Shown one piece after another: positions 1-64,000 of a stretch of 64,000 nt of DNA (the stretch's first letter is position 1; every line of letters starts with the position of its first letter). The translations under genes and the position numbers were made by a program. The stretch lies in NCBI GenBank assembly GCA_017551025.1, contig JAFZNG010000008.1, positions 92,364 to 156,363 on the forward strand, read 5' to 3'. Under the pieces are notes generated by a model. The model worked only from the letters and a program-made list of their open reading frames with translations, was not told the DNA's origin and did no database searches. This stretch comes from Paludibacteraceae bacterium. GTDB lineage: Bacteria > Bacteroidota > Bacteroidia > Bacteroidales > Paludibacteraceae.

Positions 1-1
1 G

Positions 2-415
2 GAATTCACAACCGATGATATGGACTTCGATAATCTGGAGCAAGTCTATGCTCAATATCGCGAGCGTCATAACATCCCTTCTCCGGCGGAGTTGACAGCG
101 ATGCGTGAGCGGTATGGGTTGTCGGCTATTAAGATGGCGCAGGTACTTGGGTTGGGCGTGAACCAATATGCCAAGTATGAGCAAGGCGAGATGCCGAGCG
201 AGTCCATCGGTAAGATGCTGAGGTCGATCCAGACACCGGCAGTGTTTATGGGGTATCTGGAGGACGCGAAGAATCAGTTCAGCGAGGCGGAATACAAGAA
301 GATCTGTGCAAAAGTGCAGAAGTCATTCCTCAAGTTAATCAAGTCGAAGCCTGATTTGTCTTGGTTCTGGGAGTTGCTAACTCCCCCGCGTGTCTTAGGT
401 CGCGTGGCGTTGTAA
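2..415 (+). CDS. MqsA/YgiT-type antitoxin, C-terminal helix-turn-helix part (5' end outside window)
   Basis: The reading frame is open to the window edge, so the first visible ATG (position 20) is probably internal and the gene starts upstream. The visible part carries a Xre-like helix-turn-helix with the segment RYGLSAIKMAQVLGLGVNQY followed by YEQGE. This pattern is typical of MqsA-like antitoxins, whose N-terminal zinc-binding half would lie before the window. Such proteins bind their own promoter and neutralise a co-transcribed toxin. No toxin gene follows downstream, so the partner must be upstream or absent. A hairpin terminator ends the unit. The fold is well supported; the toxin-antitoxin role is inferred from the family. 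Confidence 0.7.
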   Translation, partial: EFTTDDMDFDNLEQVYAQYRERHNIPSPAELTAMRERYGLSAIKMAQVLGLGVNQYAKYEQGEMPSESIGKMLRSIQTPAVFMGYLEDAKNQFSEAEYKKICAKVQKSFLKLIKSKPDLSWFWELLTPPRVLGRVAL

Positions 416-438
416 TAAACGCACAATAAGTTTTCTCA

Positions 439-470
439 ATAGGAGCAACGGAAAAACCGTCGCTCCTATT
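439..470 (+). terminator. Rho-independent terminator after the antitoxin gene
   Basis: A near-perfect inverted repeat has arms AATAGGAGC and GCTCCTATT plus an inner ACGG/CCGT stem around an A-rich loop. It begins 23 bases after the stop codon and is followed by TTG. It would end the antitoxin transcript. Confidence 0.75.
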
Positions 471-592
471 TGTATATAGAAGTATGCTAGCATAGGGCGG
501 ATAAGGAACGGGGGTAGATAACATCCGGGCCGAATGACAAAACAAGAAAACAAAATACAAAACCGAAATAATATATAACATAAATATAAATC

Positions 593-3500
593 ATGAAAAA
601 AACATTTCAAAAATCATTATTAGTCCTCATCGGAGTGCTGATGATGGGAGTTAACTGTGTGTGGGGGAAGACAATTACCGACCTGAGTTACGTTTCGATT
701 ACCGGCTCTTTTAATAGTTGGGCTGATGGAGGCAATTCTGCTTGGTGGTTTACTCCCAATCCCGCATCTGGTACGCAAAACTATTATACTGGCACCTTCT
801 ATCTTCCATATTCTTCGTCTGATAGAGAAATGAGATTATATTTGGGTAGAAATAATAATGGAAATAGCAACTGGGGTGCTTCAATGGCTTTTGGAGGATA
901 TTGGATTAACGACGAAAATGATTTTAATGCAGAGATGGGAACTAGTAAAGGGAATGATATACTAAAACCCTTCTCCTCGTCTCCTGCTTCGGGATATATC
1001 AAATTATCTTGCCAGTTTTGGGGCGATTATTCCGGCAACTCTCGCTTGATAATTAATCAATCTGCTGTAGATGCATTAAGTCTTACATCATTAGATGCTT
1101 CAAGCAGCTCGGTTAAATCAGGTCAAACTATTACGATGAGCCCTACTGGCGCATCTGGAGGTTCGGGCGGTTATAGCTATTCGTATGGTTCTTCACTTGG
1201 TGGTAGTTTCGATGGTAATACATTTACTGCGCCGTATTATTTCAATTCTCCGAGTACTACAATTACGGTAACAATGAGCGACACACATACTCTACTTTCC
1301 GGATTAGCTACGACTCAAAAGACAAAATCCATTACCATCAATCGTCCGGATAACATGTATATTAAAACCAAATTTAATGATTTTGACGATTGGGGATGGG
1401 TAACTTTGCCATCTAATGGTGATGGAACTTACTCTGTTACAGCAAAATACAGAGGAAGCACTGGATGTAACTGGAGTGTCACATCTGGAGATGAAACTCA
1501 ATACATTGAGTATACCTCATATACGAAAGTGCATGATGCAATAAATGATCCTCTTATTGATGGAGACGATTGTACCTTTAAGTTAACACCTACATCGTGG
1601 ACAGATGCTTCCAAAGTGGCGTCTGTGACCATTACAAAGCGTGTAGCCATTACTGCGACGAAAGTGTCTTTGGGTACAGGTTCTGGTACAGCCGGTACTC
1701 CGAGTATCTCGGCTTCAGGTTATGCAAATGGAAAAGTAGATTACAATAGTAGTGTTACGTTTACCGCACCAGATGAAGCAACCGGTTACAGATGGAAAGG
1801 ATGGTATACGAACAATACGGGTACCGGCGCAGCGTATAACTCAAACAAATCCTTCACCGAGGCCGTAACAAGTGCAAAGACATATTATGCAATCTATGAG
1901 CCAATTGGATATAAGATCACTTTTGATGCAACGACGAACGGAGGAGCTATTACCAATAATGGTACTACATATGCGGAAGACGGAAGCCGTAAGTTGTCAG
2001 AGACATATAATACGGTCGTTACCGGTACTGCGCCGACAGCTGTTAAGGACGGTTGGCATTTTAATGGATGGTACACTACAGCGTCTGTCGGTGGCGTCAA
2101 ACTCATCAATGCAGATGGAACATGGAATACCGATGTATCTACATATACCTCCTCTGGCAAGTGGGTAAAAGCTGATAATATTACCCTATATGCTCGCTAT
2201 AGCCACGGCATTAACTTTATCTCGTTTACCGGCTATTATAACGTGATGCCTGGAGCTGATGTAGTAGGTGAGGTTCACTTTAACACTGATGCAGAGCCAG
2301 AAGGTAATTTTACCCTCTGTTATGTTTTGACGACCGGCGGAGGAGAGAGAATGTTTGATCAACCGAACTTTGATCGCTCATACTCGGATGGTTATCATAA
2401 AGTTACTTTTGCAGCTCCTGTAACGCCTGGTGCTTACACGCTTCAGGCTCGTCTATATGAAGAAGCTAACCATGACTGCGCAACAGAAGCCGGAGCTTTA
2501 GATACTTATACTAGTCTTGAATTTACATTCAATGTTGAACATACAAATACAGTAACTGTACAATACAAGTGCGGAAGTGTGGAGGTTCGTCCTTCGACAA
2601 CTGTACAGGCAACAGCTTATAGTACCGCAGTCTCGGTCACGGCTCCCACTATTAAGGGATTGACTTTCACCGGTTGGACATTAGGAGCCGGTGTGTCGGC
2701 TGTTTCTCCGACAACAACCAGCGACCAAACCATTAAAATCCACGCCACGAAAGATAGTATCATGACGGCTAACTACAGCCAGAGTGGATACGTTTATTTC
2801 AAGAATACGTATGGTTGGGATAACGTGTATTTCTATCGGTATAACAAACAGAGTTATTGGGGAACAAGTAATTCCGGAGACTACGGAATAGGTGCGCATG
2901 GTAATTCTGATAAGTGGTCTGACTATTGTGAAGAAGGTCCTATTGAGATGGAAAAAGTGGATGGCACAGATGATCTATACTACTGCAAACCATCCAGCAC
3001 TCCAGGTAGCACTCAATCTTATGTATTTACTGATAAGCCTTCTACGGAATATTTCTTTGGTAGAACGGACGATTTCTATCCTATCAATGTATTAGTATTG
3101 AATAATACAGCATTTAGCCAGAGTAGTAATAGTGCCTTCAATACTACTAATCATATGATTGTTCCGAATAAAGATCAAACACCGATTAATCCGGGTGGCA
3201 TTTATGATGGCAAGGTAAGTTACTATACTGAATATTTCGCGATTCCCTCGCTAATGGATTGGAACTGGACATTACGTGGTGATTGGGGTTGGAGTACTCC
3301 CGCTGCATATTGTCACTTCCAAGCGCCTACGATGGGTAGTACCACCTTCCAAGCACATCGCTACTTTGATAATGAGACAGGATGGGATCATTATATCCAA
3401 GTATATGACCAATCTGGGGAAGATAAAGGACACTATGGAGTCGTTAGCGGTGCAATTGAAGCTACAACAAGTACACCGACCGAACTTGGCAAACAGAGCG

Positions 3501-6145
3501 GAAGTGAAGATCGTAATATCAGATTCCGTACGAATCATCAAGGAGATTACATCTTCAATCTATCCTTTGAGCCATCGGCAAATCAAAAGGGAGGCTTTGC
3601 CGGTAAGGTTAAGTTGAGTATAACTTATCCGATTGAAGTAGGCGATTATCGTCTGGTATATACGGGAGGTTCGAAACCTCACCCGGGAAATGTGATCAAA
3701 AGACGTGCTAATGGTGAAGATATTGTTAGTATGTATGTAGCTGCAGGACAAGCTGCAGAATTAGTACTGCAACCCTGTAGCGTAGTAACGGCAGATGCTG
3801 TTACATGGACTCCTATAGCGTCGTGCTCTGCTCCATCATATGCAGATGCTGTGAACTTTGCAACGATTCTTAGTGCAGGCGGTGCGGGTGCTTATAACTT
3901 CACGATTAAGCAAGATGCGAATGGAGCCAATCCGAAGATTACCAAAGTTGAGAAATATACCGGTCCGTTCTATATCCGTACCGACTGCGTAAATAGCGAT
4001 AAGTGGAACTATTGGGATTCGAAAGACGCTCACACGATGACTTATTCGGATTACTCCACTACTTTGACTACGGATCCGTATAGCCACTACTTTGTGAAAT
4101 GGATTTCTGAATCGGATGTTATTGTTAAATTCTGCGTAGCGAATGATTACAGCGAAGCTGTTTCTGATACGCTTGATGCGGATGGTATTCTGACAGGAAC
4201 GAATGTTAAGGTAAGTGAAACAAATGTGCGCTTTATGTACAACCAAGCGACAAACGGCCTCAAGCGTGCCTATACCTATGGTCCATTAAATAATATGTAC
4301 ATGTTATTGCGTACGCCGTACGTGACGAGTGAGGATGGAACAAATGCATGGTTGTATAAGAGTTGGACAAACACTTCTACATATACTCTCTTGGGTGGTA
4401 CCAACAAATCATTGGATGATGTTGCGGTAGATACCTTGAAGTTTAATGATAATGGTAACTGGGTATATCAAGCAGATGTTTACGCTCGTCCGGGAGCTCC
4501 CATAAAGTTGACGGGATACTTTAATGGAGCTACGCAGTATTTCAAAGGAACATCCGGAACGAGTTATACAACTGACGCTCAACACCTTCTCGCAGGAAAC
4601 GGTGATCCGCAACATATGCGTATCACGTATGATTTCAAGACTAATCGTATGATGACTGCTTGGATGCCAAGTGGTAGTGAAATTACTCAACTGAGTCTCA
4701 ACGCTGATGTGATGTTGATTCGTCAACACCAAGAAGAGGGAGCGTCTATCACTATTAAAAAGGATGGAGTTAAGCCAGAGGATAATGCGTTGTCAAATGT
4801 GCAAACCGTTTATGGTGTAATTCAGTTAAACAAATCAACACTCAATGATGTAACTCTGTCTCAATACGAGCGTGACTTGTTCTGGATATCTTTCCCGTTT
4901 GATGTGCACTTGAGCGATGTATTCGGATTCGGTAACTACTATGAGCATTGGGGTATCCAATACTACGATGGTAAAGGTCGCGCAAAGAATGGTTATTGGG
5001 TTGATTCTAAGTCTAACTGGAAGTTCTTCACTCCGGGTATGCGTGATACGACAGTCTTGAAAGCTAACGAAGGATATGTGCTGGCAGTCGATTTGGATCT
5101 GCTCGGCAATGAATCTAGCGTGTGGGATAATGGCGTGACATCTATTTATCTTTACTTCCCGTCCACTACAACCTTAGGAACCATTAAGAATGCTACCAGC
5201 ACGACAGTAGACATTGACACCACAGGTTATACATGTACTATTGATAGACGTGTCAATAAAGAGGTTGCAAACACTAACCTTGATCGTCGTGTAGTAGATA
5301 GTCACTGGCATTTGATTGGTGCTCCGAGTTTTGCGGGAGCAGAACGCAGCGCAGGCACTTCATTTGATGCGCATGACGTCCCAAATATAGATCCGGCAAA
5401 TTGGGCAACAACTGATGTTCCGTTTGTTTACGATTGGGATCCTACCACAAACACACTGAGCCCAATAAAGACAGGCACAGCCACCTTTAAGGCTATGCAC
5501 TCTTATTTGACTCAGTATGGCAAAAAGACTATTACGTGGGAGAATGTCGTAGTTGCTGTGCCTGCCTCTGTAGCTGCCCGTCAGGCAAAACAACAAGACT
5601 TTGACTTGACGCTTCATATTCTGCGCGGAGCGAACTCAAACGACCAGACCTTCATCCGCTTGACGGAGAACGAGGAAGTAACGGATGACTTTGAGTTTGG
5701 CTACGACTTGTCGAAAGAGACGAATAGGTCTATCGCTAATGTTTGGACGGTAACGACAGACGGAACTCCCGCCGCGGGTAACAGTATGCCATTCGGCACT
5801 GAAACGAAGGTCGTGCCGGTTGGCGTGAAGACTCCTGCAGCCGATAGTTATACCTTCTCAATGCCGGAAGGCACGAATGGCGTAAGCGTTGTGCTCGTAG
5901 ATAATATAATGAACACGCGCACGAATCTTGGCTTGACGGATTACACCGTTTATCTGGAAGCAGGACAATTTGACGGACGCTTCTCGCTGGAGATTCCTGT
6001 AATCACGCAGACGCCGACGAATGTAGAAACGGTTACGGGTGACGGGTTACTGGTTACCGGGGCACGCAAGGTGATGATCGATGGCGTCCTGTACATCGTT
6101 AAGGACGGAGAGGTATTTGACGCTCGCGGAAATCGAGTAAAGTAA
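593..6145 (+). CDS. very large secreted protein with Listeria-Bacteroides repeats and a C-terminal sorting-like tail
   Basis: This 1850-residue protein starts with a signal peptide (residues 1-25, ending near VWG). Most of it is rich in Ser, Thr, Gly, Asn and Tyr, as in extracellular beta-structured proteins. Residues about 350-540 and 650-705 contain Listeria-Bacteroides (InlB B-type) repeats, recognisable by the GWHFNGWYT and GYRWKGWYT motifs. The last about 30 residues (MIDGVLYIVKDGEVFDARG) resemble the tails of two other secreted proteins in this window and may be a type IX secretion signal. A four-unit heptamer repeat encodes the linker just before this tail. The gene is visibly more A+T-rich than the housekeeping genes. 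Its function is unknown; surface display or adhesion is plausible. Confidence 0.85.
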   Translation: MKKTFQKSLLVLIGVLMMGVNCVWGKTITDLSYVSITGSFNSWADGGNSAWWFTPNPASGTQNYYTGTFYLPYSSSDREMRLYLGRNNNGNSNWGASMAFGGYWINDENDFNAEMGTSKGNDILKPFSSSPASGYIKLSCQFWGDYSGNSRLIINQSAVDALSLTSLDASSSSVKSGQTITMSPTGASGGSGGYSYSYGSSLGGSFDGNTFTAPYYFNSPSTTITVTMSDTHTLLSGLATTQKTKSITINRPDNMYIKTKFNDFDDWGWVTLPSNGDGTYSVTAKYRGSTGCNWSVTSGDETQYIEYTSYTKVHDAINDPLIDGDDCTFKLTPTSWTDASKVASVTITKRVAITATKVSLGTGSGTAGTPSISASGYANGKVDYNSSVTFTAPDEATGYRWKGWYTNNTGTGAAYNSNKSFTEAVTSAKTYYAIYEPIGYKITFDATTNGGAITNNGTTYAEDGSRKLSETYNTVVTGTAPTAVKDGWHFNGWYTTASVGGVKLINADGTWNTDVSTYTSSGKWVKADNITLYARYSHGINFISFTGYYNVMPGADVVGEVHFNTDAEPEGNFTLCYVLTTGGGERMFDQPNFDRSYSDGYHKVTFAAPVTPGAYTLQARLYEEANHDCATEAGALDTYTSLEFTFNVEHTNTVTVQYKCGSVEVRPSTTVQATAYSTAVSVTAPTIKGLTFTGWTLGAGVSAVSPTTTSDQTIKIHATKDSIMTANYSQSGYVYFKNTYGWDNVYFYRYNKQSYWGTSNSGDYGIGAHGNSDKWSDYCEEGPIEMEKVDGTDDLYYCKPSSTPGSTQSYVFTDKPSTEYFFGRTDDFYPINVLVLNNTAFSQSSNSAFNTTNHMIVPNKDQTPINPGGIYDGKVSYYTEYFAIPSLMDWNWTLRGDWGWSTPAAYCHFQAPTMGSTTFQAHRYFDNETGWDHYIQVYDQSGEDKGHYGVVSGAIEATTSTPTELGKQSGSEDRNIRFRTNHQGDYIFNLSFEPSANQKGGFAGKVKLSITYPIEVGDYRLVYTGGSKPHPGNVIKRRANGEDIVSMYVAAGQAAELVLQPCSVVTADAVTWTPIASCSAPSYADAVNFATILSAGGAGAYNFTIKQDANGANPKITKVEKYTGPFYIRTDCVNSDKWNYWDSKDAHTMTYSDYSTTLTTDPYSHYFVKWISESDVIVKFCVANDYSEAVSDTLDADGILTGTNVKVSETNVRFMYNQATNGLKRAYTYGPLNNMYMLLRTPYVTSEDGTNAWLYKSWTNTSTYTLLGGTNKSLDDVAVDTLKFNDNGNWVYQADVYARPGAPIKLTGYFNGATQYFKGTSGTSYTTDAQHLLAGNGDPQHMRITYDFKTNRMMTAWMPSGSEITQLSLNADVMLIRQHQEEGASITIKKDGVKPEDNALSNVQTVYGVIQLNKSTLNDVTLSQYERDLFWISFPFDVHLSDVFGFGNYYEHWGIQYYDGKGRAKNGYWVDSKSNWKFFTPGMRDTTVLKANEGYVLAVDLDLLGNESSVWDNGVTSIYLYFPSTTTLGTIKNATSTTVDIDTTGYTCTIDRRVNKEVANTNLDRRVVDSHWHLIGAPSFAGAERSAGTSFDAHDVPNIDPANWATTDVPFVYDWDPTTNTLSPIKTGTATFKAMHSYLTQYGKKTITWENVVVAVPASVAARQAKQQDFDLTLHILRGANSNDQTFIRLTENEEVTDDFEFGYDLSKETNRSIANVWTVTTDGTPAAGNSMPFGTETKVVPVGVKTPAADSYTFSMPEGTNGVSVVLVDNIMNTRTNLGLTDYTVYLEAGQFDGRFSLEIPVITQTPTNVETVTGDGLLVTGARKVMIDGVLYIVKDGEVFDARGNRVK
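6033..6060. repeat. in-frame heptamer repeat, TTACGGG family (4 units)
   Basis: Four consecutive 7-base units (TTACGGG, TGACGGG and two variants) lie inside the giant secreted gene. They encode the peptide around VTGDGLLVTG, directly before the C-terminal tail motif. Confidence 0.85.
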
Positions 6146-6146
6146 G

Positions 6147-6168
6147 GAATGAATGAGTGAACGAATGA
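6147..6168. repeat. short GAATGAGT-type tandem repeat at a gene junction
   Basis: Degenerate GAAT/GAGT/GAAC tetramers, readable as 8-base units, begin two bases after the stop codon of the giant gene and run towards the next gene. Confidence 0.55.
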
Positions 6169-6188
6169 TTAGCAAAATACAAAACTTT

Positions 6189-6554
6189 ATGAAACGCATA
6201 TATATAATGATGGTACTGGGTGCGCTAATGGCGTCCCTGGTTCCCACAAATGCTCAAACATTCCAAAACCCGAATGCGCAGCAGAACCAAAACCAACAGA
6301 TAATACAAACCGGGGCACACTATACGGGGACGGTATATGAACCCTTCAGCGGCTCCGTACCGTCCGAGCAAAGTGCAGTAGGTGCCAGTTATTCACCCGC
6401 TAAAATTGGTAATCTGAGACGCGGTTTGGATACACCGGGCGATACCGGTCAATCTACCGAGTCCCCTATCGGCGATGCGGTACTGCCGCTGTTACTGATG
6501 GCAATGGTGTATGGTGGATGGTGTATAGTGTATAGGCGCAAGCGCCGTGTATAG
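6189..6554 (+). CDS. small exported membrane protein of unknown function
   Basis: I chose the ATG at 6189 because it gives a normal signal peptide (MKRIYIMMVLG to NAQ); an upstream ATG at 6153 lies in a short tandem repeat. The 121-residue product has a Gln/Asn-rich stretch after the signal, a glycine- and serine-containing middle, and one C-terminal membrane segment (LPLLLMAMVYGGWCIVY) ending in RRKRRV. It is thus anchored with a short basic cytoplasmic tail, a layout reminiscent of sorting-signal anchors. Part of the membrane segment is encoded by heptamer repeats of the GGTGTAT family. It follows the giant secreted gene by 43 bases and may be co-transcribed. I do not recognise a family. 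Confidence 0.6.
   Translation: MKRIYIMMVLGALMASLVPTNAQTFQNPNAQQNQNQQIIQTGAHYTGTVYEPFSGSVPSEQSAVGASYSPAKIGNLRRGLDTPGDTGQSTESPIGDAVLPLLLMAMVYGGWCIVYRRKRRV
6504..6531. repeat. in-frame heptamer repeat, ATGGTGT family (4 units)
   Basis: Four 7-base units (ATGGTGT, ATGGTGG, ATGGTGT, ATAGTGT) lie within the 3' end of the small membrane protein gene. They encode part of its membrane segment. Confidence 0.8.
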
Positions 6555-6606
6555 CCTTCGGCGTTTATAACTTACGCGTTTATAGTGCTACGCACGTTAA
6601 TACGCT
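6532..6606. repeat. ladder of mini-hairpins spaced about 16 bases
   Basis: Successive units beginning TATAG, TATAA or TTAATA each contain a tiny palindrome: GGCGC/GCGCC, GCC/GGC and GTGC/GCAC. The unit TAGTGCTACGCACGTTAA recurs almost exactly near 23672 (TAGTGCTTCGCACGTTAA). The ladder bridges the end of the small membrane protein gene and the following terminator. Confidence 0.5.
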
Positions 6607-6635
6607 TAGAGCCGGCTGTCAATGGCCGGCTCTAA
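6606..6635. terminator. bidirectional terminator between convergent genes
   Basis: An 11-bp perfect inverted repeat (TTAGAGCCGGC with GCCGGCTCTAA, 8-base loop) lies between the plus-strand small membrane protein gene and the minus-strand secreted protein gene. It can serve both, although no strong T-run is present. Confidence 0.65.
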
Positions 6636-6659
6636 CAGTATAAAAATAGGTAATTTAAA

Positions 6660-7931
6660 TTACCGGATCACTTGGCCGGTGGGGGTGTAGAGGCGGTTGC
6701 CGGATTGGATGTACAGATGGCCGTTGCGGAGGATCTTGGTAGCGGTGAGCGGTGAGCCGTTATCGGTCATCGGGATAGCCTCCGGCCAGACATGCGAATA
6801 CCAGTGACGCACCAACGAGGGATCGGGCACACGATACAGCGACCAGACACTATTCGGATTATCGCCCAAGATATAGTCATGCAACCAGACCTCTAGATTC
6901 TCTCCTCTTTGATACAGCACCCACCACTTATCACCGTCTTCGCGGGCGATGAATAGCCATGTAGAGTCAGCCAGCATACGAGCCTTCCAAGGCGAACAAT
7001 CATCCGTAAGCGTGTTGGCGGCGGCGTTATACCCCACGTAACTGTCTAAAGCTCCATAACAGCGTATCGTACACGTTGTATCCTCGAGTTGAAAATCGAG
7101 GTAATAGATGTCGGAGGTATAGATATACGCATCGTCCGAAAGCGCCATCCGTCCGCCGGAGACGATACCGCTGAGAACATAGTTGCCCAAGGCAAGCACA
7201 TAATACCCCGACTCGGGATGCGTCTGCCGCTGCCATGTAGGATAAGGCAGATCGGTCCATACCGCCCAAAGCGTGATATCCTTCTTAGGGAAATAGCGAC
7301 TATCGGCCGGCAAGAGGACGGGTTGCAAGTCCACCGGTTCGGTCAATTCGTTCTCTGCCCATCCGGCGAAATACCATTCGCCTCGATCCTCACGCATGGG
7401 CAACAGCACGCCACTACCGGGTGCCGACTCGGTGAGGGTCTCCGGCTCGTCATTCGTCATAAGCGTGACGGTATACGGTCGCAAAGCAGGCTGGGTATAT
7501 TCGATTTCGTAACGCTGGATATGCAGCGAGTTGGCCGTACCGACGAGTTGCACCGTCAGGAAGCCCTCATCGAGCGTACATGCTCCACTCCACCCGAGGG
7601 CTTGATACTCACTATTATCATACGCACCAAACCAATCCTTGTAGGTGCCCGAAAGGGTATAGAGCTGCAGGTCATCGGCCGTAATCGTGAGTTGACCGGC
7701 TCCCTTATCCTTGTTGGAACGCAGATACAGACGCACCGCCTCGATACGGATATCTTCCAGACCCGACAAACGGAGCGTAGCGGTGTCGCCCTCCCGTATG
7801 TCGCCCTTCTGGTACGAACAACTGTAAGCAGTCTGCATACCCACGGGCTGCGCACCCGAAATAGATACCGACGACTTGGTTTCCACCGTAAAAGTCATCA
7901 AAATACCAAGAAGAATCGTTACAAATGTCAT
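6660..7931 (-). CDS. secreted protein with C-terminal sorting-like tail
   Basis: The 423-residue product begins with a hydrophobic export signal (MTFVTILLGILMTF). The middle (about residues 150-230) contains a diverged Listeria-Bacteroides repeat with WYFAGWAENE and ITLWAVW. The C-terminus (ILRNGHLYIQSGNRLYTPTG) matches the tail motif found in the giant protein at 593-6145 and the LRR protein at 45936-47786. This suggests export by the same machinery, possibly type IX. The N-terminal half resembles a beta-sandwich carbohydrate-binding layout, but I cannot name a family. It is transcribed alone, divergent from the tRNA-Pro gene. Confidence 0.75.
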   Translation of the reverse strand: MTFVTILLGILMTFTVETKSSVSISGAQPVGMQTAYSCSYQKGDIREGDTATLRLSGLEDIRIEAVRLYLRSNKDKGAGQLTITADDLQLYTLSGTYKDWFGAYDNSEYQALGWSGACTLDEGFLTVQLVGTANSLHIQRYEIEYTQPALRPYTVTLMTNDEPETLTESAPGSGVLLPMREDRGEWYFAGWAENELTEPVDLQPVLLPADSRYFPKKDITLWAVWTDLPYPTWQRQTHPESGYYVLALGNYVLSGIVSGGRMALSDDAYIYTSDIYYLDFQLEDTTCTIRCYGALDSYVGYNAAANTLTDDCSPWKARMLADSTWLFIAREDGDKWWVLYQRGENLEVWLHDYILGDNPNSVWSLYRVPDPSLVRHWYSHVWPEAIPMTDNGSPLTATKILRNGHLYIQSGNRLYTPTGQVIR

Positions 7932-7956
7932 AAAAAAGCGATTTTTCCGCTAAATG

Positions 7957-7988
7957 TTTGCGTATATCATTTTTTTTTCGTACCTTTG
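7957..7988 (+). promoter_or_regulatory. sigma-ABfr-type promoter of tRNA-Pro
   Basis: TTTG at 7957-7960 is followed by exactly 20 bases and then TACCTTTG at 7981-7988, continuing CACC. The -33 box continues CGTATATC, like other promoters in the window. Confidence 0.85.
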
Positions 7989-8016
7989 CACCCGCTTTCG
8001 AAAAATGAACGCGAAA

Positions 8017-8091
8017 CGGGTAGTAGTTCAGCCCGGTTAGAATGCCTGCTTTGGGAGCAGGAGGTCGTGAGTTCGAATCTCGCCTACCCGA
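8017..8091 (+). tRNA. tRNA-Pro, anticodon TGG
   Basis: A complete cloverleaf can be drawn. The acceptor arms are CGGGTAG and CTACCCG, with A as discriminator. The anticodon arm reads CCTGC-TTTGGGA-GCAGG with anticodon TGG, and the T-loop is GTTCGAATC. The terminal CCA is not encoded. It decodes CCN proline codons. It has its own promoter and is followed at once by a hairpin terminator. Confidence 0.93.
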
Positions 8092-8092
8092 C

Positions 8093-8121
8093 TAAGAGTC
8101 ACCTACACACGGTGGCTCTTA
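8093..8121 (+). terminator. terminator of tRNA-Pro
   Basis: The inverted repeat TAAGAGTCACC / GGTGGCTCTTA (one G-T pair) is followed by ATTCTTTTC, two bases after the tRNA. Confidence 0.8.
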
Positions 8122-8138
8122 TTCTTTTCGTACGGGCG

Positions 8139-9545
8139 CTACAGCAGTACCGTCTCGCCCTTAGCCGGATTCTCTATACCGCGGAAACCCGCTTCGTACA
8201 AATGGTCGCGATATTCGCTCTGCGCGTCTTCTTCACCGTGGACTACGAATACGCGCCGTACGGCTTCTACATTAAGACTCGAACGCAGATATTCAATCAT
8301 CTCGCGCCAGTCGCCGTGACCGGAGAAGCCTTCCAACTTCGTGATATGCGCCTTGATACGGCGGTCCATACCGAAGATACTGATCCATTGTAGGCCGGGC
8401 TTCTGGATACGTGCACCGAGCGAAGTCGGCGTACAGTAACCGACGATAAGGATCGTGTTGGCTGGATTGGATATCTGGTTAGCTACATGGTGCTTGATAC
8501 GTCCCGCCTCCATCATGCCGCTGGCAGAAATGATGATACAGGGTTCTTCGCTCGTATTTAGTGCCTTCGACTCGCGTATATCGGTAATATAATGCAAGGT
8601 ATTAAAGCCAAAGGGGTCATCATCAAAGCGCATAACGTCCTGTACATCCTCGTTGAGTTCCGAAGCGTACATCCGGAAGATATGCGTGGCGTTGACCGAC
8701 AAGGGCGAATCGACATAGACATTGATCTTGGGCAGGTGCTGCTCGTTATAGAGCTTATTGAGCACATACACAATCTCCTGGGTACGTCCTACGGAGAAAG
8801 ACGGGATGATCAGCTTGCCGTGACGATAGACGCAGGTATCGTTGACAATGCCGAGCAGTTCTTCCTCGGAGACGAGCGACTCGTCGTGGAGCCGGTTACC
8901 GTAGGTAGATTCACAGATGAGGTAGTCGCATTGCGGGAATTTCTCCGGCGTACGCAAGATATGACTCTTCATGCGACCTATATCACCGGTATAGGCAATC
9001 CGTTTGCGCTCTCCACCCTCCTCGATCTCGAGCGAACAGATAGCCGAACCGAGCATATGTCCCGAATTGGTAAACGTGAGCCATACGCCGTCGCATACAC
9101 GGAAACGCCGGTTGTAGCCCACCGTAATGAAATGCTGCATGACGCCATCTACCTGCTGGTTGTCGAACAGGGGCTTGATACGCGGCTTATGCAGACGATC
9201 CATCTTCTTGTTGTACCAGCGCACATCCTGCGCCAGGATAAAGGCCGTATCGGCCAGCATGATCGCACACAAATCGCGCGTAGCAGGCGTAGAGATAATG
9301 TCGCCCCGGAAACCGAGTTTGTAGATATAGGGCAAGAGACCTGAGTGGTCGATATGCGCATGAGAAAGGATGACATAATCGATATCCTTGGGTTCGAAAC
9401 CCAGTTCACGGTTCATGGCATCGGTCTCCATACCTTTTCCCTGAAACATACCGCAGTCGAGCAAGATACGCTTACCGCTGTCGGTCGTAATGAGGTGTTT
9501 ACTACCGGTCACCTCACGTGCCGCTCCTAAGAATTGAATTTTCAT
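8139..9545 (-). CDS. MBL-fold beta-CASP hydrolase (RNA-specificity type)
   Basis: The 468-residue protein is a metallo-beta-lactamase-fold enzyme of the beta-CASP group that acts on RNA. It shows the zinc ligand motif SHAHIDHSG at about residues 60-68, a central beta-CASP segment with SASGMMEAGRIKHH, and the C-terminal RMMBL motif FSGHGDWREM near residue 410. The relatives are processing exo/endonucleases of the YSH1/CPSF type, probably cytoplasmic. The start at 9545 (MKIQFLGAAREVTGSKH) is chosen because an in-frame upstream start at 9596 would overlap the gene's own promoter. The gene stands alone and diverges from the S9 peptidase operon. Confidence 0.88.
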   Translation of the reverse strand: MKIQFLGAAREVTGSKHLITTDSGKRILLDCGMFQGKGMETDAMNRELGFEPKDIDYVILSHAHIDHSGLLPYIYKLGFRGDIISTPATRDLCAIMLADTAFILAQDVRWYNKKMDRLHKPRIKPLFDNQQVDGVMQHFITVGYNRRFRVCDGVWLTFTNSGHMLGSAICSLEIEEGGERKRIAYTGDIGRMKSHILRTPEKFPQCDYLICESTYGNRLHDESLVSEEELLGIVNDTCVYRHGKLIIPSFSVGRTQEIVYVLNKLYNEQHLPKINVYVDSPLSVNATHIFRMYASELNEDVQDVMRFDDDPFGFNTLHYITDIRESKALNTSEEPCIIISASGMMEAGRIKHHVANQISNPANTILIVGYCTPTSLGARIQKPGLQWISIFGMDRRIKAHITKLEGFSGHGDWREMIEYLRSSLNVEAVRRVFVVHGEEDAQSEYRDHLYEAGFRGIENPAKGETVLL

Positions 9546-9565
9546 GATATACCGGATTTTGAGCA

Positions 9566-9597
9566 CAAAATTACAAAAATAATTGCATATATGCAAA
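9566..9597 (-). promoter_or_regulatory. promoter of the beta-CASP hydrolase gene
   Basis: On the minus strand TTTG is followed by 20 bases and TAATTTTG. The spacer begins CATATATG, as at several other promoters. It overlaps the divergent promoter of the peptidase operon. Confidence 0.8.
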
Positions 9598-9613
9598 TTT
9601 TTTCGTACCTTTG
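9582..9613 (+). promoter_or_regulatory. promoter of the S9 peptidase operon
   Basis: ATTG, 20 bases, then TACCTTTG followed by CACC. The -33 region is shared head-to-head with the divergent hydrolase promoter, so the two cannot be bound fully at the same time. Confidence 0.75.
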
Positions 9614-9635
9614 CACCAATTTTAGATACAATGCA

Positions 9636-11825
9636 ATGAAAAACTGGAAAATTCTACTTATGGCAATGATTAGTTTGCTGGCTGCCGGATGTGCCGGAAA
9701 GGGCGAATGGCGCAGCACCAAAGACCAGGATAAAGCCCCGATTACCAAGCCGGAAATCACGATAGAAGGTGGCCGACTAACGGCCGAAGGCCTCTGGGCT
9801 ATGGGACGTATCGGTACGGCTGTAGCGGATCAGGAGACCGGTCGCGTGGCGTATACCGTCAGCTACTACAGCGTAGCGGAGAACCGCAGCACAACATGGA
9901 TTAGGATTTGCCAAAACGAGGCTGAAGGCTTAAAGGTGATTGATGAGTTTGTAGGTAGCGACCCGGCCTGGTACGGCAACAGCGGTGTGCTGGCTTATAT
10001 GCGCGGCGGTAAGGTCTATCTGCGTCAGGACGGCAAAGACAAAGCCATCAGCATCAGCGATGAGCGAATCAAGAACGGTGAACTAGAAGGATTTCTTATG
10101 TCGCCCGACCGCAAGAAGATCATCCTCGTACAGCAAGTAAAAACCGTAGCGTCGACCGTAGACAAATACCCCGATCTGCCGCTGGCTACGGGACATATGC
10201 ATGAGGACTTGATGTACAAGCACTGGGACGAATGGACCGAGTCCGCACCGCAACCCTTCCTGTGCGACCTGGAGGTAGAGACCGAAGGCGAGTTTGTCAG
10301 CGAAGCCCGTATTCAGAACCCGCAAAACCTGCTGGAGGGCACGAAATACGAATGCCCGATGAAGCCCTTCGGCGGTGTAGAACAACTGGCATGGAGTCCG
10401 GACAGCAAACAGATCGCCTACACCTGCCGCAAGAAGACGGGACTGGACTATGCCATCAGCACGAATAGTGATATTTATTTGGCGAAAGGCGAAAGGTTAG
10501 AGGCGAATGGTGAAGGGTCAGAGGCGAATGATATAAACCTGACGGAAGGTAATATGGGTTATGACCAGAACCCGAGTTATTCGCCCAACGGCGAGTGGAT
10601 CGCCTGGCTTTCGATGGAACGTGACGGCTATGAGAGCGACGAGAACCGCCTCATGATTCGCAACACCGCCACCGGCGAACAACGCTGGCTCACCAAGACG
10701 CTCGACAGCAACGTAGAGGAATACCTCTGGATGGACGATACGACGCTGCTCTATACGGCCGTATGGGAGGGCACGATACAACTCTATCGCGTCACACTCG
10801 ACGGCACGACGCAGAAACTGACCGAAGGACAGCACGACCTGACGCTCGCCGATGTATGCGACGGACAAGCCTACGTGCTGCGCCACTCGATGCGGGAAGC
10901 AAACGAGATATATCGGTTACCGGTTACGGGTGACGGGTTAGCAGGTGCTTCCGAGCACTCCGATAATCTCGTACAGCTTACTCACGAGAACAAGAATATC
11001 TACGACCAAGTAGAAATGGGACGCGTAGAGCCGCGTTGGCTGAAGACCACGGACGGTAAGCGGATGCTGACCTGGGTGATCTATCCCCCGCAGTTCGACT
11101 CCACCAAGACCTACCCCACCTTGCTCTACTGCGAAGGCGGACCGCAGAGTCCGGTGAGCCAGTTCTGGTCCTACCGCTGGAACTTCATGATGATGGCCGC
11201 CCACGACTATATCATCGTTGCGCCCAACCGTCGCGGCCTGCCGGGCTTCGGCAAGGAGTGGAACGAGGAGATCTCGGGTGACTACGGCGGACAATGTATG
11301 CGTGATCTGCTCGCCGCTATCGACCAGATGAAAAAAGAACCGTACGTAGATCAGGAGCGTCTCGGATGTGTCGGTGCTTCGTTCGGCGGCTACAGCGTCT
11401 ATTGGTTGGCAGGTCATCACGACGGTCGCTTCAAGGCGTTTATTGCTCACGACGGCATCTTCAACCTGGAGATGCAGTACCTGGAGACCGAAGAGAAATG
11501 GTTCGCCAACTGGGATATGGGTGGTGCATACTGGGAGAAAAACAACAAAATCGCCCAACGCACCTTCCAGAACAGTCCCCACCGCTTTGTCGATAAATGG
11601 GATACGCCGATACTCTGTATCCACGGCGAGAAAGACTATCGAATCCTGGCCAACCAGGCCATGGCAGCCTTTGATGCCGCCAAGATGCGTGGCGTACCGG
11701 CCGAATTACTCATCTTCCCCGACGAAAACCACTGGGTACTCAGTCCGCAAAACGGCATATTATGGCAACGTACGTTCTTTGAGTGGCTGGACCGTTGGCT
11801 GAAGGAGAATAAAGTTGAGAGTTGA
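9636..11825 (+). CDS. S9 family (dipeptidyl-peptidase IV-like) lipoprotein
   Basis: The 729-residue protein begins with a lipoprotein signal (lipobox LAAGC near residue 18), so it is membrane-anchored in the envelope. An N-terminal beta-propeller is followed by an alpha/beta-hydrolase domain. The catalytic serine is in GCVGASFGGYS (about residue 581), the aspartate in GEKDYRI (about 666) and the histidine in DENHWV (about 702). It would release N-terminal peptides, supporting peptide use. The ATG at 9636 gives the lipoprotein signal; an upstream in-frame start overlaps the promoter. Heptamer repeats encode two short insertions in propeller loops (about residues 282-298 and 428-436), and another supplies the stop codon. 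It is the first gene of a three-gene operon. Confidence 0.9.
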   Translation: MKNWKILLMAMISLLAAGCAGKGEWRSTKDQDKAPITKPEITIEGGRLTAEGLWAMGRIGTAVADQETGRVAYTVSYYSVAENRSTTWIRICQNEAEGLKVIDEFVGSDPAWYGNSGVLAYMRGGKVYLRQDGKDKAISISDERIKNGELEGFLMSPDRKKIILVQQVKTVASTVDKYPDLPLATGHMHEDLMYKHWDEWTESAPQPFLCDLEVETEGEFVSEARIQNPQNLLEGTKYECPMKPFGGVEQLAWSPDSKQIAYTCRKKTGLDYAISTNSDIYLAKGERLEANGEGSEANDINLTEGNMGYDQNPSYSPNGEWIAWLSMERDGYESDENRLMIRNTATGEQRWLTKTLDSNVEEYLWMDDTTLLYTAVWEGTIQLYRVTLDGTTQKLTEGQHDLTLADVCDGQAYVLRHSMREANEIYRLPVTGDGLAGASEHSDNLVQLTHENKNIYDQVEMGRVEPRWLKTTDGKRMLTWVIYPPQFDSTKTYPTLLYCEGGPQSPVSQFWSYRWNFMMMAAHDYIIVAPNRRGLPGFGKEWNEEISGDYGGQCMRDLLAAIDQMKKEPYVDQERLGCVGASFGGYSVYWLAGHHDGRFKAFIAHDGIFNLEMQYLETEEKWFANWDMGGAYWEKNNKIAQRTFQNSPHRFVDKWDTPILCIHGEKDYRILANQAMAAFDAAKMRGVPAELLIFPDENHWVLSPQNGILWQRTFFEWLDRWLKENKVES
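10481..10529. repeat. in-frame heptamer repeat, GGCGAAA family (7 units)
   Basis: Seven consecutive 7-base units (GGCGAAA, GGTTAGA, GGCGAAT, GGTGAAG and similar) keep exact register over 49 bases. They encode an AKGERLEANGEGSEAN insertion in the peptidase propeller. Confidence 0.9.
10917..10941. repeat. in-frame heptamer repeat, TTACGGG family (3 units)
   Basis: Three units (TTACCGG, TTACGGG, TGACGGG) and a partial fourth encode PVTGDGLAG inside the peptidase. The same VTGDGL peptide occurs in two unrelated genes of the window. Confidence 0.85.
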
Positions 11826-11841
11826 GAGTTGAGAGTTTAGA
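11814..11841. repeat. junction heptamer repeat, GTTGAGA family (4 units)
   Basis: Three GTTGAGA units and one GTTTAGA span the end of the peptidase gene. They supply its last codons and TGA stop, and end one base before the thioesterase start codon. Confidence 0.9.
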
Positions 11842-11842
11842 G

Positions 11843-12565
11843 ATGAAATACTACTACGAATATGAGGTAAAGTACCAGGAGGTGGATGACAAGAAGCGTC
11901 TTCGCCTGTATAACCTGGAGAACTACCTGCTAGAGGTGGCCGGTCGCGTGGCCGACGAATTGGGATTTGGTATTCAAGTGCTCCACCCGCGCGGACTGAC
12001 CTGGATACTGACGCGTTTGTCGGTAGAGATGGACTATCTGCCGACCCATAACGAGCACCTGGTCTTCGAGACCTGGATCGAGCAGAACGTACATATGCTC
12101 AGTACGCGTGACTACCGTATCTGGCTTCTGGAAGCCAACGGCGAGAAGCGACTCATAGGTCGATGCAAGTCGGTTTGGGCGGTGCTGGACATGGAGAAAC
12201 GCGAGATCGTCAATGTGTTCAACGAACCGATATTCTTGGACTCGGTGGATGGCGAGGTGCTGGAGATGGACCGCATCCGCATGACTACGATTCCGGAGCC
12301 CAGCGGACAACGCGACTACCGTATCGCCTACTCCGATCTGGACTACAACCGGCATTGCAACAGTTGCAACTACCTGCGCGTAATGCTCGACACCTACCTG
12401 CCCGACTACTACGACCGCAAGGTACGACTGGACATCAACTACCAGCGTGAGATCACTCGGGGCGAGGATATGACGACCTACTATCTGCTCACGCAGGACG
12501 GCGTACAGTATCAGCAGAAGAACCGGTACGGGGAGACCAACTGCTCAGCGAAGATTACGGTGTAG
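11843..12565 (+). CDS. acyl-ACP thioesterase
   Basis: The 240-residue protein (MKYYYEYEVKYQEVDDKKRL) has the double hot-dog layout of acyl-ACP thioesterases. One hot-dog has SVEMDYLPTHNEHLVFETWI and RLIGRCKSVWAVLDMEKRE, and the second has YRIAYSDLDYNRHCNSCNYLR with the conserved Asp/Asn/His cluster. It hydrolyses acyl-ACP to free fatty acid in the cytoplasm. The ATG at 11843 directly follows a heptamer repeat that ends the previous gene. The TAG stop lies within another heptamer repeat. It is the second gene of the peptidase operon. Confidence 0.88.
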   Translation: MKYYYEYEVKYQEVDDKKRLRLYNLENYLLEVAGRVADELGFGIQVLHPRGLTWILTRLSVEMDYLPTHNEHLVFETWIEQNVHMLSTRDYRIWLLEANGEKRLIGRCKSVWAVLDMEKREIVNVFNEPIFLDSVDGEVLEMDRIRMTTIPEPSGQRDYRIAYSDLDYNRHCNSCNYLRVMLDTYLPDYYDRKVRLDINYQREITRGEDMTTYYLLTQDGVQYQQKNRYGETNCSAKITV

Positions 12566-12593
12566 GGTGTATGGTGTATGGTGTATAGTGTAT
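12559..12593. repeat. junction heptamer repeat, GGTGTAT family (5 units)
   Basis: GGTGTAG, three GGTGTAT units and AGTGTAT run from the thioesterase stop (TAG inside the first unit) into the first possible ATG (12592) of the next gene. Confidence 0.9.
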
Positions 12594-13086
12594 GAATATG
12601 GATAATACGATACAAGAACAGACGCTGCTAAAGCGTCCGACAGAACTGGAATGCGACGTTGTTCGTTTCCAGAACCAGAAAGACAAGTGGATTGCCTTTG
12701 TCGGCATCAAGGACGGTCGTCCGTATGAGATCTTTACGGGACTGGCGGATGACGATATGGGTATCGCGCTGCCTAAGTCGGTAACCAAGGGTAAGATCAT
12801 CAAAGTGGTCAATGCAGACGGACAGAAACGCTATGATTTCCAGTTCGTGAATACCCGCGGCTTTAAGACCACGGTAGAGGGACTGAGTTATAAGTTCGAC
12901 CGTGAGTTCTGGAACTACGCCCGTCTTATCTCCGGCGTACTGCGCTACGGTATGCCGATCGACCAGGTGGTGAAGATGATTTCGGGTCTGCAGATGGACA
13001 ACGACTCAATCAACAGTTGGACCACCGGCGTGGCACGCGTACTGAAGCGCTACGTACCCGGAGCCAGCATCGAAGAGATGGAGTAA
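12592..13086 (+). CDS. free-standing C-terminal domain like that of B12-dependent ribonucleotide reductase
   Basis: The 164-residue protein resembles, from memory, the C-terminal region of adenosylcobalamin-dependent (class II) ribonucleotide reductases. The relevant stretches are RPTELECDVVRFQ, GRPYEIFTG and LISGVLRYGMPIDQVVKMIS. No catalytic domain is present and the usual CxxC pair of the TSCPD type is absent. It could be a subunit of a split enzyme, comparable to NrdJb, or a nucleotide-binding regulator. ATGs at 12592 (inside the heptamer repeat) and 12598 are both possible starts. It is the last gene of the operon and is followed by a strong terminator. Confidence 0.6.
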   Translation: MNMDNTIQEQTLLKRPTELECDVVRFQNQKDKWIAFVGIKDGRPYEIFTGLADDDMGIALPKSVTKGKIIKVVNADGQKRYDFQFVNTRGFKTTVEGLSYKFDREFWNYARLISGVLRYGMPIDQVVKMISGLQMDNDSINSWTTGVARVLKRYVPGASIEEME

Positions 13087-13119
13087 AAATAGAGCCTGCC
13101 GCGTGGCAGGCTCTATTTT
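13087..13119. terminator. strong bidirectional terminator
   Basis: A 14-bp inverted repeat (AAATAGAGCCTGCC with GGCAGGCTCTATTT, loop GCGT) is flanked by A- and T-runs. It lies between the peptidase operon and the convergent RNase G gene and can stop both. Confidence 0.9.
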
Positions 13120-13139
13120 GTCTTCTTTACTTTTCTATC

Positions 13140-14693
13140 CTATTTGGACTCGAGGCTTAGGGGTTTCCCTTTTGAGTCATAGAATTGTGTTTGGAGCATT
13201 GCGAGGCTCTGGTTCTCTACGACACGGACACCGTACTTGACATACCATTTGCGTTTGAGGCTATTCAGCCATCCTCGGCAGACATAGGCGTAAATGTACG
13301 GATGTAAGTGGAGTCGTAGTCCTCGTCCGTAATGCGTCATCATGTGGGCCATCTGTTCTTCTATCTGGTCGGTAAACAAGATAGCCGGTTGGATTTTTCC
13401 TTTTCCTCCGCATGTCGGGCATGTCTCCATCACCTCTACTTCCACGGCAGGACGCACGCGTTGACGGGTGATTTGCATCAGTCCGAACTTACTGAGCGGC
13501 AGAATGTTGTGTTTGGCTCGGTCGCGATCCATCAGGTGGCGCATATGATCGTACAACTGTTGCTGGTGCTCCTTGGTATTCATATCGATGAAGTCGATGA
13601 TGATAATACCTCCTATATCACGTAGGCGAAGCTGGTGGACGATCTCGTCAGCCGCAGCCATGTTGTACTGGAATGCGTTCTCTTCCTGGTCTTCGTATAG
13701 CTTCTTGCTACCGGAATTGACATCGATGGAGAACAGGGCTTCGGTCTTATCTATGATCAGATAGCCGCCGTGTTTGAATCCGACTGTACGACCGAGACCG
13801 GTCTTCATCTGTCGGGTGATGTCAAACTTGTCGAAGATAGGCTGTTTAGCTTTGTACAGCTTGACGATCTTCTGGCTCTCGGGTGCGATCAGTGTCAGAT
13901 ACTGGCGTATTTCCTCGTAGATACCTTCGTCGTTGACCTGTATACTGGTAAAGCTGGGCGAGAGCATATCACGTATGATACCTATCGTGCGTCCTATTTC
14001 TTCGCTCACCAGGCTGACAGGTTCCTTTTGCTGCAGCGTGCGAACCATTTCTTGCCAACGTTCTACCAGTAGTCGCAACTCCGTGTCCAGTTCCGCCACG
14101 CGTTTGTCTTCGGCCACCGTACGAACGATAACACCGAATCCGTGGGGTTTGATGGATGCGATCAGTTGCTTGAGTCGCGAACGTTCGCTCTCGCGCTTGA
14201 TTTTCTGGCTGACCATCACGCCGTCGGATAATGGCATGAGAACCATATTCCGGCCGGCGATAGACAGTTCAGCAGTCAGTCGTGGGCCCTTGGTGTTGAT
14301 TGGTTCTTTCGTCACCTGAACCAGCAAGGTATCACCCACTTTCAGCACCTCTTCGATCTTCCCTTCCTTGCCTACCTCGGGCATGCGCTTTTGTTTCTCC
14401 GGCGCGGGTACCCGTCTGCGGTCTGAGACCGCCTTGGTAAGATACGACTGGAAAGTACGAAACTCCGAACCTAAATCCAAATAGTGTAGAAAAGCTTCTT
14501 TCTCATAACCTACATCCACAAAGACTGCATTCAATGCGGGCATCACTTTCTTGACCCGTCCGTAATAGATATTACCTACGGCGAAGTTATCCTCGTTGCG
14601 TTTCTCGCGGTTGATCTCCTGTAGGCGATCGTCCTCGGTCAGCGCGATAGCAATCTCATGTGGCTGTACGTCCACAATCAATTCGCTTTTCAT
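13140..14693 (-). CDS. rng: ribonuclease G (RNase E/G family)
   Basis: The 517-residue length and layout match RNase G. An N-terminal S1 domain (YYGRVKKVMPALNAVFVDVGYEKEAFL, about residues 43-70) is followed by the catalytic domain with IDVNSGSK and IIDFIDM carrying the metal-binding aspartates. The zinc-link motif CPTCGGKGKI lies near residue 415. It is a cytoplasmic endonuclease for rRNA maturation and mRNA decay. It is directly downstream of the tiny basic protein gene (10 bases) and HU, a grouping common in Bacteroidota, and probably forms an operon with them. Confidence 0.93.
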   Translation of the reverse strand: MKSELIVDVQPHEIAIALTEDDRLQEINREKRNEDNFAVGNIYYGRVKKVMPALNAVFVDVGYEKEAFLHYLDLGSEFRTFQSYLTKAVSDRRRVPAPEKQKRMPEVGKEGKIEEVLKVGDTLLVQVTKEPINTKGPRLTAELSIAGRNMVLMPLSDGVMVSQKIKRESERSRLKQLIASIKPHGFGVIVRTVAEDKRVAELDTELRLLVERWQEMVRTLQQKEPVSLVSEEIGRTIGIIRDMLSPSFTSIQVNDEGIYEEIRQYLTLIAPESQKIVKLYKAKQPIFDKFDITRQMKTGLGRTVGFKHGGYLIIDKTEALFSIDVNSGSKKLYEDQEENAFQYNMAAADEIVHQLRLRDIGGIIIIDFIDMNTKEHQQQLYDHMRHLMDRDRAKHNILPLSKFGLMQITRQRVRPAVEVEVMETCPTCGGKGKIQPAILFTDQIEEQMAHMMTHYGRGLRLHLHPYIYAYVCRGWLNSLKRKWYVKYGVRVVENQSLAMLQTQFYDSKGKPLSLESK

Positions 14694-14702
14694 AGGATTT
14701 AT

Positions 14703-14792
14703 TTACTTATGCTTATGACGATTCTTACGCAGGCGTTTTTTGCGCTTGTGCGTTGACATCTTGTGTCTTTTATGCTTCTTTCCGTTTGGCAT
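14703..14792 (-). CDS. 29-residue basic protein, AURKAIP1/COX24-like
   Basis: This very short gene encodes MPNGKKHKRHKMSTHKRKKR followed by LRKNRHKHK. About two thirds of its residues are Lys, Arg or His. Bacteroidota carry near-identical tiny proteins with an AURKAIP1/COX24 signature, related to the small ribosomal proteins mS38 and bS22. A ribosomal role is therefore likely but inferred. The gene has a clear ATG, lies 10 bases before the RNase G gene and downstream of HU, and is too short for most gene finders. Confidence 0.75.
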   Translation of the reverse strand: MPNGKKHKRHKMSTHKRKKRLRKNRHKHK

Positions 14793-14843
14793 AATGAATA
14801 GATGTTTTAATTAGTTAATGGATTAATCGTTTGGTTTGCTTTC

Positions 14844-15116
14844 TTATCGAACCATTTTATTGAACTCATCAGCAGGCTTGAAGGCAGCAATCTTGTGCTC
14901 CGGCACTGCGATAGATACGTTCTTGGAAATGTTGCGTGCAATCTTAGCTTTGCGCGTCTTGGTAATGAAGCTACCGAAACCGCGGAGATAAACGTTCTCA
15001 CCCTCGGCTACAGCATTCTTCACATTGGCCATAGCGGCCTCTACGATGTTCGTAATCGTTGTCTTGTCATAACCAGTCGAGATAGCGATCGAACTTACGA
15101 GTTCAGCTTTTGTCAT
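14844..15116 (-). CDS. HU/IHF family DNA-binding protein
   Basis: The 90-residue protein begins MTKAELVSSIAISTGYDKTT and carries the family signature GFGSFITKTRKAK at about residues 46-58, followed by the DNA-binding arm and a C-terminal helix (FKPADEFNKMVR). HU-type dimers bend and compact DNA. It precedes the COX24-like and RNase G genes. A TAATTTTG box lies about 75 bases upstream on the same strand (complement of 15189-15196), but its -33 box has non-standard spacing. Confidence 0.93.
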   Translation of the reverse strand: MTKAELVSSIAISTGYDKTTITNIVEAAMANVKNAVAEGENVYLRGFGSFITKTRKAKIARNISKNVSIAVPEHKIAAFKPADEFNKMVR

Positions 15117-15259
15117 AATACTGTATATTTTTAATTAAATTATTAATAAATTTCGTTCTATTTTTTCCGTTCAGACGAAAATCGGCTACAAAATTACTAT
15201 AAATTATTGAAATACAAAAGTTTTTCGCAAAAAAAATCGTTTTTTTCATTATTTTTTTG

Positions 15260-15267
15260 TAATTTTG
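15260..15267 (+). promoter_or_regulatory. probable -7 box of the mutY promoter
   Basis: TAATTTTG followed by CACC lies 33 bases before the mutY start. The expected TTTG box 20 bases upstream is not clear, so this is a weaker call than the other promoters. Confidence 0.5.
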
Positions 15268-15299
15268 CACCCAAAATCGCATAAAATTGTACTAAATCA

Positions 15300-16331
15300 A
15301 TGAATTTGACCTATTTATATGAGCAATTGTACCGTTGGTGGGAACAGAACAAACGGGTGCTACCTTGGCGTGATACGAAGGACGCCTATCGTATCTGGTT
15401 GAGCGAGATCATCCTACAGCAGACACGCGTACAACAGGGTCTGGATTACTACATGCGATTTATTCGTCGTTGGCCTACGGTGGATGACCTGGCGGCAGCC
15501 GACGAACAGGAGGTGCTGCGCGAATGGCAAGGTCTGGGTTATTACTCGCGTGCGCGTAACCTATATAAAAGTGCGCAAACGATAGTGGGCCGCGGTTGGC
15601 AACCCTTCCCCACCCGATTTGAGGATATCCGTTCGCTACCCGGCATAGGTGATTATACCGCCGGTGCGATCGCCGCCTTTGCGTACGACATGCCTTATCC
15701 TGCCATGGACGGAAATGTGTATCGCGTAGTAGCGCGCCTGATGGACCTGGACGAAGCCTTTGATACCTCGTCGGGCAAGAAGCTGTTTCACACGCATATC
15801 ATGCAGCTGCTCGACCGCGAGCATCCGGGACTGTTCAATGCGGCTATCATGGAACTGGGAGCATTACAATGTACACCTACGCTGACGGATACTGAAAGCG
15901 GTGAATCGCGTTGCGAGAGCTGTCCGATACGCGAAGTATGCCGGGCGTATGCCCACGGTACGGCAGCGATGCTACCCGTGCGTAAACCGCGACCTCAGTT
16001 GCGCAACCGCTATCTGAATTATACCATCTATCTGAGCGAACAGGACGGCGAGACCTATACGCTCATCCGTCAGCGCACCGAGCGCGACATATGGCATCAT
16101 CTCTGGGAGTTTCCGCTTAGGGAGTCGGAAAAGGAACTGCTGCCGGCAACCGGCAATAAACATGTAGATCTCAAGCATATCCTGAGCCATCAACGGCTCT
16201 ATGCCCGATTCAGCAAACAGTCGGTAGACACGCTGCCCGACATACCGGGTACGCGTCGCGTAGCGCTACGCGAACTGGACGACTACGGACTAAGCCGACT
16301 GACGCTTATTGCGCTTGAGAAATTGCTGTAG
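15300..16331 (+). CDS. mutY: A/G-specific adenine glycosylase MutY
   Basis: MutY removes adenine mispaired with 8-oxoguanine. The 343-residue protein has the catalytic glutamate in SEIILQQTR (residue 36), the helix-hairpin-helix LPGIGDYTAGA (113-123) and the catalytic aspartate in AMDGNVYRV (137). Iron-sulfur cysteines are at 191, 205, 208 and 214, followed by a C-terminal NUDIX-like domain. The first cysteine loop is 13 residues long where MutY proteins usually have 6, an apparent insertion around TDTESGES. The gene stands alone, and its last 26 bases overlap the convergent DHHW gene. Confidence 0.93.
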   Translation: MNLTYLYEQLYRWWEQNKRVLPWRDTKDAYRIWLSEIILQQTRVQQGLDYYMRFIRRWPTVDDLAAADEQEVLREWQGLGYYSRARNLYKSAQTIVGRGWQPFPTRFEDIRSLPGIGDYTAGAIAAFAYDMPYPAMDGNVYRVVARLMDLDEAFDTSSGKKLFHTHIMQLLDREHPGLFNAAIMELGALQCTPTLTDTESGESRCESCPIREVCRAYAHGTAAMLPVRKPRPQLRNRYLNYTIYLSEQDGETYTLIRQRTERDIWHHLWEFPLRESEKELLPATGNKHVDLKHILSHQRLYARFSKQSVDTLPDIPGTRRVALRELDDYGLSRLTLIALEKLL

Positions 16332-17688
16332 GCGTAGCGGGGTTCTGACCACGATACGGCCAGCCTTTTTGCGTGAGGAAGTCCAGGTAGTTCTGACCAC
16401 CCCGATAGACTTTGAAGACATTATTACAGAACAAGATATCCGTGATACCGTTTTCGCGGACATACTCCTGCATATTCTTGGTGAAGTAGCGACCGTCCAC
16501 GACATGCACCTCTTCGAACGAACCGAACAGGTAGCCCGCCAGGGCATTACCGAAGCTGTCCTTGAGGATCAGCACACGACGACCGTTACCTACCGAAGTG
16601 CGTACCTGCGTGATCTTGCTATCACCGCCCATAAACACGCAATAGGCTGCGGAACTGCCGTCACTGAAATGACCGAAGAACTCGCCACGTTGCGCAGCTG
16701 CCTCGGCCGTGACGCGATAGGCTTTATTGACGGTATAGACGATATACGTCGTCTCGTAGGAGGAATCCTTAGGCGTATAATAGACAAAGTCCTCAGGCGA
16801 CTCCTTGACACTGATATCATGGCTATAACCGTACATCGTGCCGACAAAGCCATGCACCACCTCGCGGTTGTACGCACTCAGCGGACGGTATGGTACACCG
16901 GCTACGCGTGCAAAGCGCTCCGCCGCATAATACGCGCCCAGCGGTGCCCAATGGTGGTCGGTGCGCAGGAAGATATCTTCGTCGGCATGTTTACCCAGTG
17001 CGGTATAGATATCTACGGCTTTGACGGAGTCGTCCAGCAGGGAATACGTGTTGCGAATCGTGGACAGTTCGGACTGCGTACTCTTCTTGGCTACATTCGG
17101 GCAGTAGAACTCCACCGCCGTAGGGATGACCATACAATAGACATTCACGCCGGGGAAGGTGCGCTTGTAGGTGTTGCAGACTTCGGCATAGGTCACGCCA
17201 CCCTTGGTGCCGTAATACGCACTCATCGCACGTACTGCACCCGGTTGGCCGCAGATAATAATTCCGCCGCTACCGGCAATCTTAGCCGCCTCGTCGGCAT
17301 TCTGACGGTTCTCGTAATCGGCTATCTCGCGCTCGTTCATGAGGCCCAGTTCTTCGGCATCGGCGCCGTCGTTGCTCTGCTGGTCGGCAGCATGAAAAGT
17401 GACCTGGTCGTCCGCACCGATCTTAAGACCCATATAGCGGTTGAGCAACATGCTCATCTGGAGCAACTGCTCACGCATGGGTTCGGTATCCGAGAACCAT
17501 CGGGAGACGGATTCGGTATACTGTCCGCTCTGCAGCGAGTCGGACGCCCATGAAGGCCATGCCGGCCGTTCGGTCAGATCGCGTCGCTCCAGCTCGGAGA
17601 ACGTAGGACGCGGCAGCACGTAGAAGATGGTCAGCACCGCAAGCACCAGCACGGCCATGAAAGTTATATATATGTAGCTTTGTTTCAC
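16306..17688 (-). CDS. DHHW/AlgX-J-type SGNH protein, probable O-acetylation partner
   Basis: The 460-residue protein has an N-terminal membrane anchor (residues 6-24) and the DHHW motif at 244-247 (TDHHWAPLGAYYAAERF). This marks the SGNH-like family of alginate O-acetylation proteins (AlgJ/AlgX). These act in the periplasm and pass acetyl groups delivered by an MBOAT protein to a glycan. The MBOAT and another SGNH gene lie just upstream, supporting this. The start appears to be GTG at 17688, because a heptamer repeat abuts it; the next ATG (17658) would cut into the membrane anchor. It is the third gene of the operon and overlaps the 3' end of mutY. Confidence 0.82.
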   Translation of the reverse strand: MKQSYIYITFMAVLVLAVLTIFYVLPRPTFSELERRDLTERPAWPSWASDSLQSGQYTESVSRWFSDTEPMREQLLQMSMLLNRYMGLKIGADDQVTFHAADQQSNDGADAEELGLMNEREIADYENRQNADEAAKIAGSGGIIICGQPGAVRAMSAYYGTKGGVTYAEVCNTYKRTFPGVNVYCMVIPTAVEFYCPNVAKKSTQSELSTIRNTYSLLDDSVKAVDIYTALGKHADEDIFLRTDHHWAPLGAYYAAERFARVAGVPYRPLSAYNREVVHGFVGTMYGYSHDISVKESPEDFVYYTPKDSSYETTYIVYTVNKAYRVTAEAAAQRGEFFGHFSDGSSAAYCVFMGGDSKITQVRTSVGNGRRVLILKDSFGNALAGYLFGSFEEVHVVDGRYFTKNMQEYVRENGITDILFCNNVFKVYRGGQNYLDFLTQKGWPYRGQNPATPTAISQAQ

Positions 17689-17691
17689 AGA

Positions 17692-17733
17692 AATTCAAAA
17701 TTAAAAATTAAAAATTCAAAATTAAGAATTAAA
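17692..17733. repeat. junction heptamer repeat, AATTAAA/AATTCAA family (6 units)
   Basis: Six units in exact register fill the gap between the MBOAT gene (whose TAA stop lies in the last unit) and the GTG start of the DHHW gene. Confidence 0.9.
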
Positions 17734-19132
17734 ACCTCGTATAGAGGAAGGGGTTGTTGGTGGCGCCGACGAGCAGGGCGATGCTCGTGGCAAGGATTAG
17801 CGTGGAGACCACGATGCGTGTAAGCAGGCGTACTGTCTCGCTGCGGACGCCCTGTTGCAGCCATTTACGGATAGGCAGACAGCAGATGATGGCTACCAGC
17901 CATAGCCAGAGTTTGTTCATCACGAGCGACTGCGTCAGGAAGTCCATACCTCCGCCCGCCGTAAACAATTGGCGGAAGAAGAGCAGCATCTTATCGAAGT
18001 CGTCGAAGTAGAACACACCCCAACCCAGCAAAACGATCAGCAGGCTGTAGATATGCAACAAGGGGTGCAACCAGCGGTATTTCTCCAATTTGACAATCGT
18101 AAATTTCTCCAGCGCCACGATGATACCGAAATACATACCCCAGATCACGAAATTCCAACTGGCACCATGCCATAGACCGGTCAAGAACCATACCACCAGG
18201 ATATTCAGGGCCTGGTGACGACGGTTACCGCCCATAGGGATATAGACATAGTCGCGGAAGAAACTACCGAGCGAGATATGCCAACGGCGCCAGAAATCCG
18301 TAATCGACGTGCAGCAATAGGGATGATCGAAGTTCTCCTTGAAGTGGAATCCCAGACAGCGACCGATACCGATCGCCATTTCGGAATATCCGGAGAAATC
18401 GAAGTATATCTGTAGGGCAAAAGCCATAAGACCGACCGCTGCACCGAGCGTGGTGGTCTGTTCGGAGAGTTGACCGAGGAGTTGGTCACTCACAGCAGCT
18501 ATCTGGTTGGCTATGATCACTTTGCGTCCCAGACCGAGCATGAAGCGATACAGACCTTCCGAGAGGTCGTCGGCCGTCACATGACGATCCTCTATCTCAC
18601 GCGCCACCGTATCGTACCGCACAATAGGTCCGGCTATCAACTGGGGGAACATCGAGATATAGAGCAGCAAGTTGGTGAATCGACGCTGCGCGGGCGACTC
18701 ACGACGATAGACATCGATGAGGTAACTGATCGACTGGAAGGTATAGAACGAGATACCTATCGGTAGAGCGATTTGGGGATTCGGCACCGGCAGGCCGCAT
18801 TGGCTCAGGGTCTCGGCGATGAGGTTGGCGTACTTAAACGTACCGAGGATCAGGATATTACATACCAGTCCGAAGGTCAGTGCCGTTCGGCGCCAACCGC
18901 CGTTGGCATTGTCGATGATGAGTCCGCTCAGGTAGTTCATCACGACGCAACCGATCATCAGCAGTACGTAGAGCGGTTCGCCCCAAGCGTAGAACAACAG
19001 CGAGAAGAAGACCAGCACCATATTACGGCATCGGAATCCCTCAAAGCCCTTGTCCAGCAGACGGGCCAAGAGATAGCTCAGCGCAAAGGCCGGCAGAAAT
19101 CCAAACAGGAAGAACAGGTCAGCGAATACCAT
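17729..19132 (-). CDS. MBOAT family O-acyltransferase (AlgI/DltB-like)
   Basis: The 467-residue protein is polytopic, with about 11 hydrophobic segments. It carries the MBOAT signatures WRRWHISLGSFFRDY (281-295) and GLWHGASWNF with the key His at 322. Proteins of this type move acyl groups from the cytoplasm across the inner membrane for O-acetylation of a surface polysaccharide or teichoic-acid-like polymer. It overlaps the upstream SGNH gene by 14 bases and precedes the DHHW gene, so the three form one acetylation operon. The glycan target is unknown. Confidence 0.92.
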   Translation of the reverse strand: MVFADLFFLFGFLPAFALSYLLARLLDKGFEGFRCRNMVLVFFSLLFYAWGEPLYVLLMIGCVVMNYLSGLIIDNANGGWRRTALTFGLVCNILILGTFKYANLIAETLSQCGLPVPNPQIALPIGISFYTFQSISYLIDVYRRESPAQRRFTNLLLYISMFPQLIAGPIVRYDTVAREIEDRHVTADDLSEGLYRFMLGLGRKVIIANQIAAVSDQLLGQLSEQTTTLGAAVGLMAFALQIYFDFSGYSEMAIGIGRCLGFHFKENFDHPYCCTSITDFWRRWHISLGSFFRDYVYIPMGGNRRHQALNILVVWFLTGLWHGASWNFVIWGMYFGIIVALEKFTIVKLEKYRWLHPLLHIYSLLIVLLGWGVFYFDDFDKMLLFFRQLFTAGGGMDFLTQSLVMNKLWLWLVAIICCLPIRKWLQQGVRSETVRLLTRIVVSTLILATSIALLVGATNNPFLYTRF

Positions 19133-19871
19133 AACGCGTAATGAGTGAAGCTATTTTCTGACCCAGGCGACGCGCCCCGTTCACCGAGGTATGCGTGCCG
19201 TCTTTGGTTTCTACGGTTTCGTTCTCGAGGTGAATAACCGGTGTACCCACCGCCAGTCCGCAACCGTCCAGAATCTCAGCTACCCGGCGTATCTTCTCCT
19301 GCGGCGCCTTGGTAGTAGGCATGGGTGTGATGAGCACGATCTGCGCCATCGGGAAGGCCAGTTGCAGGGTCTCGACCGCATAACGGACCGAGAGCGCCAG
19401 GGAGGTGATTTCCTGAGGTTCTTTCTTGATCAGTTGGTCGGTCGGGATCTCAAAGGCCTCTTCGACCGTCATATCCCATATGCCGGGACGTTTCTGCTCG
19501 AACCACGCATCGTTGGTGCCCGCCATGATGATGATAACATCCGGATCGGACTGCAGATGGAGTTGGGTGGCCTGCAAGAGGCGTACCACTTGGTTGAAGA
19601 GGACGTTTTGCGGACTGAGCACCGCCGTACTGTCGTGCGGCAGACGCAGCGTCTCGCGGGTGTTGGTCCATGTAGCGCCGGAGCGGGCATAGTTGTAACA
19701 CGTGGCGGGTTGCATCTGTTGCATAAACCAGTAGGTCCAACTCTCGGGGTTGGTGCAGCGTACCCCACCGTTCCAGGTGTTGCTATCCCCCAAAAAAGCA
19801 TAACGCACATCACGCGCCATGAGCGTCGTGACGGCCAATATACAGACTAATACAGATAAAATACGTTTCAT
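19119..19871 (-). CDS. secreted SGNH/GDSL hydrolase
   Basis: The 250-residue protein has a signal peptide (MKRILSVLVCILAVTTLMA). It shows the SGNH blocks GDSN with Ser30, GTND (in IIIMAGTNDAW) and the catalytic DGTHTSVNG near the C-terminus. It probably acts in the periplasm as an esterase or acetyltransferase together with the downstream MBOAT and DHHW proteins. The ATG at 19871 gives a proper signal peptide and lies just downstream of a promoter; longer in-frame starts would run through that promoter. It is the first gene of the operon. Confidence 0.88.
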   Translation of the reverse strand: MKRILSVLVCILAVTTLMARDVRYAFLGDSNTWNGGVRCTNPESWTYWFMQQMQPATCYNYARSGATWTNTRETLRLPHDSTAVLSPQNVLFNQVVRLLQATQLHLQSDPDVIIIMAGTNDAWFEQKRPGIWDMTVEEAFEIPTDQLIKKEPQEITSLALSVRYAVETLQLAFPMAQIVLITPMPTTKAPQEKIRRVAEILDGCGLAVGTPVIHLENETVETKDGTHTSVNGARRLGQKIASLITRYGIR

Positions 19872-19891
19872 TGTCGTGCTAAAATCGGGTG

Positions 19892-19923
19892 CAAAAGTAC
19901 TGCTTTTTTTGCATTTATGCAAA
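19892..19923 (-). promoter_or_regulatory. promoter of the O-acetylation operon
   Basis: On the minus strand TTTG, 20 bases and TACTTTTG followed by CACC. The spacer begins CATAAATG, similar to other promoters in the window. Confidence 0.85.
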
Positions 19924-19969
19924 TAAAAGAGAAAAATACGGCAGATAAAACGGAAAATACAACCCCATT

Positions 19970-21040
19970 TTAACAAATCAGACCGCCACCTACCACCAAG
20001 TCGTCCTGGTAGAGCACCAGCGACTGACCGGGTGTGATCCCCCATACGGGTGCTTGGAATTGCAGACGGAGCACGGGATAGTCGGTGCTGTCGACGATGG
20101 CGGGTACGGCCTGGGAGCGGTAGCGTACGCGTGCTAGGACATGCGGATTACGACGGAGCGCTTCGGGATCGATGAGCAGGGCATGGTCGGCGGTAGCGGT
20201 GGTGGCGAGCAGGTCGTCGCGTTCCCCCAGCATGACGCGGTTGTGCGTCGCATCGATAGCGGTCACGAAGCGCGGTGCACCGAGGGCGATGCCGAGCCCT
20301 TTGCGCTGACCGATGGTATAATTCGGGAAGCCCTCGTGCCGGCCCAGCACCTTGCCCGATTGATCGACATAGTCGCCCGGCGTAGTCTGTACGCCTTCGT
20401 CGCGCAGGAAGCGGCGGTAGTCGTTGTCGGGCACGAAGCATATCTCCTGGCTCTCGCGTTTCTTGGCGAGGGTCTCATAGCCGTGTTCGCGGGCTATTTC
20501 GCGTACGCGATCTTTGGTCAGATCACCCAGCGGGAAGAGGGTGCGGCTGAGGTTCTGTTCGCTGAGTCGCCAGAGGAAATAGGTCTGATCCTTGTGCGTA
20601 TCGGCGGCACAGCGCAGGTAGGTATGGCCGTCGCGCTCGGCAATACGGGCGTAATGGCCGGTAGCGATATAGTCGCAGCCCAGTTCGTCTGCCATCTGGA
20701 GCATGCTGCCCCACTTGATATAGGCATTACACAGCACGCAGGGGTTGGGTGTGCGGCCATGGCTGTATTCCGATACGAAGTTGCGGATCACCTGCTCGCG
20801 AAACAAGTCGCGATAGTCCACGATATGATGCGCAAAACCCATCCGCTCGGCGTTATGCTTGGCCTCCATGATGCTCTCTATGGAGCAGCAGCCTTTCTCT
20901 TTGGCCAGGCACGACTCGCGGATGCTGTCAAACGTGCGAAAGGTACAACCTACGAGGTCGTACCCTTGTTCCATGAGCAGCATCGCCGACACGGTCGAGT
21001 CGATACCGCCGGACATGCCTATGAGCACACGCTTGGCCAT
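19970..21040 (-). CDS. mnmA: tRNA-specific 2-thiouridylase MnmA
   Basis: MnmA thiolates uridine-34 of tRNA Lys, Glu and Gln. The 356-residue protein has the PP-loop SGGIDS at 10-15 and the two catalytic cysteines, C101 in NPCVLC and C201 in EICFVPDNDYRRF. The C-terminal barrel ends SLVLYQDDLVVGGG. The ATG overlaps the stop codon of the acyl-CoA ligase gene by one base (TAATG), so the two are translationally coupled. A C43-C44-type cluster (KEKGCCS, about residues 47-53) is also seen in several Bacteroidota homologues. Confidence 0.95.
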   Translation of the reverse strand: MAKRVLIGMSGGIDSTVSAMLLMEQGYDLVGCTFRTFDSIRESCLAKEKGCCSIESIMEAKHNAERMGFAHHIVDYRDLFREQVIRNFVSEYSHGRTPNPCVLCNAYIKWGSMLQMADELGCDYIATGHYARIAERDGHTYLRCAADTHKDQTYFLWRLSEQNLSRTLFPLGDLTKDRVREIAREHGYETLAKKRESQEICFVPDNDYRRFLRDEGVQTTPGDYVDQSGKVLGRHEGFPNYTIGQRKGLGIALGAPRFVTAIDATHNRVMLGERDDLLATTATADHALLIDPEALRRNPHVLARVRYRSQAVPAIVDSTDYPVLRLQFQAPVWGITPGQSLVLYQDDLVVGGGLIC

Positions 21041-22677
21041 TATTTATACAGGAATCGCTTGATCGATTTCTTGGGCGTCTTCTCGAAGGGTTCGTGCTTG
21101 ATCTCGATATCCGATACCTGGGAGTAGCCGGGGATAAGTTTGTTGAGGCGTTGCAGGTTCTCGCGCATCTGCTTTTGGAGTTCCTCCAGGGTCATGCGCT
21201 TAGTGAGCGTCTCGTCGGGGAAGACGAGTGCCACGAGTTTGCCCTCGCGTTCTACCACGAGCGACTCCCCTACTCCGGCCTGGTTGTTGAGCTTATCCTC
21301 GATCTCTTCGGGATAGATATTCTGGCCGGACGCACCGAGGATCATGGTCTTGTTACGTCCCTTGATATAGATATTCTGCTTTTTATCGAGGCATCCCAGG
21401 TCGCCGGTACGCAGCCAGCCGTCCTTAGTGAAGGCTTCGCGGGTAGCTTTCTCGTTCTTATAGTAACCCATCATGACATTCTCGCCATGCACCTGGATCT
21501 CGCCTACGCCGGAATTATTCGGCTTATCGATACGCACCTCCATATTCATCACCGGCACACCGCCCGAACGGGCCTTGAAGTACTTGGGCGGGTTACCGCC
21601 GATCAGCGGTCCGCACTCCGTCATACCGTAACCGATCGACAGTGGGAAATGGATATCCATCAGGCACTTCTCCACGACCGGATTCATCGCCGCACCGCCG
21701 CAGATAAAGTAACGCAGTTTGCCACCGAAGGCGTTCTTGAGCGCATGCTTTACGCGGGCACGGATGATATGTCCCAGGATCGGTGCTTTCCAGCAGGCAC
21801 GGATCAGTTTCTTGGAGAGCATCGGGTCGAGCGATTTCTTATGGATCTTCTCGATTACGAGCGGCACGGTCACCACCAGGTAGGGTTGCACTTCCTGCAT
21901 GGCCTTCAGTAGGATGGAGGGCGTCGGACTCTTGGTAAGGAAATAGATATGCGTACCGCAACAGAGCGGATAGAGGAATTCGCACACCTGGCCGAACATA
22001 TGCGCCAGCGGCAGCATCGACACCAGTCGTTGTCCGGGTTCTACGGGCAGGATCTGCTTACCGATCTCTACGTTGTTGCTCAGGCTGCGTCCGTTGAGCA
22101 TGACGCCCTTGGGGCTACCCGTTGAGCCGGAAGTATAGTTGATGAGGCACATCGTATCCGGATCGGCTTGGAAATGCACATCCTCGGGTTCGATACCCTG
22201 CGGATAGCGTTTACGGAAGGCCTCGTCGATCTCCTTGCCGGAGGGGAAATGGACGCCTTCGGCTTGGTATAGCGGACTGAAGTCCAAGAGCGACACGGCC
22301 GCTTCGAGTTGCGCCATAGGCTGGTGCTGGAGTTCTTTCCATACGTACGGACCGACGAAGAGCAGCTTCGAGTCGGAGTGATCCAGCAGGTGGCTGATAT
22401 CCTCGGCTTTGAAGTCCTGGAGGATACTTACTACGACGGCTTCGTACGACGCGATAGCCAGGTAGGCGACCGCCCAGTTGGCACAGTTACGCCCGGCGAG
22501 CGCGATCTTATCGCCCTTCTGAATACCCAGTTGGCGGAACAGTTCGTGCAGACGCAGCATCTCGCGCGCCAGTTCACCAAAGGTATACCCGTTCTGCTCT
22601 CCGTAATCGGAGATTGCCTGATCGTCCCATTGATGCTTCATCACCTCGTTGAGGTATGTCAAATAATGCTTTTCCAT
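21040..22677 (-). CDS. AMP-binding long-chain acyl-CoA ligase
   Basis: The 545-residue enzyme activates fatty acids to acyl-CoA through an acyl-adenylate. It shows the P-loop YTSGSTGSPKGVML (181-194), the A5 motif GYGMTECGP (349-357), the GWLRTGDLG motif (420-428) and the GRNKTMI core near residue 442. The C-terminal lysine region KTPKKSIKRFLY is present. It has no export signal and is probably a peripheral inner-membrane or cytoplasmic protein. It is transcribed with mnmA from its own promoter. Confidence 0.92.
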   Translation of the reverse strand: MEKHYLTYLNEVMKHQWDDQAISDYGEQNGYTFGELAREMLRLHELFRQLGIQKGDKIALAGRNCANWAVAYLAIASYEAVVVSILQDFKAEDISHLLDHSDSKLLFVGPYVWKELQHQPMAQLEAAVSLLDFSPLYQAEGVHFPSGKEIDEAFRKRYPQGIEPEDVHFQADPDTMCLINYTSGSTGSPKGVMLNGRSLSNNVEIGKQILPVEPGQRLVSMLPLAHMFGQVCEFLYPLCCGTHIYFLTKSPTPSILLKAMQEVQPYLVVTVPLVIEKIHKKSLDPMLSKKLIRACWKAPILGHIIRARVKHALKNAFGGKLRYFICGGAAMNPVVEKCLMDIHFPLSIGYGMTECGPLIGGNPPKYFKARSGGVPVMNMEVRIDKPNNSGVGEIQVHGENVMMGYYKNEKATREAFTKDGWLRTGDLGCLDKKQNIYIKGRNKTMILGASGQNIYPEEIEDKLNNQAGVGESLVVEREGKLVALVFPDETLTKRMTLEELQKQMRENLQRLNKLIPGYSQVSDIEIKHEPFEKTPKKSIKRFLYK

Positions 22678-22700
22678 ATAGTCATCACAAAAATCGGCTG

Positions 22701-22732
22701 CAAAGGTACGAAGAAATTCTCATATATGCAAA
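22701..22732 (-). promoter_or_regulatory. promoter of the acyl-CoA ligase-mnmA operon
   Basis: On the minus strand TTTG, 20 bases (starting CATATATG) and TACCTTTG. It stands back-to-back with the nadK promoter. Confidence 0.88.
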
Positions 22733-22736
22733 TAAA

Positions 22737-22768
22737 TTTGCACAATCAGATTTTTTTTTGTAATTTTG
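22737..22768 (+). promoter_or_regulatory. promoter of the nadK-lgt-fmt operon
   Basis: TTTG at 22737-22740, 20 bases, and TAATTTTG at 22761-22768, about 33 bases before the nadK start. Confidence 0.88.
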
Positions 22769-22800
22769 CAGCGTGAATTAAAATAGCGTATTACGGCCTT

Positions 22801-23673
22801 ATGACAATTGCCCTATTTGGAAATACGATGAAGAGCGAGACGATGCTCGAGGTTTCGCATATTCTCGAATTCATGAAACGCCACAATGTTCGCGTCATGC
22901 TCTCGCAGGAATTGCGCCAGGAGTTGAACATACGTGACATCCCCGCCTTCCCGGACAGTTCGGATAAAAACGAGACAGCTACCGACGAAAACGAGATGAT
23001 CGACTTTGCCGTTTCGGTAGGTGGGGACGGCACGTTCCTGACCACCGCCTCCATCATCGGCGATAGAAACATACCTATCCTGGGTATCAACTGCGGTCAT
23101 CTGGGATTCCTGGCGGACGTGCAGACACGCGACGTAGATCAGATCTTGCGCCAACTCATCGAAGGACAATACACAATAGAGCAACGCTCGCTGCTACAGG
23201 TCAGTTGCAACAAAGAGAACCTCATCATGGCGCCCAATGCCCTGAACGAGATATCGATTCTAAAACAGGGTTTTAGCAGCATGATTGCTATCGAGGTGCA
23301 TGTCAACGGCGAATTGCTCCACAACTACCACGCCGACGGACTGGTCATCTCCACCCCCACCGGCAGTACGGCCTACAACCTATCGATCGGCGGTCCGCTG
23401 ATCGTGCCGCAGTCGCGTGTGCTGGTGCTGTCGCCTATCGCTACGCACAGCCTGACGGTTCGCCCGCTGGTGATTCCCGAAGACTGGAAGATCGACCTGA
23501 AGGTAAGCAGCCGCTACAACAACTACATGATCTCGGTTGACGGACGCAGCCAAATACTCAGCGACGAGGTGCAACTGCATATCGAGCGTGCACCCTATAC
23601 CGTCAAACTCGTGCAAATAGGCGAAAACAGTTTCCTGCAGTCGCTGCGCACCAAACTCAATTGGGGGAAATAG
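22801..23673 (+). CDS. nadK: NAD kinase
   Basis: NAD kinase makes NADP from NAD with ATP. The 290-residue protein has the GGDGTFL motif (74-80), the NE motif in APNALNEISIL (about 144-154) and the conserved TPTGSTAYNLS segment (185-195), followed by the GGP loop. Length and order match the bacterial family. It is the first gene of an operon with lgt, fmt and an HD hydrolase. Confidence 0.96.
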   Translation: MTIALFGNTMKSETMLEVSHILEFMKRHNVRVMLSQELRQELNIRDIPAFPDSSDKNETATDENEMIDFAVSVGGDGTFLTTASIIGDRNIPILGINCGHLGFLADVQTRDVDQILRQLIEGQYTIEQRSLLQVSCNKENLIMAPNALNEISILKQGFSSMIAIEVHVNGELLHNYHADGLVISTPTGSTAYNLSIGGPLIVPQSRVLVLSPIATHSLTVRPLVIPEDWKIDLKVSSRYNNYMISVDGRSQILSDEVQLHIERAPYTVKLVQIGENSFLQSLRTKLNWGK

Positions 23674-23683
23674 TGCTTCGCAC

Positions 23684-23731
23684 GTTAAAACGTTAAACTG
23701 TTAAATTGTTAAACTGTTAAGATGTTAAACG
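23684..23731. repeat. junction octamer repeat, GTTAAACT family (6 units)
   Basis: Six 8-base units (GTTAAAAC, GTTAAACT, GTTAAATT and variants) lie between nadK and lgt. The lgt start codon (23722) falls inside the fifth unit, so the first codons of Lgt are repeat-encoded. A TAGTGCTTCGCACGTTAA mini-hairpin precedes the array. Confidence 0.9.
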
Positions 23732-24636
23732 CTATAATTTGGGATGTAGATCCGGTGCTGTTCCACCTGGGCGGACTGGAAGTTCGTTGGTACGGCCTGC
23801 TATGGGCCATCGGACTATATCTATGCTGGCTCGTCAACGAGCGCATGTACCGCCGCGAGAACTGTCCAGCAGAGTGGGCAGATAAGATGTTTCTGTATAT
23901 GGCACTGGGCGTCATCATCGGTGCACGGTTGGGGCACTGCTGGTTCTATGAGTGGCACCTGACGAACGACCCGATACAGCTCTTCGGATGGACGATTCAG
24001 TACCGCAACCCGTATATCGAGCACCCGCTGGCATTGCTGCGTATCTGGGAAGGAGGACTGAGTAGCCACGGTGGTGCAATCGGATTGATCATCGCCGCCT
24101 TCCTGCTCAACAGAGTGCATTTCAGCAAGTACCCGCAGTTCCGGACCTCGTGGCTCTGGATATTGGACCGTCTCTGTATCGGCGTCTGCATCACGGCCAC
24201 GCTGATTCGTCTGGGCAACCTGATGAACAGCGAGATATACGGCGGCCCGACCAGCCTACCCTGGGGCTTTATCTTCGTGCGTGACGGCCAGACCGAACCG
24301 TGTCACCCGACCCAGATATACGAGATGCTCTACTGCCTCGTAGCCATGGCGGTCACCTGGCCCCTGTATTTCAAGACCGACGCCCGTCGCAGAGAAGGAC
24401 TGCTACTGGGTGTGTTCCTGGAAATCGTCTTTGTGACCCGTTTCCTATTGGAGTTCATCAAGAACGACCAGGAAGCCTTTGAGGCCGGACACGTACTGAA
24501 TATGGGACAGTTGCTCAGCATACCGTTCATCCTACTGGCTACATACCTGATCATACGGGCATATAGACGGCCGCTCTCGCCGGTAGTAGATAAACAGCCG
24601 GAGAGTCTGGACCCTAAATATCGGAAGAAAAGTTGA
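23722..24636 (+). CDS. lgt: prolipoprotein diacylglyceryl transferase
   Basis: Lgt transfers diacylglycerol from phosphatidylglycerol to the lipobox cysteine. The 304-residue polytopic protein carries LEVRWYGLLWAIGLYL near the N-terminus, the conserved SSHGGAIG motif (about residues 114-121) and the signature RLGNLMNSEIYG (about 157-168), followed by HPTQIYE. The start codon lies in an octamer repeat and the stop in a GTTGAGA heptamer repeat. It would process the lipoproteins encoded at 9636 and 60474. Confidence 0.95.
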   Translation: MLNAIIWDVDPVLFHLGGLEVRWYGLLWAIGLYLCWLVNERMYRRENCPAEWADKMFLYMALGVIIGARLGHCWFYEWHLTNDPIQLFGWTIQYRNPYIEHPLALLRIWEGGLSSHGGAIGLIIAAFLLNRVHFSKYPQFRTSWLWILDRLCIGVCITATLIRLGNLMNSEIYGGPTSLPWGFIFVRDGQTEPCHPTQIYEMLYCLVAMAVTWPLYFKTDARRREGLLLGVFLEIVFVTRFLLEFIKNDQEAFEAGHVLNMGQLLSIPFILLATYLIIRAYRRPLSPVVDKQPESLDPKYRKKS

Positions 24637-24652
24637 GAGTTGAGAGTTGAGA
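24632..24652. repeat. junction heptamer repeat, GTTGAGA family (3 units)
   Basis: Three identical GTTGAGA units start inside the last codons of lgt and provide its TGA stop. They match the repeat at 11814-11841. Confidence 0.88.
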
Positions 24653-24675
24653 GAAGTCTTCTAGTTGAAAGTTTT

Positions 24676-25614
24676 ATGACCAAACAAGATCTTAGGATAG
24701 TATATATGGGCACGCCGGAGTTTGCGGTGGCCAGTCTGGATGCCTTGGTACAAGGCGGCTATCAGGTCGTGGCTGTAGTGACGATGCCCGACAAACCTGC
24801 CGGTCGCGGCCACCAACTGCAGTACTCGGACGTAAAGAAATACGCCCTGGAGCACGGTCTGCCCGTGCTGCAGCCCGAACGACTGAAGGACGAAGCGTTT
24901 CTGGAGACGCTGCGCAGTTATCAGGCTGACCTGCAGATCGTAGTCGCCTTCCGCATGCTGCCGGAGGTAGTATGGGCGATGCCGCGTCTGGGCACGTTTA
25001 ACCTGCACGCGAGCCTGCTGCCCCAGTATCGCGGTGCGGCACCCATCAACTGGGCCGTTATCAATGGTGACTCGGAGACCGGCGTGACGACCTTCATGCT
25101 CCGTCACGAGATAGATACGGGAAATATCATCCTACAAGAACGCCTACCGATAGGCCCGGACGAAAACGTAGGCTCGGTGCACGACCGACTGATGGCACTG
25201 GGTGCACCGCTCGTCACGCGCACCGTAGATCGCATCATCGAGAGCGAGAATCAGGGTACACCGCTCGTCACAACCCCGCAACCGGACATCGATGCGTTGC
25301 GTCCGGCACCCAAGATCTTCAAGGAGACCTGCGAGATACGTTTTGCGGACAAGACTGCCGAAGAGGTAAAGAACTTCGTGCGCGGCCTGAGTCCCTACCC
25401 CGCCGCATGGGCCAATTTGGCGGTCAACGGAAAGATTTTCGAAAATACGAAGATCTATGCGGTCGCGGTCTGTGACCGAGACAAACAGCCATCCGGCACA
25501 AAGGGCGAAATCATTGTGCCGTGCAAAGAAGGGGCGGTACGGATCCTTGAATTACAAGTGCCCGGCAAGAAAAGAATGGACGTCCGTTCCTTTCTGAACG
25601 GAATTAAAAATTAA
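24676..25614 (+). CDS. fmt: methionyl-tRNA formyltransferase
   Basis: Fmt formylates initiator Met-tRNA. The 312-residue protein has RIVYMGTPEFAVASL at the N-terminus, the catalytic-region motif FNLHASLLPQYRGAAPINWA (about residues 111-130) and the C-terminal OB-like domain with FVRGLSPYPAAW. The ATG at 24676 (MTKQDLRIVYMGTPEF) is preferred over upstream in-frame starts that lie in or next to the GTTGAGA repeat. The gene ends in an AATTAAA heptamer repeat, which encodes the last Lys-Asn and the stop codon. Confidence 0.95.
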   Translation: MTKQDLRIVYMGTPEFAVASLDALVQGGYQVVAVVTMPDKPAGRGHQLQYSDVKKYALEHGLPVLQPERLKDEAFLETLRSYQADLQIVVAFRMLPEVVWAMPRLGTFNLHASLLPQYRGAAPINWAVINGDSETGVTTFMLRHEIDTGNIILQERLPIGPDENVGSVHDRLMALGAPLVTRTVDRIIESENQGTPLVTTPQPDIDALRPAPKIFKETCEIRFADKTAEEVKNFVRGLSPYPAAWANLAVNGKIFENTKIYAVAVCDRDKQPSGTKGEIIVPCKEGAVRILELQVPGKKRMDVRSFLNGIKN

Positions 25615-25622
25615 AAATTAAA
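25602..25622. repeat. junction heptamer repeat, AATTAAA family (3 units)
   Basis: Three AATTAAA units contain the fmt stop codon and end two bases before the TTG start of the HD-domain gene. Confidence 0.88.
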
Positions 25623-25624
25623 AA

Positions 25625-26173
25625 TTGCTTGATTTTCAAGCCATAATAGATAAGTACTACGGTGACAATCCGGAGCTGAGGGAGGTACTGATGATCCACA
25701 GTCGTCAGGTGGCTGACCGTGCGCTACGGATTGTAGATCGTCATCCGGAGTGGCAGGCAGACAGGCAGTTTATCGAGGAGGCCGCCATGCTGCATGATAT
25801 AGGTATCATCTTCTGCGACGCCCCTAAGATCCACTGTCACGGACCGCATAAGTATATCGAGCACGGCTACCTGGGGGCGGAACTGCTGCGACGGGAGGGG
25901 TTGGAACGTCATGCCCTGGTGGCAGAGCGTCATACCGGTACGGGCATCACGATCGAGCAGGTAGAACGCGAAGAACTGCCTATCCCCGAACGCGACTACT
26001 GTCCGCAATCACTCGAAGAGAAAATCATCTGTTACGCCGATAAATTCTACAGTAAGAGCCACCTCGGTGAGGAGGTAGCTCTCAGCAAAGTCAAAGCCAA
26101 TATATGGCGGTATGGTCACGATGCCATCGTTCGTTGGCAGGAACTCGTCCGTCTCTGCGGCGAGAACCTCTAA
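25625..26173 (+). CDS. HD-domain phosphohydrolase with a TTG start
   Basis: The 182-residue protein has the HD metal-binding pattern, with HSRQVADRAL (about residues 24-33), MLHDIGIIF (about 58-66) and a later YADKFYSKS. This marks a small HD hydrolase acting on a phosphorylated, probably nucleotide, substrate. No ATG precedes the conserved N-terminal LDFQAIIDKYYG, so TTG at 25625 is the likely start. The preceding AATTAAA repeat touches it and may have displaced an ancestral ATG. The next ATG (25691) would remove conserved sequence. It is the last gene of the nadK operon. Confidence 0.82.
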   Translation: MLDFQAIIDKYYGDNPELREVLMIHSRQVADRALRIVDRHPEWQADRQFIEEAAMLHDIGIIFCDAPKIHCHGPHKYIEHGYLGAELLRREGLERHALVAERHTGTGITIEQVEREELPIPERDYCPQSLEEKIICYADKFYSKSHLGEEVALSKVKANIWRYGHDAIVRWQELVRLCGENL

Positions 26174-26871
26174 AAGTGCACTCCCAGACCGGCTTTGACC
26201 AAGGCATCGTAGCCGAAGTTGGTTTCTACATAGCCATATACCGGCCATGAGCCGAAGGCTACACCCAGCGGCGTGATGTTGAAGGCAAACAGGGCCGCCA
26301 TATTATCTTGCGGCGCTTTACTCTTATCGTCATAACGCGTATGCATAATGTGCATGCCAGCACCTACGTCAGCACCCGAATAGAGTTGTACTTTCTCGCG
26401 GTTGAGGTAGGTGAACTGGGTACTGAACACCAGCGAAACGGCATTGTTGGTGGTATAACCGATACGCACGGCATCGGCCTTGCTGCTGCTATTCACCACA
26501 TAGCCGTCCAGCTCCCAGTTGGCTTTCGCACCGATACGACACCAGCGGTTCATCTGGCAGTAGTACTGCAGGCCGTAGTTACCGAAGAAATGCCAGTTGG
26601 TTCCATGCTGCGCAACTGTCGCTACCCATAAGAAGCCCACGGCCAGTTTGCCGATGTAGAACGCACTCACATAGCCCGCACTGAACTGCAAGCTGTGGCG
26701 CTTCTGCATGTAGTATGGCACTTCCTCCATCGCAGCCGTCGGCATCGTATCTACGATCTGTTCCGGCGTGAGGGCAGGCAGCGTCACCGCTGTCAGCGTA
26801 TCCAGCTCCTGTGCCATCACGGCCGTACTACTCAGCACGGCCGCAACTAAAAATAGAAGTATTCTCTTCAT
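26170..26871 (-). CDS. exported outer-membrane-type beta-barrel protein
   Basis: The 233-residue product starts with a signal peptide (MKRILLFLVAAVLSSTAVMA). Alternating hydrophobic and polar stretches rich in Tyr, Phe and Gly follow, and it ends in an aromatic residue (GLGVHF), as outer-membrane barrels do. The segment FGYDALVKAGLGVHF is typical of a terminal strand. It shares its last four bases with the convergent HD gene. It follows secA on the same strand with 11 bases between them and may be transcribed with it. I cannot name a specific family. Confidence 0.7.
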   Translation of the reverse strand: MKRILLFLVAAVLSSTAVMAQELDTLTAVTLPALTPEQIVDTMPTAAMEEVPYYMQKRHSLQFSAGYVSAFYIGKLAVGFLWVATVAQHGTNWHFFGNYGLQYYCQMNRWCRIGAKANWELDGYVVNSSSKADAVRIGYTTNNAVSLVFSTQFTYLNREKVQLYSGADVGAGMHIMHTRYDDKSKAPQDNMAALFAFNITPLGVAFGSWPVYGYVETNFGYDALVKAGLGVHF

Positions 26872-26874
26872 ACC

Positions 26875-26888
26875 TTTCGCCTTTAGCC
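26875..26888. repeat. short heptamer repeat, TTTCGCC/TTTAGCC (2 units)
   Basis: Two units lie at the secA / outer-membrane protein junction and touch the secA stop codon. They are the complement of the GGCGAAA/GGCTAAA family. Confidence 0.65.
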
Positions 26889-29800
26889 TTCCATCCGTCC
26901 GTGACATTGTTTGTATTTCTTGCCGCTACCGCACGGGCAGGGGTCGTTCGGACGCGGTTTTTTCTCTACATGAATAGGCATCGGGCGTTGCTCACGCGTA
27001 TCGCGGCCTGCGGCCTGGGACATACCGCTCTGTGCGGCAGCCTGCTGCACGGCGTCCTTCTGGGTGCGATAACGCGAGAGATCCAGACGGCGTTGCTGTT
27101 GCGCCTGCTGTACGGCATCCGGTTCCTGCTGGTGGATACGTCCACGCATGAGGATCTCGATGGTACGGCGGTTGAGCGACTCGAGCATATTACGGAAGAT
27201 ACCGAAGGACTCAATCTTATAGATGAGTAGCGGGTCTTTCTGCTCGTAGCTGGCGTTCTGAACCGACTGCTTGAGGTCGTCCAAACGGCGGAGGTGCTCC
27301 TTCCACTCATCGTCGATCGTAAGCAGCAACATACGTTTCTCGAATTCACGGATCAGGTCCTTGCACTCCGACTCGGCAGCCTGCTTGAGGTTGACGGAGA
27401 TATTGTAGACCCGCTTACCGTCGGTGATCGGCACGAGGATATTCTCGTACATCGAGCCCTTGCTTTGATAGACGCGCTGGAGAACGGGATTAGCTACGTG
27501 CATGAGGGTATCCATACGACGCTTGAAGGTCTCCAGGGCGGCCTCGGCCAACATGTCGGAGAGGCGTTGCTGACGCTCGGCGAAGAAGGTATCTTCGGTG
27601 AACGGCATCTCCATAGCGAATATCTGGGCGACATCCATCTGGAGGCTCTCGTAGTCGCGTGCCGACTTGGCATCGGCTACGACTTGATCCGCCGTGTCGA
27701 AGATCATATTGGTGATATCCACGCCGATACGCTCACCCATCAGGGCGTGACGACGCTTGGCGTAGATGAGGTTACGTTGCTGGTTCATAACGTCGTCGTA
27801 CTCGATGAGGCGCTTACGGATACCGAAGTTGTTCTCCTCCACTTTCTTCTGCGCACGCTCTATACTGCTGGAGATCATCGAGTGCTCGATCATCTCGCCC
27901 TCCTTGAAGCCCATACGGTCCATGACAGAGGCGATACGGTCGGAACCGAACATACGCATCAGGTCATCCTCCAGGGATACATAGAATACCGAACTACCCG
28001 GGTCACCCTGACGTCCGGCACGACCACGCAACTGGCGGTCCACACGACGGCTCTCATGACGCTCCGTACCGATGATAGCGAGACCTCCGGCCTCTTTCAC
28101 CTCGGGCGTAAGCTTGATATCCGTACCACGACCGGCCATGTTGGTAGCGATCGTTACTACGCCGCGGCGACCGGCTTCGGCTACGACCTGTGCCTCCTGC
28201 TGGTGGAGCTTGGCGTTGAGTACGTTATGCTTGATCTTGCGCATGTTGAGCATGCGGCTGAGCAACTCACTGATTTCCACGGAAGTAGTACCCACCAGCA
28301 CCGGACGGCCCTCGTTGACCATCTCCACGATCTCATCGATCACGGCATTGTATTTCTCGCGTTGGGTGCGATAGATACGGTCGTTCATATCGTTGCGGGC
28401 GATAGGCTTGTTGGTCGGGATAACGACGACGTCCAGTTTGTAGATATTCCAGAACTCACCCGCCTCCGTCTCGGCCGTACCGGTCATACCGGCCAGCTTG
28501 TTGTACATACGGAAGTAGTTCTGGAGCGTGATCGTTGCAAAGGTCTGGGTAGCCGCTTCTACCTTGACGTTTTCCTTAGCCTCGACGGCCTGGTGGAGTC
28601 CGTCGCTCCAGCGGCGTCCCTCCATCGTACGACCCGTCTGCTCATCCACGATCTTGACTTCTCCGCCGTCGATGATATAATCGACGTCTTTCTCAAAGAG
28701 CGTATAGGCCTTGAGCAATTGGTGCACGGTATGTACGCGCTCGGACTTGATGCTATAGTTGGTCAGTATCTCGTCCTTGCGCTCCTGGCGTTGCTCGGCG
28801 GTGAGGCCGGTAGTATGTTCCAGTTCGGCCATCTCCGAACCTACGTCGGGCAAGACGAAGAAGGTGGGGTCGTCGGTCGAACCCGTCATGGCGTCGATAC
28901 CCTTGTCGGTCAGTTCGATCGACTTGTTCTTCTCGTCGATGACGAAGTAGAGTTCGTCGGTAGCGATATGCATGTTCTTCTCGTTCTCCTGCAGGTAGAA
29001 CTCCTCGGTCTTCTGCAGGCGCACCTTGACGCCCGGTTCGGACAGGTACTTGATGAGGGCTTTGGACTTCGGCAGACCCTTGAAAGCACGGAACAGAGCC
29101 AGTTCGCCTGCCTCTTTCTCCTCGGGACGGTCGGAACCCATTTTCTGCTTGGCCTCCACGAGCAATTTGGTTGTCAACGTGGTCTGAGCCTTGACGAGTC
29201 GCTCTACGCGCTCTTTGTACTCATCGAACATCTGGTCTTCGCCCTTAGGTACCGGACCGGAGATGATAAGCGGCGTACGGGCATCGTCGATCAAGACGGA
29301 GTCCACCTCGTCCACGATAGCGAAGTTGTGGCCACGCTGCACGAGGTCCATCGGGCTGATAGCCATGTTGTCGCGCAGGTAGTCGAAACCGAACTCGTTG
29401 TTGGTACCGAAGGTAATATCGCAGGCATAGGCCTTGCGACGCTCGTCGGAATTGGGTTTGTACTTATCGATACAATCCACGGTGAGTCCGAGGAACATGT
29501 ATATCGGACCGTTCCACTCCGAGTCACGTTTTGCCAGATAGTCGTTGACGGTCACAACGTGTACACCCTCGTGGGTCAGGGCGTTGAGGTAAACAGGCAG
29601 CGTAGCTACCAAGGTCTTACCCTCACCCGTAGCCATCTCGGCAATCTTACCCTGGTGGAGAACGACACCACCGATGAGCTGTACATCGTAGTGGATCATA
29701 TCCCAGGTCACCTCGTTACCACCGGCCTGCCAGTGGTTGTGATAGATGGCATACTTACCCTCTATCTCCACGAAGTCGAAACGCGGATCGGCCGCCAGGT

Positions 29801-30209
29801 CCATATCCATCTGAGTGGCGGTGACCATAATCTTCTCCGACTCGGCGAATCGGCGTGCCGTCGATTTGACGATAGCAAAGGCCTCGGGCAGGATCTCGGT
29901 CAACTCTTTTTCGTAGATCTCCTTGATCTCCTTCTCGAGTTTGTCCACCTCGTCAAATACCTTCTCACGTTTGTCGATTTCGAGGGCATCGATCGAAGCT
30001 TTCAGTTCTTGGATACGTGCTTTGCGATCGGCCACAGCCGCCTGCAGACGGTCCATGAGCCCCCAGCTACGTGCACGCAGCTGATCGTTGTCAAGCGCAT
30101 CGATCTGCTTGTAGGCTTCTTGTATTTTCTCCACGTATGGCATAATCGCACGCATATCTTTCTGCGACTTATTGCCAAACAGTTTCGTTATAATCTCTAA
30201 AAAACTCAT
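26883..30209 (-). CDS. secA: preprotein translocase ATPase SecA
   Basis: SecA drives export through SecYEG. The 1108-residue protein has Walker A in ATGEGKT (193-199), the [19 protein letters not shown] motif with Walker B and the PPXD entry, GRGTDIKL and [15 protein letters not shown] in the second motor domain. The C-terminal zinc-binding tail [14 protein letters not shown] is at about 1090-1103. The long N-terminal helical insertion (about residues 50-105) is a known Bacteroidota feature. It lies between the DUF1846 gene and an outer-membrane protein gene. Confidence 0.97.
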
Positions 30210-30235
30210 ATATTCCAGTCTATTCAGTTTCTATA

Positions 30236-31705
30236 TCACGATTTCGATGGATCGCATGTCAGATCCACACGCAGTTTCTTAAAGGTCTTGGTGTCGACCT
30301 CAGAGAGCATTACCGTAGAATGCATTTGGCAGCCCGCCAACTCGGGCAAGGTAGCCAGGGCTCGCTTGCATCGCTCATCGTGGAGCGAGAGCACAGAGAG
30401 GGCGATCAGCACCTCGTCGGTATGCAGACGGGGGTTGTGACCGTGGAGGTAGGCTATCTTGGTATGCTGTACGGGTTCGATCATCTCGTCGGGGATGAGG
30501 CGGGCGTCGTGTTCGATACCGGCCAGGTGCTTGATCACATTAAGCAGCAAGGCCGCTGATGAGCCCAAGAGGGGTGAGGCTTCGGCCGTGATAATCGTAC
30601 CGTCGTGCAGTTCGATCGCCGCGGCGGCATTACCGAGCGACTGCTCTTTGCGCTCGCGTGCGGCGACGGTGGTGCGGCGATAGGCAGTGTTGATACCCAC
30701 CTGCTTTTGGAGCAGGGCCAGTTTCTGCACTTCCGAGTCGTTGCAATCACCATTCGCCATGCGGTTGAGGGCGGTGAAGTAGCGGCGGATGATCTCCTGC
30801 TTGCTGGCCTCCTGGCATACCGCATCGTCGGAGATACAGAAGCCCACCTGGTTGACGCCCATATCGGTAGGTGACTTATAGGGATTTTCGCCATACAGGG
30901 ACGTGAATATCGCGTCCAGCACGGGGAAGATTTCTATATCTCGATTATAGTTTACCGAGGTCTGGTTGTAGGCTTCGAGATGGAAGGGGTCGATCATGTT
31001 GATATCGTTCAGATCGGCCGTAGCCGCCTCGTAGGCTACGTTGACCGGGTGGCGCAGCGGCAGGTTCCAGACGGGGAAGGTCTCGAACTTGGCATAACCG
31101 GCTACGCGCCCGCGCGTGTGTTCATTATATAATTGGCTCAGGCAGACGGCCATCTTACCGCTACCCGGTCCCGGTGCCGTAATGACGACGAGCGGACGGG
31201 TCGTCTCGACATAATCGTTGCGACCGAAGCCGTCTTCCGAGGCGATGAGTTCCACGTTATGCGGATAGCCCTCGATGATATAATGATAGTACACCTTGAT
31301 ACCCTGTCGCTCCAGGCGCTTACGATATGCATCGGCAGAACGCTGACCGGAATAATGGGTAATCACGACCGACGAGACCATGAAGCCGCGCGTCATAAAC
31401 TCGTCGCGCAGACGCAAAACGTCTTCATCGTAGGTGATTCCCAAATCCTGGCGCACCTTGTTCTTCTCTATATCAAAAGCCGAGATGACAATGACGATCT
31501 CGAGCGTGTCGCGAAGTTGGGTAAGCATGGCCAACTTGCTATCGGGACGGAAACCCGGCAAGACACGACTGGCATGCATATCGTCGAACAACTTGCCACC
31601 GAATTCCATATAGAGTTTATTACCAAACTTAGCGATTCGTTGGCGGATATGATCCGACTGCACGCGGATATATTTGTCATTATCAAATCCTAGAGCGAGA
31701 GACAT
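30236..31705 (-). CDS. DUF1846 domain protein
   Basis: The 489-residue protein (MSLALGFDNDKYIRVQSDHI) matches the conserved DUF1846 family over its full length. Segments include ITAPGPGSGKMAVCLSQLYNEH (about residues 172-195), which resembles a phosphate-binding loop, and a late ALSVLSLHDERCKRALATLPEL. The family's biochemical role is unknown to me; the loop suggests nucleotide binding in the cytoplasm. It is co-directional with secA, 26 bases upstream of it. Confidence 0.85.
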   Translation of the reverse strand: MSLALGFDNDKYIRVQSDHIRQRIAKFGNKLYMEFGGKLFDDMHASRVLPGFRPDSKLAMLTQLRDTLEIVIVISAFDIEKNKVRQDLGITYDEDVLRLRDEFMTRGFMVSSVVITHYSGQRSADAYRKRLERQGIKVYYHYIIEGYPHNVELIASEDGFGRNDYVETTRPLVVITAPGPGSGKMAVCLSQLYNEHTRGRVAGYAKFETFPVWNLPLRHPVNVAYEAATADLNDINMIDPFHLEAYNQTSVNYNRDIEIFPVLDAIFTSLYGENPYKSPTDMGVNQVGFCISDDAVCQEASKQEIIRRYFTALNRMANGDCNDSEVQKLALLQKQVGINTAYRRTTVAARERKEQSLGNAAAAIELHDGTIITAEASPLLGSSAALLLNVIKHLAGIEHDARLIPDEMIEPVQHTKIAYLHGHNPRLHTDEVLIALSVLSLHDERCKRALATLPELAGCQMHSTVMLSEVDTKTFKKLRVDLTCDPSKS

Positions 31706-31713
31706 GGATGACG

Positions 31714-31748
31714 AATTAAAAATTCAAAATTAAAAATTAAAAATTATT
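31714..31748. repeat. junction heptamer repeat, AATTAAA/AATTCAA family (5 units)
   Basis: Five units fill the gap between the RluB-like gene and the DUF1846 gene and include the TAA stop of the former. Confidence 0.9.
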
Positions 31749-32772
31749 CAAAGGCGCCCATTTGGAGCATGGCTACCTCTTTAGGCGTGAGGAAGCGATA
31801 CTTGCCACGGGCCACATTTTTCTTGGTGAGGCCGGCGAAGCTGACGCGGTCGAGCGTCATCACCTTATAGCCCACTTTCTCGAACATACGGCGCACGACG
31901 CGGTTCTGACCGGAGTGGATCTCCAGTCCGATATGACGGCGGTCGTCCTTGGGGAACTCGAGGGCATCGGGCACGATACGCTCGTCGTCGAGCACGACAC
32001 CATTACGCAGGATGGCCTCGTCTACTTCCGATAGTTCGTGATCGAGCGTAGCGGCATAGATCTTCTTCTTGCCGAACTTAGGATGCGTGAGTTTGGATGC
32101 CAAGTCGCCATCGTTGGTAAGCAGCAGCACTCCGGTAGTATTCCTATCGAGTCGGCCTACGGGATAGATACGCTCGGCACACGCATTACGAACGATATCG
32201 ATCACGGTGCGACGTTCCTGCGGGTCGTCGGTAGTAGTAACGGTATTCTTCGGCTTGTTGAGCAGGATATATATCTTGCGTTCACGACGTACGGGCTGGT
32301 TATGGAACATAACGCGGTCGGTAGGCATCACCTTGGTGCCGAGCGACGTAACCACCTCACCATTAACGGTGATCACACCGGCCTGGATAAAGTCGTCTGC
32401 CTCGCGGCGCGAACAGATACCTGCGTTAGACAGGTACTTGTTAAGACGGATCGGCTTGGTGGGGTCTTCGTACTTATCGTGGTATTTCTGTCGTTTGTTT
32501 TCGGTAGAAACTGGTTTAGGTCCAAGGCGGCGCGGGCGCATCACGCGTTCACGCTGCTCGCCGGACAGCATAGGACGCTCTCCTACACGGAAACGCGGAC
32601 GCTGTCCTTCGGTACGTTCTTGTCCTTCTCCGGCATTGCGCACGAAGCGGGGACGTGAGTGCCCGGTCTCACGATCGGGACGGCTCTGTGGGTTGAATCG
32701 GGGACGTCTGTGTGCCCCGTCCGAATCATTTCGGAAACCTCCCGGGCGACGGGAGTCAAAATTATCGTACAT
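31744..32772 (-). CDS. 23S rRNA pseudouridine synthase, RluB/RsuA type
   Basis: The 342-residue protein begins with an Arg/Gly-rich disordered stretch of about 100 residues. An S4 RNA-binding domain follows (IRLNKYLSNAGICSRREADDFI, about 107-128), then the RsuA-type catalytic domain with the active aspartate in VGRLDRNTTGVLLLTNDG (about residue 205). It isomerises a uridine in 23S or 16S rRNA; RluB is the best match, but the exact site cannot be read from sequence. The long basic N-terminus is common in Bacteroidota homologues. Confidence 0.88.
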   Translation of the reverse strand: MYDNFDSRRPGGFRNDSDGAHRRPRFNPQSRPDRETGHSRPRFVRNAGEGQERTEGQRPRFRVGERPMLSGEQRERVMRPRRLGPKPVSTENKRQKYHDKYEDPTKPIRLNKYLSNAGICSRREADDFIQAGVITVNGEVVTSLGTKVMPTDRVMFHNQPVRRERKIYILLNKPKNTVTTTDDPQERRTVIDIVRNACAERIYPVGRLDRNTTGVLLLTNDGDLASKLTHPKFGKKKIYAATLDHELSEVDEAILRNGVVLDDERIVPDALEFPKDDRRHIGLEIHSGQNRVVRRMFEKVGYKVMTLDRVSFAGLTKKNVARGKYRFLTPKEVAMLQMGAFE

Positions 32773-32804
32773 AATTTACAGAAAAAATAATCTATTAAAA
32801 AGGA

Positions 32805-32847
32805 GCGCATAGGCGATCAGTCTCTCAGGAAACCGAAGCCTATGCGC
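32805..32847 (-). terminator. terminator of the DUF177-rpmF operon
   Basis: A 10-bp perfect inverted repeat (GCGCATAGGC / GCCTATGCGC) is followed on the minus strand by a T-run. A second hairpin (TGGTCG / CGACCA) stands between it and the rpmF stop, at about 32856-32873. Confidence 0.7.
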
Positions 32848-32885
32848 ATGGTTTAGTGGTCGCAAACACGACCATGTTTTTAGGT

Positions 32886-33071
32886 TTAAGCTTCCTGAGC
32901 CTGCTCGATAGCCAACTTACCACGATAGTAGCCACAGCTCGGGCATACGGTGTGATAAATGTAATGAGCGCCGCAGTTCGGGCAGATTGCCAGTGTCGGC
33001 ATCTTCGCGCGGTCATGAGTACGACGTTTCGCTTGTCTGGTGTGCGATTGTCTTCTTTTAGGATGTGCCAT
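32886..33071 (-). CDS. rpmF: 50S ribosomal protein L32
   Basis: The 61-residue protein begins MAHPKRRQSHTRQAKRR and has the zinc-binding CPNC and CPSC pairs (about residues 30-46), as in zinc-type L32. It follows the DUF177 gene, the usual bacterial order (yceD-rpmF). A terminator hairpin lies about 40 bases downstream. Confidence 0.97.
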   Translation of the reverse strand: MAHPKRRQSHTRQAKRRTHDRAKMPTLAICPNCGAHYIYHTVCPSCGYYRGKLAIEQAQEA

Positions 33072-33075
33072 AGTT

Positions 33076-33104
33076 ATTTACAATTTTACGATTTACAATT
33101 TACC
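33076..33104. repeat. junction heptamer repeat, ATTTACA family (4 units)
   Basis: Three 7-base units and one 8-base unit of ATTTACA type lie between the DUF177 stop codon and the rpmF start. Confidence 0.75.
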
Positions 33105-33106
33105 TT

Positions 33107-33553
33107 TTAATTCATTTCTTGTATTTCGGGATCTTCCGGAGCCGCGCTACAAAGGTGAGTTTGGAGAAGTTGCTGCATCTGCAGGTTGCACTCACCTTCC
33201 GGGTGACTGTGCGTCAGAGGAAGATTTACAATTATCAGTTCATAGGCCAACCACCGGAGGTCCAACTGCTTGGCGTCCGGCTCCACCTCCATCCGGTCTT
33301 CTGCCTCAACGGGCAGGCTGACAGGATCGAGGCAGCGGTCACACGTCACTTGTACTTCGCCCTCCACAGCTATGTGCAGGTCAAAATCCGAAGCACGCAA
33401 CGTAAGTTTGGCTTGTGCGTTCACCTCACCGCCCAAGAGCTCGGTCGCCTCCTGGCCGGAGAGATAGGCCGTATCCAAGGTATAGGACAACTCGTACTGA
33501 CCGGGGGCCAGTTGATCCAATTCCACCAAGGTAGATGTAAGCGTAGTTGCCAT
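33107..33553 (-). CDS. DUF177 (YceD-like) protein
   Basis: The 148-residue protein shows the DUF177 pattern with VQVTCDRCLDPVSLPVEAED (about residues 69-88), then an acidic stretch and a C-terminal half rich in Leu and Pro. YceD-family proteins are linked to 23S rRNA accumulation and are almost always encoded just before rpmF, as here. It is cytoplasmic. Confidence 0.88.
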   Translation of the reverse strand: MATTLTSTLVELDQLAPGQYELSYTLDTAYLSGQEATELLGGEVNAQAKLTLRASDFDLHIAVEGEVQVTCDRCLDPVSLPVEAEDRMEVEPDAKQLDLRWLAYELIIVNLPLTHSHPEGECNLQMQQLLQTHLCSAAPEDPEIQEMN

Positions 33554-33595
33554 GATTTTTATACCTTAAATACTATTACCGCACAAAAGCGGGTG

Positions 33596-33627
33596 CAAAA
33601 TTACTGCTTTTTTCTGACATACGCAAA
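33596..33627 (-). promoter_or_regulatory. promoter of the DUF177-rpmF operon
   Basis: On the minus strand TTTG, 20 bases (starting CGTATGTC) and TAATTTTG followed by CACC. Confidence 0.87.
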
Positions 33628-33664
33628 TTTTTCGTTGTTTTTTTTATAAAAAAACGTTCAAGCC

Positions 33665-35263
33665 CTACTCTTTTACGTAAATCATGTATTTATAATCCGA
33701 TCTATCCACCGCTACATAGCCGCTATCGAGCAACATATGTTCCAGCATACTTTCGCGGTCCCGGTACTGGGGTTTGGTATGGAACGAGGGCGAATAGAAG
33801 CAAAAGATCACCGGATGCTCGCGGGCCACCAGTTCGCTGTACCAGCGCGTATAGACCGGATCAAATATATTCGACCAGAACTCGTTGCGCACAGGCGGCT
33901 CACAGTGCGTGATTGCCCGGAACATGTGCATCGCATCGCCTACGGCGTACACCTTCGATTTCCGGCTATATACGGCATAGTCGTTGCAGAGCTTTACCAT
34001 CTGGGCATTATCCTGCTCACTTATCTGAGTGAGATGCATTACAGGAAATTGTCCCCACGTGTTTTCCTCATAAATATTGTGTCGTCCGATAGCGTTGGTC
34101 GAGAAGCGCACCACAAAGAGCGCCGTGAGAACGACCATAGCCGTGAATACATACCGCTGACGGCACGGCCACTGGATATAGGCTGCCCACCACGGCAACA
34201 AGCACAGCAAGGCCGGGAAGAGCTTGAGAAAGCCGGTATCCGTACCAAGCGTCGCCACGGACATCAAAGCCAGTGCGCAACCCATCACGGGCATCGGCAG
34301 GTCGTGCCGCTCACGCTGACGGTAGAGCACCAGCGCCACAAAGAGCACCAGCGACGAGATGAGATACACCTGGTCGATACTATACCACTGAGAAGCGGGA
34401 TACGCATAGATGACATAATAGAGCATCAGTCCACCCGTAGCTACCGCAGCAAACCACTTCCAGGCCGTATGTATCGGTCGACCTGCGATAGACAGTCCAT
34501 AGGCAAAAGCCAACCATAGCGCCAAATCCGCCACCAGTCGGTAGCCATTCTCCCCCATTTTCTGGAGCATCAGTTCCATGGTATGCCGCGCCGCAGGTGC
34601 CGTCACGTCATGATGCATGCCGTAATACCAAGCCACCAGTCCCAGGCCATAGGCCACCGCCGCCACGAGCAAGGTGATGAGAGCTTGGCGAACCAATATC
34701 GGCAACCGGTCTTTATCGCGGCGATACAGGTAATAGCACCAGAGCGCCAGGATAGGCAGCACCAGCACATTCGGGAAGCGCACCAGTACCAATAGGGCCA
34801 GCAGGAGGCCTATTGCAATTTGAGATTTGAGATTGGAGATTGGAGATTTTAATAGTACGACGCAGAGTATCGAGAGCAGTAACACCGAGATCGTACCGGG
34901 CGAGAACTCCTGGAACGAACCGTACGCCACCAGCCAATAGGTCAAGCCCAGCCAGTGCAGGTTACGGCTACGCTGCCGGCGTGAGAGCAAACAGCAATAG
35001 GGCAACGCCACGGCCAGGGTCGTACACAGCCATCCCAACACACGCATGGCGAAGATAGTATGTCCGAACAGCGCCATCCACGCATGGCCGATAGCTATCG
35101 TGCCGCAGGCCAGCCAGCCGGACTCCAGCAATTCGTACTTGGTGAGCCAGTAGAACTGATCCTTGATATTACCGCCACCCCGTACGACCCATAGCAGCGA
35201 GTACACCAACGCACTCACCAGCATGATCCATCCTATGACTTGTTGCCAACGTTTAGGCTGCAT
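33665..35263 (-). CDS. polytopic membrane protein, GT-C glycosyltransferase-like
   Basis: The 532-residue protein has about 11 hydrophobic helices followed by a soluble C-terminal domain of about 130 residues, as in GT-C enzymes that use polyprenyl-phosphate sugars. The first loop contains GGNIKDQFYWLTKYEL, where such enzymes place an acidic catalytic residue; the assignment is by layout only. The ATG at 35263 is preferred over a GTG three codons earlier. It overlaps the aminotransferase gene by 11 bases and ends the glycan operon. A heptamer repeat encodes the KSPISNLKSQ loop at about residues 139-149, between two membrane helices. Confidence 0.7.
   Translation of the reverse strand: MQPKRWQQVIGWIMLVSALVYSLLWVVRGGGNIKDQFYWLTKYELLESGWLACGTIAIGHAWMALFGHTIFAMRVLGWLCTTLAVALPYCCLLSRRQRSRNLHWLGLTYWLVAYGSFQEFSPGTISVLLLSILCVVLLKSPISNLKSQIAIGLLLALLVLVRFPNVLVLPILALWCYYLYRRDKDRLPILVRQALITLLVAAVAYGLGLVAWYYGMHHDVTAPAARHTMELMLQKMGENGYRLVADLALWLAFAYGLSIAGRPIHTAWKWFAAVATGGLMLYYVIYAYPASQWYSIDQVYLISSLVLFVALVLYRQRERHDLPMPVMGCALALMSVATLGTDTGFLKLFPALLCLLPWWAAYIQWPCRQRYVFTAMVVLTALFVVRFSTNAIGRHNIYEENTWGQFPVMHLTQISEQDNAQMVKLCNDYAVYSRKSKVYAVGDAMHMFRAITHCEPPVRNEFWSNIFDPVYTRWYSELVAREHPVIFCFYSPSFHTKPQYRDRESMLEHMLLDSGYVAVDRSDYKYMIYVKE
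34819..34846. repeat. in-frame heptamer repeat, TTTGAGA/TTGGAGA family (4 units)
   Basis: Two TTTGAGA and two TTGGAGA units in exact register encode a short loop of the GT-C-like protein. Confidence 0.88.
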
Positions 35264-36401
35264 AGAATTCACGGATCGTATTTGTAATATACGCTACTTC
35301 ATCGAGCGAGAGGTCATAGAACAGCGGCAGACGTACCAAGCAGTCGGCATAACGGTCACACTCCGGCAAGGCGCGGCCGTCGTGACGCGTATGATAGTAC
35401 TCCGAACTATGCAGACTCAGATAATGGAATACCGCACCTACCCCATGTTCTTTAAGGTACTTAATAAAGGCGGTACGCTTCTCATAGTCCGGGAAGACGA
35501 GGTAGAACATGTGCGCATTATTGGTGGCATAATCCGGCAGGTCGGGCATACTGAAGTGACCTTGCTCGGCCAGAGGAGCCAGTTGCTTATAGTAGGTTTC
35601 CCAGAGTGCACGGCGCTTGGCCTGGATATCATCCAGGTTCTCCAGTTGTGCCCAGAGGAAAGCGGCATTGACTTCGCTCGGCAGGAAACTGGATCCCATA
35701 TCCACCCATCCGTATTTATTGACCTCACCACGGAAGAACTCGGCACGGTTGGTACCTTTCTCCCAGAGTATCTCGGCCCGACGCACAAAACGCTCGTCGT
35801 TGACTACGAGCAGTCCGCCCTCACCACCGGCCGTGATATTCTTGGTCTCGTGGAAGGAGAAAGCTGCCAAATGACCGATCGAACCTAATGGTGATTGGTG
35901 ATTGGTGATTGGAGATTGGTAGTAGCTATCGATGGCCTGCGCAGCATCTTCTACGACCAGCAGGTTATGCTTCTCGGCTACAGCCATGATCGCATCCATG
36001 TCACATGCCACGCCGGCATAATGCACCGGTGCGATGACGCGGGTACGCGACGTGATGAGCGACTCAAGCAACTCGGCATCGATATTCGGATTACGCTTCA
36101 TCGAGTCGGCGAACACCACTTTGGCTCCTTCGCGCAGGAAGGCCAGGGCAGTAGATACGAAGGTGTAACTCGGTATGATCACCTCGTCGCCGGGTTTGAG
36201 ATCACATAGCATGGCGCACATTTCGAGTGCATCGGTGCCGGAGGTAGCCAGCAGTGTCTTACGGAAACCGTAACGCTGCTCAAACCAACGCTGACAACGC
36301 TTGGTAAATTCACCATTACCGGACAACTTGCCGTTGTAAACGGCCTGATACATATAATGGGCTTCCTTGCCCGTCAAATGAGGTTTATTAAAGGGTATCA
36401 T
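35253..36401 (-). CDS. wecE: dTDP-4-amino-4,6-dideoxygalactose transaminase (WecE/RffA-like)
   Basis: This PLP enzyme of the DegT/DnrJ/EryC1/StrS group transfers an amino group to a dTDP-4-keto-6-deoxyhexose. The 382-residue protein begins MIPFNKPHLTGKE, characteristic of WecE. It has GTDALEMCAMLCDLKPGDEV, EDAAQAIDS (150-158) and the PLP lysine at 187 in FHETKNITAGGEGG. A heptamer repeat inserts QSPITNHQSP (about 162-172) between the PLP-aspartate motif and the lysine motif. It is the ninth gene of the glycan operon and the enzyme that defines an amino-deoxysugar product. Confidence 0.9.
   Translation of the reverse strand: MIPFNKPHLTGKEAHYMYQAVYNGKLSGNGEFTKRCQRWFEQRYGFRKTLLATSGTDALEMCAMLCDLKPGDEVIIPSYTFVSTALAFLREGAKVVFADSMKRNPNIDAELLESLITSRTRVIAPVHYAGVACDMDAIMAVAEKHNLLVVEDAAQAIDSYYQSPITNHQSPLGSIGHLAAFSFHETKNITAGGEGGLLVVNDERFVRRAEILWEKGTNRAEFFRGEVNKYGWVDMGSSFLPSEVNAAFLWAQLENLDDIQAKRRALWETYYKQLAPLAEQGHFSMPDLPDYATNNAHMFYLVFPDYEKRTAFIKYLKEHGVGAVFHYLSLHSSEYYHTRHDGRALPECDRYADCLVRLPLFYDLSLDEVAYITNTIREFYAA
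35890..35917. repeat. in-frame heptamer repeat, GGTGATT family (4 units)
   Basis: Three GGTGATT units and one GGAGATT unit encode the SPITNHQSP insertion in the WecE-like transaminase. Confidence 0.9.
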
Positions 36402-36733
36402 AGGAAAAATACAATTACTCCAATTATAATAATAGTTATAGCCAGTGCTTTACGACGATTGATGGGTTCGCGGAATACGAGCCAGGAGAGGGCCGGCACA
36501 AAGAAATAGCTGAGGCTCTCGATGATACTCAGTTCCTTGAGTTGCAGTCCCTGGTGCATACACCATATATTGGCCACTATGGCCGCAAACATCAGGGTAT
36601 ATCCGCTAATCACCCACGGGTTCAGATACTGACGCCACCAGGGCGTATATCCCTTGCGCGCACCTTGCTTAAGCAACATTTGTGCACAAGCGGCCAGAAA
36701 GACGACCAATAATGCAATTAATCCGTATTTCAT
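36398..36733 (-). CDS. four-helix EamA/SMR-type membrane protein, ArnE-like
   Basis: The 111-residue protein has four membrane helices and ends with the typical SWLVFREPINRRKALAITIIIIGV motif of DMT/EamA half-transporters. It overlaps a similar small protein gene by four bases (ATGA). Paired short proteins of this kind, such as ArnE/ArnF, flip undecaprenyl-phosphate sugars across the inner membrane. The neighbouring GtrB/ArnC-like transferase supports that role. It overlaps the aminotransferase gene by four bases. Confidence 0.78.
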   Translation of the reverse strand: MKYGLIALLVVFLAACAQMLLKQGARKGYTPWWRQYLNPWVISGYTLMFAAIVANIWCMHQGLQLKELSIIESLSYFFVPALSWLVFREPINRRKALAITIIIIGVIVFFL

Positions 36734-37065
36734 GCGCGTGAGAGAATAGTAATACCGGTGATAATAATCAGCGATCCGATGATATTCGCAGTGGTGATCG
36801 CCTCGCCAAAGAGCAGGGCGGCGATAAGCATCGTGAAGATGAGTGTCGTACCCTTGAACATATAGGCGGTACTCAGTTCGATACGCCGCAACACCTGTTG
36901 CCAGAGGATGGCATAGATGCCGATAATAGCTACCGCCCCACCAAACCATAGCAGATACGGCCAAGAGAATTGGGGCTGGAGTGCCGCCATCTTGGTGCAT
37001 ATAGCGGTGCAGGCATAGATGAGGTTGATGCCTATGAGGATCAGTATGTCTTTTAGTTTGAACAT
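36730..37065 (-). CDS. four-helix EamA/SMR-type membrane protein, ArnF-like
   Basis: The 111-residue protein (MFKLKDILILIGINLIYACT) has four membrane helices with the SMR/EamA motifs LSTAYMFKGTTLIFTMLIAALLFGE. It is the presumed heterodimer partner of the next gene. The ATG at 37065 is chosen because the longer frame runs into a heptamer repeat. Its function as a lipid-linked sugar flippase is inferred from context. Confidence 0.76.
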   Translation of the reverse strand: MFKLKDILILIGINLIYACTAICTKMAALQPQFSWPYLLWFGGAVAIIGIYAILWQQVLRRIELSTAYMFKGTTLIFTMLIAALLFGEAITTANIIGSLIIITGITILSRA

Positions 37066-37070
37066 TGTCG

Positions 37071-37098
37071 TTAGCCTTTCGCCATTAACCATTAGCCT
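37071..37098. repeat. junction heptamer repeat, TTAGCCT/TTCGCCA family (4 units)
   Basis: Four units (TTAGCCT, TTCGCCA, TTAACCA, TTAGCCT) separate the NeuD-like gene and the first small transporter gene. They belong to the GGCGAAA family read on the other strand. Confidence 0.85.
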
Positions 37099-37105
37099 AC
37101 TCCGG

Positions 37106-37762
37106 TTAGTCTGCTACGCGGAGGAACTTAGCAGGGTTACCCACCCAAATCTCGCGTTCACCGACATTCTTGGTCAGCACTGCCCCCATACCTACGGTGG
37201 CATAATCACCGATGGTCAGGTTCTCGCGTATCGTACAGTTCAGACCGATATGTACGCCGACACCTATCTGGAGGTAACTACCCACGCATGCTTGTGCGGC
37301 TACATGACAGAAATCGCCGAACCGGTTGTCGTGACCGATCGTAGCGGCAACCATCACGAGACAACCGCGTCCGAACCGTGTGCCGGGCGACACACATGCC
37401 ATCGGCATGATGACCGTTCCGGGACCCAACTGTACATTCGGTGCCACGTATGCCATCGGATGCACAAAGGTAGCCAGGTGCTGGTCCTCAAGTCCCAGTT
37501 GAGCAAACAGATTGAGTCGTTCGCGCTGATTATCTATGCGAAGAATAGTATTTATGAACAAATAACCCTCGTCGCGGAATTTAGGTGCATCGGCCACAGT
37601 ACCCAGCACCGGGAAATCGTCGATCATCTCACCTACAGGCGTACGGTCGTTCAGAAAACCGGCACATACCAAATCGGTGGCACCCATTTGATGGGCGTGA
37701 GTAATGGCTTGGGCAATCACAGAGCCGTTACCGAGACCTCCGAGTATCAAAACTTTGCGCAT
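37106..37762 (-). CDS. NeuD-like sugar acyltransferase
   Basis: The 218-residue protein has the NeuD/PglD layout. An N-terminal Rossmann-like domain (MRKVLILGGLGNGS) is followed by left-handed beta-helix hexapeptide repeats (VQLGPGTVIMPMACVSPGTR) with a catalytic His in ATIGHDNRFGDFCHV, and it ends WVGNPAKFLR. Such enzymes acylate an amino or hydroxyl group of a sugar nucleotide. The ATG at 37762 follows the upstream stop codon by one base; an in-frame TTG at 37780 is less likely. It may acylate the 4-amino group made by the WecE-like enzyme. Confidence 0.86.
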   Translation of the reverse strand: MRKVLILGGLGNGSVIAQAITHAHQMGATDLVCAGFLNDRTPVGEMIDDFPVLGTVADAPKFRDEGYLFINTILRIDNQRERLNLFAQLGLEDQHLATFVHPMAYVAPNVQLGPGTVIMPMACVSPGTRFGRGCLVMVAATIGHDNRFGDFCHVAAQACVGSYLQIGVGVHIGLNCTIRENLTIGDYATVGMGAVLTKNVGEREIWVGNPAKFLRVAD

Positions 37763-37763
37763 A

Positions 37764-38699
37764 TCAACAGATTTTTTCAATAATATAATTCGGGCGTTTC
37801 TTGGTCTCGAGGAATACCTTACCGATATATTCTCCCAGCACGCCCAGGAAGGCGAAGTTCAGACCAAAGAGGAAGAGCATCAGCACGATCGTACTGGTCC
37901 AACCGGTAACCACACGACCAAAGATCTTATAGAAGATCAACGCGATACCTACGATAAAACTAATCACGCTCATGAGCATACCCAGATAGGTCACCACGCG
38001 TATGGGGAACATCGAGAAGGAGAAGATGCGGGCAAACGTCAGGCCGAACATCTTACGCACGTTATAACCGCTCGTGCCGGCAAAACGGGCATCGCGCTTA
38101 AGGGGTACGATAGCATAGTTGGCGCCGATATAATACAACAGACTGAGCGTCGTGGAGGTCTTCTCGGGGAATTTCTTCAGCTCGTCCACTACCGAACGAC
38201 GTATCGCACGGAACACACCCAGGTGGGGCTGGATATGTATCGAGGTAATGGTATTCGATACGCGGTTGAAGATATTCGATACGGTACGCTTCGCCCATGT
38301 GTCCTGGCGTGTCTGCCACTGGGCGATAGCCATCTGTGCACCGGATTTCTGAAGCGTATCAACGAGTACGGGAATATCCTCCGGACGATCCTGCAGGTCG
38401 CTGTCCATCAGCACGACGATGTCGCCCATAGCCACGTTCAGTCCGGCTGCAATCGAATTCTGCTGACCGAAGTTGCGCGCCAACTTGACGGCTACGATAT
38501 GCTCGTCGATATCATGGAGACGCATGATCTCGCCCCACGAGTCGTCCTTACTGCCATCGTCCACGAGTACGATCTCGTAATTGGTGGCCAACTGTTCTAC
38601 AACCGGATGGAGTCGACGGTAGAGTTCCTGGATTACCTCCTGGTCGTTATACACGGGGATAACCACCGACAGGTTTTCTACATGTACTTCTGTATTCAT
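37764..38699 (-). CDS. GT2 polyprenyl-phosphate glycosyltransferase, GtrB/ArnC-like
   Basis: The 311-residue protein has a GT2 domain (LSVVIPVYNDQEVIQELYRR, then the metal-binding DSDLQDRPEDIP near residue 100 and the RNFGQQNSIAAGL motif). Two C-terminal membrane helices follow (about 230-290). This layout belongs to enzymes that load a sugar onto undecaprenyl phosphate on the cytoplasmic face, such as ArnC and GtrB. It overlaps the CitE-like gene by four bases. Confidence 0.9.
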   Translation of the reverse strand: MNTEVHVENLSVVIPVYNDQEVIQELYRRLHPVVEQLATNYEIVLVDDGSKDDSWGEIMRLHDIDEHIVAVKLARNFGQQNSIAAGLNVAMGDIVVLMDSDLQDRPEDIPVLVDTLQKSGAQMAIAQWQTRQDTWAKRTVSNIFNRVSNTITSIHIQPHLGVFRAIRRSVVDELKKFPEKTSTTLSLLYYIGANYAIVPLKRDARFAGTSGYNVRKMFGLTFARIFSFSMFPIRVVTYLGMLMSVISFIVGIALIFYKIFGRVVTGWTSTIVLMLFLFGLNFAFLGVLGEYIGKVFLETKKRPNYIIEKIC

Positions 38700-39580
38700 T
38701 GTTTTGCAAGTATTAGTTCGTGCTTATGCAGGATATTACGGGCCATCTTAAGCATCGGCGGACCGATAAACTTACCCTCTTTGACGGCAACACCCTTGCC
38801 TTCGCGTACAGCCTCTTCCGAGAGCTGTATCATTTCCTTGGCCCATGCTACTTCTTCCTCGGAGGGCGAATAGTACTGATGTACGAGCGGCAGCTCTTTG
38901 GGGTTGAGCACCAGCATACCTTCGAAGCCAAGTTTCTTCGAGAGCTGCAGGTTGCGTTCCAGATCCTCCAGGTCGTGCACTTTGATATGCACCGTGTCGA
39001 TCGGTTGTACGCCGCATGCACGGGCACCCATAGCTATCATCGTGCGAGCAGAGAGGATAGACACACCCTCGGCATCGTGCTTGCCCTGCAGGTCGGTCAC
39101 GAAGTCCTCGCAACCGAAAGCGACAGCCACGACGCGCTCGCTAGCCTGACAGATCGACTGGATATTCATCACCGCACCGGCTGTCTCGATCAATGCGATG
39201 AGCTTGAACGTACCGACGGGTAGATGCTTCTCATATTCGATGGTCTCCAGCAACTTGCCGATGAAGTAGATATCCTCCGCCTTGGTGGCCTTGGGATACA
39301 TGAATCCGGCGATACCGGGAACAGTCAACTGATATACGTCGCGCAGCAGTTCTCCACTCTCACGATCGTTGATACGCGGATATACCGCACGACCGGCAAA
39401 ACGTCCCTCACGCACATAACGCAAGATATTATCACGCGCAACTTGCTTGTTCTCAAACGGTTGCACCGAGTCCTCGATATCCAGCAGCAAAACGTCAGCA
39501 TTGCAGCGACTGGCCGCACTCTCCATCAGGCGCTCGTTATGCGCCGGAACAAACATCAAACTTCTAAACAGATGGTCCAT
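38696..39580 (-). CDS. HpcH/HpaI aldolase, citrate lyase beta/CitE-like
   Basis: The 294-residue TIM-barrel protein has the CitE/malyl-CoA lyase pattern. LLDIEDSV lies near residue 34, YPRINDR with a substrate-binding arginine near 68, IALIETAGAVMN (about 127) with the metal glutamate, and GCEDFVTDL (about 154) with the aspartate. Such enzymes cleave or form short 3-hydroxyacyl-CoA compounds. Its place beside a MaoC dehydratase in a sugar operon is unusual and suggests that they prepare an acyl donor. ATG at 39580 is preferred over an in-frame TTG. Confidence 0.85.
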   Translation of the reverse strand: MDHLFRSLMFVPAHNERLMESAASRCNADVLLLDIEDSVQPFENKQVARDNILRYVREGRFAGRAVYPRINDRESGELLRDVYQLTVPGIAGFMYPKATKAEDIYFIGKLLETIEYEKHLPVGTFKLIALIETAGAVMNIQSICQASERVVAVAFGCEDFVTDLQGKHDAEGVSILSARTMIAMGARACGVQPIDTVHIKVHDLEDLERNLQLSKKLGFEGMLVLNPKELPLVHQYYSPSEEEVAWAKEMIQLSEEAVREGKGVAVKEGKFIGPPMLKMARNILHKHELILAKQ

Positions 39581-39593
39581 ATTCAATTCATTA

Positions 39594-39621
39594 CTTTAGC
39601 CTTTAGCCATTCGCCTTTTTC
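39594..39621. repeat. junction heptamer repeat, CTTTAGC/CATTCGC family (4 units)
   Basis: Four units lie between the MaoC and CitE-like genes and encode the last residues and stop codon of the MaoC protein. They belong to the GGCGAAA/GGCTAAA family. Confidence 0.85.
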
Positions 39622-40064
39622 ACTAATACGTTGCGGCGGAACGAGATTACGTTTTCGCCACGCTGGTTATATCCGACGGTCTCTACGTACACGATACCGC
39701 GGTCGGGTTTCGACTTCGACTCGCGCTTACTTAGGATACGGGTCTTGGCATAAATAGTATCGTTGACAAACACCGGCCCCAGATGTTTCACATCCTCATA
39801 GCCCAAGTTGGCTATCGCCTTGCCACTAATATCGGGCACGGTCATGCCCACCACGATACTAAACACCAGCGTACCTACTACCAGCAACTGTCCGTGCTGG
39901 TTCTTTTGCGCATAATCCAGATTGGTATGCACCGGATGATGATTCATCGTGAGCAGCGAAAACAGGTTATTATCGCTCTCGAAAATCGTTTTCGACAGGC
40001 TGTGTTGGATCTCCTGTCCTACTTCGAACTCCTCGAAGTACATACCCAGTTTACTCGGTTCCAT
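39603..40064 (-). CDS. MaoC-family hydratase/dehydratase
   Basis: The 153-residue hot-dog protein has FEEFEVGQEIQHSLSKTI and the hydratase motif FSLLTMNHHPVHTNLDYAQ (about residues 35-54), with the expected catalytic Asp/Asn and His positions. It interconverts enoyl-CoA and 3-hydroxyacyl-CoA. Related enzymes pair with malyl-CoA lyases in beta-methylmalyl/mesaconyl-CoA chemistry, matching the next gene. The C-terminal KKANG is encoded by a heptamer repeat. Confidence 0.85.
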   Translation of the reverse strand: MEPSKLGMYFEEFEVGQEIQHSLSKTIFESDNNLFSLLTMNHHPVHTNLDYAQKNQHGQLLVVGTLVFSIVVGMTVPDISGKAIANLGYEDVKHLGPVFVNDTIYAKTRILSKRESKSKPDRGIVYVETVGYNQRGENVISFRRNVLVKKANG

Positions 40065-40071
40065 GTATAAT

Positions 40072-40115
40072 TTTGTCTTTTATCTTTTGTCTTTGAGCGA
40101 AGCGGTCTTTTATCT
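40072..40115. repeat. composite repeat: TTTGTCT heptamers plus the GACCGCTTCGCTC element
   Basis: Three 7-base units (TTTGTCT, TTTATCT, TTTGTCT) run into a 20-base sequence at 40091-40110. Its complement, AAAGACCGCTTCGCTCAAAG, occurs again exactly inside the methyltransferase gene at 56030-56049. Confidence 0.85.
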
Positions 40116-41250
40116 AATCAATCAAAAACCGTCCATCTGATTTTTGATAAATCAAGTACCCGCTACGCTGTGCACTATATTGTACGTGGCGCAGCTCCGT
40201 ATCCGTCTGCTCGGCCATGACGATCTCGGGATAATCTTCCTGATGGTCGATATAGTATTTCACGCGCGGTGTGTCGGCCGTGAGGAAATACACACCGGCA
40301 TAATGTTGCTCTGCCAGCACGGGCGGACGGAATTGATCCAGCGATACATCGATGACGCCACGCAGGAAGTCATACCCCGTACTCAGCTGCACCAGGTCGC
40401 TACCGATAAAGTCACCACCCATACGTCCACCAATCTCCATCACGGCGATACGGCCGTCCTTGGTGATCTTATACTCCGAGTGGCTGGCACCGTTCATCAG
40501 TCCCAGGGCATCCAGAGCTCTGGCCGTAATGCCATATATCTCATCATACTGTTCGGGCGTAAGCGTCGAAGGCTGGTGGTGCGCCAACTCCACAAAATGC
40601 GGTGCTTCGGTCGTCACCTTATCCGTTATCTGGAGCGGATAATGCGTATTCATAAACGAGATATACTCCACGCTAATCTCACGTCCCTCGATAAACTCCT
40701 CGATCATCGCTTCGTGGCGGAACGACACCTGACGCGCACGGTCCACAGCCGCCTGTAACTGAAACCAATCTACGATCTTCGCCACGCCCAGACTTCCGCT
40801 GCGGTCGCTGGGCTTGACGATAAGCGGCAAGCGGAAACCCTCCTCTCGGAGTTGATTGGTATCCACGGCATCGTCCTGCCCGAGGCAGGTAAACTTAGGA
40901 CACGGCACGCCGGCTTTCATGAAGGCCTGACGCATCTTGTACTTGTTGTTCGCCCTGACAGCCGCCTCGTAGGAATTGCCCCGCAAGTCCATCTGTTCGG
41001 CGATATAGGCTACGGTAGGTGCTGCTACATCGCTGGCTATCGTACATACGCCGTCGATCTTTTCGCGACGGCATACCTCCAGTATCTGCTCCTTCTCCGT
41101 AATGGAGATAGGATAAAAAACGTCACATATATCCTTGCACACCGCACCGTCTTCCCACGAGAAACAGATCGTGCGTAAGCCCAATTCTTTGGCTTTCTCC
41201 ACCAACGGACGCTGCAAGTAACTGGCTCCTATGATAGCTAATGTCTTCAT
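40114..41250 (-). CDS. ATP-grasp enzyme of unknown substrate
   Basis: The 378-residue protein has the ATP-grasp layout: an N-terminal Rossmann-like domain (MKTLAIIGASYLQRPLVEKA), the PLIVKPSDRSGSLGVAKI nucleotide-binding segment (about residues 140-157), MIEEFIEGREISVEYI (about 182-197) and the metal-binding VMEIGGRMGGDFIG (about 272-285). Relatives ligate a carboxylate to an amine or another nucleophile. It overlaps the membrane protein gene by four bases. In this operon it could attach an amino-acid-like or acyl group to the amino sugar, which is inference. Confidence 0.85.
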   Translation of the reverse strand: MKTLAIIGASYLQRPLVEKAKELGLRTICFSWEDGAVCKDICDVFYPISITEKEQILEVCRREKIDGVCTIASDVAAPTVAYIAEQMDLRGNSYEAAVRANNKYKMRQAFMKAGVPCPKFTCLGQDDAVDTNQLREEGFRLPLIVKPSDRSGSLGVAKIVDWFQLQAAVDRARQVSFRHEAMIEEFIEGREISVEYISFMNTHYPLQITDKVTTEAPHFVELAHHQPSTLTPEQYDEIYGITARALDALGLMNGASHSEYKITKDGRIAVMEIGGRMGGDFIGSDLVQLSTGYDFLRGVIDVSLDQFRPPVLAEQHYAGVYFLTADTPRVKYYIDHQEDYPEIVMAEQTDTELRHVQYSAQRSGYLIYQKSDGRFLID

Positions 41251-42911
41251 CGATTTCTTCTTCGTTTTTTCTCCGCCTCAATGACCGACGGCACGTAAAT
41301 ATCCTCCATGGCTGCCCAATCCTCCGTGCGACGCAAGCGCACGATGGCATACGCACCGTTACGGCGGTAGAGCTCGATATGCGAAGGGATGCCGTAATGG
41401 AAGGCTATCTGCTGACGCACACTATTGAGCATACTGGTTGCCTCCTGGAAATCGGCCGGCACAAAGATATACATATTATCCTGCATCAAGTCCACAAACG
41501 ACTCGCAAATCTCCTTGTTGAACGGGATATACGTAAACCAGCCCAAGGCGAACTTACGCGTGTTGAGTTGCTTGATTTGGAAGGGATTCATATATTGCAT
41601 ACCGAACCATGTACCTACGGTTGCCAAGCGGCTATCCGGCGGCAGGGTCTGCACCAGCGGTTGCTGAAATGCCCGCCAGATCACGTTGCGACGATAGTAG
41701 TCATCGTTGCGCACAGCGGCCGTCTGCAGCACATACAGCACACACAACACGGTCATCAGTCCGGACATCGTAATCAGCCGTTTGCGGCCGATCACTTCCG
41801 GCAAGAGGCGATAGAACGCCATAACTACCGGCACCACAAAGCACAGGAACACACGGTTCTTCACAAAGCCGTCCAGACTCACCAGCACCAGCAGTCCCAA
41901 CACAAACAAGGCATACCCCGCCATCAAAAAATGCATCTTTTTCTCCGGCCGACTCATATCCACCAGCACCATGAGCAACAGTAGCGTCACAATGATCCAG
42001 GCATATTTATCCAGTCGCTCTACATTGAGCACCTTCTGCGAGAGAGGCATTTCCTTGACATTACGGCTAATCGCCTGCAGCGTTTCCAGGTTCATCACCT
42101 CCGGATCGGGCGTAAAACGCAGCAAGAGGTCGTAATCCTGACGCACCACGCCGTTCGGCAGGTTGTCATACACCCGCTCGCTACGCGCATTCGGGTTGTC
42201 GTTGAGCTTGGCTCGGAGGGCATTATACTGCTTATAGTACTGCCAGTCCTCGGCTTTATAATACTGGCTGTTGGCCCAGCGTGCACCGACCACCAGCGCC
42301 AGCAACACAACCATCGGTACGTACTTGCGCCAGTTGAACTTCCATTGATACACCATGACGGGCATCATGAGCAGCGCCACCAGCGCCGCCGAGTGGAATC
42401 GGATCAGACTGGCCACAAACACCAGTCCGCAACCCGCCAACAGGTTGCGCCACCCCTCGCGCTGCAAGAGCAACACACCGGCCAGACAAACCAACCCGGC
42501 CGTCGTCGTAAACTGGAAACTCAGGATGATGCGCACCCACATGATATAGAGGAAGGTGAGCCAGATCAATTTGACATACCCGTTATGCCGCGTACGCAAA
42601 ATCGTGTAGTCAATGACCGTCATCGAGATAACATGCAGCACCGCAAACGAGAGCGTGTACCACTCCACGGCTCGCGTCCAGGTATAGAGCCAGGCCAAGA
42701 CCTGACCGTACAGCGCATTGATATACACCAGATGAGCATCCGGCGAACCGCTATACAGGCCGTTCGCGATAAGACACATCATTACGTCGTCGTTCTCCTC
42801 AAAACGGATGGGCAGCACCCACGCCATTAGGGCGAAGAAGGCGGCATTCAGCACCAGCAACAGGGCTATCAAACCATATTTATTCCAATCGTAAACGGAC
42901 TTCATCTGCAT
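41247..42911 (-). CDS. polytopic membrane protein, GT-C-like, first gene of the glycan operon
   Basis: The 554-residue protein has about 11 membrane helices and a periplasmic C-terminal part of about 150 residues. The first loop holds IRFEENDDVMMCLIANGLYSG, where the acidic pair resembles the catalytic loop of GT-C transferases. It could transfer a lipid-linked sugar to its acceptor. ATGs at 42911 and 42905 are equally possible. A strong promoter lies just upstream. No precise family is recognised. Confidence 0.7.
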   Translation of the reverse strand: MQMKSVYDWNKYGLIALLLVLNAAFFALMAWVLPIRFEENDDVMMCLIANGLYSGSPDAHLVYINALYGQVLAWLYTWTRAVEWYTLSFAVLHVISMTVIDYTILRTRHNGYVKLIWLTFLYIMWVRIILSFQFTTTAGLVCLAGVLLLQREGWRNLLAGCGLVFVASLIRFHSAALVALLMMPVMVYQWKFNWRKYVPMVVLLALVVGARWANSQYYKAEDWQYYKQYNALRAKLNDNPNARSERVYDNLPNGVVRQDYDLLLRFTPDPEVMNLETLQAISRNVKEMPLSQKVLNVERLDKYAWIIVTLLLLMVLVDMSRPEKKMHFLMAGYALFVLGLLVLVSLDGFVKNRVFLCFVVPVVMAFYRLLPEVIGRKRLITMSGLMTVLCVLYVLQTAAVRNDDYYRRNVIWRAFQQPLVQTLPPDSRLATVGTWFGMQYMNPFQIKQLNTRKFALGWFTYIPFNKEICESFVDLMQDNMYIFVPADFQEATSMLNSVRQQIAFHYGIPSHIELYRRNGAYAIVRLRRTEDWAAMEDIYVPSVIEAEKKRRRNR

Positions 42912-42931
42912 ACGCGCGCATAAAAATCGTG

Positions 42932-42963
42932 CAAAGATACGACTTTTTTACGATATGCGCAAA
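42932..42963 (-). promoter_or_regulatory. promoter of the ten-gene glycan operon
   Basis: On the minus strand TTTG, 20 bases (starting CGCATATC) and TATCTTTG followed by CAC, about 20 bases before the first ATG. Confidence 0.87.
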
Positions 42964-42970
42964 TATTTTA

Positions 42971-43969
42971 TTATTTTTTTCGGAAAAAGAGGGCATAAAC
43001 AGCCTTCCCAAGGCTATATAGCCAAGAATTGGCGACAATTATCCAACGGCCGTGCTCCACCAACCGTCCGCCGAATTTCTGCTTAAACTCCCGTACACCG
43101 TACGGTACATCGGGCTTTCCCGCACCCATAACGTCAAATAGCGGCAAACCATTCTCCCGGGCATAGTTCATCGCCGCCCAGGTCGCCATCACCGACGGTG
43201 CATAGGCCCGGCACTGCTCGTCCAATCCGCAGATATACCATTCGTAGAGTGCCCTACCCGGCAGCTCCACCAGCGCGATGCCACCTACGATCTGTCCGCC
43301 CGGGGCACGCACCACCAAGATCACTTGATCCGTCATCAGCCGTCGGAAGAAATCGATACCCGGTAGCGGTTTATGCACCCTGCGATACAGCGCTCGCAGG
43401 ATAGCATACCATGCTCGCAAATCACGTTCATCATTAATAGGTTCTATTCGCACACCAAGGGACTCGGCACGAACAATTTGCCGGCGACGGTTTTCGGATA
43501 ATGCCTGCCGCATGGCCTCCGCGTCGGTACAGGCGATATGAAAATTAAGATGCGGCTCATACTGCCAACCTGCCTCCACGAAACATTCCGCCCATCCGCT
43601 ATAGTCGTGGAAGCAGCGTATCTCGGTGAAGATCACCCGCGAACGGAGTTGTTCGTCCACCGTCCTAAGCAGGCTCACCAGGGCCTCCCCGCTTATATCT
43701 TCCGCCAGCAGCGGTCCACCGTTGATCACGGCACGGCGGATGAGATAATGTACCATCGGATGGCGACTGCGACTCAGTTGGCACACGCACACCCCCTTGA
43801 GTCCATCGTCCTCCGTTACCGCCACCACCAACGGCCTGTAGTCGCGCAAACCTTCCAGGAATCGATACCCCTCCGGCGACTGAAACCAGGTAGCTACGGG
43901 TGATCGGTCCGTGAGTTGCTGCCATTCGGCCTGCGGGATCTGGTCATATGTTGTGATAAGACGTATCAT
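42971..43969 (-). CDS. FemAB/GNAT-like acyl- or aminoacyltransferase
   Basis: The 332-residue protein resembles FemAB-type double-GNAT proteins. It has WQQLTDRSPVATWFQSPEGYRFLE near the N-terminus, a central RRQIVRAESLGVRIEPINDERD segment and IVGGIALVELPGRALYEWYICGLD. It ends in LFDVMGAGKPDVPYGVREFKQKFGG. Such enzymes transfer aminoacyl or acyl groups onto cell-wall or lipid precursors. The substrate is unknown. Its start overlaps lipoate ligase by four bases, and it ends just before the glycan operon promoter. Confidence 0.75.
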   Translation of the reverse strand: MIRLITTYDQIPQAEWQQLTDRSPVATWFQSPEGYRFLEGLRDYRPLVVAVTEDDGLKGVCVCQLSRSRHPMVHYLIRRAVINGGPLLAEDISGEALVSLLRTVDEQLRSRVIFTEIRCFHDYSGWAECFVEAGWQYEPHLNFHIACTDAEAMRQALSENRRRQIVRAESLGVRIEPINDERDLRAWYAILRALYRRVHKPLPGIDFFRRLMTDQVILVVRAPGGQIVGGIALVELPGRALYEWYICGLDEQCRAYAPSVMATWAAMNYARENGLPLFDVMGAGKPDVPYGVREFKQKFGGRLVEHGRWIIVANSWLYSLGKAVYALFFRKK

Positions 43970-44592
43970 CCGTAGGCCTCAAAAGCTTCTTCTATAGCCC
44001 GTCTTAGGGCATGGATATCCGGGAAAGCATCCGTCAGTTCGCACAGGTTCTTTACGCGCTGACGCACCGACGCCACACCGTGTTTCTGCAGTTTCTCTTC
44101 GGTAGGCGTGATCGCACGAATCATAGCCTCCAGATTGACATCATACAGCAGCGTACTATGTACGATCGTACCCTGTGGCGCCGTATAACATGCACAGCCG
44201 GACACCTTCCTGTCCCCCACCAACACGTCGTTGTGCGCCGTCTTCACGGCATCCAGTCCGTACTGCTGCAGGGCCTTTGCTACCGTGTCCAGAAAATGCG
44301 CGAAGACCTCTTCGCTGTGCGTATCGGGCGTGATATACGAGAGCATCAGATTACCCCGATCGGCATAGACGCACCCTCCTCCGCTCTTGCGTTGCACCAC
44401 GGCAATGCCGTGTTCACGGCAGTAGGCTTCATTCACCTCCACCTCGGCCGACTGATGCCGACCGTAGATCACCGTTGGCTGTACAATCCAGGTGAAGAAC
44501 GTCGGCTCTGCGACGTTCTTCAACACTTCCTGCTCTATTTCCAGATATTCCGGTAGCGGCAGATTTTCAGGATAATGAACTATTTTCACCAT
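43966..44592 (-). CDS. lipoate-protein ligase A-like protein
   Basis: The 208-residue protein has the biotin/lipoate ligase motif VVQRKSGGGCVYADRGNLMLSYI (about residues 64-86) and VKTAHNDVLVGDRKVSGCA with the catalytic lysine (about 118-136). It attaches lipoate to 2-oxoacid dehydrogenase or GcvH domains; an octanoyltransferase role cannot be excluded. It is shorter than E. coli LplA because it lacks the C-terminal accessory domain. The ATG lies inside an eight-unit heptamer repeat, which also forms the gap to the guanine deaminase gene. Confidence 0.85.
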   Translation of the reverse strand: MVKIVHYPENLPLPEYLEIEQEVLKNVAEPTFFTWIVQPTVIYGRHQSAEVEVNEAYCREHGIAVVQRKSGGGCVYADRGNLMLSYITPDTHSEEVFAHFLDTVAKALQQYGLDAVKTAHNDVLVGDRKVSGCACYTAPQGTIVHSTLLYDVNLEAMIRAITPTEEKLQKHGVASVRQRVKNLCELTDAFPDIHALRRAIEEAFEAYG

Positions 44593-44642
44593 ACACTATA
44601 CACCCTACACCATACACCATACACCATACACCATACACCATA
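44587..44642. repeat. junction heptamer repeat, CACCATA family (8 units)
   Basis: Eight units, six of them identical CACCATA, keep exact register over 56 bases between the deaminase and lipoate ligase genes. The ligase start codon lies in the first unit. This is the longest heptamer array in the window. Confidence 0.93.
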
Positions 44643-44646
44643 AAAG

Positions 44647-45930
44647 TTACATCACCGGTTCGGTCAACTCTACGCCGCGGCAGAACCGACGCTTGATATC
44701 ACGGTCGTCGCCCAGGTAGATATACCGCTCCAGGCGTTGCTCCAGGGTATAATGGTCGTAATTGAGGTAACTGTCATCCACGAGCAGGGCATCAAACTCA
44801 TAACCGGGTTCGAAACTACCCACCTTGCCGAAGAACGATCCGCCACCTTTGGTAGCCAGGTAGAAGACCTCGCTTAGGCTCAGGAACGGCATCTCGCCGC
44901 GGGTCTGGGCGTAGTTGAGTTTGCTCACCTGTATCGCATACTGCATCACGCGCAGCATCGACATGTGATGACCGGCCGAGACGTCCGTACCGAGCGCTAC
45001 GTTGATACCGGCGTTCAGGAACTTACGTATCGGTGCCATACCCGACGAGAGGTTGCTGTTGGACATCGGACAATGCACGACATAGACGCCATTCTTTCGC
45101 ATGAGCTCCATCTCCTCGCCGTCGGTATAGCAGCAGTGCGCCATGAGGGTCGGTGTCTGACCAAACAGGCCGTACTTGTTATACGCATCGCCGTAGCAGG
45201 TAGAATCGGGTTCGAGTTCTTTGACCCAATCTATCTCCGAACGGTTCTCCGAGAGGTGCGACTGCACGGGCAGTCCGGTCTCGCGGGCATATTCGCCCAA
45301 GGCCGTCAGCATCTTATCCGAACACGAGGGCACAAAACGCGGCGTGATAATCGGTCGTACCAGTCCGTCATTGCTTCCGTGTTCTTCCAGGTGTGCCTTC
45401 AGCATACGCATACCTTCCAGCACCTCAGCCGTCGTATTTTGGAGCGTATCAGGACTGTTGCGGTTCATACCTACCAGACCTACCATCGCACCCATCCCTG
45501 CCTGTACAAACAGGTCGGCCAGGATACGTGTTGCCTCCGGATGGATCGTGGCAAATACCGCACTGCGCATCGTACCCTGCATCCATAGTTCGTGCACGAA
45601 GCGGCGATACATCTTTCGCGCATAATCCGGATCGGCATACTTCGTCTCCTCGGGGAAGGTATACGTGTTGAGCCACGGCAGTAGTTCCAAATCCAATGCC
45701 AGTCCCATATTCCTATACTGCGGCGCATGTACATGCAGGTCGTTGAAGGCGGGAATCAGCAACTTGTCGCCAAAGTCCATCACCTGACGGCGCCAGTCCA
45801 TATTCTCCGGCAACTCCTTGTAGATACCTTCCACGAGGCCGTTTGACTTCACGACTACATAGCCGTGAGGGATGATTTCCAGTTTTCCCGGCGTGGGGGT
45901 AAACAGGATATTCGCTTTGTAGATTTTCAT
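44647..45930 (-). CDS. guaD: guanine deaminase (amidohydrolase family)
   Basis: The 427-residue amidohydrolase has the zinc motif NDLHVHAPQYRN (about residues 63-74) characteristic of guanine deaminases and LPWLNTYTFPEE just after. The later ligands lie in VQSHLSENRSEIDWV, LMAHCCYTD and LGTDVSAGHHMS. It converts guanine to xanthine in the cytoplasm. It follows the LRR protein gene by five bases in the alaS-led run, an unexpected neighbour for a purine salvage enzyme. Confidence 0.9.
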   Translation of the reverse strand: MKIYKANILFTPTPGKLEIIPHGYVVVKSNGLVEGIYKELPENMDWRRQVMDFGDKLLIPAFNDLHVHAPQYRNMGLALDLELLPWLNTYTFPEETKYADPDYARKMYRRFVHELWMQGTMRSAVFATIHPEATRILADLFVQAGMGAMVGLVGMNRNSPDTLQNTTAEVLEGMRMLKAHLEEHGSNDGLVRPIITPRFVPSCSDKMLTALGEYARETGLPVQSHLSENRSEIDWVKELEPDSTCYGDAYNKYGLFGQTPTLMAHCCYTDGEEMELMRKNGVYVVHCPMSNSNLSSGMAPIRKFLNAGINVALGTDVSAGHHMSMLRVMQYAIQVSKLNYAQTRGEMPFLSLSEVFYLATKGGGSFFGKVGSFEPGYEFDALLVDDSYLNYDHYTLEQRLERYIYLGDDRDIKRRFCRGVELTEPVM

Positions 45931-45935
45931 GGTAT

Positions 45936-47786
45936 TTAATGTACTTTTTGTCCCTGAATAGTATATATCTTATCGTCACGCAGCACATAGACGTTTCCGT
46001 CACGAATCAGTTTCTGTGCCGGATTCTCAGGATTCGTATATACGGCCTGCGTCTGGGTCGGATCATTCGATTGATAGACGGCCCGCAGCACGATACCGTC
46101 CGTGAGATCACCGGCCATCACTTGCCATTTTACGAACGTAAAGCCCTCGATACGCGGGGCAAGAGGAACTTGCCAGGTCTGCATCTCCATGTAATACAAC
46201 GTGCTGTCCTGCTGGCGATACGTTACCGGTATATCCTGCGCTTCGAAATGCAGTCCTGTAGCCACGCCGATGATATTATCGAAATCACACCACACGGCTT
46301 GGGTGCGATAGAGGTTGATATAATCTATCGGCACGTAGAGGATACAGGTGTGCTTGTTGACATTTTTGACTGTATTCTCATTGATTGTCTGCGGCGTGAT
46401 GGCATAGTTATGAATCGCCATCAGGCCGGAGCAGTTATAGAACGCATCCGAATTGATGGTCGTGACGGAAGCAGGGATGAACACTTCTTCGAGCGCCGTA
46501 CAACCTTCGAGCACTTCCGTAGCTACCGTCGTGATGCCTTCCGGGAAAGTGAAGGACTTCAATGCCTGACAATTATAGAAGGAGTTCCTTGCCACCAAGG
46601 TCACCGATGTCGGGATCTCTACACCCTTGAGGGCAGTACAGTAAGCAAAAGCATAATTGCCAATGGTCTGCAGGTTCTGCGGAAAGACGACTGTATCCAG
46701 TTGACCCATCTTATAACAAAGGTAATTAGGAATGATCTCTACTTCGTCGCCGAAGGTGAAACTTGTAATCTGCGAACTCGTGCTATAGAATGGCCCATTG
46801 CCTTCTGACCCGATACTGCATGTCTTAGGCTTCCATACAACCGAAGTTAGCGGGTTGTTCTGGAATGCATTATTGTAGATGGTAGTTACCGTACTCGGAA
46901 TAGTCACCGTTGAAAGTTTACAATACCGGAATGCGTCTGTGTAGATTTCCGTTATTCCTTCATGCAGGTTGATCTCCTTGAGCGATGAACAGTTATAGAA
47001 CACGTCCGTTTTGATAGTGGTCAAGGTGGCTGGCAGTTCAATACGCTCCAGTGACGTACATCCCCTCAAGAAGCCTTCAGGCAAAGTTTTTTGCGTTGCA
47101 GGCAAATTGATCGACTTGAGCGATGTACAACCCATAAATGCATAATTGCCAAGAGATTTAACCGACGGCGGTAGCACGATGGTGTCCAACAGACTCATGT
47201 TTTTGCACAGATATGCTGGAATAGTCTCCACTTCGTCGCCAAAGGTGAAACTTGTAATCTGCGAACTCGTACTATAGAATGGCGCATTGCCATCTGACCC
47301 GATACTACAAGTCTTTGGTTTCCATACAACCGAAGTTAGCGGGTTGTTCTGGAATGCATTATTGTAGATGGAAGTCACCGTGCTCGGAATAGTCACCGAT
47401 GTAAGGTTACAGTACCTAAACGCGTCTGTATAGATAGTCTGCAAACCTTCCGGCAAGTTAATACTGCCTAATTTTGTGCAGTAATAAAAAGCATCGGTGC
47501 TGATAGACGTAATGCTATTAGGCAAGGTCACCGACTGCAGGTTCGAGCAGTTCTTGAAAGCTTCTGTTCCGATCGCCGTCACCGGATAGGTATAGTTATT
47601 GTACGTCACCGATGCCGGAATGGTCACCGTCGTGTACTGCGAATACACCGACTTATCCGTAGTTTGGTCTTTGACCACCGTGGCGGTTGTATTACCGAGC
47701 GAGTAGTACAAACCATTCAGTTTTACGATCTCTGCGTGTAATATTGTGCTCAACAACAATGCGCAGAATACGATAAGTTTTTTCAT
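45936..47786 (-). CDS. secreted BspA-like leucine-rich repeat protein with sorting-like tail
   Basis: The 616-residue protein begins with a signal peptide (MKKLIVFCALLLSTILHA). It then has a series of LRR_5 (BspA/TpLRR) units of the form TSVTIPSTVTSIYNNAF and LKSINLPEG, spanning about residues 50-490. It ends with LIRDGNVYVLRDDKIYTIQG, the same tail motif as the proteins at 593 and 6660. Such proteins bind host or matrix partners from the surface. A 164-residue segment is duplicated almost exactly, at about 129-185 and 293-349. The start overlaps the GtrA gene by four bases. Confidence 0.9.
   Translation of the reverse strand: MKKLIVFCALLLSTILHAEIVKLNGLYYSLGNTTATVVKDQTTDKSVYSQYTTVTIPASVTYNNYTYPVTAIGTEAFKNCSNLQSVTLPNSITSISTDAFYYCTKLGSINLPEGLQTIYTDAFRYCNLTSVTIPSTVTSIYNNAFQNNPLTSVVWKPKTCSIGSDGNAPFYSTSSQITSFTFGDEVETIPAYLCKNMSLLDTIVLPPSVKSLGNYAFMGCTSLKSINLPATQKTLPEGFLRGCTSLERIELPATLTTIKTDVFYNCSSLKEINLHEGITEIYTDAFRYCKLSTVTIPSTVTTIYNNAFQNNPLTSVVWKPKTCSIGSEGNGPFYSTSSQITSFTFGDEVEIIPNYLCYKMGQLDTVVFPQNLQTIGNYAFAYCTALKGVEIPTSVTLVARNSFYNCQALKSFTFPEGITTVATEVLEGCTALEEVFIPASVTTINSDAFYNCSGLMAIHNYAITPQTINENTVKNVNKHTCILYVPIDYINLYRTQAVWCDFDNIIGVATGLHFEAQDIPVTYRQQDSTLYYMEMQTWQVPLAPRIEGFTFVKWQVMAGDLTDGIVLRAVYQSNDPTQTQAVYTNPENPAQKLIRDGNVYVLRDDKIYTIQGQKVH
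46745..46905. repeat. internal duplication in the LRR gene, copy 2
   Basis: About 160 bases are over 90 percent identical by eye to 47235-47395, offset by about 492 bases (164 codons). They encode the NNAFQNNPLTSVVWKPKTCS segment and flanks. Confidence 0.85.
47235..47395. repeat. internal duplication in the LRR gene, copy 1
   Basis: This is the partner of the block at 46745-46905. The high DNA identity, including silent sites, points to a recent duplication or ongoing gene conversion. Confidence 0.85.
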
Positions 47787-48211
47787 GATTCTTTAGGTTT
47801 TTTGAAAAAAATCAGACAGACAAAATAGTTGATACATCCGCCGATGAAGATGACCAGATAACTGATCGCATCATCGCGCCACGTAGGTAGCAGCATCAAT
47901 ATCAGCGGTAGCAGGCCAAACTGAATACCCAGGTTGATCGCCCTGGCCAGCAGAAACCCACCGGCATTCTTCAGGCTGGGCCGCGTACCGAAGGTGTACC
48001 AGTTGGAAAACAGATAATTCGGTATCATCTCCAGCACAAAACCGATACCGAAGGCAACGTAGTACAACACCAATCCCTTGGCGGGATGGTCCAACGCCCA
48101 CAAAGCACCTTCGAAAAAACCGGTCTGCACAAACATACCCGTCGTACCGATCACCGCAAAGCGAACAGCACTACGTATCTTATCCGGTAAATAACTGGTC
48201 AGCAATTTCAT
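47783..48211 (-). CDS. GtrA-like membrane protein
   Basis: The 142-residue protein has four membrane helices and the GtrA/DPMS3 pattern: AVRFAVIGTTGMFVQTGFFEGALW near the N-terminus, NYLFSNWYTFGTRPS in the centre and FIGGCINYFVCLIFFKKP at the end. GtrA proteins flip or present polyprenyl-linked sugars. The ATG at 48211 is preferred because the longer frame starts at a TTG inside a heptamer repeat. It lies between alaS and the LRR gene. Confidence 0.85.
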   Translation of the reverse strand: MKLLTSYLPDKIRSAVRFAVIGTTGMFVQTGFFEGALWALDHPAKGLVLYYVAFGIGFVLEMIPNYLFSNWYTFGTRPSLKNAGGFLLARAINLGIQFGLLPLILMLLPTWRDDAISYLVIFIGGCINYFVCLIFFKKPKES

Positions 48212-48248
48212 CCTTTCACCTTTCAATTTTCAATTTTCACCTTTCAAT
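48206..48248. repeat. junction heptamer repeat, TTTCACC/TTTCAAT family (5-6 units)
   Basis: Units TTTCACC, TTTCAAT, TTTCAAT, TTTCACC and TTTCAAT, with a looser first unit, span the alaS-gtrA junction. They contain the alaS stop codon and touch the gtrA start. Confidence 0.88.
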
Positions 48249-50883
48249 TCAGCTGAGCGCATAGCTCTTCCATCGCCGCCTTCAGTCCGTTCACATCACG
48301 ACCTCCGGCTGTTGCAAACCACGGTTGACCACCACCGCCACCCTGGATCAGTTTGGCGGCCGACTTGATCATCTGACCGGCATGTTTGCCTTCATCTACG
48401 AGCGGTTGGCTCAGGAACACCGCAATCGTCGGCTTGCCCTCATAGTGGGTAGCCGCTACGACGGCGAACTTCACGTCCGTAAACTTACCGCGCAACAACG
48501 GCATCACGTTACGTATCATCGTGGGATCTTCTTCGCCCTCCAGGCGCACCAGTTTCACGTCACCCAAGTCCTCTGCACGCTCAATGATATTGTCGCGGAA
48601 AATCTCCAGTTTCTCGGCCATATATTGCTCGATTTGTTTCTTCAGTCCGGCATTCTCCTCGATATGCTTGTTGATGGCATTGATGATATCCGGTGCGTTA
48701 TGCAGCGTCTCGCGCATATTGGCAATCATGTCCTGCATATCGTAGTAGAGCTCATCGGCTTTCTCGGCCGTCATCGCTTCGATACGACGCACACCGGCCG
48801 CCACCGAGGTCTCCATCGTGATACGTACACTTCCTATCTTTCCCGTACTCGGTACGTGACAACCACCGCACAACTCCACCGACGGACCGTACTTAATCAC
48901 ACGCACATCATCACCGTATTTCTCACCAAACAACGCCATGGCACCCATCTTCTTGGCCTGCTCAATCGGGGTATGACGACTCTCCTCCAGCGGCAGGTCC
49001 TGGCGAATCAACTTATTCGCCACTCGCTCCACCTCACGCAACTCTTCGGGCGTCACCTTCTGGAAATGCGAGAAGTCAAATCTGAGACTGTTAGGCGTCA
49101 CCAGACTACCCTTCTGCTCTACGTGCTTGCCCAGCACCTCACGCAACGCATAATGGATGATATGCGTCGCCGAGTGGTTGCACATAATCGCCTGTCTGCG
49201 CTCCGCATCTACCGTAGCAACGATTGCGCCATCAAGTTCAGCAGGCAGTTCGGTCATGATGTGAACAGGAAGTCCGTTCTCCCGCTTGGTATCAATAATT
49301 TTGAATTTTGAAATAATCGTTCCCTCGGGATAAGAATTTTTAATTTTTAATTCTCCGGTATCTCCTACCTCACCACCCATCTCTGCATAGAACGGGGTCT
49401 TGCTCAGCACTACCTGGTAGAACTCTTTGCCTTTCTGGCTCACCTTACGGTAACGCAGAATCTCGGTCTCGCAACTCAACGTATCATATCCTACGAACTC
49501 GGTCTCTCCTTCTTTGAGCACCGTCCAGTCGCCCAGGTCCTGCTTATTGGCCTCGCGTCCCATACTCTTCTGGTGCTCGAGCGCTTTGTTATACTCGTCT
49601 TCGTTCGTCGTAAAACCGTTCTCGCGAAGAATCAGTTCCGTCAGATCCAACGGAAAACCGTAGGTATCCTTGAGCGTGAACACATCCACCCCACTGATCT
49701 CCGTCTTACCGGCAGCCTTGGCGTCGGCCATCAGCTTATCCAGCAAACCGATTCCCTTGTCCAGCGTACGCAGGAAGGCCTCCTCCTCACTCTTGATAAC
49801 CGGTACGATCTGTGCCTGCTGCTGCTTGAGTTCCGGATATGCTTCACCCAGATCTTCAATCAGTTGCGGCACCAATTGGTACATAAACGCACTGCGCATA
49901 CCCAGGAACGTATAGCCATACCGCACCGCACGACGCAGGATACGACGAATCACATAACCGGCCTTCTCGTTGCTCGGCAACTGTCCGTCCGTGATAGCGA
50001 AAGCGATCGTACGGATATGATCCGCAATCACGCGCATCGCAATATTCGTCTCCTCTTTCTCGCCGTACTTCACGCCCGTCAATTCACCGATCTTCCGGAG
50101 CATCGGCTGGAAGACGTCCGTATCGTAGTTACTCGTCTTGCCCTGGATCGTACGCACCAGTCGCTCGAAACCCATACCGGTGTCAATCACCTTCTTGGCC
50201 AACGGCTCCAGACTGCCGTCTGCCTTGCGGTTGTACTGCATGAAGACGATATTCCAGATCTCGATCACCTGCGGATGGTCCTTATTGACCAGATCACGAC
50301 CGGCGATACCGTTACGTTCGCTCTCCGGACGGCTATCCACGTGAATCTCCGAGCACGGACCGCAGGGACCCGTATCACCCATTTCCCAGAAGTTATCGTG
50401 CTTGTTACCATTGATGATATGATCCTCCGGCAGGTGCTTCGCCCAAATCTGAGCAGCCTCGTTATCGCGCTCCAGACCTTCTTCCGGCGAACCCTCAAAC
50501 ACCGTAGCATACAGGTTCTTCGGGTCGATCTTCAAAACATCCACGATATACTCCCAGGCGAAATCGATCGCTTCCTGCTTGAAGTAATCACCAAACGACC
50601 AGTTACCCAGCATCTCAAACATCGTGTGGTGGTACGTATCGTGACCTACTTCCTCCAGGTCGTTATGCTTTCCCGATACGCGCAGACACTTCTGGCTGTC
50701 CGCCACGCGGGGATACTTAATCGGATCATTGCCGAGAATGATACCCTTCCAGGGGTTCATACCGGCGTTGGTAAACATCAGTGTCGGGTCATCCTTAATC
50801 ACCATTGGTGCACTCGGCACCACCTGATGGCCTTTCTTCTCCATAAAGTCCAAAAAGGACTGACGAATCTCTTTACTTGTCAT
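48244..50883 (-). CDS. alaS: alanyl-tRNA synthetase
   Basis: The 879-residue protein has all AlaRS parts. The class II core has [16 protein letters not shown] and [10 protein letters not shown] near the N-terminus. The editing domain has [15 protein letters not shown] and the zinc ligand motif [13 protein letters not shown], and the C-Ala region ends [14 protein letters not shown]. Heptamer units encode a [17 protein letters not shown] stretch at about residues 509-529, between the tRNA-binding and editing regions, where homologues vary. The stop codon lies in another heptamer repeat. It is followed co-directionally by gtrA, the LRR gene, guaD and lplA. Confidence 0.97.
49297..49355. repeat. 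in-frame heptamer repeat pair, AATTTTG and AATTTTT families
   Basis: Two AATTTTG units (49297-49310) and two AATTTTT units (about 49335-49348) sit inside alaS. They are the complement of the AATTCAA/AATTAAA junction family. Confidence 0.8.
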
Positions 50884-50891
50884 TATAGTAT

Positions 50892-50936
50892 ATTCAGATT
50901 ATTCAGATTAATCAGATTATTCAGATTATTCGGATT
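50892..50936. repeat. nonamer repeat, ATTCAGATT family (5 units)
   Basis: Five 9-base units lie just upstream of alaS. The same family recurs upstream of pdxA at 52139-52183. Confidence 0.88.
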
Positions 50937-50951
50937 ATTTCGAAAAAAAAT

Positions 50952-50986
50952 AATTCGTAATTTTTAATTTTTAATTTTTAATTTCA
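50952..50986. repeat. junction heptamer repeat, AATTTTT family (5 units)
   Basis: Five units, three of them identical AATTTTT, contain the pdxA stop codon and encode its last residues (EIKN). Confidence 0.88.
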
Positions 50987-52110
50987 GGATCGAAATTGTT
51001 TCGATCCTTTTTTGGTCCGCCAAAGGTACGGAATTCCGGCCGCGGCCGTCCCTCCGCGTCAAATCGTTCAATAAACGGTAGCGGGTCTTGCTTGAGTTCT
51101 TTGCTCTCCTTGCGCACAGCCAGTGCGTCGATTGCCATATAAATGGCATGCATCATGCTCACGGGCGAAGCTTGGTTCTTGCCGGCCAGGTCATACGCCG
51201 TACCGTGATCAGGCGAAGTACGGATGATACGCAGTCCGGCAGTGTAGTTCACGCCATTCATATCCAGCACCTTAAACGGCGCCAGTCCCTGGTCGTGGTA
51301 CATAGCCAGTACCGCATCATATTTCGCAAAATTGCCACTACCGAAGAAACCGTCGGCGGCATACGGACCGAACACCCATTTACCCGATTCGCGGGCTTTT
51401 TCCAATGCCGGTAGGATAACATCCTGCTCCTCCTTACCGATCAGGCCGCTGTCACCGGCATGCGGATTCAATGCCAACACAGCGATGCGGGGGTTACGCA
51501 CACGGAAATCGTCCTGCAAGGTCTGATGGAGCAGGTCGAGTTTCTTCAATATACGCTCCTCGGTGATCTGTTGCGGCACGTCCGCGAGCGGGGTATGGTT
51601 GCATACCAGCGCCACGCGCATTACGTCGCTCACCATCATCATCAGCGACTGGTTCTGCTGACCAAACAGACGGGTCAAATATTCCGTATGCCCTGTAAAC
51701 ATACCCTTGCCGTTCATCGCAGCATGTACGGTCTCCTTGTTGAGCGGAGCCGTGACGAGGGCATCTACCGTAGCTTGCTGCAGGTCGGCCGACGCACGCT
51801 CCAGGCTACGCAACGCAGCCCGTCCGGCTTCCTGAGATGGTTCACCGGGATTGCAGGGCGTATCGTCCGGATAACAATTGATGATATTGACTTGTCCTTC
51901 ACGTGCCTTGCGTGCATCGTCGATCACCTGCCAGTTCAGCCCATGCAACTCTTCGTCCAGCAGTTTGGCATGCTTACGGGCGATGCTCAGATTGCCATAC
52001 ACTACAGGCGTACATATCTCCAAGATATGCGCATCGTGCAGACTCTTAATGATTACTTCGTATCCTACGCCGTTCACATCTCCGGCTGTAATGGCTATAA
52101 TTGGTTTCAT
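50971..52110 (-). CDS. pdxA: 4-hydroxythreonine-4-phosphate dehydrogenase
   Basis: PdxA works in pyridoxal phosphate synthesis. The 379-residue protein begins KPIIAITAGDVNGVGYEVI and has TAPLNKETVHAAMNGKGMFTGHTEYLT (about residues 120-146), LNPHAGDSGLIGKEE (about 212-226) and MYHDQGLAPFK with metal-binding residues (about 270-280). Its last residues are encoded by a heptamer repeat. It lies 71 bases downstream of the nitroreductase start codon's gene end, overlapping nothing, in the same run of minus-strand genes. Confidence 0.93.
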   Translation of the reverse strand: MKPIIAITAGDVNGVGYEVIIKSLHDAHILEICTPVVYGNLSIARKHAKLLDEELHGLNWQVIDDARKAREGQVNIINCYPDDTPCNPGEPSQEAGRAALRSLERASADLQQATVDALVTAPLNKETVHAAMNGKGMFTGHTEYLTRLFGQQNQSLMMMVSDVMRVALVCNHTPLADVPQQITEERILKKLDLLHQTLQDDFRVRNPRIAVLALNPHAGDSGLIGKEEQDVILPALEKARESGKWVFGPYAADGFFGSGNFAKYDAVLAMYHDQGLAPFKVLDMNGVNYTAGLRIIRTSPDHGTAYDLAGKNQASPVSMMHAIYMAIDALAVRKESKELKQDPLPFIERFDAEGRPRPEFRTFGGPKKDRNNFDPEIKN

Positions 52111-52138
52111 CTTATTGAATTTTCTTTTTCGATTTCCT

Positions 52139-52183
52139 CAGATTATTCAGATTACTCCGATTACTCAGATTACTCCGATTCTC
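52139..52183. repeat. junction nonamer repeat, CAGATTACT family (5 units)
   Basis: Five 9-base units lie between the nitroreductase gene (whose stop they touch) and pdxA. They are the same family as 50892-50936. Confidence 0.88.
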
Positions 52184-52739
52184 AATATTTCTCCTGATGC
52201 ACTTTCTCATACTTCAGTTTCTCCAACTCAAACGTGCGCCGCTCCTCATCCTTATACCCCAAACTGATCACGCATTGTACGTTCAGTGTCTCGGGGATGC
52301 CGCAGAGCGCCCGAATCAGCTCCTCCGCAGTCCTTTCTCTTTGAGCGTCAGCGGTCTTTTCGCTTTGAGGCGCAGCCGGTCTATTATACACCTGACACCA
52401 ACACGCGCCAAGTCCTTGTTCTTCGGCAGCGAGCAGGATATGTGTGGCGGCGATCGCACCGTCGGCCTGCCATGTATCGGTCAGACTGGCGTCCAGAGCC
52501 ACAACGATAGCGGCCTGTGCAGTCTCAAACATCCCACTACCGTAGGTGCGGCAGGCCTGCATGGCACGAAGCGTCTCCTGATTGCGCACCACAATGAACT
52601 CCCAGGGGGTGGTACGTTTCGATGACGGCGCCATGAGCGCACACTGCAAGATATAATCCAGTTTTTCCTGCTCTATGGGGCGGTTTTCGTACTTGCGTAT
52701 CGACCGCCTATGTTGACATAAACTACGAAAATTATCCAT
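52182..52739 (-). CDS. nitroreductase family flavoprotein
   Basis: The 185-residue protein has the FMN-binding nitroreductase pattern: FRSLCQHRRSIRKYENRPIEQE at the N-terminus, ALMAPSSKRTTPWEFIVV (about 35-52), HILLAAEEQGLGACWCQVYN (about 97-116) and ISLGYKDEERR near the end. It reduces small molecules with NAD(P)H; the substrate is unknown. A repeat-derived stretch, PQSEKTADAQRERTAEE, sits at about residues 118-134. It is the first gene of the pdxA-alaS run and has its own promoter. Confidence 0.88.
   Translation of the reverse strand: MDNFRSLCQHRRSIRKYENRPIEQEKLDYILQCALMAPSSKRTTPWEFIVVRNQETLRAMQACRTYGSGMFETAQAAIVVALDASLTDTWQADGAIAATHILLAAEEQGLGACWCQVYNRPAAPQSEKTADAQRERTAEELIRALCGIPETLNVQCVISLGYKDEERRTFELEKLKYEKVHQEKY
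52335..52386. repeat. in-frame CTTTGAGCG...GCGGTCTTT repeat (2 copies)
   Basis: Two imperfect 22-base copies (CTTTGAGCGTCAGCGGTCTT and GCTTTGAGGCGCAGCCGGTC) lie inside the nitroreductase gene. They match the element at 40091-40110 and 56030-56049. Confidence 0.75.
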
Positions 52740-52758
52740 ACTATCCCAAATTACGGTG

Positions 52759-52790
52759 CAAAGTTACTACAAATATTTGGAATATACAAG
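52759..52790 (-). promoter_or_regulatory. promoter of the nitroreductase-pdxA-alaS run
   Basis: On the minus strand CTTG, 20 bases and TAACTTTG followed by CACC. The -33 box deviates by one base from TTTG. Confidence 0.7.
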
Positions 52791-53135
52791 ATTTTGAGCG
52801 TAAAAATAAAATTTATTTTAATTTTTAAGGTTAAAAGCTTGTTATTTGCACGAAGGTGCGACCGTAATTTCGAAGGGGCCCCTCTGGGGTAGCGGTCGAA
52901 GTTACGATCCAAATATTTATTTTCCCTCTCTTCTTTATATATCGCGCGAGGGCGCGTGGGCGAGGATTTACAAAACACGACATTCGTCCTGTTTCTCGTA
53001 ATTTTGAACATCTTTTCACGCAGTCTTATCTGCAAAATTTTGCTCCAAAATGTCCGTTTTTCGCTGTTCAAAATGTTCTTTATGTCGTTTTGTGTTTCTA
53101 TATTGTCGTATTTGATGCATTTTTTTGCAAAAATA
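52791..53135. other. gene-poor A+T-rich stretch with inverted repeats
   Basis: I see no convincing gene between the nitroreductase promoter and the next promoter. Open frames on both strands have A+T-rich, low-complexity translations without known motifs. The stretch contains a GCAC/GTGC hairpin near 52848, a GGGGCCCC palindrome near 52877 and a 9-bp inverted repeat, TTTTGAACA (53002-53010) with TGTTCAAAA (53065-53073), enclosing about 54 bases. Confidence 0.6.
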
Positions 53136-53167
53136 TTTGCGTATATCAAAAATAAGCAGTACTTTTG
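53136..53167 (+). promoter_or_regulatory. promoter of a putative small RNA
   Basis: TTTG at 53136-53139, 20 bases (starting CGTATATC) and TACTTTTG at 53160-53167 followed by CACC. It is a full match to the local promoter pattern, but no ordinary gene follows. Confidence 0.85.
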
Positions 53168-53172
53168 CACCG

Positions 53173-53240
53173 TGTTTTTCATGGTATTAGATTTTAAGGT
53201 TAAAAAAAGGTTGGGTTGTCGTGAGACAACCCTCTTTGTT
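53173..53240 (+). ncRNA. putative small RNA or leader, about 68 nt
   Basis: A promoter ends at 53167 and a strong hairpin (GGGTTGTC-GTGA-GACAACCC, 53213-53232) followed by a T-rich run ends the unit. A transcript would start near 53173. The only reading frame is a 26-codon one from the ATG at 53181, passing through the terminator and stopping at 53261, so translation is unlikely. No known RNA family is recognised. Alternative: the remnant leader of a lost gene. Confidence 0.5.
53213..53240 (+). terminator. terminator of the putative small RNA
   Basis: A perfect 8-bp stem with a GTGA tetraloop is followed by TCTTTGTTTTTT. Confidence 0.8.
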
Positions 53241-53283
53241 TTTTATACCCCGTTAGACTAAAATCCACAACCCCCTACACGCC

Positions 53284-53300
53284 ACACCATACACCATACA
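53284..53300. repeat. short CACCATA heptamer repeat (2 units)
   Basis: Two CACCATA-type units directly precede the 11-base array. They are the same family as 44587-44642. Confidence 0.65.
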
Positions 53301-53302
53301 AT

Positions 53303-53368
53303 AGTAGGTTATTAGTAGGTTATTAGTAGGTGATTAGTAGGTGATTAGTAGGTTATTAGTAGGTGATA
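53303..53368. repeat. 11-base tandem repeat AGTAGGTTATT (6 units)
   Basis: Six contiguous 11-base units alternate GGTTATT and GGTGATT endings in exact register. The array lies between the putative small RNA and the glycosyltransferase promoter and encodes nothing visible. Confidence 0.92.
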
Positions 53369-53434
53369 ACCATTATTATCCATCTAACATTACATGCACA
53401 GCCCCCCATTTTTTGGACTAAATAGCACATAAAA

Positions 53435-53466
53435 TTTGCACATGTGCGTTTTTTTTCGTACCTTTG
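53435..53466 (+). promoter_or_regulatory. promoter of the glycosyltransferase-SpoIID-methyltransferase operon
   Basis: TTTG at 53435-53438, 20 bases and TACCTTTG at 53459-53466, 25 bases before the ATG. Confidence 0.88.
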
Positions 53467-53490
53467 TGCCCAAAATCAAAAAAACACGTC

Positions 53491-54837
53491 ATGATAGCTA
53501 CGTTTAACCTACCCGGACGGGTGTGCTCCACACAAGCCATCCGCCAAATCGCAAACGAGAGTCGTAAACCCTATACCATGATCCTGCTCAAACCCGAGAT
53601 CGAGTGGATCTACCTGGGTCAAGAACGCATGGTGCAAGTCATGGAAATGACCGGCGCCACCATGGTATACGCGGATCACTTTAATAAATTAAAAATTCAA
53701 AATGACGAATTAAAAATCACCGAAGCACCGGTGATTGACTACCAGCAGGGTGCCCTGCGCGATGACTTCGACTTCGGAGCCGCCATGCTCTGGCGCACCG
53801 ACCAACTGCGCGAACTCGTGGCGCAGATGAATACCGACTACCAGTACGCCGGACTGTACGACCTCCGCCTGCGCGCTACGGAAAACCTCGCCGCCGAAGC
53901 CGACCTCATTCATATCCCGGAATACCTCTACTACGAAGTAGAAACCGACACCCGCAAATCGGGTGAGAAACTGTTCGACTATGTCGATCCCCGCAACCGA
54001 CAAGTACAGATCGAGATGGAGCAATGCGTCACCGCCCACCTGCGACGTATCGGTGCTTACCTCCGTCCGGGACAGTACAAACCCCTACCCGAAGCCGGTG
54101 AATTTCCCGTCACCGCCAGCGTCATCATCCCCTGTAAAAACCGCGCACGCACGATCGCCGATGCAATCCACTCTGCGCTCCATCAACAGGTACGCGAGGG
54201 CTACTCGTATAACGTCATCGTCGTGGACGACAACTCCACCGACGGCACAGCTCAAATCATTGAGGAATTAAAAATTAAAAATTCAAAATTAATCTATATC
54301 CCCCAGGACAAGACCTGGCACGCGATAGGCGGCAACTGGAACGTAGCCATCCACGATCCGCGATGCGGCAAATACGCTATCCAACTCGACTCAGACGACA
54401 CCTACTTCGACGAGCACACCGTACAGAAATTTATTGACGCTTTCGAGTCTGGCAATTACGGTATGGTAATAGGAACTTACCAACTAACGAATATGGCAGG
54501 TGAGACACTTCCTCCGGGAGTAATTGACCACCGCGAATGGACCGACGACAACGGTCGCAACAACGCCCTGCGTATCAACGGCCTGGGTGCACCGCGCGGC
54601 TTCTACGTACCGCTACTCCGCCAGATCAACTACCCCACCACCAAGTACGGCGAAGACTATGCCGTAGGACTGCGCATCTCGCGTGACTGGCCTATCGGAC
54701 GTATCTACGAAGTGCTCTACAACTGCCGCCGCTGGGAAGACAACTCCGACGCCAACTGTGATATCGTCAGCATGAACCGCAACAATTGGTACAAAGACCG
54801 CCTGCGTACATGGGAGCTCTTATCAAGGTTGGCATAG
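53491..54837 (+). CDS. GT2-type glycosyltransferase
   Basis: The 448-residue protein has a C-terminal GT2 domain with VTASVIIPCKNRARTIADAI (about residues 209-228), VVDDNSTDGT (about 246-255) and the metal-binding QLDSDDTYFDE (about 302-312). The N-terminal 200 residues form a second, less clear glycosyltransferase-like half with YADHF and GAAMLWRTDQL. There is no signal or membrane helix, so it is cytoplasmic. The ATG at 53491 is used; an upstream TTG overlaps the promoter. Two heptamer repeats encode KLKIQNDELK (about 66-77) and ELKIKNSKL (about 259-268), the second right after the DDNSTDGT motif. It overlaps the SpoIID gene by 28 bases. Confidence 0.87.
   Translation: MIATFNLPGRVCSTQAIRQIANESRKPYTMILLKPEIEWIYLGQERMVQVMEMTGATMVYADHFNKLKIQNDELKITEAPVIDYQQGALRDDFDFGAAMLWRTDQLRELVAQMNTDYQYAGLYDLRLRATENLAAEADLIHIPEYLYYEVETDTRKSGEKLFDYVDPRNRQVQIEMEQCVTAHLRRIGAYLRPGQYKPLPEAGEFPVTASVIIPCKNRARTIADAIHSALHQQVREGYSYNVIVVDDNSTDGTAQIIEELKIKNSKLIYIPQDKTWHAIGGNWNVAIHDPRCGKYAIQLDSDDTYFDEHTVQKFIDAFESGNYGMVIGTYQLTNMAGETLPPGVIDHREWTDDNGRNNALRINGLGAPRGFYVPLLRQINYPTTKYGEDYAVGLRISRDWPIGRIYEVLYNCRRWEDNSDANCDIVSMNRNNWYKDRLRTWELLSRLA
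53687..53721. repeat. in-frame heptamer repeat, AATTAAA/AATTCAA family (5 units)
   Basis: Five units (AATTAAA, AATTCAA, AATGACG, AATTAAA, AATCACC) lie inside the glycosyltransferase gene. Confidence 0.87.
54266..54293. repeat. in-frame heptamer repeat, AATTAAA/AATTCAA family (4 units)
   Basis: Four units in exact register encode LKIKNSKL in the GT2 domain, next to the conserved DDNSTDGT motif. Confidence 0.9.
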
Positions 54838-55850
54838 TCACAGCTCCAAAAATCGAATTCGAGCAACGCGCACACACGTTCGTACTAAAGGACGTGCGTA
54901 TCGGCATCGGCTTTCATTGGGACCGACATGAAGACCAGGAGTTTCAAGGGGAATTGGAGATAATAAAGGCGAAAGGCGAATGGACAAAAGGCGAATGTTT
55001 ATATACCGCCATCAACACGCTCGACCTGGAGGACTACCTCTGCTCCGTCATCTCTTCAGAGATGAACGCCAATAGTCCGATGGAACTATTGAAAGCCCAT
55101 GCCGTGATCTCCCGCTCATGGGCGATGCGAGCCATGCAGCACCCGAACCACGAGGGCTATCATGTCTGCGCTGATGACCACTGCCAGCGCTACGAGGGTC
55201 TGCGCCGCATGAACCAGCGTGCCGTACAGGCCGTACGCGAAACAGCAGGCCAAGTACTCACAGCCAACGGCGAGATATGCGACTGCCGCTATCATAAGTG
55301 TTGCGGCGGACGCACCGAGGTATGGTCCACCTGCTGGGAAGACCGCGACGTACCATATATTCAGTCGGTAGAATGTCCCTACTGCGGCAAAGCCGCACAT
55401 CATACATCGCTCCTTCGTACAGTCCTCAACGACTACGACCAAGAGACTCGTGACTTCCACGACTGGCAAGTCCGTTACACCGCCTCAGAACTCTCGGATA
55501 TCATCCGCCGCAAATCAGGTATCGACTTCGGCGAGATAGTCGATCTGGTGCCGCTCAAACGCGGACCGTCAGGACGCATCTACGAATTGGAGATCATTGG
55601 AACGAAGCACAGACAGATCATCAGCAAAGAGCTAACCATCCGTCTCTGGCTATCAGACAGTTGTCTGTACAGCAGCTGGTTCACCATACACCATACACCC
55701 TACACCCTACACCTTCACGGCCACGGCTGGGGCCACGGTGCCGGACTATGCCAGATAGGTGCCGCACAGATGGCCGCCGAAGGATATACCTACCAACAAA
55801 TACTCGCTCACTATTATGTCGGTACAAGACTTAGCACTACAACGCGATAA
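54810..55850 (+). CDS. SpoIID/LytB domain protein
   Basis: The 346-residue protein has the SpoIID core: LDLEDYLCSVISSEMNANSPMELLKAHAVISRSWA (about residues 74-108), a cysteine-rich YHKCCGGRTEVWS stretch and the C-terminal GHGWGHGAGLCQIGAAQMA (about 305-323). SpoIID proteins are lytic transglycosylases acting on denuded peptidoglycan. No signal peptide is visible here, unusual for a wall enzyme. Two heptamer repeats encode KAKGEWTKGE (about 52-63) and HHTPYTLHLH (about 291-302), the latter right before the GHGWGHG motif. It overlaps both neighbouring genes. Confidence 0.88.
   Translation: MGALIKVGIVTAPKIEFEQRAHTFVLKDVRIGIGFHWDRHEDQEFQGELEIIKAKGEWTKGECLYTAINTLDLEDYLCSVISSEMNANSPMELLKAHAVISRSWAMRAMQHPNHEGYHVCADDHCQRYEGLRRMNQRAVQAVRETAGQVLTANGEICDCRYHKCCGGRTEVWSTCWEDRDVPYIQSVECPYCGKAAHHTSLLRTVLNDYDQETRDFHDWQVRYTASELSDIIRRKSGIDFGEIVDLVPLKRGPSGRIYELEIIGTKHRQIISKELTIRLWLSDSCLYSSWFTIHHTPYTLHLHGHGWGHGAGLCQIGAAQMAAEGYTYQQILAHYYVGTRLSTTTR
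54965..54997. repeat. in-frame heptamer repeat, AAAGGCG family
   Basis: AAAGGCG, AAAGGCG, AATGGAC and an 8-base AAAAGGCG unit encode KAKGEWTKGE in the SpoIID-like gene. Confidence 0.8.
55682..55716. repeat. in-frame heptamer repeat, CACCATA/CACCCTA family (5 units)
   Basis: Five units (two CACCATA, two CACCCTA, one CACCTTC) encode TIHHTPYTLHL in the SpoIID-like gene. They are the same family as the intergenic array at 44587-44642. Confidence 0.9.
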
Positions 55851-57012
55851 ATACCGCCACCTCACCAACGAAGAGTGGCGCTGGCTGTTGCAACAGGTCG
55901 AGGGACGCGAACGTACCGCCGACAAACTCCCCTGTTTTGCTGCCATCGACGACTGGTGGTATCCCGTGCGACTCAGTCTGGAGCAGTGTTCATCGGAACT
56001 CACCGCCCGCTATAAAGCAAGCCTGGTCGAAAGACCGCTTCGCTCAAAGTCGAAAGTCGAAAGAAGCGCTGCGGATCTGACAGCCGGTTACGGCGTAGAT
56101 ACTTGGTTTTTAAGTGAGCACTTCACGCATACCGACTACGTAGAGCAGAATGAGGAACTTTGTCGCATTGCAAAGCACAATTTTAAAATTAAAAATTCAA
56201 AATTAAAAATTCAAAATTCTTCTCTCGAAGTTCATCATTCAACTGCGGAGGAATTTCTGGAGACGGCCGGCCAGTACGACCTCATCTATCTCGATCCGGC
56301 GCGACGCGATGCGCATGGCGGCAAAGTCTTCCGCCTGGAGGACTGTACACCGAATGTCGTAACACTGCTGCCTACCCTGCTCCGCCACCTCACGCCAGAC
56401 GGACAGATCCTACTCAAACTCTCCCCCATGCTGGATATCACCCAGGCCGTCAACACATTAACCATTAGCCCTTCACCATTAACCTTCGACGTACACGTCA
56501 TAGCAGTCAAGAATGAAGTAAAGGAAGTGTTGCTTTTAAGCGGCGGAAACGGCTCCATTACCGCCATCGATCTCGCAGAACCCGACAAAGCGTTCCGCTT
56601 CACCCGCGAAGAGGAACAACTCTCCACTATCAACTCGCCAACTTCTCTCAACTCTCGACTCTCAACTCTCAACTATCTCTACGAACCCAACGCAGCAATC
56701 CTGAAAGCCGGAGCATACAAGTTGCTTGGCACCCGATTCGGATTACAAAAACTGGACACCAACACGCATCTTTACGCCTCAGACCACCTTATAGCGGATT
56801 TCCCGGGACGGGTATGGCGTATCGAGCGTACGCTCAAGGACCGCAAAGACCTGCCATCCGGCTTACACCAAGCCAACGTACTGACGCGTAATCACCCCCT
56901 CCGACCGGAGGAACTGAAGAAAAAGCTGCACCTCCGAGACGGAGGCACAGCCTTTATAATCGGTGCACGCGTAGCGGGACGACCGACGCTTTATCTCGGC
57001 TATCCGGCCTGA
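55816..57012 (+). CDS. THUMP-like class I SAM methyltransferase
   Basis: The 398-residue protein has the SAM-binding motif DLTAGYGVDTWFLSEHF (about residues 85-101), the acidic second motif in DYVEQNEELCRIA and the YDLIYLDPARRDAHGGK catalytic-type motif (about 154-170). It ends in a THUMP-like domain with LYLGYP. Relatives act on RNA; the target is not known. Four repeat-derived insertions lie at about 71-85, 124-136, 214-223 and 268-286, leaving the motifs intact. The ATG at 55816 overlaps the SpoIID gene by 35 bases. Confidence 0.85.
   Translation: MSVQDLALQRDKYRHLTNEEWRWLLQQVEGRERTADKLPCFAAIDDWWYPVRLSLEQCSSELTARYKASLVERPLRSKSKVERSAADLTAGYGVDTWFLSEHFTHTDYVEQNEELCRIAKHNFKIKNSKLKIQNSSLEVHHSTAEEFLETAGQYDLIYLDPARRDAHGGKVFRLEDCTPNVVTLLPTLLRHLTPDGQILLKLSPMLDITQAVNTLTISPSPLTFDVHVIAVKNEVKEVLLLSGGNGSITAIDLAEPDKAFRFTREEEQLSTINSPTSLNSRLSTLNYLYEPNAAILKAGAYKLLGTRFGLQKLDTNTHLYASDHLIADFPGRVWRIERTLKDRKDLPSGLHQANVLTRNHPLRPEELKKKLHLRDGGTAFIIGARVAGRPTLYLGYPA
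56028..56070. repeat. in-frame composite repeat: GACCGCTTCGCTC element plus AAAGTCG heptamers
   Basis: AAAGACCGCTTCGCTCAAAG at 56030-56049 is an exact 20-base match to the complement of 40091-40110. It is followed by AAAGTCG-type 7-base units. The stretch encodes ERPLRSKSKVERSA in the methyltransferase. Confidence 0.88.
56187..56221. repeat. in-frame heptamer repeat, AATTAAA/AATTCAA family (5 units)
   Basis: Five alternating units encode KIKNSKLKIQNSS in the methyltransferase. Confidence 0.9.
56457..56484. repeat. in-frame heptamer repeat, ATTAACC/ATTAGCC family (4 units)
   Basis: Units ATTAACC, ATTAGCC, CTTCACC and ATTAACC encode LTISPSPLT in the methyltransferase. They are related to the junction repeat at 37071-37098. 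Confidence 0.82.
56618..56673. repeat. in-frame heptamer repeat, TCTCAAC family
   Basis: Four exact-register units (TCTCAAC, TCTCGAC, TCTCAAC, TCTCAAC; 56646-56673) and looser copies before them encode NSRLSTLN. They are the complement of the GTTGAGA junction family. Confidence 0.87.
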
Positions 57013-57015
57013 GGC

Positions 57016-58968
57016 TTATTCGTAGCCGAATTTGATCTCACCATTGAAATCACCATACCCCTTGATCTTGCCGGACGGATGCCATAGGAAAACATCCTTG
57101 CCGGTACTGATCCACAGGTTATCCAGGGCATCGATATAGATATCCTGGAAGAGCAACATACCCTTTCGTTTGAAGCGGAAATCCAGGTTATACACCTCTG
57201 CCGAACGCACACCACCCTTGGTCGTAAAGCGCTCCAGGGTGCGGTTGTCGTGGGTAACGAAGATCTCATGCTGACTGTTCATTGCCGCTCCCTGGATCGT
57301 TTTCCATTGTACATCAAGCAGTTTTTGCGGCAGGGCGGTATAACTCACTTCATACAGTCCGTCCAGGCGCATACCCAGGAAACTGGTATTCGTAAGGTAC
57401 GGACAGCGAAGCGGTACACGAGCACTGTATTCTGGTTCTACCACGGGCGTGAACTTACCATTCTGGAGCGTCGTATACGCCTGACCGGCATAGCCGTACC
57501 CCAACTCAATCCAAAGCCGTCCGTCACGACCGACATACAGATAGCAGAATTCCGTATCCGCCAGCGGACTCTGGTAGGTCTGGAGCAGGCGATAATGTTC
57601 GTCATACTCCTTGAGTTCACCGCGATGGTAGAGGTAGATACGATTGGTAATCGGATTGACTACCATACGCCGCCGCTCGTAGCGATTCTTATCCTCAATG
57701 ACCACCTCATGGCTGAACGCATCGATCACGCCAAAAGTAGCCTGATAGATGAGTAGCCGTCCGTCCTTCAGACAACCTGCCCCCAGGATACACTGACGCG
57801 GCGTACACTGGATCGTCGTATCTACGTATACATCGCCCGTCTGCTTGTTCATACTGTATATCTTGCTCTGGCGCGTTGCCACGAGATAGGTAGCCGTATC
57901 GTTCTCGGCGATATGAAAACCACCTTCAGAAAGCGCCACCGCCTCCGGGAATACCACACGTTGTCCCGGGTTCTTTGGATCGTCCGGATGCTCAGGATCC
58001 ACGATAGGCTGGGGCTTGAGATCCACAATCAGTATCGGCGGTGCAGCTATCGGATACAATCCGCCTATCGTATGGCGTTCGCCACCTGTATCGGTAACAA
58101 CAATCGTCGTATCATCCACGAACTGGGGCGGCTCCGGCAACTCCGGCCCTTGCGGTGTCTCGGCAGGTGTCTTCAGGTGGAAATACTGCACAAAGTCGGG
58201 CTGAATATCCTGCCACGTACTGTTGTTGATCCAGTCCTTGACGGCCTCCGAATTAGCGGGATTACCCATAATGAGTTGCGAACTGAGTCCACCCATCACC
58301 GCAGCAATTGCCTGGAGTTCGTTGTCGATATCTTCATACTCGCGGTCGAAGCCAGATTGCATGAAGATAACCAGCGCACTCTTGTCGGCCGCAGGATCAT
58401 AGTAGCGGTAGCAATTTAGGCGTGTCTGCAGGGCCTGGGCGGCGAACAGACTCAAAAACATTGGCGACTTACCCAGGTCTACTACGTAGCTCATGTGCGT
58501 GGCATCCTTCACGCCCATAAACGTAACCGTCTCCTCCTTGCCGGGGATGAAGATCTGTTCGGGTACACCTACCGGAAATAGGAACAGTTGCCCGCCACCT
58601 TTCTTCCTACTCTCTTCCACCTCGGCGGCCCACTGCACCAGATAATCCCATACGGGCTTAATAAACATCTTCTCCATACGCTTTAGGTCATCAAGCCGTT
58701 TGCCGGGCAGCACATACACCATGGCACCGGCCTGATAGTTGGGCGTGAGAACGTCACGTTCGGTGGCAAACTGACTGGTCACCGGCACACGATGCGACTT
58801 ATCTACGATATACATCGCAAACGGTTGCATGCCGGGGTGTACGTAGCGGTCGGCCACGTTCAGGAACCTACCGGACGAGTTGTCGTACCAGCACAACGGA
58901 CTGTCGTATCGCTGCGCCATGAGGCTCAACGAGCATACCACAGATAATAACAAAAAGAACTTTTTCAT
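57016..58968 (-). CDS. large exported protein of unknown function with a probable beta-propeller
   Basis: The 650-residue protein starts with a signal peptide (MKKFFLLLSVVCSLSLMA). Residues about 20-260 form a globular region with YVLPGKRLDDLKRMEKMF. A Pro-rich segment follows (about 270-330, PQGPELPEPPQFVDDTT). The rest repeats short strand patterns ending in DGRLWIELGYGYAG, DNLWISTGKDVFLWHPSGK and similar, as in two-component-sensor-type beta-propellers. It is periplasmic or surface-exposed. No family is recognised. It is convergent with the methyltransferase gene and downstream of the M20 dipeptidase gene, 12 bases away. Confidence 0.75.
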   Translation of the reverse strand: MKKFFLLLSVVCSLSLMAQRYDSPLCWYDNSSGRFLNVADRYVHPGMQPFAMYIVDKSHRVPVTSQFATERDVLTPNYQAGAMVYVLPGKRLDDLKRMEKMFIKPVWDYLVQWAAEVEESRKKGGGQLFLFPVGVPEQIFIPGKEETVTFMGVKDATHMSYVVDLGKSPMFLSLFAAQALQTRLNCYRYYDPAADKSALVIFMQSGFDREYEDIDNELQAIAAVMGGLSSQLIMGNPANSEAVKDWINNSTWQDIQPDFVQYFHLKTPAETPQGPELPEPPQFVDDTTIVVTDTGGERHTIGGLYPIAAPPILIVDLKPQPIVDPEHPDDPKNPGQRVVFPEAVALSEGGFHIAENDTATYLVATRQSKIYSMNKQTGDVYVDTTIQCTPRQCILGAGCLKDGRLLIYQATFGVIDAFSHEVVIEDKNRYERRRMVVNPITNRIYLYHRGELKEYDEHYRLLQTYQSPLADTEFCYLYVGRDGRLWIELGYGYAGQAYTTLQNGKFTPVVEPEYSARVPLRCPYLTNTSFLGMRLDGLYEVSYTALPQKLLDVQWKTIQGAAMNSQHEIFVTHDNRTLERFTTKGGVRSAEVYNLDFRFKRKGMLLFQDIYIDALDNLWISTGKDVFLWHPSGKIKGYGDFNGEIKFGYE

Positions 58969-58980
58969 AAGGGTTATGGG

Positions 58981-60381
58981 TTATTGTTTGGCATATTCAC
59001 GATAGAACGCGGCAACAGCTTCTATGCCGCGGCGCCATACATCGAGGTCCATCGACTCGTTGGGCGAATGGATGGCATTCTGCTCCAGACCAAAGCCCAT
59101 GAGTATCGTCTTGCACCCCAGTATCTGTTCAAAGGCGGCAATAATAGGTATACTGCCTCCGCGTCGTGCCGCCAGCGGACGCTTACCAAAGGCCTCTTCA
59201 AACCCGCGTTCTGCCGCCCGGTAGGCCGGTATATCGATCGGGCACACATAGCCCTGACCACCATGCATCGGCGTGACCTCTACGCGTACGCCCGCGGGGG
59301 CAATCGAGCGTATATAATCAATGAACGCGCGCGAGATACGTTCGTGATCCTGATTAGCCACCAGTCGGCACGATACCTTGGCATAGGCCTTGCTCGGCAA
59401 CACGGTCTTGCTACCCTCACCCGTATAACCACCCCATATACCGCATATATCGAAACTCGGTCGGCAGGAATTGCGCTCCAGCGTACTATACCCCTCTTCA
59501 CCAAAGACCTCATCGATATCAATGGCTTGGTTGTACCGTTCCTGCGAGAACGGTATCTGAGCAATCATCTTGCGCTCCTCCTCCGGGATAGGCAGAACGT
59601 CGTCATAGAAACCGGGGATGGTAATGCGTCCGCGCTCGTCCACCACCTGCGCCAGCATCTCACACAGCGCATTGATCGGATTCTTGACCGCCCCGCCGAA
59701 ATGACCGGAGTGAAGATCTCTATTCGGACCGGTAACCTCTATCTGCCAATAAGCCAGACCACGCAAACCGGTAGTGATAGAAGGTGTCTCCTTACCGATC
59801 ATCGAGGTGTCGCTCACCAAGATTATATCGGCCTTGAGCAGTTCCTTATGCTCCTCCAGGAAAGCCTCCAGCGAAGGCGAACCGATTTCCTCTTCGCCCT
59901 CGAAGATAAACTTCACATTGCAGTTCATCAGGCCCTCTCGCACCATATACTCGAAGGCCTTGGCCTGGATCATCGCCTGCCCCTTGTCATCATCCGCACC
60001 GCGGGCATACAATCTTCCGTCACGCACACACGCTTCCCACGGATCGGACTTCCACTCCTCCAGCGGCTCTACGGGCATAACGTCGTAATGCGCATACACC
60101 AAGACCGTTTTGATTGGTAATTGGTCGTTGGTAATTGGTGGTAGGTATTCGCCATACACGAACGGATTGCCCGTTACCCGTAACCCGTCACCCGTAACCG
60201 CCGGAATCACTTCCGCCTTCTGGCAACCGGCCTCAAGCAACAGTTCACGCCAACGCTCGGCACAGCGCAACATATCTTCTTTATGCTCGGGTTGACAACT
60301 CACACTGGGGATGCGGAGCAACGATGACCACTCCTCGAAAAAACGCGACTCATGCGCCTGGATATATTCACGGATAGACAT
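58981..60381 (-). CDS. M20 family metallodipeptidase
   Basis: The 466-residue cytoplasmic peptidase has VLVYAHYDVMPVEP with the metal His and catalytic Asp (about 91-104), GADDDKGQAM (about 129-138), FIFEGEEEIGSPSLEAFLEEH with the catalytic glutamate pair and HSGHFGGAVKNP. The last metal ligand lies near GLEQNAIHSPNESM. It cleaves dipeptides. Two repeat-derived insertions, VTGDGLRVTG (about 62-71) and PPITNDQLPI (about 79-90), sit just before the first metal motif. It has its own promoter, divergent from the amylase operon. Confidence 0.92.
   Translation of the reverse strand: MSIREYIQAHESRFFEEWSSLLRIPSVSCQPEHKEDMLRCAERWRELLLEAGCQKAEVIPAVTGDGLRVTGNPFVYGEYLPPITNDQLPIKTVLVYAHYDVMPVEPLEEWKSDPWEACVRDGRLYARGADDDKGQAMIQAKAFEYMVREGLMNCNVKFIFEGEEEIGSPSLEAFLEEHKELLKADIILVSDTSMIGKETPSITTGLRGLAYWQIEVTGPNRDLHSGHFGGAVKNPINALCEMLAQVVDERGRITIPGFYDDVLPIPEEERKMIAQIPFSQERYNQAIDIDEVFGEEGYSTLERNSCRPSFDICGIWGGYTGEGSKTVLPSKAYAKVSCRLVANQDHERISRAFIDYIRSIAPAGVRVEVTPMHGGQGYVCPIDIPAYRAAERGFEEAFGKRPLAARRGGSIPIIAAFEQILGCKTILMGFGLEQNAIHSPNESMDLDVWRRGIEAVAAFYREYAKQ
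60112..60145. repeat. in-frame repeat, GATTGGT/AATTGGT family
   Basis: TTGGT-containing units with 6-, 7- and 8-base spacing encode PPITNDQLPI in the M20 dipeptidase. They are related to the GGTGATT array in the WecE-like gene. Confidence 0.75.
60170..60197. repeat. in-frame heptamer repeat, CCCGTAA family (4 units)
   Basis: CCCGTTA, CCCGTAA, CCCGTCA and CCCGTAA encode VTGDGLRVTG in the M20 dipeptidase. They are the complement of the TTACGGG family at 6033 and 10917. Confidence 0.9.
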
Positions 60382-60400
60382 AATGATTAAAAATTTTGCA

Positions 60401-60432
60401 CAAAGTTATATTTTTTTTTGCATATATCCAAA
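60401..60432 (-). promoter_or_regulatory. promoter of the M20 dipeptidase gene
   Basis: On the minus strand TTTG, 20 bases (starting GATATATG) and TAACTTTG. It overlaps the divergent amylase promoter by 16 bases. Confidence 0.85.
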
Positions 60433-60448
60433 AAAAATGCTAATTTTG
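60417..60448 (+). promoter_or_regulatory. promoter of the GH13 amylase operon
   Basis: TTTG at 60417-60420, 20 bases (starting CATATATC) and TAATTTTG at 60441-60448, 25 bases before the start codon. Confidence 0.88.
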
Positions 60449-60473
60449 CAGCCAAATAACGTAATTTTATACT

Positions 60474-62513
60474 ATGATGAGACACAAATTGCTTCTTTTT
60501 TGTGCGGTATTGGCCTTAACAGCCTGCCAAATGACCCCCGTAGAACGTATTGCAAAAGGCCAACCGATCATGCCCGTTCGCATGACCGGCGACACGATGC
60601 ATGTCGTACTTACCGACTATATCCCCTTGCTGGCTGCCGACACGGCAGTTTGGGATAAACTGGAGTGGACCCAAGACAAGGACCTGCCGTGGGTAAACAT
60701 CGACGGCGAAGGCAGTTATATCCGTGCGCTGGATATCACCAATCCCGGTAACGCCATTCGCAGCCTGCGTATAGCGCAAGGCAAATACGCTCTGGAGATT
60801 CCCGTACTGCCCCGAAAACCCGTCATGCAAAACCTCATCAGCCTGGGCTACGAGGATGGCAAGATCAATATCGGTCTCTACCGCCAGATGACGGGCAAAG
60901 TCAATCTGTGCGCCTATGTGCAGAACATGCCTATCGAACCGCAGGCATGGACCGTCACGCCGGACGGCAGCTGGATGCTCAATATCGCCGAGAGCCAAAC
61001 CGTCCAACAATGCAAGAAAGGACGTGCGTATATCCGCGTCTTCGCCGAGACGGCCGACACGCTGCTCAACGACCTGCTAATCCCCCTCCAGGACGGCGAA
61101 GTGGTCATGGATGCTGCCCTGCTGACGCGTCACGACCAGCAGGCACAGGTACTCTACTCGCTGATGATTGACCGCTTCAGCAACGGCAACCCGGACAACG
61201 ACTGGAAGATGAACTCACCCGAGGTACTGGACATCGTCGATTACCAGGGCGGCGACTTCGCCGGCATCACCCGCAAGATCGAAGAAGGCTATTTCGACAG
61301 TCTGGGCGTCAACACACTTTGGATCAGTCCGATCACCCAGAACCCCGAAGACGCTTGGGGCAAATATGTTTTCAAGAATGGCAATAAATACGACTCTACC
61401 AAGACCTACACCCGCTTCTCGGGTTACCACGGTTACTGGCCGCTCTTCGCCACACGTTTGGACTGGCGCTTCGGTACCGACAAAGAACTCCGTACACTGC
61501 TCGCTACGGCGCACAAGCACGGCATCAATGTCGTACAGGACTACGTAGCCAATCATATGCATATCAACTCACCCACGCTGCAAGAACACCCCGACTGGCA
61601 CACCGACTCGCTCCTGCCGGACGGACGCCGCAACTTCGAACTTTGGGACGAAGCCCGTCTGACCACCTGGTTTGACGTACATATCCCTACCCTCGACCTG
61701 GAGCGCCCGGAAGTATGCGAACCGATGACCGACTCCGCCCTCTACTGGCTCGAGAACTTCGACTTCGACGGTTACCGTCACGATGCCTGCAAGCATATCC
61801 CGGAGGGATACTGGCGTCTGCTGGGCCAGAAGATAGCAACCCGCTTCCCCGACCGCTCGCTTTGGATGATCGGTGAGACCTACGGTTCGCCCGAACTGAT
61901 CAACACCTATGTAAAAACCGGTATGCTCAACGCCCAGTTTGACTTTAATGTCTATTTCACCACCCGTGAGGCACTGTGCGGCCTGAAGAGCATGCAAGAG
62001 ATACAAGACAACGTACTCACCTCACTCGCCACCTATGGTGCGCACCATACCATGGGTAATATCTCCGGCAACCACGACCAGATACGCTTCGCCTCGATTG
62101 CCGGCGGTGCGATCGATATCCACACCCAGGGTAAAGAGGAAGGCTGGACCCAGGAGATCGGTATCGGTGACCCGACACAGGGTTACGGCCGCTCCATGTT
62201 GCTGGAGGTCATCAACCTGACACTACCCGGTGTACCCTGTATCTACCAGGGTGACGAGTATGCCGAAGTAGGCGGCAACGACCCCGACAACCGCCATATG
62301 ATGCGCTTCGACGGACTCAATCCGCAACAGGAGCAGTTCCGCCAACAAGTTCAACAACTCATCCATCAGCGTCGCACATCGATGCCGCTGCTCTACGGCG
62401 ACTATATCCCGATGCAGTGCGACGATGACACCTGGCGTTTCTGCCGCGTATATATGGGCCAGATCGTCACCGTAACCATTAATCGCAAAGACTTAACTTA
62501 TACTATCGAATAA
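60474..62513 (+). CDS. GH13 alpha-amylase lipoprotein
   Basis: The 679-residue protein has a lipoprotein signal (lipobox LTAC near residue 18). An N-terminal region of about 200 residues with beta-sandwich character is followed by a GH13 barrel. The nucleophile Asp is in DGYRHDAC (about 436), the acid Glu in MIGETYGS (about 468) and the stabilising Asp in GNHDQIRF (about 535). It hydrolyses alpha-glucans at the cell envelope. ATGs at 60474 and 60477 are both possible. The next GH13 gene follows after one base, so the two act together; no SusC/SusD genes are in the window. Confidence 0.92.
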   Translation: MMRHKLLLFCAVLALTACQMTPVERIAKGQPIMPVRMTGDTMHVVLTDYIPLLAADTAVWDKLEWTQDKDLPWVNIDGEGSYIRALDITNPGNAIRSLRIAQGKYALEIPVLPRKPVMQNLISLGYEDGKINIGLYRQMTGKVNLCAYVQNMPIEPQAWTVTPDGSWMLNIAESQTVQQCKKGRAYIRVFAETADTLLNDLLIPLQDGEVVMDAALLTRHDQQAQVLYSLMIDRFSNGNPDNDWKMNSPEVLDIVDYQGGDFAGITRKIEEGYFDSLGVNTLWISPITQNPEDAWGKYVFKNGNKYDSTKTYTRFSGYHGYWPLFATRLDWRFGTDKELRTLLATAHKHGINVVQDYVANHMHINSPTLQEHPDWHTDSLLPDGRRNFELWDEARLTTWFDVHIPTLDLERPEVCEPMTDSALYWLENFDFDGYRHDACKHIPEGYWRLLGQKIATRFPDRSLWMIGETYGSPELINTYVKTGMLNAQFDFNVYFTTREALCGLKSMQEIQDNVLTSLATYGAHHTMGNISGNHDQIRFASIAGGAIDIHTQGKEEGWTQEIGIGDPTQGYGRSMLLEVINLTLPGVPCIYQGDEYAEVGGNDPDNRHMMRFDGLNPQQEQFRQQVQQLIHQRRTSMPLLYGDYIPMQCDDDTWRFCRVYMGQIVTVTINRKDLTYTIE

Positions 62514-62514
62514 T

Positions 62515-63837
62515 ATGAAAAAATTACTGCTTACCTTGGCGTTGCTGAGTGCGACGCTTGTATGGGCGCAAGAAGCGTCCCACCCTCAGTGGGCATATGA
62601 TGCCACGATCTACGAACTCAACACCCGTCAACTGACACCGGAAGGCACCTTCCGTGCCGCCGAAGCGGTCCTGCCTACCCTCAAGGAGAATGGCATCGAT
62701 ATCATCTGGGTGATGCCCTGCCAACCGATCGGTAAGATCACCCGCAAGGGTACGCTGGGTAGCTACTACTCGATCATCGACTACTGCCAGATCAATCCGG
62801 AGTTCGGTACACTGGACGACTTCAAACACTTCCTCCAGAAAGCCCACGAACTGGGCTTCAAGGTGATCCTGGATTGGGTGGCCAACCATACCGCACCGGA
62901 TAGCAAATGGACCGAAAACCCGGGTTGGCACTACCGCGACAGTCTGGGCAACCTGATGGTTCAATACGACTGGACAGATATCTCCAAACTCGATTACCAC
63001 AACCAGGACATGCGCCAAGCCATGCTCCAAGCTATGCGCTGGTGGATGGACGAAGTAGGTATCGACGGTTTCCGCTGCGACGTAGCAGGCGAGGTGCCGA
63101 CCGACTTCTGGAACTGGGCCATGAGCGACCTGCGTCGCAACCATCCGGATATGTTCACCCTGGCCGAGGACGAGGATAAAGCACAAGAACTGACCGAGAC
63201 GGCCTTCGACATGTACTACGGCTGGACACTCCATCATATCATGAACGAGGTGGCACAGGGCAAGAAGACCGTAGCCGACCTCTGGGCGTATTTCCGTAAG
63301 GCAGAGCAACTCCGTCCGCGTGCTATCCGTATGAACTTCATCACCAACCACGACGAGAACTCGTGGAACGGTACGGCCTTCGAGCGTATGGGCGATGCCG
63401 TCAAACTGATGGCGGCTTTCTGCTATGTAGTGCCGGGTATGCCGATGATCTATACGGGTCAGTTGGTAGGTAACCACCACCGTCTGGAGTTCTTCGAGAA
63501 AGACCTTATCGACCACGACGAGAACTATGCCTTAGGTGCGCTCTACCAGCGCATGAACCAGTTGCGTCAGGACAACCCCGCCCTGCAGAGCAACGAACTG
63601 GGTGCACCGATGAAGCGTCTGCCTGTTGACAACGACTATATCTTCGCCATGGTTCGTCCGTCGAAGAAGAATACCGTGCTGGTTGTCATGAACATGTCAG
63701 CCGAACCGCAAACCGTCACCATCGACCTGACCGGTTACGAGGGCAAGTATGAGTGTCTGTGCGGCCATAAGCACAAACTCTCAAACCATGAGACACTAAC
63801 CCTGCGTCCGTGGCAGTACAAGATACTGAGAAAATAG
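62515..63837 (+). CDS. exported GH13 alpha-glucan-degrading enzyme
   Basis: The 440-residue protein starts with a signal peptide (MKKLLLTLALLSATLVWA) and no lipobox, so it is periplasmic. GH13 motifs are VILDWVANHTA (about 118-128), the nucleophile Asp in GFRCDVAG (188), the acid Glu in LAEDED (218) and the stabilising Asp in NHDENSW (280). It ends in a short C-terminal beta domain. It would cut oligosaccharides produced by the preceding lipoprotein amylase. A repeat-rich stretch and a terminator follow. Confidence 0.92.
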   Translation: MKKLLLTLALLSATLVWAQEASHPQWAYDATIYELNTRQLTPEGTFRAAEAVLPTLKENGIDIIWVMPCQPIGKITRKGTLGSYYSIIDYCQINPEFGTLDDFKHFLQKAHELGFKVILDWVANHTAPDSKWTENPGWHYRDSLGNLMVQYDWTDISKLDYHNQDMRQAMLQAMRWWMDEVGIDGFRCDVAGEVPTDFWNWAMSDLRRNHPDMFTLAEDEDKAQELTETAFDMYYGWTLHHIMNEVAQGKKTVADLWAYFRKAEQLRPRAIRMNFITNHDENSWNGTAFERMGDAVKLMAAFCYVVPGMPMIYTGQLVGNHHRLEFFEKDLIDHDENYALGALYQRMNQLRQDNPALQSNELGAPMKRLPVDNDYIFAMVRPSKKNTVLVVMNMSAEPQTVTIDLTGYEGKYECLCGHKHKLSNHETLTLRPWQYKILRK

Positions 63838-63842
63838 ATAAT

Positions 63843-63882
63843 AGTCGAAAGATAAAAGTCGAAAGAGCGCTGCGCTCAAAGA
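63843..63882. repeat. AAAGTCG-type repeat with GAGCGCTGCGCTC palindrome
   Basis: Two GTCGAAAG copies flank an ATAAAA segment and run into AAAGAGCGCTGCGCTCAAAG, a hairpin-forming relative of the element at 40091 and 56030. Confidence 0.75.
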
Positions 63883-63915
63883 CAAAATAGGCTGCCCGTT
63901 TGGACAGCCTATTTG
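63883..63915. terminator. bidirectional terminator after the amylase operon
   Basis: The inverted repeat CAAAATAGGCTG with CAGCCTATTTG (plus an inner CC/GG pair) lies between the amylase operon and the convergent gene at the window end. Confidence 0.85.
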
Positions 63916-63916
63916 T

Positions 63917-64000
63917 TTATCTGCGGTGCGATCCTCCGCCTCCACCACCGGAGTGGCTTCCGCCGCTACTACTGCGGCCACTGCCTCCGGAATAACCGCC
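63917..64000 (-). CDS. C-terminal end of a Gly/Ser-rich protein (partial)
   Basis: The last 27 codons of a minus-strand gene lie before the window edge, encoding SGGSGRSSSGGSHSGGGGGG followed by SHRR and a TAA stop. Such a Gly/Ser-rich tail is typical of TPM-domain (YgcG-like) membrane proteins and a few other families, so the identity is uncertain. The stop lies just past the shared terminator. Confidence 0.55.
   Translation of the reverse strand, partial: GGYSGGSGRSSSGGSHSGGGGGGSHRR

Follow-up and report, generated by a model that had tools for sequence, protein, structure and literature searches.

Background

Cyanobacterial genomes contain short tandemly repeated repetitive (STRR) sequences, which are built of heptamer units. 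Elhai et al. reportedly described, in 2008, very small hairpin repeats (SDR) of Nostoc punctiforme that often lie within tandem heptamers. Excerpts of the published literature, on which the remainder of this section draws, report three tandem heptanucleotides in Calothrix PCC7601 (PMC4692102) and state that, in most genomes, heptanucleotides outnumber the other categories of long simple repeats (Mrazek et al. 2007, cited in PMC4679880 and PMC4692102). For the dominance of 7-base units among the longer bacterial simple repeats, these excerpts offer one hypothesis, which is the contact length of the polymerase (PMC4679880, PMC4692102). Heptamer arrays also occur as TAACTGA direct repeats, which are sporadically distributed and were reported in five Bacteroidetes, among others (MacGregor 2015, PMC4679880); in the main species, Maribeggiatoa, a single heptamer is placed, mostly in forward orientation, just upstream of start codons, and a regulatory role has been proposed for such repeats in Beggiatoaceae (PMC4679880). 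Short palindromic dispersed repeats are represented by REP/REPIN sequences with their RAYT transposases (PMC3116915), for which the title of PMC3733652 gives the tags GTAG and CGTC.

Here we analyzed a window of 64,000 nucleotides (i.e., the whole stretch of DNA under study) from an uncultured gut bacterium of the Bacteroidales, with a genome of approx. 1.94 Mb that is 95% complete, together with a 464-kb sample of this source genome. A preliminary description of the window was aware of no named counterpart of its heptamer arrays in Bacteroidota, a view that the excerpted report of TAACTGA repeats in five Bacteroidetes (PMC4679880) does not support.

Results

Period-7 excess in the window, the source genome and the genus

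Our detector found 35 period-7 arrays in the window, 34 of them at least 21 bp long, while arrays of at least three units at lags 5, 6, 8, 9, 10 and 11 numbered 0 to 2 each. Coordinates of arrays are given in Table 1. TRF (score of at least 30) yielded 60 rows, 32 of which had period 7 by hand count. Runs of at least 9 matches numbered 23 at lag 7; apart from multiples of 7, the remaining lags had 0 to 3 each, with the exception of lags 15 and 30 (5 each). Ten Markov shuffles of the window gave no more than 1 such run at lag 7 and no more than 2 at any lag. The excess extended beyond the window, as lag 7 in the 464-kb sample had 94 runs of 12 or more matching bases; no lag outside the multiples of 7 exceeded 4 such runs, and an order-3 Markov control had none at lag 7. 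The contrast in this sample was weaker when the same detector was used without its length filter (204, 74, 43 and 28 at lags 7, 9, 8 and 6, respectively). We distinguished 41 heptamer families in the source-genome sample and 43 classes among runs of 9 or more matches; the TAACTGA class (AACTGAT) was not among these 43 classes.

Six of the nine sampled genomes of the genus, counting the source genome, showed the period-7 excess, which was absent from 259 kb of order-level relatives. Within the genus, genomes G000, G002 and G017 are array-rich, genome G043 had no lag-7 runs and genome G045 had 9 runs at lag 11 and none at lag 7.

All nine heptamer families named in the preliminary description were read in the window sequence, the 8-unit array (44587-44642) and the 7-unit array (10481-10529) are as it had claimed, and its statement that families occur in both orientations agrees with 23 forward and 21 reverse occurrences of three AATTAAA units in the whole genome. 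A unit of exactly 7 bases at most sites was likewise found, with the qualification that a minority has period 8, 9 or 11 (at 23684, 50891, 52137 and 53302).

Table 1. Coordinates of heptamer arrays and associated features in the window
Feature	Position	Strand	Context
GGTTACG/GGTGACG array	6031..6060	+	in predicted gene 1625-6145; encodes VTGDGLLVTG
ATGGTGT array	6504..6535	+	near 3' end of predicted gene 6207-6554
GGTGAGC array	6738..6764	+	in predicted gene 6660-7898 (-)
GGCGAAA degenerate 7-unit array	10481..10530	+	in frame in S9 peptidase gene 9660-11825
GGTTACG array	10911..10940	+	in S9 peptidase gene 9660-11825; GGTTACGGGTGACGGGTTA common to 6031 and 60181
AGTTGAG array	11811..11846	+	gene junction
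GGTGTAT array	12556..12593	+	junction ahead of predicted gene 12592-13086
AATTAAA/AATTCAA array	17691..17734	+	gap, minus-strand genes both sides
AGTTGAG array	24629..24656	+	gene junction
AATTAAA array	25602..25626	+	gene junction
AATTAAA/AATTCAA array	31711..31750	+	gap
ATTTACA array	33076..33109	+	gap
ATTTGAG/ATTGGAG array	34813..34851	+	in predicted gene 33665-35263 (-)
TGGTGAT array	35887..35919	+	in frame in DegT/DnrJ aminotransferase gene 35253-36377 (-)
TTTCGCC/ATTAACC array	37074..37094	+	gap
CTTTAGC array	39594..39618	+	gene junction
TTTTGTC array	40071..40094	+	gap
ATGGTGT 8-unit array	44587..44644	-	gap, amidohydrolase gene / lipoate ligase gene; last unit forms start codon of ORF 43966-44592
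TTTCACC/TTTCAAT array	48203..48249	+	gap
Alanyl-tRNA synthetase gene	48244..50883	-	22-residue segment built of array and hairpin
AATTAAA/AATTCAA array	49297..49354	-	in alanyl-tRNA synthetase gene, broken by hairpin element
Hairpin micro-element TTCTTATCCCGAGGGAACGATTATTTC	49310..49336	-	inside alanyl-tRNA synthetase array
AATTAAA array (plus strand TAATTTT)	50951..50984	-	gap
ACACCAT array	53277..53303	+	adjoins 11-base array
AATTAAA array	53682..53703	+	in glycosyltransferase gene 53491-54837
AATTAAA array	54261..54292	+	in glycosyltransferase gene 53491-54837
AAAGGCG array	54965..54995	+	in SpoIID-domain gene 54810-55850
ACACCAT/ACACCCT array	55680..55715	+	in SpoIID-domain gene 54810-55850
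AAAGTCG array	56042..56066	+	PG_1098-like gene 55816-57012, loop 1
AATTAAA/AATTCAA array	56179..56219	+	PG_1098-like gene 55816-57012, loop 2
CTCTCAA array	56642..56677	+	PG_1098-like gene 55816-57012, loop 3
TTGGTAA array	60111..60147	+	in M20 peptidase gene 58981-60381 (-)
CCCGTAA array (minus strand GGTTACG)	60167..60199	+	in M20 peptidase gene 58981-60381 (-); encodes VTGDGLRVTG
AAAGTCG/AAAGATA array, TRF period 14	63836..63866	+	followed by palindrome GAGCGCTGCGCTC

Position relative to genes

Of the 34 window arrays with a length of 21 bp or more, 18 fall inside predicted genes. The forward, start-upstream placement of TAACTGA repeats was not found here, as AATTAAA arrays in co-directional gaps were sense in 22 and antisense in 20 cases and 83 of 198 arrays (21 bp or longer) were located in predicted genes. 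Array density per kb was lower in divergent gaps (8 arrays in 9.0 kb vs 96 arrays in 28.7 kb of co-directional gaps); since arrays were about equally frequent per gap (8 arrays in 25 divergent and 96 in 281 co-directional gaps), these counts do not demonstrate avoidance of promoters.

Arrays and hairpin elements in conserved genes

The preliminary description had overlooked the arrays in conserved genes and the hairpin element present in some arrays. The loop of alanyl-tRNA synthetase that holds the array at 49297, which we assume to be a surface loop, showed lag-7 periodicity in 19 of the 49 loops that could be tested, representing 13 heptamer classes, as compared to 1.7 periodic loops after shuffling of synonymous codons; on the basis of this control, we rejected protein constraint as an origin of the periodicity. 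By hand count, 12 of the 19 periodic loops are exactly 36 nt long, and these span 9 classes.

By reading, the array at 49297 is back in register past a 24-nt insert. Among 31 hairpin sequences the outer pair covaries (G-C in 17, U-A in 14, never unpaired). Three of five measures of covariation exceeded all 500 shuffles, and two did not (one counts pairs changed on both sides, the other further pair types). An array was located within 25 bp of the hairpin element in 12 of 28 places, as compared to 9.4% of random gap positions, and three pairs of hairpin copies are joined at TTC. The covariance model of the hairpin, which is too short to score whole genomes, gave 10 matches in the source-genome sample with E-values from 0.012 to 4.5. 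The aligned hairpin shows neither the GTAG nor the CGTC tag. Protein loops that hold arrays here carry REP-like palindromes in other species.

Sharing of array segments between loci

Ordered imperfect 18-mers were common to 484 pairs of arrays, as compared to 270 ± 31 (maximum 342) in 100 shuffles of units; the same comparison among 101 arrays with more than 25% G+C gave 93 pairs vs 46.6 ± 7 (maximum 69). With 15-mers and two mismatches, the number of pairs was above the shuffled mean and the number of distinct words in common was below it (134 vs 155). Five different predicted genes carry the same 19-mer, which encodes VTGDGL. Composition or peptide preference could be behind part of this sharing. 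Excluding the source genome and AAAAATT, family identity was found in 23 of 464 pairs within genomes and in 162 of 16,741 pairs between genomes (mean 5.1 and maximum 13 in 500 label shuffles). The ordered variant segments and the greater likeness of families within genomes speak for a process common to the arrays and against chance seeds that slipped independently, as the preliminary description had proposed.

Turnover between related species

Array comparisons were made between different species. Of 57 array sites compared between related loci, 34 were not conserved, a turnover that accords with the interpretation in the preliminary description. Units changed in concert while length stayed the same: the same change was seen in 19 of 91 cases at lag 7 and 11 of 64 at lag 14, as compared to 0 to 4% at other lags and approx. 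1% at lag 7 outside arrays. Individual arrays do differ by 7, 14 and 21 nt between related loci. The 325 indels found between such loci showed no peak at 7 nt (17, 8, 7 and 12 indels of 6, 7, 8 and 9 nt, respectively) and no more than a slight peak at 14 nt (5, 7 and 3 of 13, 14 and 15 nt), a spectrum that leaves copy-number change unsupported as the main mode. Eight filled-versus-empty sites showed replacement, with no clean boundaries and no target duplications.

Discussion

The comparisons made here document a 7-base unit, the sharing of multi-unit segments between loci and the joint change of units at fixed length. With moderate confidence, we interpret the arrays as mostly neutral sequences that would be copied and homogenized by template switching. 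Tolerant sites, i.e., gaps between genes and variable protein segments, would host arrays that turn over fast; short arrays may be copied onto other arrays when replication or repair involves template switching or gene conversion, and misalignment by one unit may homogenize neighboring units. Hairpin micro-elements and REP-like palindromes would share these tolerant sites. As the rarer families of period 8, 9 and 11 are also found in more than one place, the preference for 7 would be set when arrays are born or maintained rather than when they are copied; a possible source is the contact length of the polymerase, as suggested in the literature. The 7-base step and the differences in array density among congeners are not explained by template switching.

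Replication slippage that acts at every locus independently, in steps of 7 nt dictated by the polymerase (a proposal credited to Mrazek et al. 2007 in the excerpted text of PMC4679880), predicts a period-7 excess across many taxa and accords with the single differences of 7, 14 and 21 nt. It does not predict ordered variants common to several loci, families common within genomes, one 19-mer in five genes or different heptamers of one length in the essential alanyl-tRNA synthetase gene, nor does an indel spectrum without a peak at 7 favor it; by itself, independent slippage does not fit the sequence comparisons, and we consider it quite unlikely as the sole process. Loss of mismatch repair was rejected, with MutS1 matches in 60 of 61 genomes, including the source genome (56 over the curated cut-off). 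Another reading, which we judge unlikely, is that machinery of a mobile element acting on the hairpin (REP/RAYT-like or SDR-like) spreads the arrays, with heptamers as passengers or preferred targets. The proximity of the covarying hairpin to arrays, the TTC junctions and the REP-like palindromes in the same loops are consistent with it. Most arrays lack the hairpin, though, and 16 of the 28 hairpins lack a nearby array. Y1_Tnp was matched in 22 of 61 genomes (18 over the cut-off; these genomes are incomplete), with one gene in the source genome and the strongest match in G043, a genome devoid of lag-7 runs. Of the array-bearing genomes, G002, G017 and G076 had no match, and G046 and G007 had matches below the cut-off only. 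In the nine sampled genomes, presence of Y1_Tnp does not appear to track array density. A reverse-transcriptase route is unsupported, as 15 of 61 genomes had a match and the source genome had none, although at 95% completeness this gene may have been missed.

The strict period across 41 families of the source genome, the different heptamers and concerted changes at constant length, and the presence in some congeners and absence in others would also suit a dedicated, as yet hypothetical, enzyme that writes heptamer arrays. No candidate gene was identified, and the rarer families of period 8, 9 and 11, as well as the lag-11 runs of G045, do not suit such an enzyme, which we regard as very unlikely. 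We view as doubtful a broader proposal, namely that 7-base arrays are written by an unrecognized DNA process of the genus, which would copy array segments between loci and rewrite existing ones, even in an essential gene without change of length, each lineage receiving a new heptamer. If this proposal were true, the hairpin would be among the smallest self-spreading sequences known outside cyanobacteria. Arrays that lie exactly at start codons, e.g., the array at 44587, and the role proposed for TAACTGA repeats upstream of starts in the available text of PMC4679880 would be in line with functional regulatory sites (for translation, termination or phase variation). We rate this as most improbable because AATTAAA arrays are balanced in orientation, many arrays are located inside genes, and the corresponding site in related species has another sequence or lacks an array.

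The genus offers array-rich species as well as species without the excess, conserved sites allow a heptamer to be followed across dozens of species, and the in-gene case allows protein constraint to be controlled for; birth, copying and homogenization of heptamer arrays are thus measurable. For annotation, recurring peptides in otherwise different proteins (e.g., VTGDGL) can be repeats at the DNA level and not domains.

Comparison with known systems

Like REP/REPIN sequences, the palindromes and hairpins here are short and dispersed, but Y1_Tnp matches are inconsistent among the array-bearing genomes, incomplete as these are, and the aligned hairpin lacks GTAG and CGTC. The 7-nt runs are longer than expected by chance, as in the 7-nt class of long simple sequence repeats, and 7 nt is the most abundant longer unit in both; the arrays described here differ in being degenerate, shared between loci and subject to concerted unit change. 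TAACTGA repeats are similar in forming sporadically distributed heptamer arrays, whereas dozens of heptamers, in both orientations, invade genes here. As with SDR, we found a small dispersed element with a compensatory stem, often near heptamer arrays; it occurs in another phylum, and the likeness is one of description. STRR sequences share with these arrays tandem heptamers in several families and, as found here, in many copies dispersed over one genome; the present arrays are set apart, by description, by their occurrence in Bacteroidales, their 41 families, the many in-frame arrays in genes and the differences between orthologous sites. Heptamer repeats are thus already known as a kind, and the form that they take here looks new.

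Excess of period 7 in the window and the genome

The preliminary description of dispersed arrays with 7-base units was correct, and the arrays extend further than it claimed, i.e., into genes. Among TRF rows with a score of at least 30 in the window, 32/60 were of period 7 (counted by hand). When runs of bases matching those a fixed number of positions on were counted per lag, the window contained 23 lag-7 runs of at least 9, as compared to 5 each for lags 15 and 30 and 0 to 3 for the remaining lags outside the multiples of 7. A 464-kb sample of the same genome (1,937,726 bases, 36 contigs), consisting of the window and 20 further stretches, showed 149 lag-7 runs with 9 or more matches, 94 of which reached 12 or more; the maxima for any lag not a multiple of 7 were 19 and 4, respectively, and an order-3 Markov control gave 1 and 0 at lag 7. 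The contrast was weaker with a laxer detector lacking the length filter (204, 74, 43 and 28 for lags 7, 9, 8 and 6).

With rotations and strands merged, the 149 runs represented 43 heptamer classes (AAAAATT, 51 runs; ACACCAT, 9; ACACCCT, 8; AACTCTC, 7; AAAGTCG, 6; and others). The period was held at 7 across these differing sequences, as had been proposed: runs of at least 10 comprised 41 families at period 7 as compared to 9, 11 and 8 at periods 8, 9 and 11, where a few families also had more than one run. As an 11-base array with the same two variants occurs at two loci, dispersal is not restricted to period 7. Arrays of period 9 with similar units lie in neighbouring gaps.

Features of the window and related sequences (window positions unless a locus or genome is named)
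Feature	Position	Sequence or remark
Array	44587-44642	ends in the start codon of the following ORF
Hairpin element in alanyl-tRNA synthetase array	49310-49336 (-)	TTCTTATCCCGAGGGAACGATTATTTC
Period-9 arrays	50891-50939; 52137-52184	ATTCAGATT, CTCAGATTA
Rfam FopS small RNA (BTncRNA_FopS)	53172-53244	above gathering score
11-base array	53302-53367; related locus L007:4901-4947	variants TAGTAGGTTAT/TAGTAGGTGAT
AAAGTCG arrays	56022-56066; 63836-63880	adjoin palindromic GAGCGCTGCGCTC or CGCTTCGCTC
Recurrent words	7974; 9599; 15253; 22754; 53452; other loci	TTTTTCGTACCTTTG and TTTTTTGTAATTTTG
Y1_Tnp-like match, own genome	G000:C4:18736-19086 (L233)	open frame, 256 aa

Distribution among related genomes

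Nine genomes of the genus (the congeners sampled at 100 kb each, not as whole genomes) showed 29.3 (the present genome), 12, 11, 9, 9, 7, 1, 0 and 0 lag-7 runs of at least 10 per 100 kb. A set of 80 related loci (1.36 Mb) contained 158 lag-7 runs, spread over 56 of the loci, and the next-highest lag not a multiple of 7 was lag 11 (59 runs). Order-level relatives (259 kb from 16 relatives) had 5 runs at lag 7, not above lag 23. The excess is therefore a mark of the genus and varies within it. Two congeners without such runs in their 100 kb, G043 and G045 (the latter yet with 9 runs at lag 11), provide a natural contrast to the array-bearing G000 (the present genome), G002 and G017 for tracing the cause of the arrays.

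A three-unit ACTCTCA pattern had 6 matches at 5 places in the present genome and was absent from 295 further genomes of the phylum, a set without any congener; within the genus, the class had 2 runs in one genome (G007). A reversed-pattern control is invalid for the heptamer patterns used here, because the reversed unit is the identical unit or its rotation. Among the best 80 relatives for one window protein, titles included "Paludibacteraceae bacterium" and "uncultured Bacteroidales bacterium"; many titles mention compartments of the rumen, or faeces from ruminants, deer or horses.

Genomic context and arrays within proteins

Genes were predicted with a simple hexamer method of our own design, so gene starts and small genes are uncertain. 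Of the 198 arrays of at least 21 bp in the present genome, predicted genes contained 83, all no closer than 45 nt to either gene end; co-directional gaps accounted for 96, divergent and convergent gaps for 8 each, and 3 were elsewhere. Divergent gaps had fewer arrays per kb than co-directional gaps (8 in 9.0 kb vs 96 in 28.7 kb) and about equal numbers per gap (8 per 25 vs 96 per 281). Occurrence in both orientations, also described previously, was evident for the AATTAAA family in co-directional gaps (22 sense, 20 antisense). The recurrent words in the table resemble Bacteroidota promoter sequence.

Pfam names of array-bearing genes include alanyl-tRNA synthetase, S9 peptidase, DegT-type aminotransferase, glycosyltransferase, SpoIID domain, PG_1098 ferredoxin-like domain and M20 peptidase. 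We read the alanyl-tRNA synthetase loop between GDTG and DTK in 68 sequences, including that of the present genome. Of 49 loops long enough for the test, 19 were periodic at lag 7 and one each at lags 6 and 12; synonymous-codon replacement that kept the protein gave a mean of 1.7 and a maximum of 5 periodic loops. The 19 loops, which include close relatives (L104/L108 and L069/L094), carried 13 heptamer classes, some differing by one base; the loop of the present genome is not among them, its array being broken up by the hairpin. Loop length was exactly 36 nt in 32 loops, including 12 of the 19 periodic ones with 9 classes (hand count).

M20 peptidase loops were readable in 21/30 loci and PG_1098-like loops in 29 or 30 of 30; depending on the locus, the same place was occupied by heptamers, by REP-like palindromes pointing either way, by other repeats or by a short plain loop. 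The REP-like palindromes (e.g., CCTACCCCGTCCCTCCCTAAAGGGAGGGG) lie in frame in both orientations (L203, L206, L211, L217, L221), and a longer repeat around CTGTCAGCGAAGCGGT fills the same loops in other species (L211, L213, L214, L218, L229).

Sharing of array segments and turnover

If arrays arose by independent slippage, a shared order of variant units would not be expected. We compared 170 arrays of at least 24 bp in the present genome with 100 shuffles of units within arrays. Pairs with a common imperfect 18-mer numbered 484 as compared to 270 ± 31 (maximum 342), and 93 as compared to 46.6 ± 7 (maximum 69) for 101 arrays with >25% G+C. Pair counts exceeded all shuffles at every setting tried, though narrowly for 15-mers with two mismatches (188 vs a shuffled maximum of 187), where distinct shared words were fewer than the shuffled mean (134 vs 155). 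These data support the earlier argument against independent slippage. One 19-mer, GGTTACGGGTGACGGGTTA, recurs in five predicted genes, each time in a different context, and always encodes VTGDGL.

With AAAAATT excluded, runs <60 bp apart merged and five loci duplicating sampled genomes dropped, same-family pairs across 43 other genomes (at least 2 arrays each) were 23/464 within a genome and 162/16741 between genomes; label shuffles of within-genome identity gave a mean of 5.1 and a maximum of 13.

Turnover was compared at 57 array sites, which came from 11 of 15 pairs of related loci with 85-96% nucleotide identity; no locus entered more than one pair. Of these sites, 23 were conserved, 2 retained the family but differed in copies or single bases, 1 was related, 3 had another heptamer and 28 were one-sided under a strict rule, although several of these are other arrays when read. 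In 32 ungapped array segments from 17 pairs at ≥80% (segments <50% identity dropped), an identical base difference was repeated 7 bases on in 19/91 cases and 14 on in 11/64, as compared to 0-4% at other lags and approx. 1% at lag 7 outside arrays (lag 7 vs other lags 2-13, P approx. 7 × 10^-11, Fisher's exact test; cases not independent). Among 325 indels (overlapping loci, pairs at ≥88%) there was no peak at 7 nt (17, 8, 7 and 12 indels of 6, 7, 8 and 9 nt) and at best a slight one at 14 nt (5, 7 and 3 for 13, 14 and 15 nt). Replacement and concerted change thus stand out better than simple changes in copy number.

A hairpin element associated with arrays

The hairpin pattern had 33 matches in 3.03 Mb of DNA (partly overlapping) and none with the reversed control; 31 were aligned, since one was a probable coding chance and one the same place in two records. 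The outer pair was G-C in 17 and U-A in 14 sequences and broken in none, and two inner pairs were unpaired in 10 and 17. The six pairs were formed in 81.6% as compared to 66.2% after shuffling; all 500 shuffles were exceeded for formed cells, for cells with changes on both sides and for the covariation score, but not for the other two measures. Counting adjacent copies once, 12/28 places had an array within 25 bp, as compared to 9.4% of random gap positions (binomial P approx. 3 × 10^-6). Two adjacent copies with a TTC junction occurred at three places. A strict pattern matched 9 times in the present genome; among 148 other genomes of the order, two had a single match each, and neither match formed the outer pair. 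Rfam at gathering threshold gave two matches in the window, none at the element. The sequences adjoining AAAGTCG arrays are perhaps a second array-associated hairpin.

Possible origin and comparison with known repeats

Array segments may be copied from locus to locus and homogenised through misalignment, which would explain the sharing, the within-genome families, differing heptamers at fixed length and the lack of orientation. This model leaves the choice of 7 unexplained. No gene responsible for the arrays was found in our analyses. The hairpin element resembles SDR elements.

A paper on SDR elements is cited in PMC3116915. Polymerase contact length has been hypothesized to underlie a 7-nt preference (PMC4679880, repeated in PMC4692102), and PMC4692102 states that detailed literature on heptameric repeats was absent when it was written. 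No title or abstract describing the present arrays was found in a search with most subscription papers outside its scope. Heptamer repeats are a kind already known; what looks new here is the combination of multi-family, gene-invading arrays, heptamers that differ between species, inter-locus sharing and an associated hairpin.
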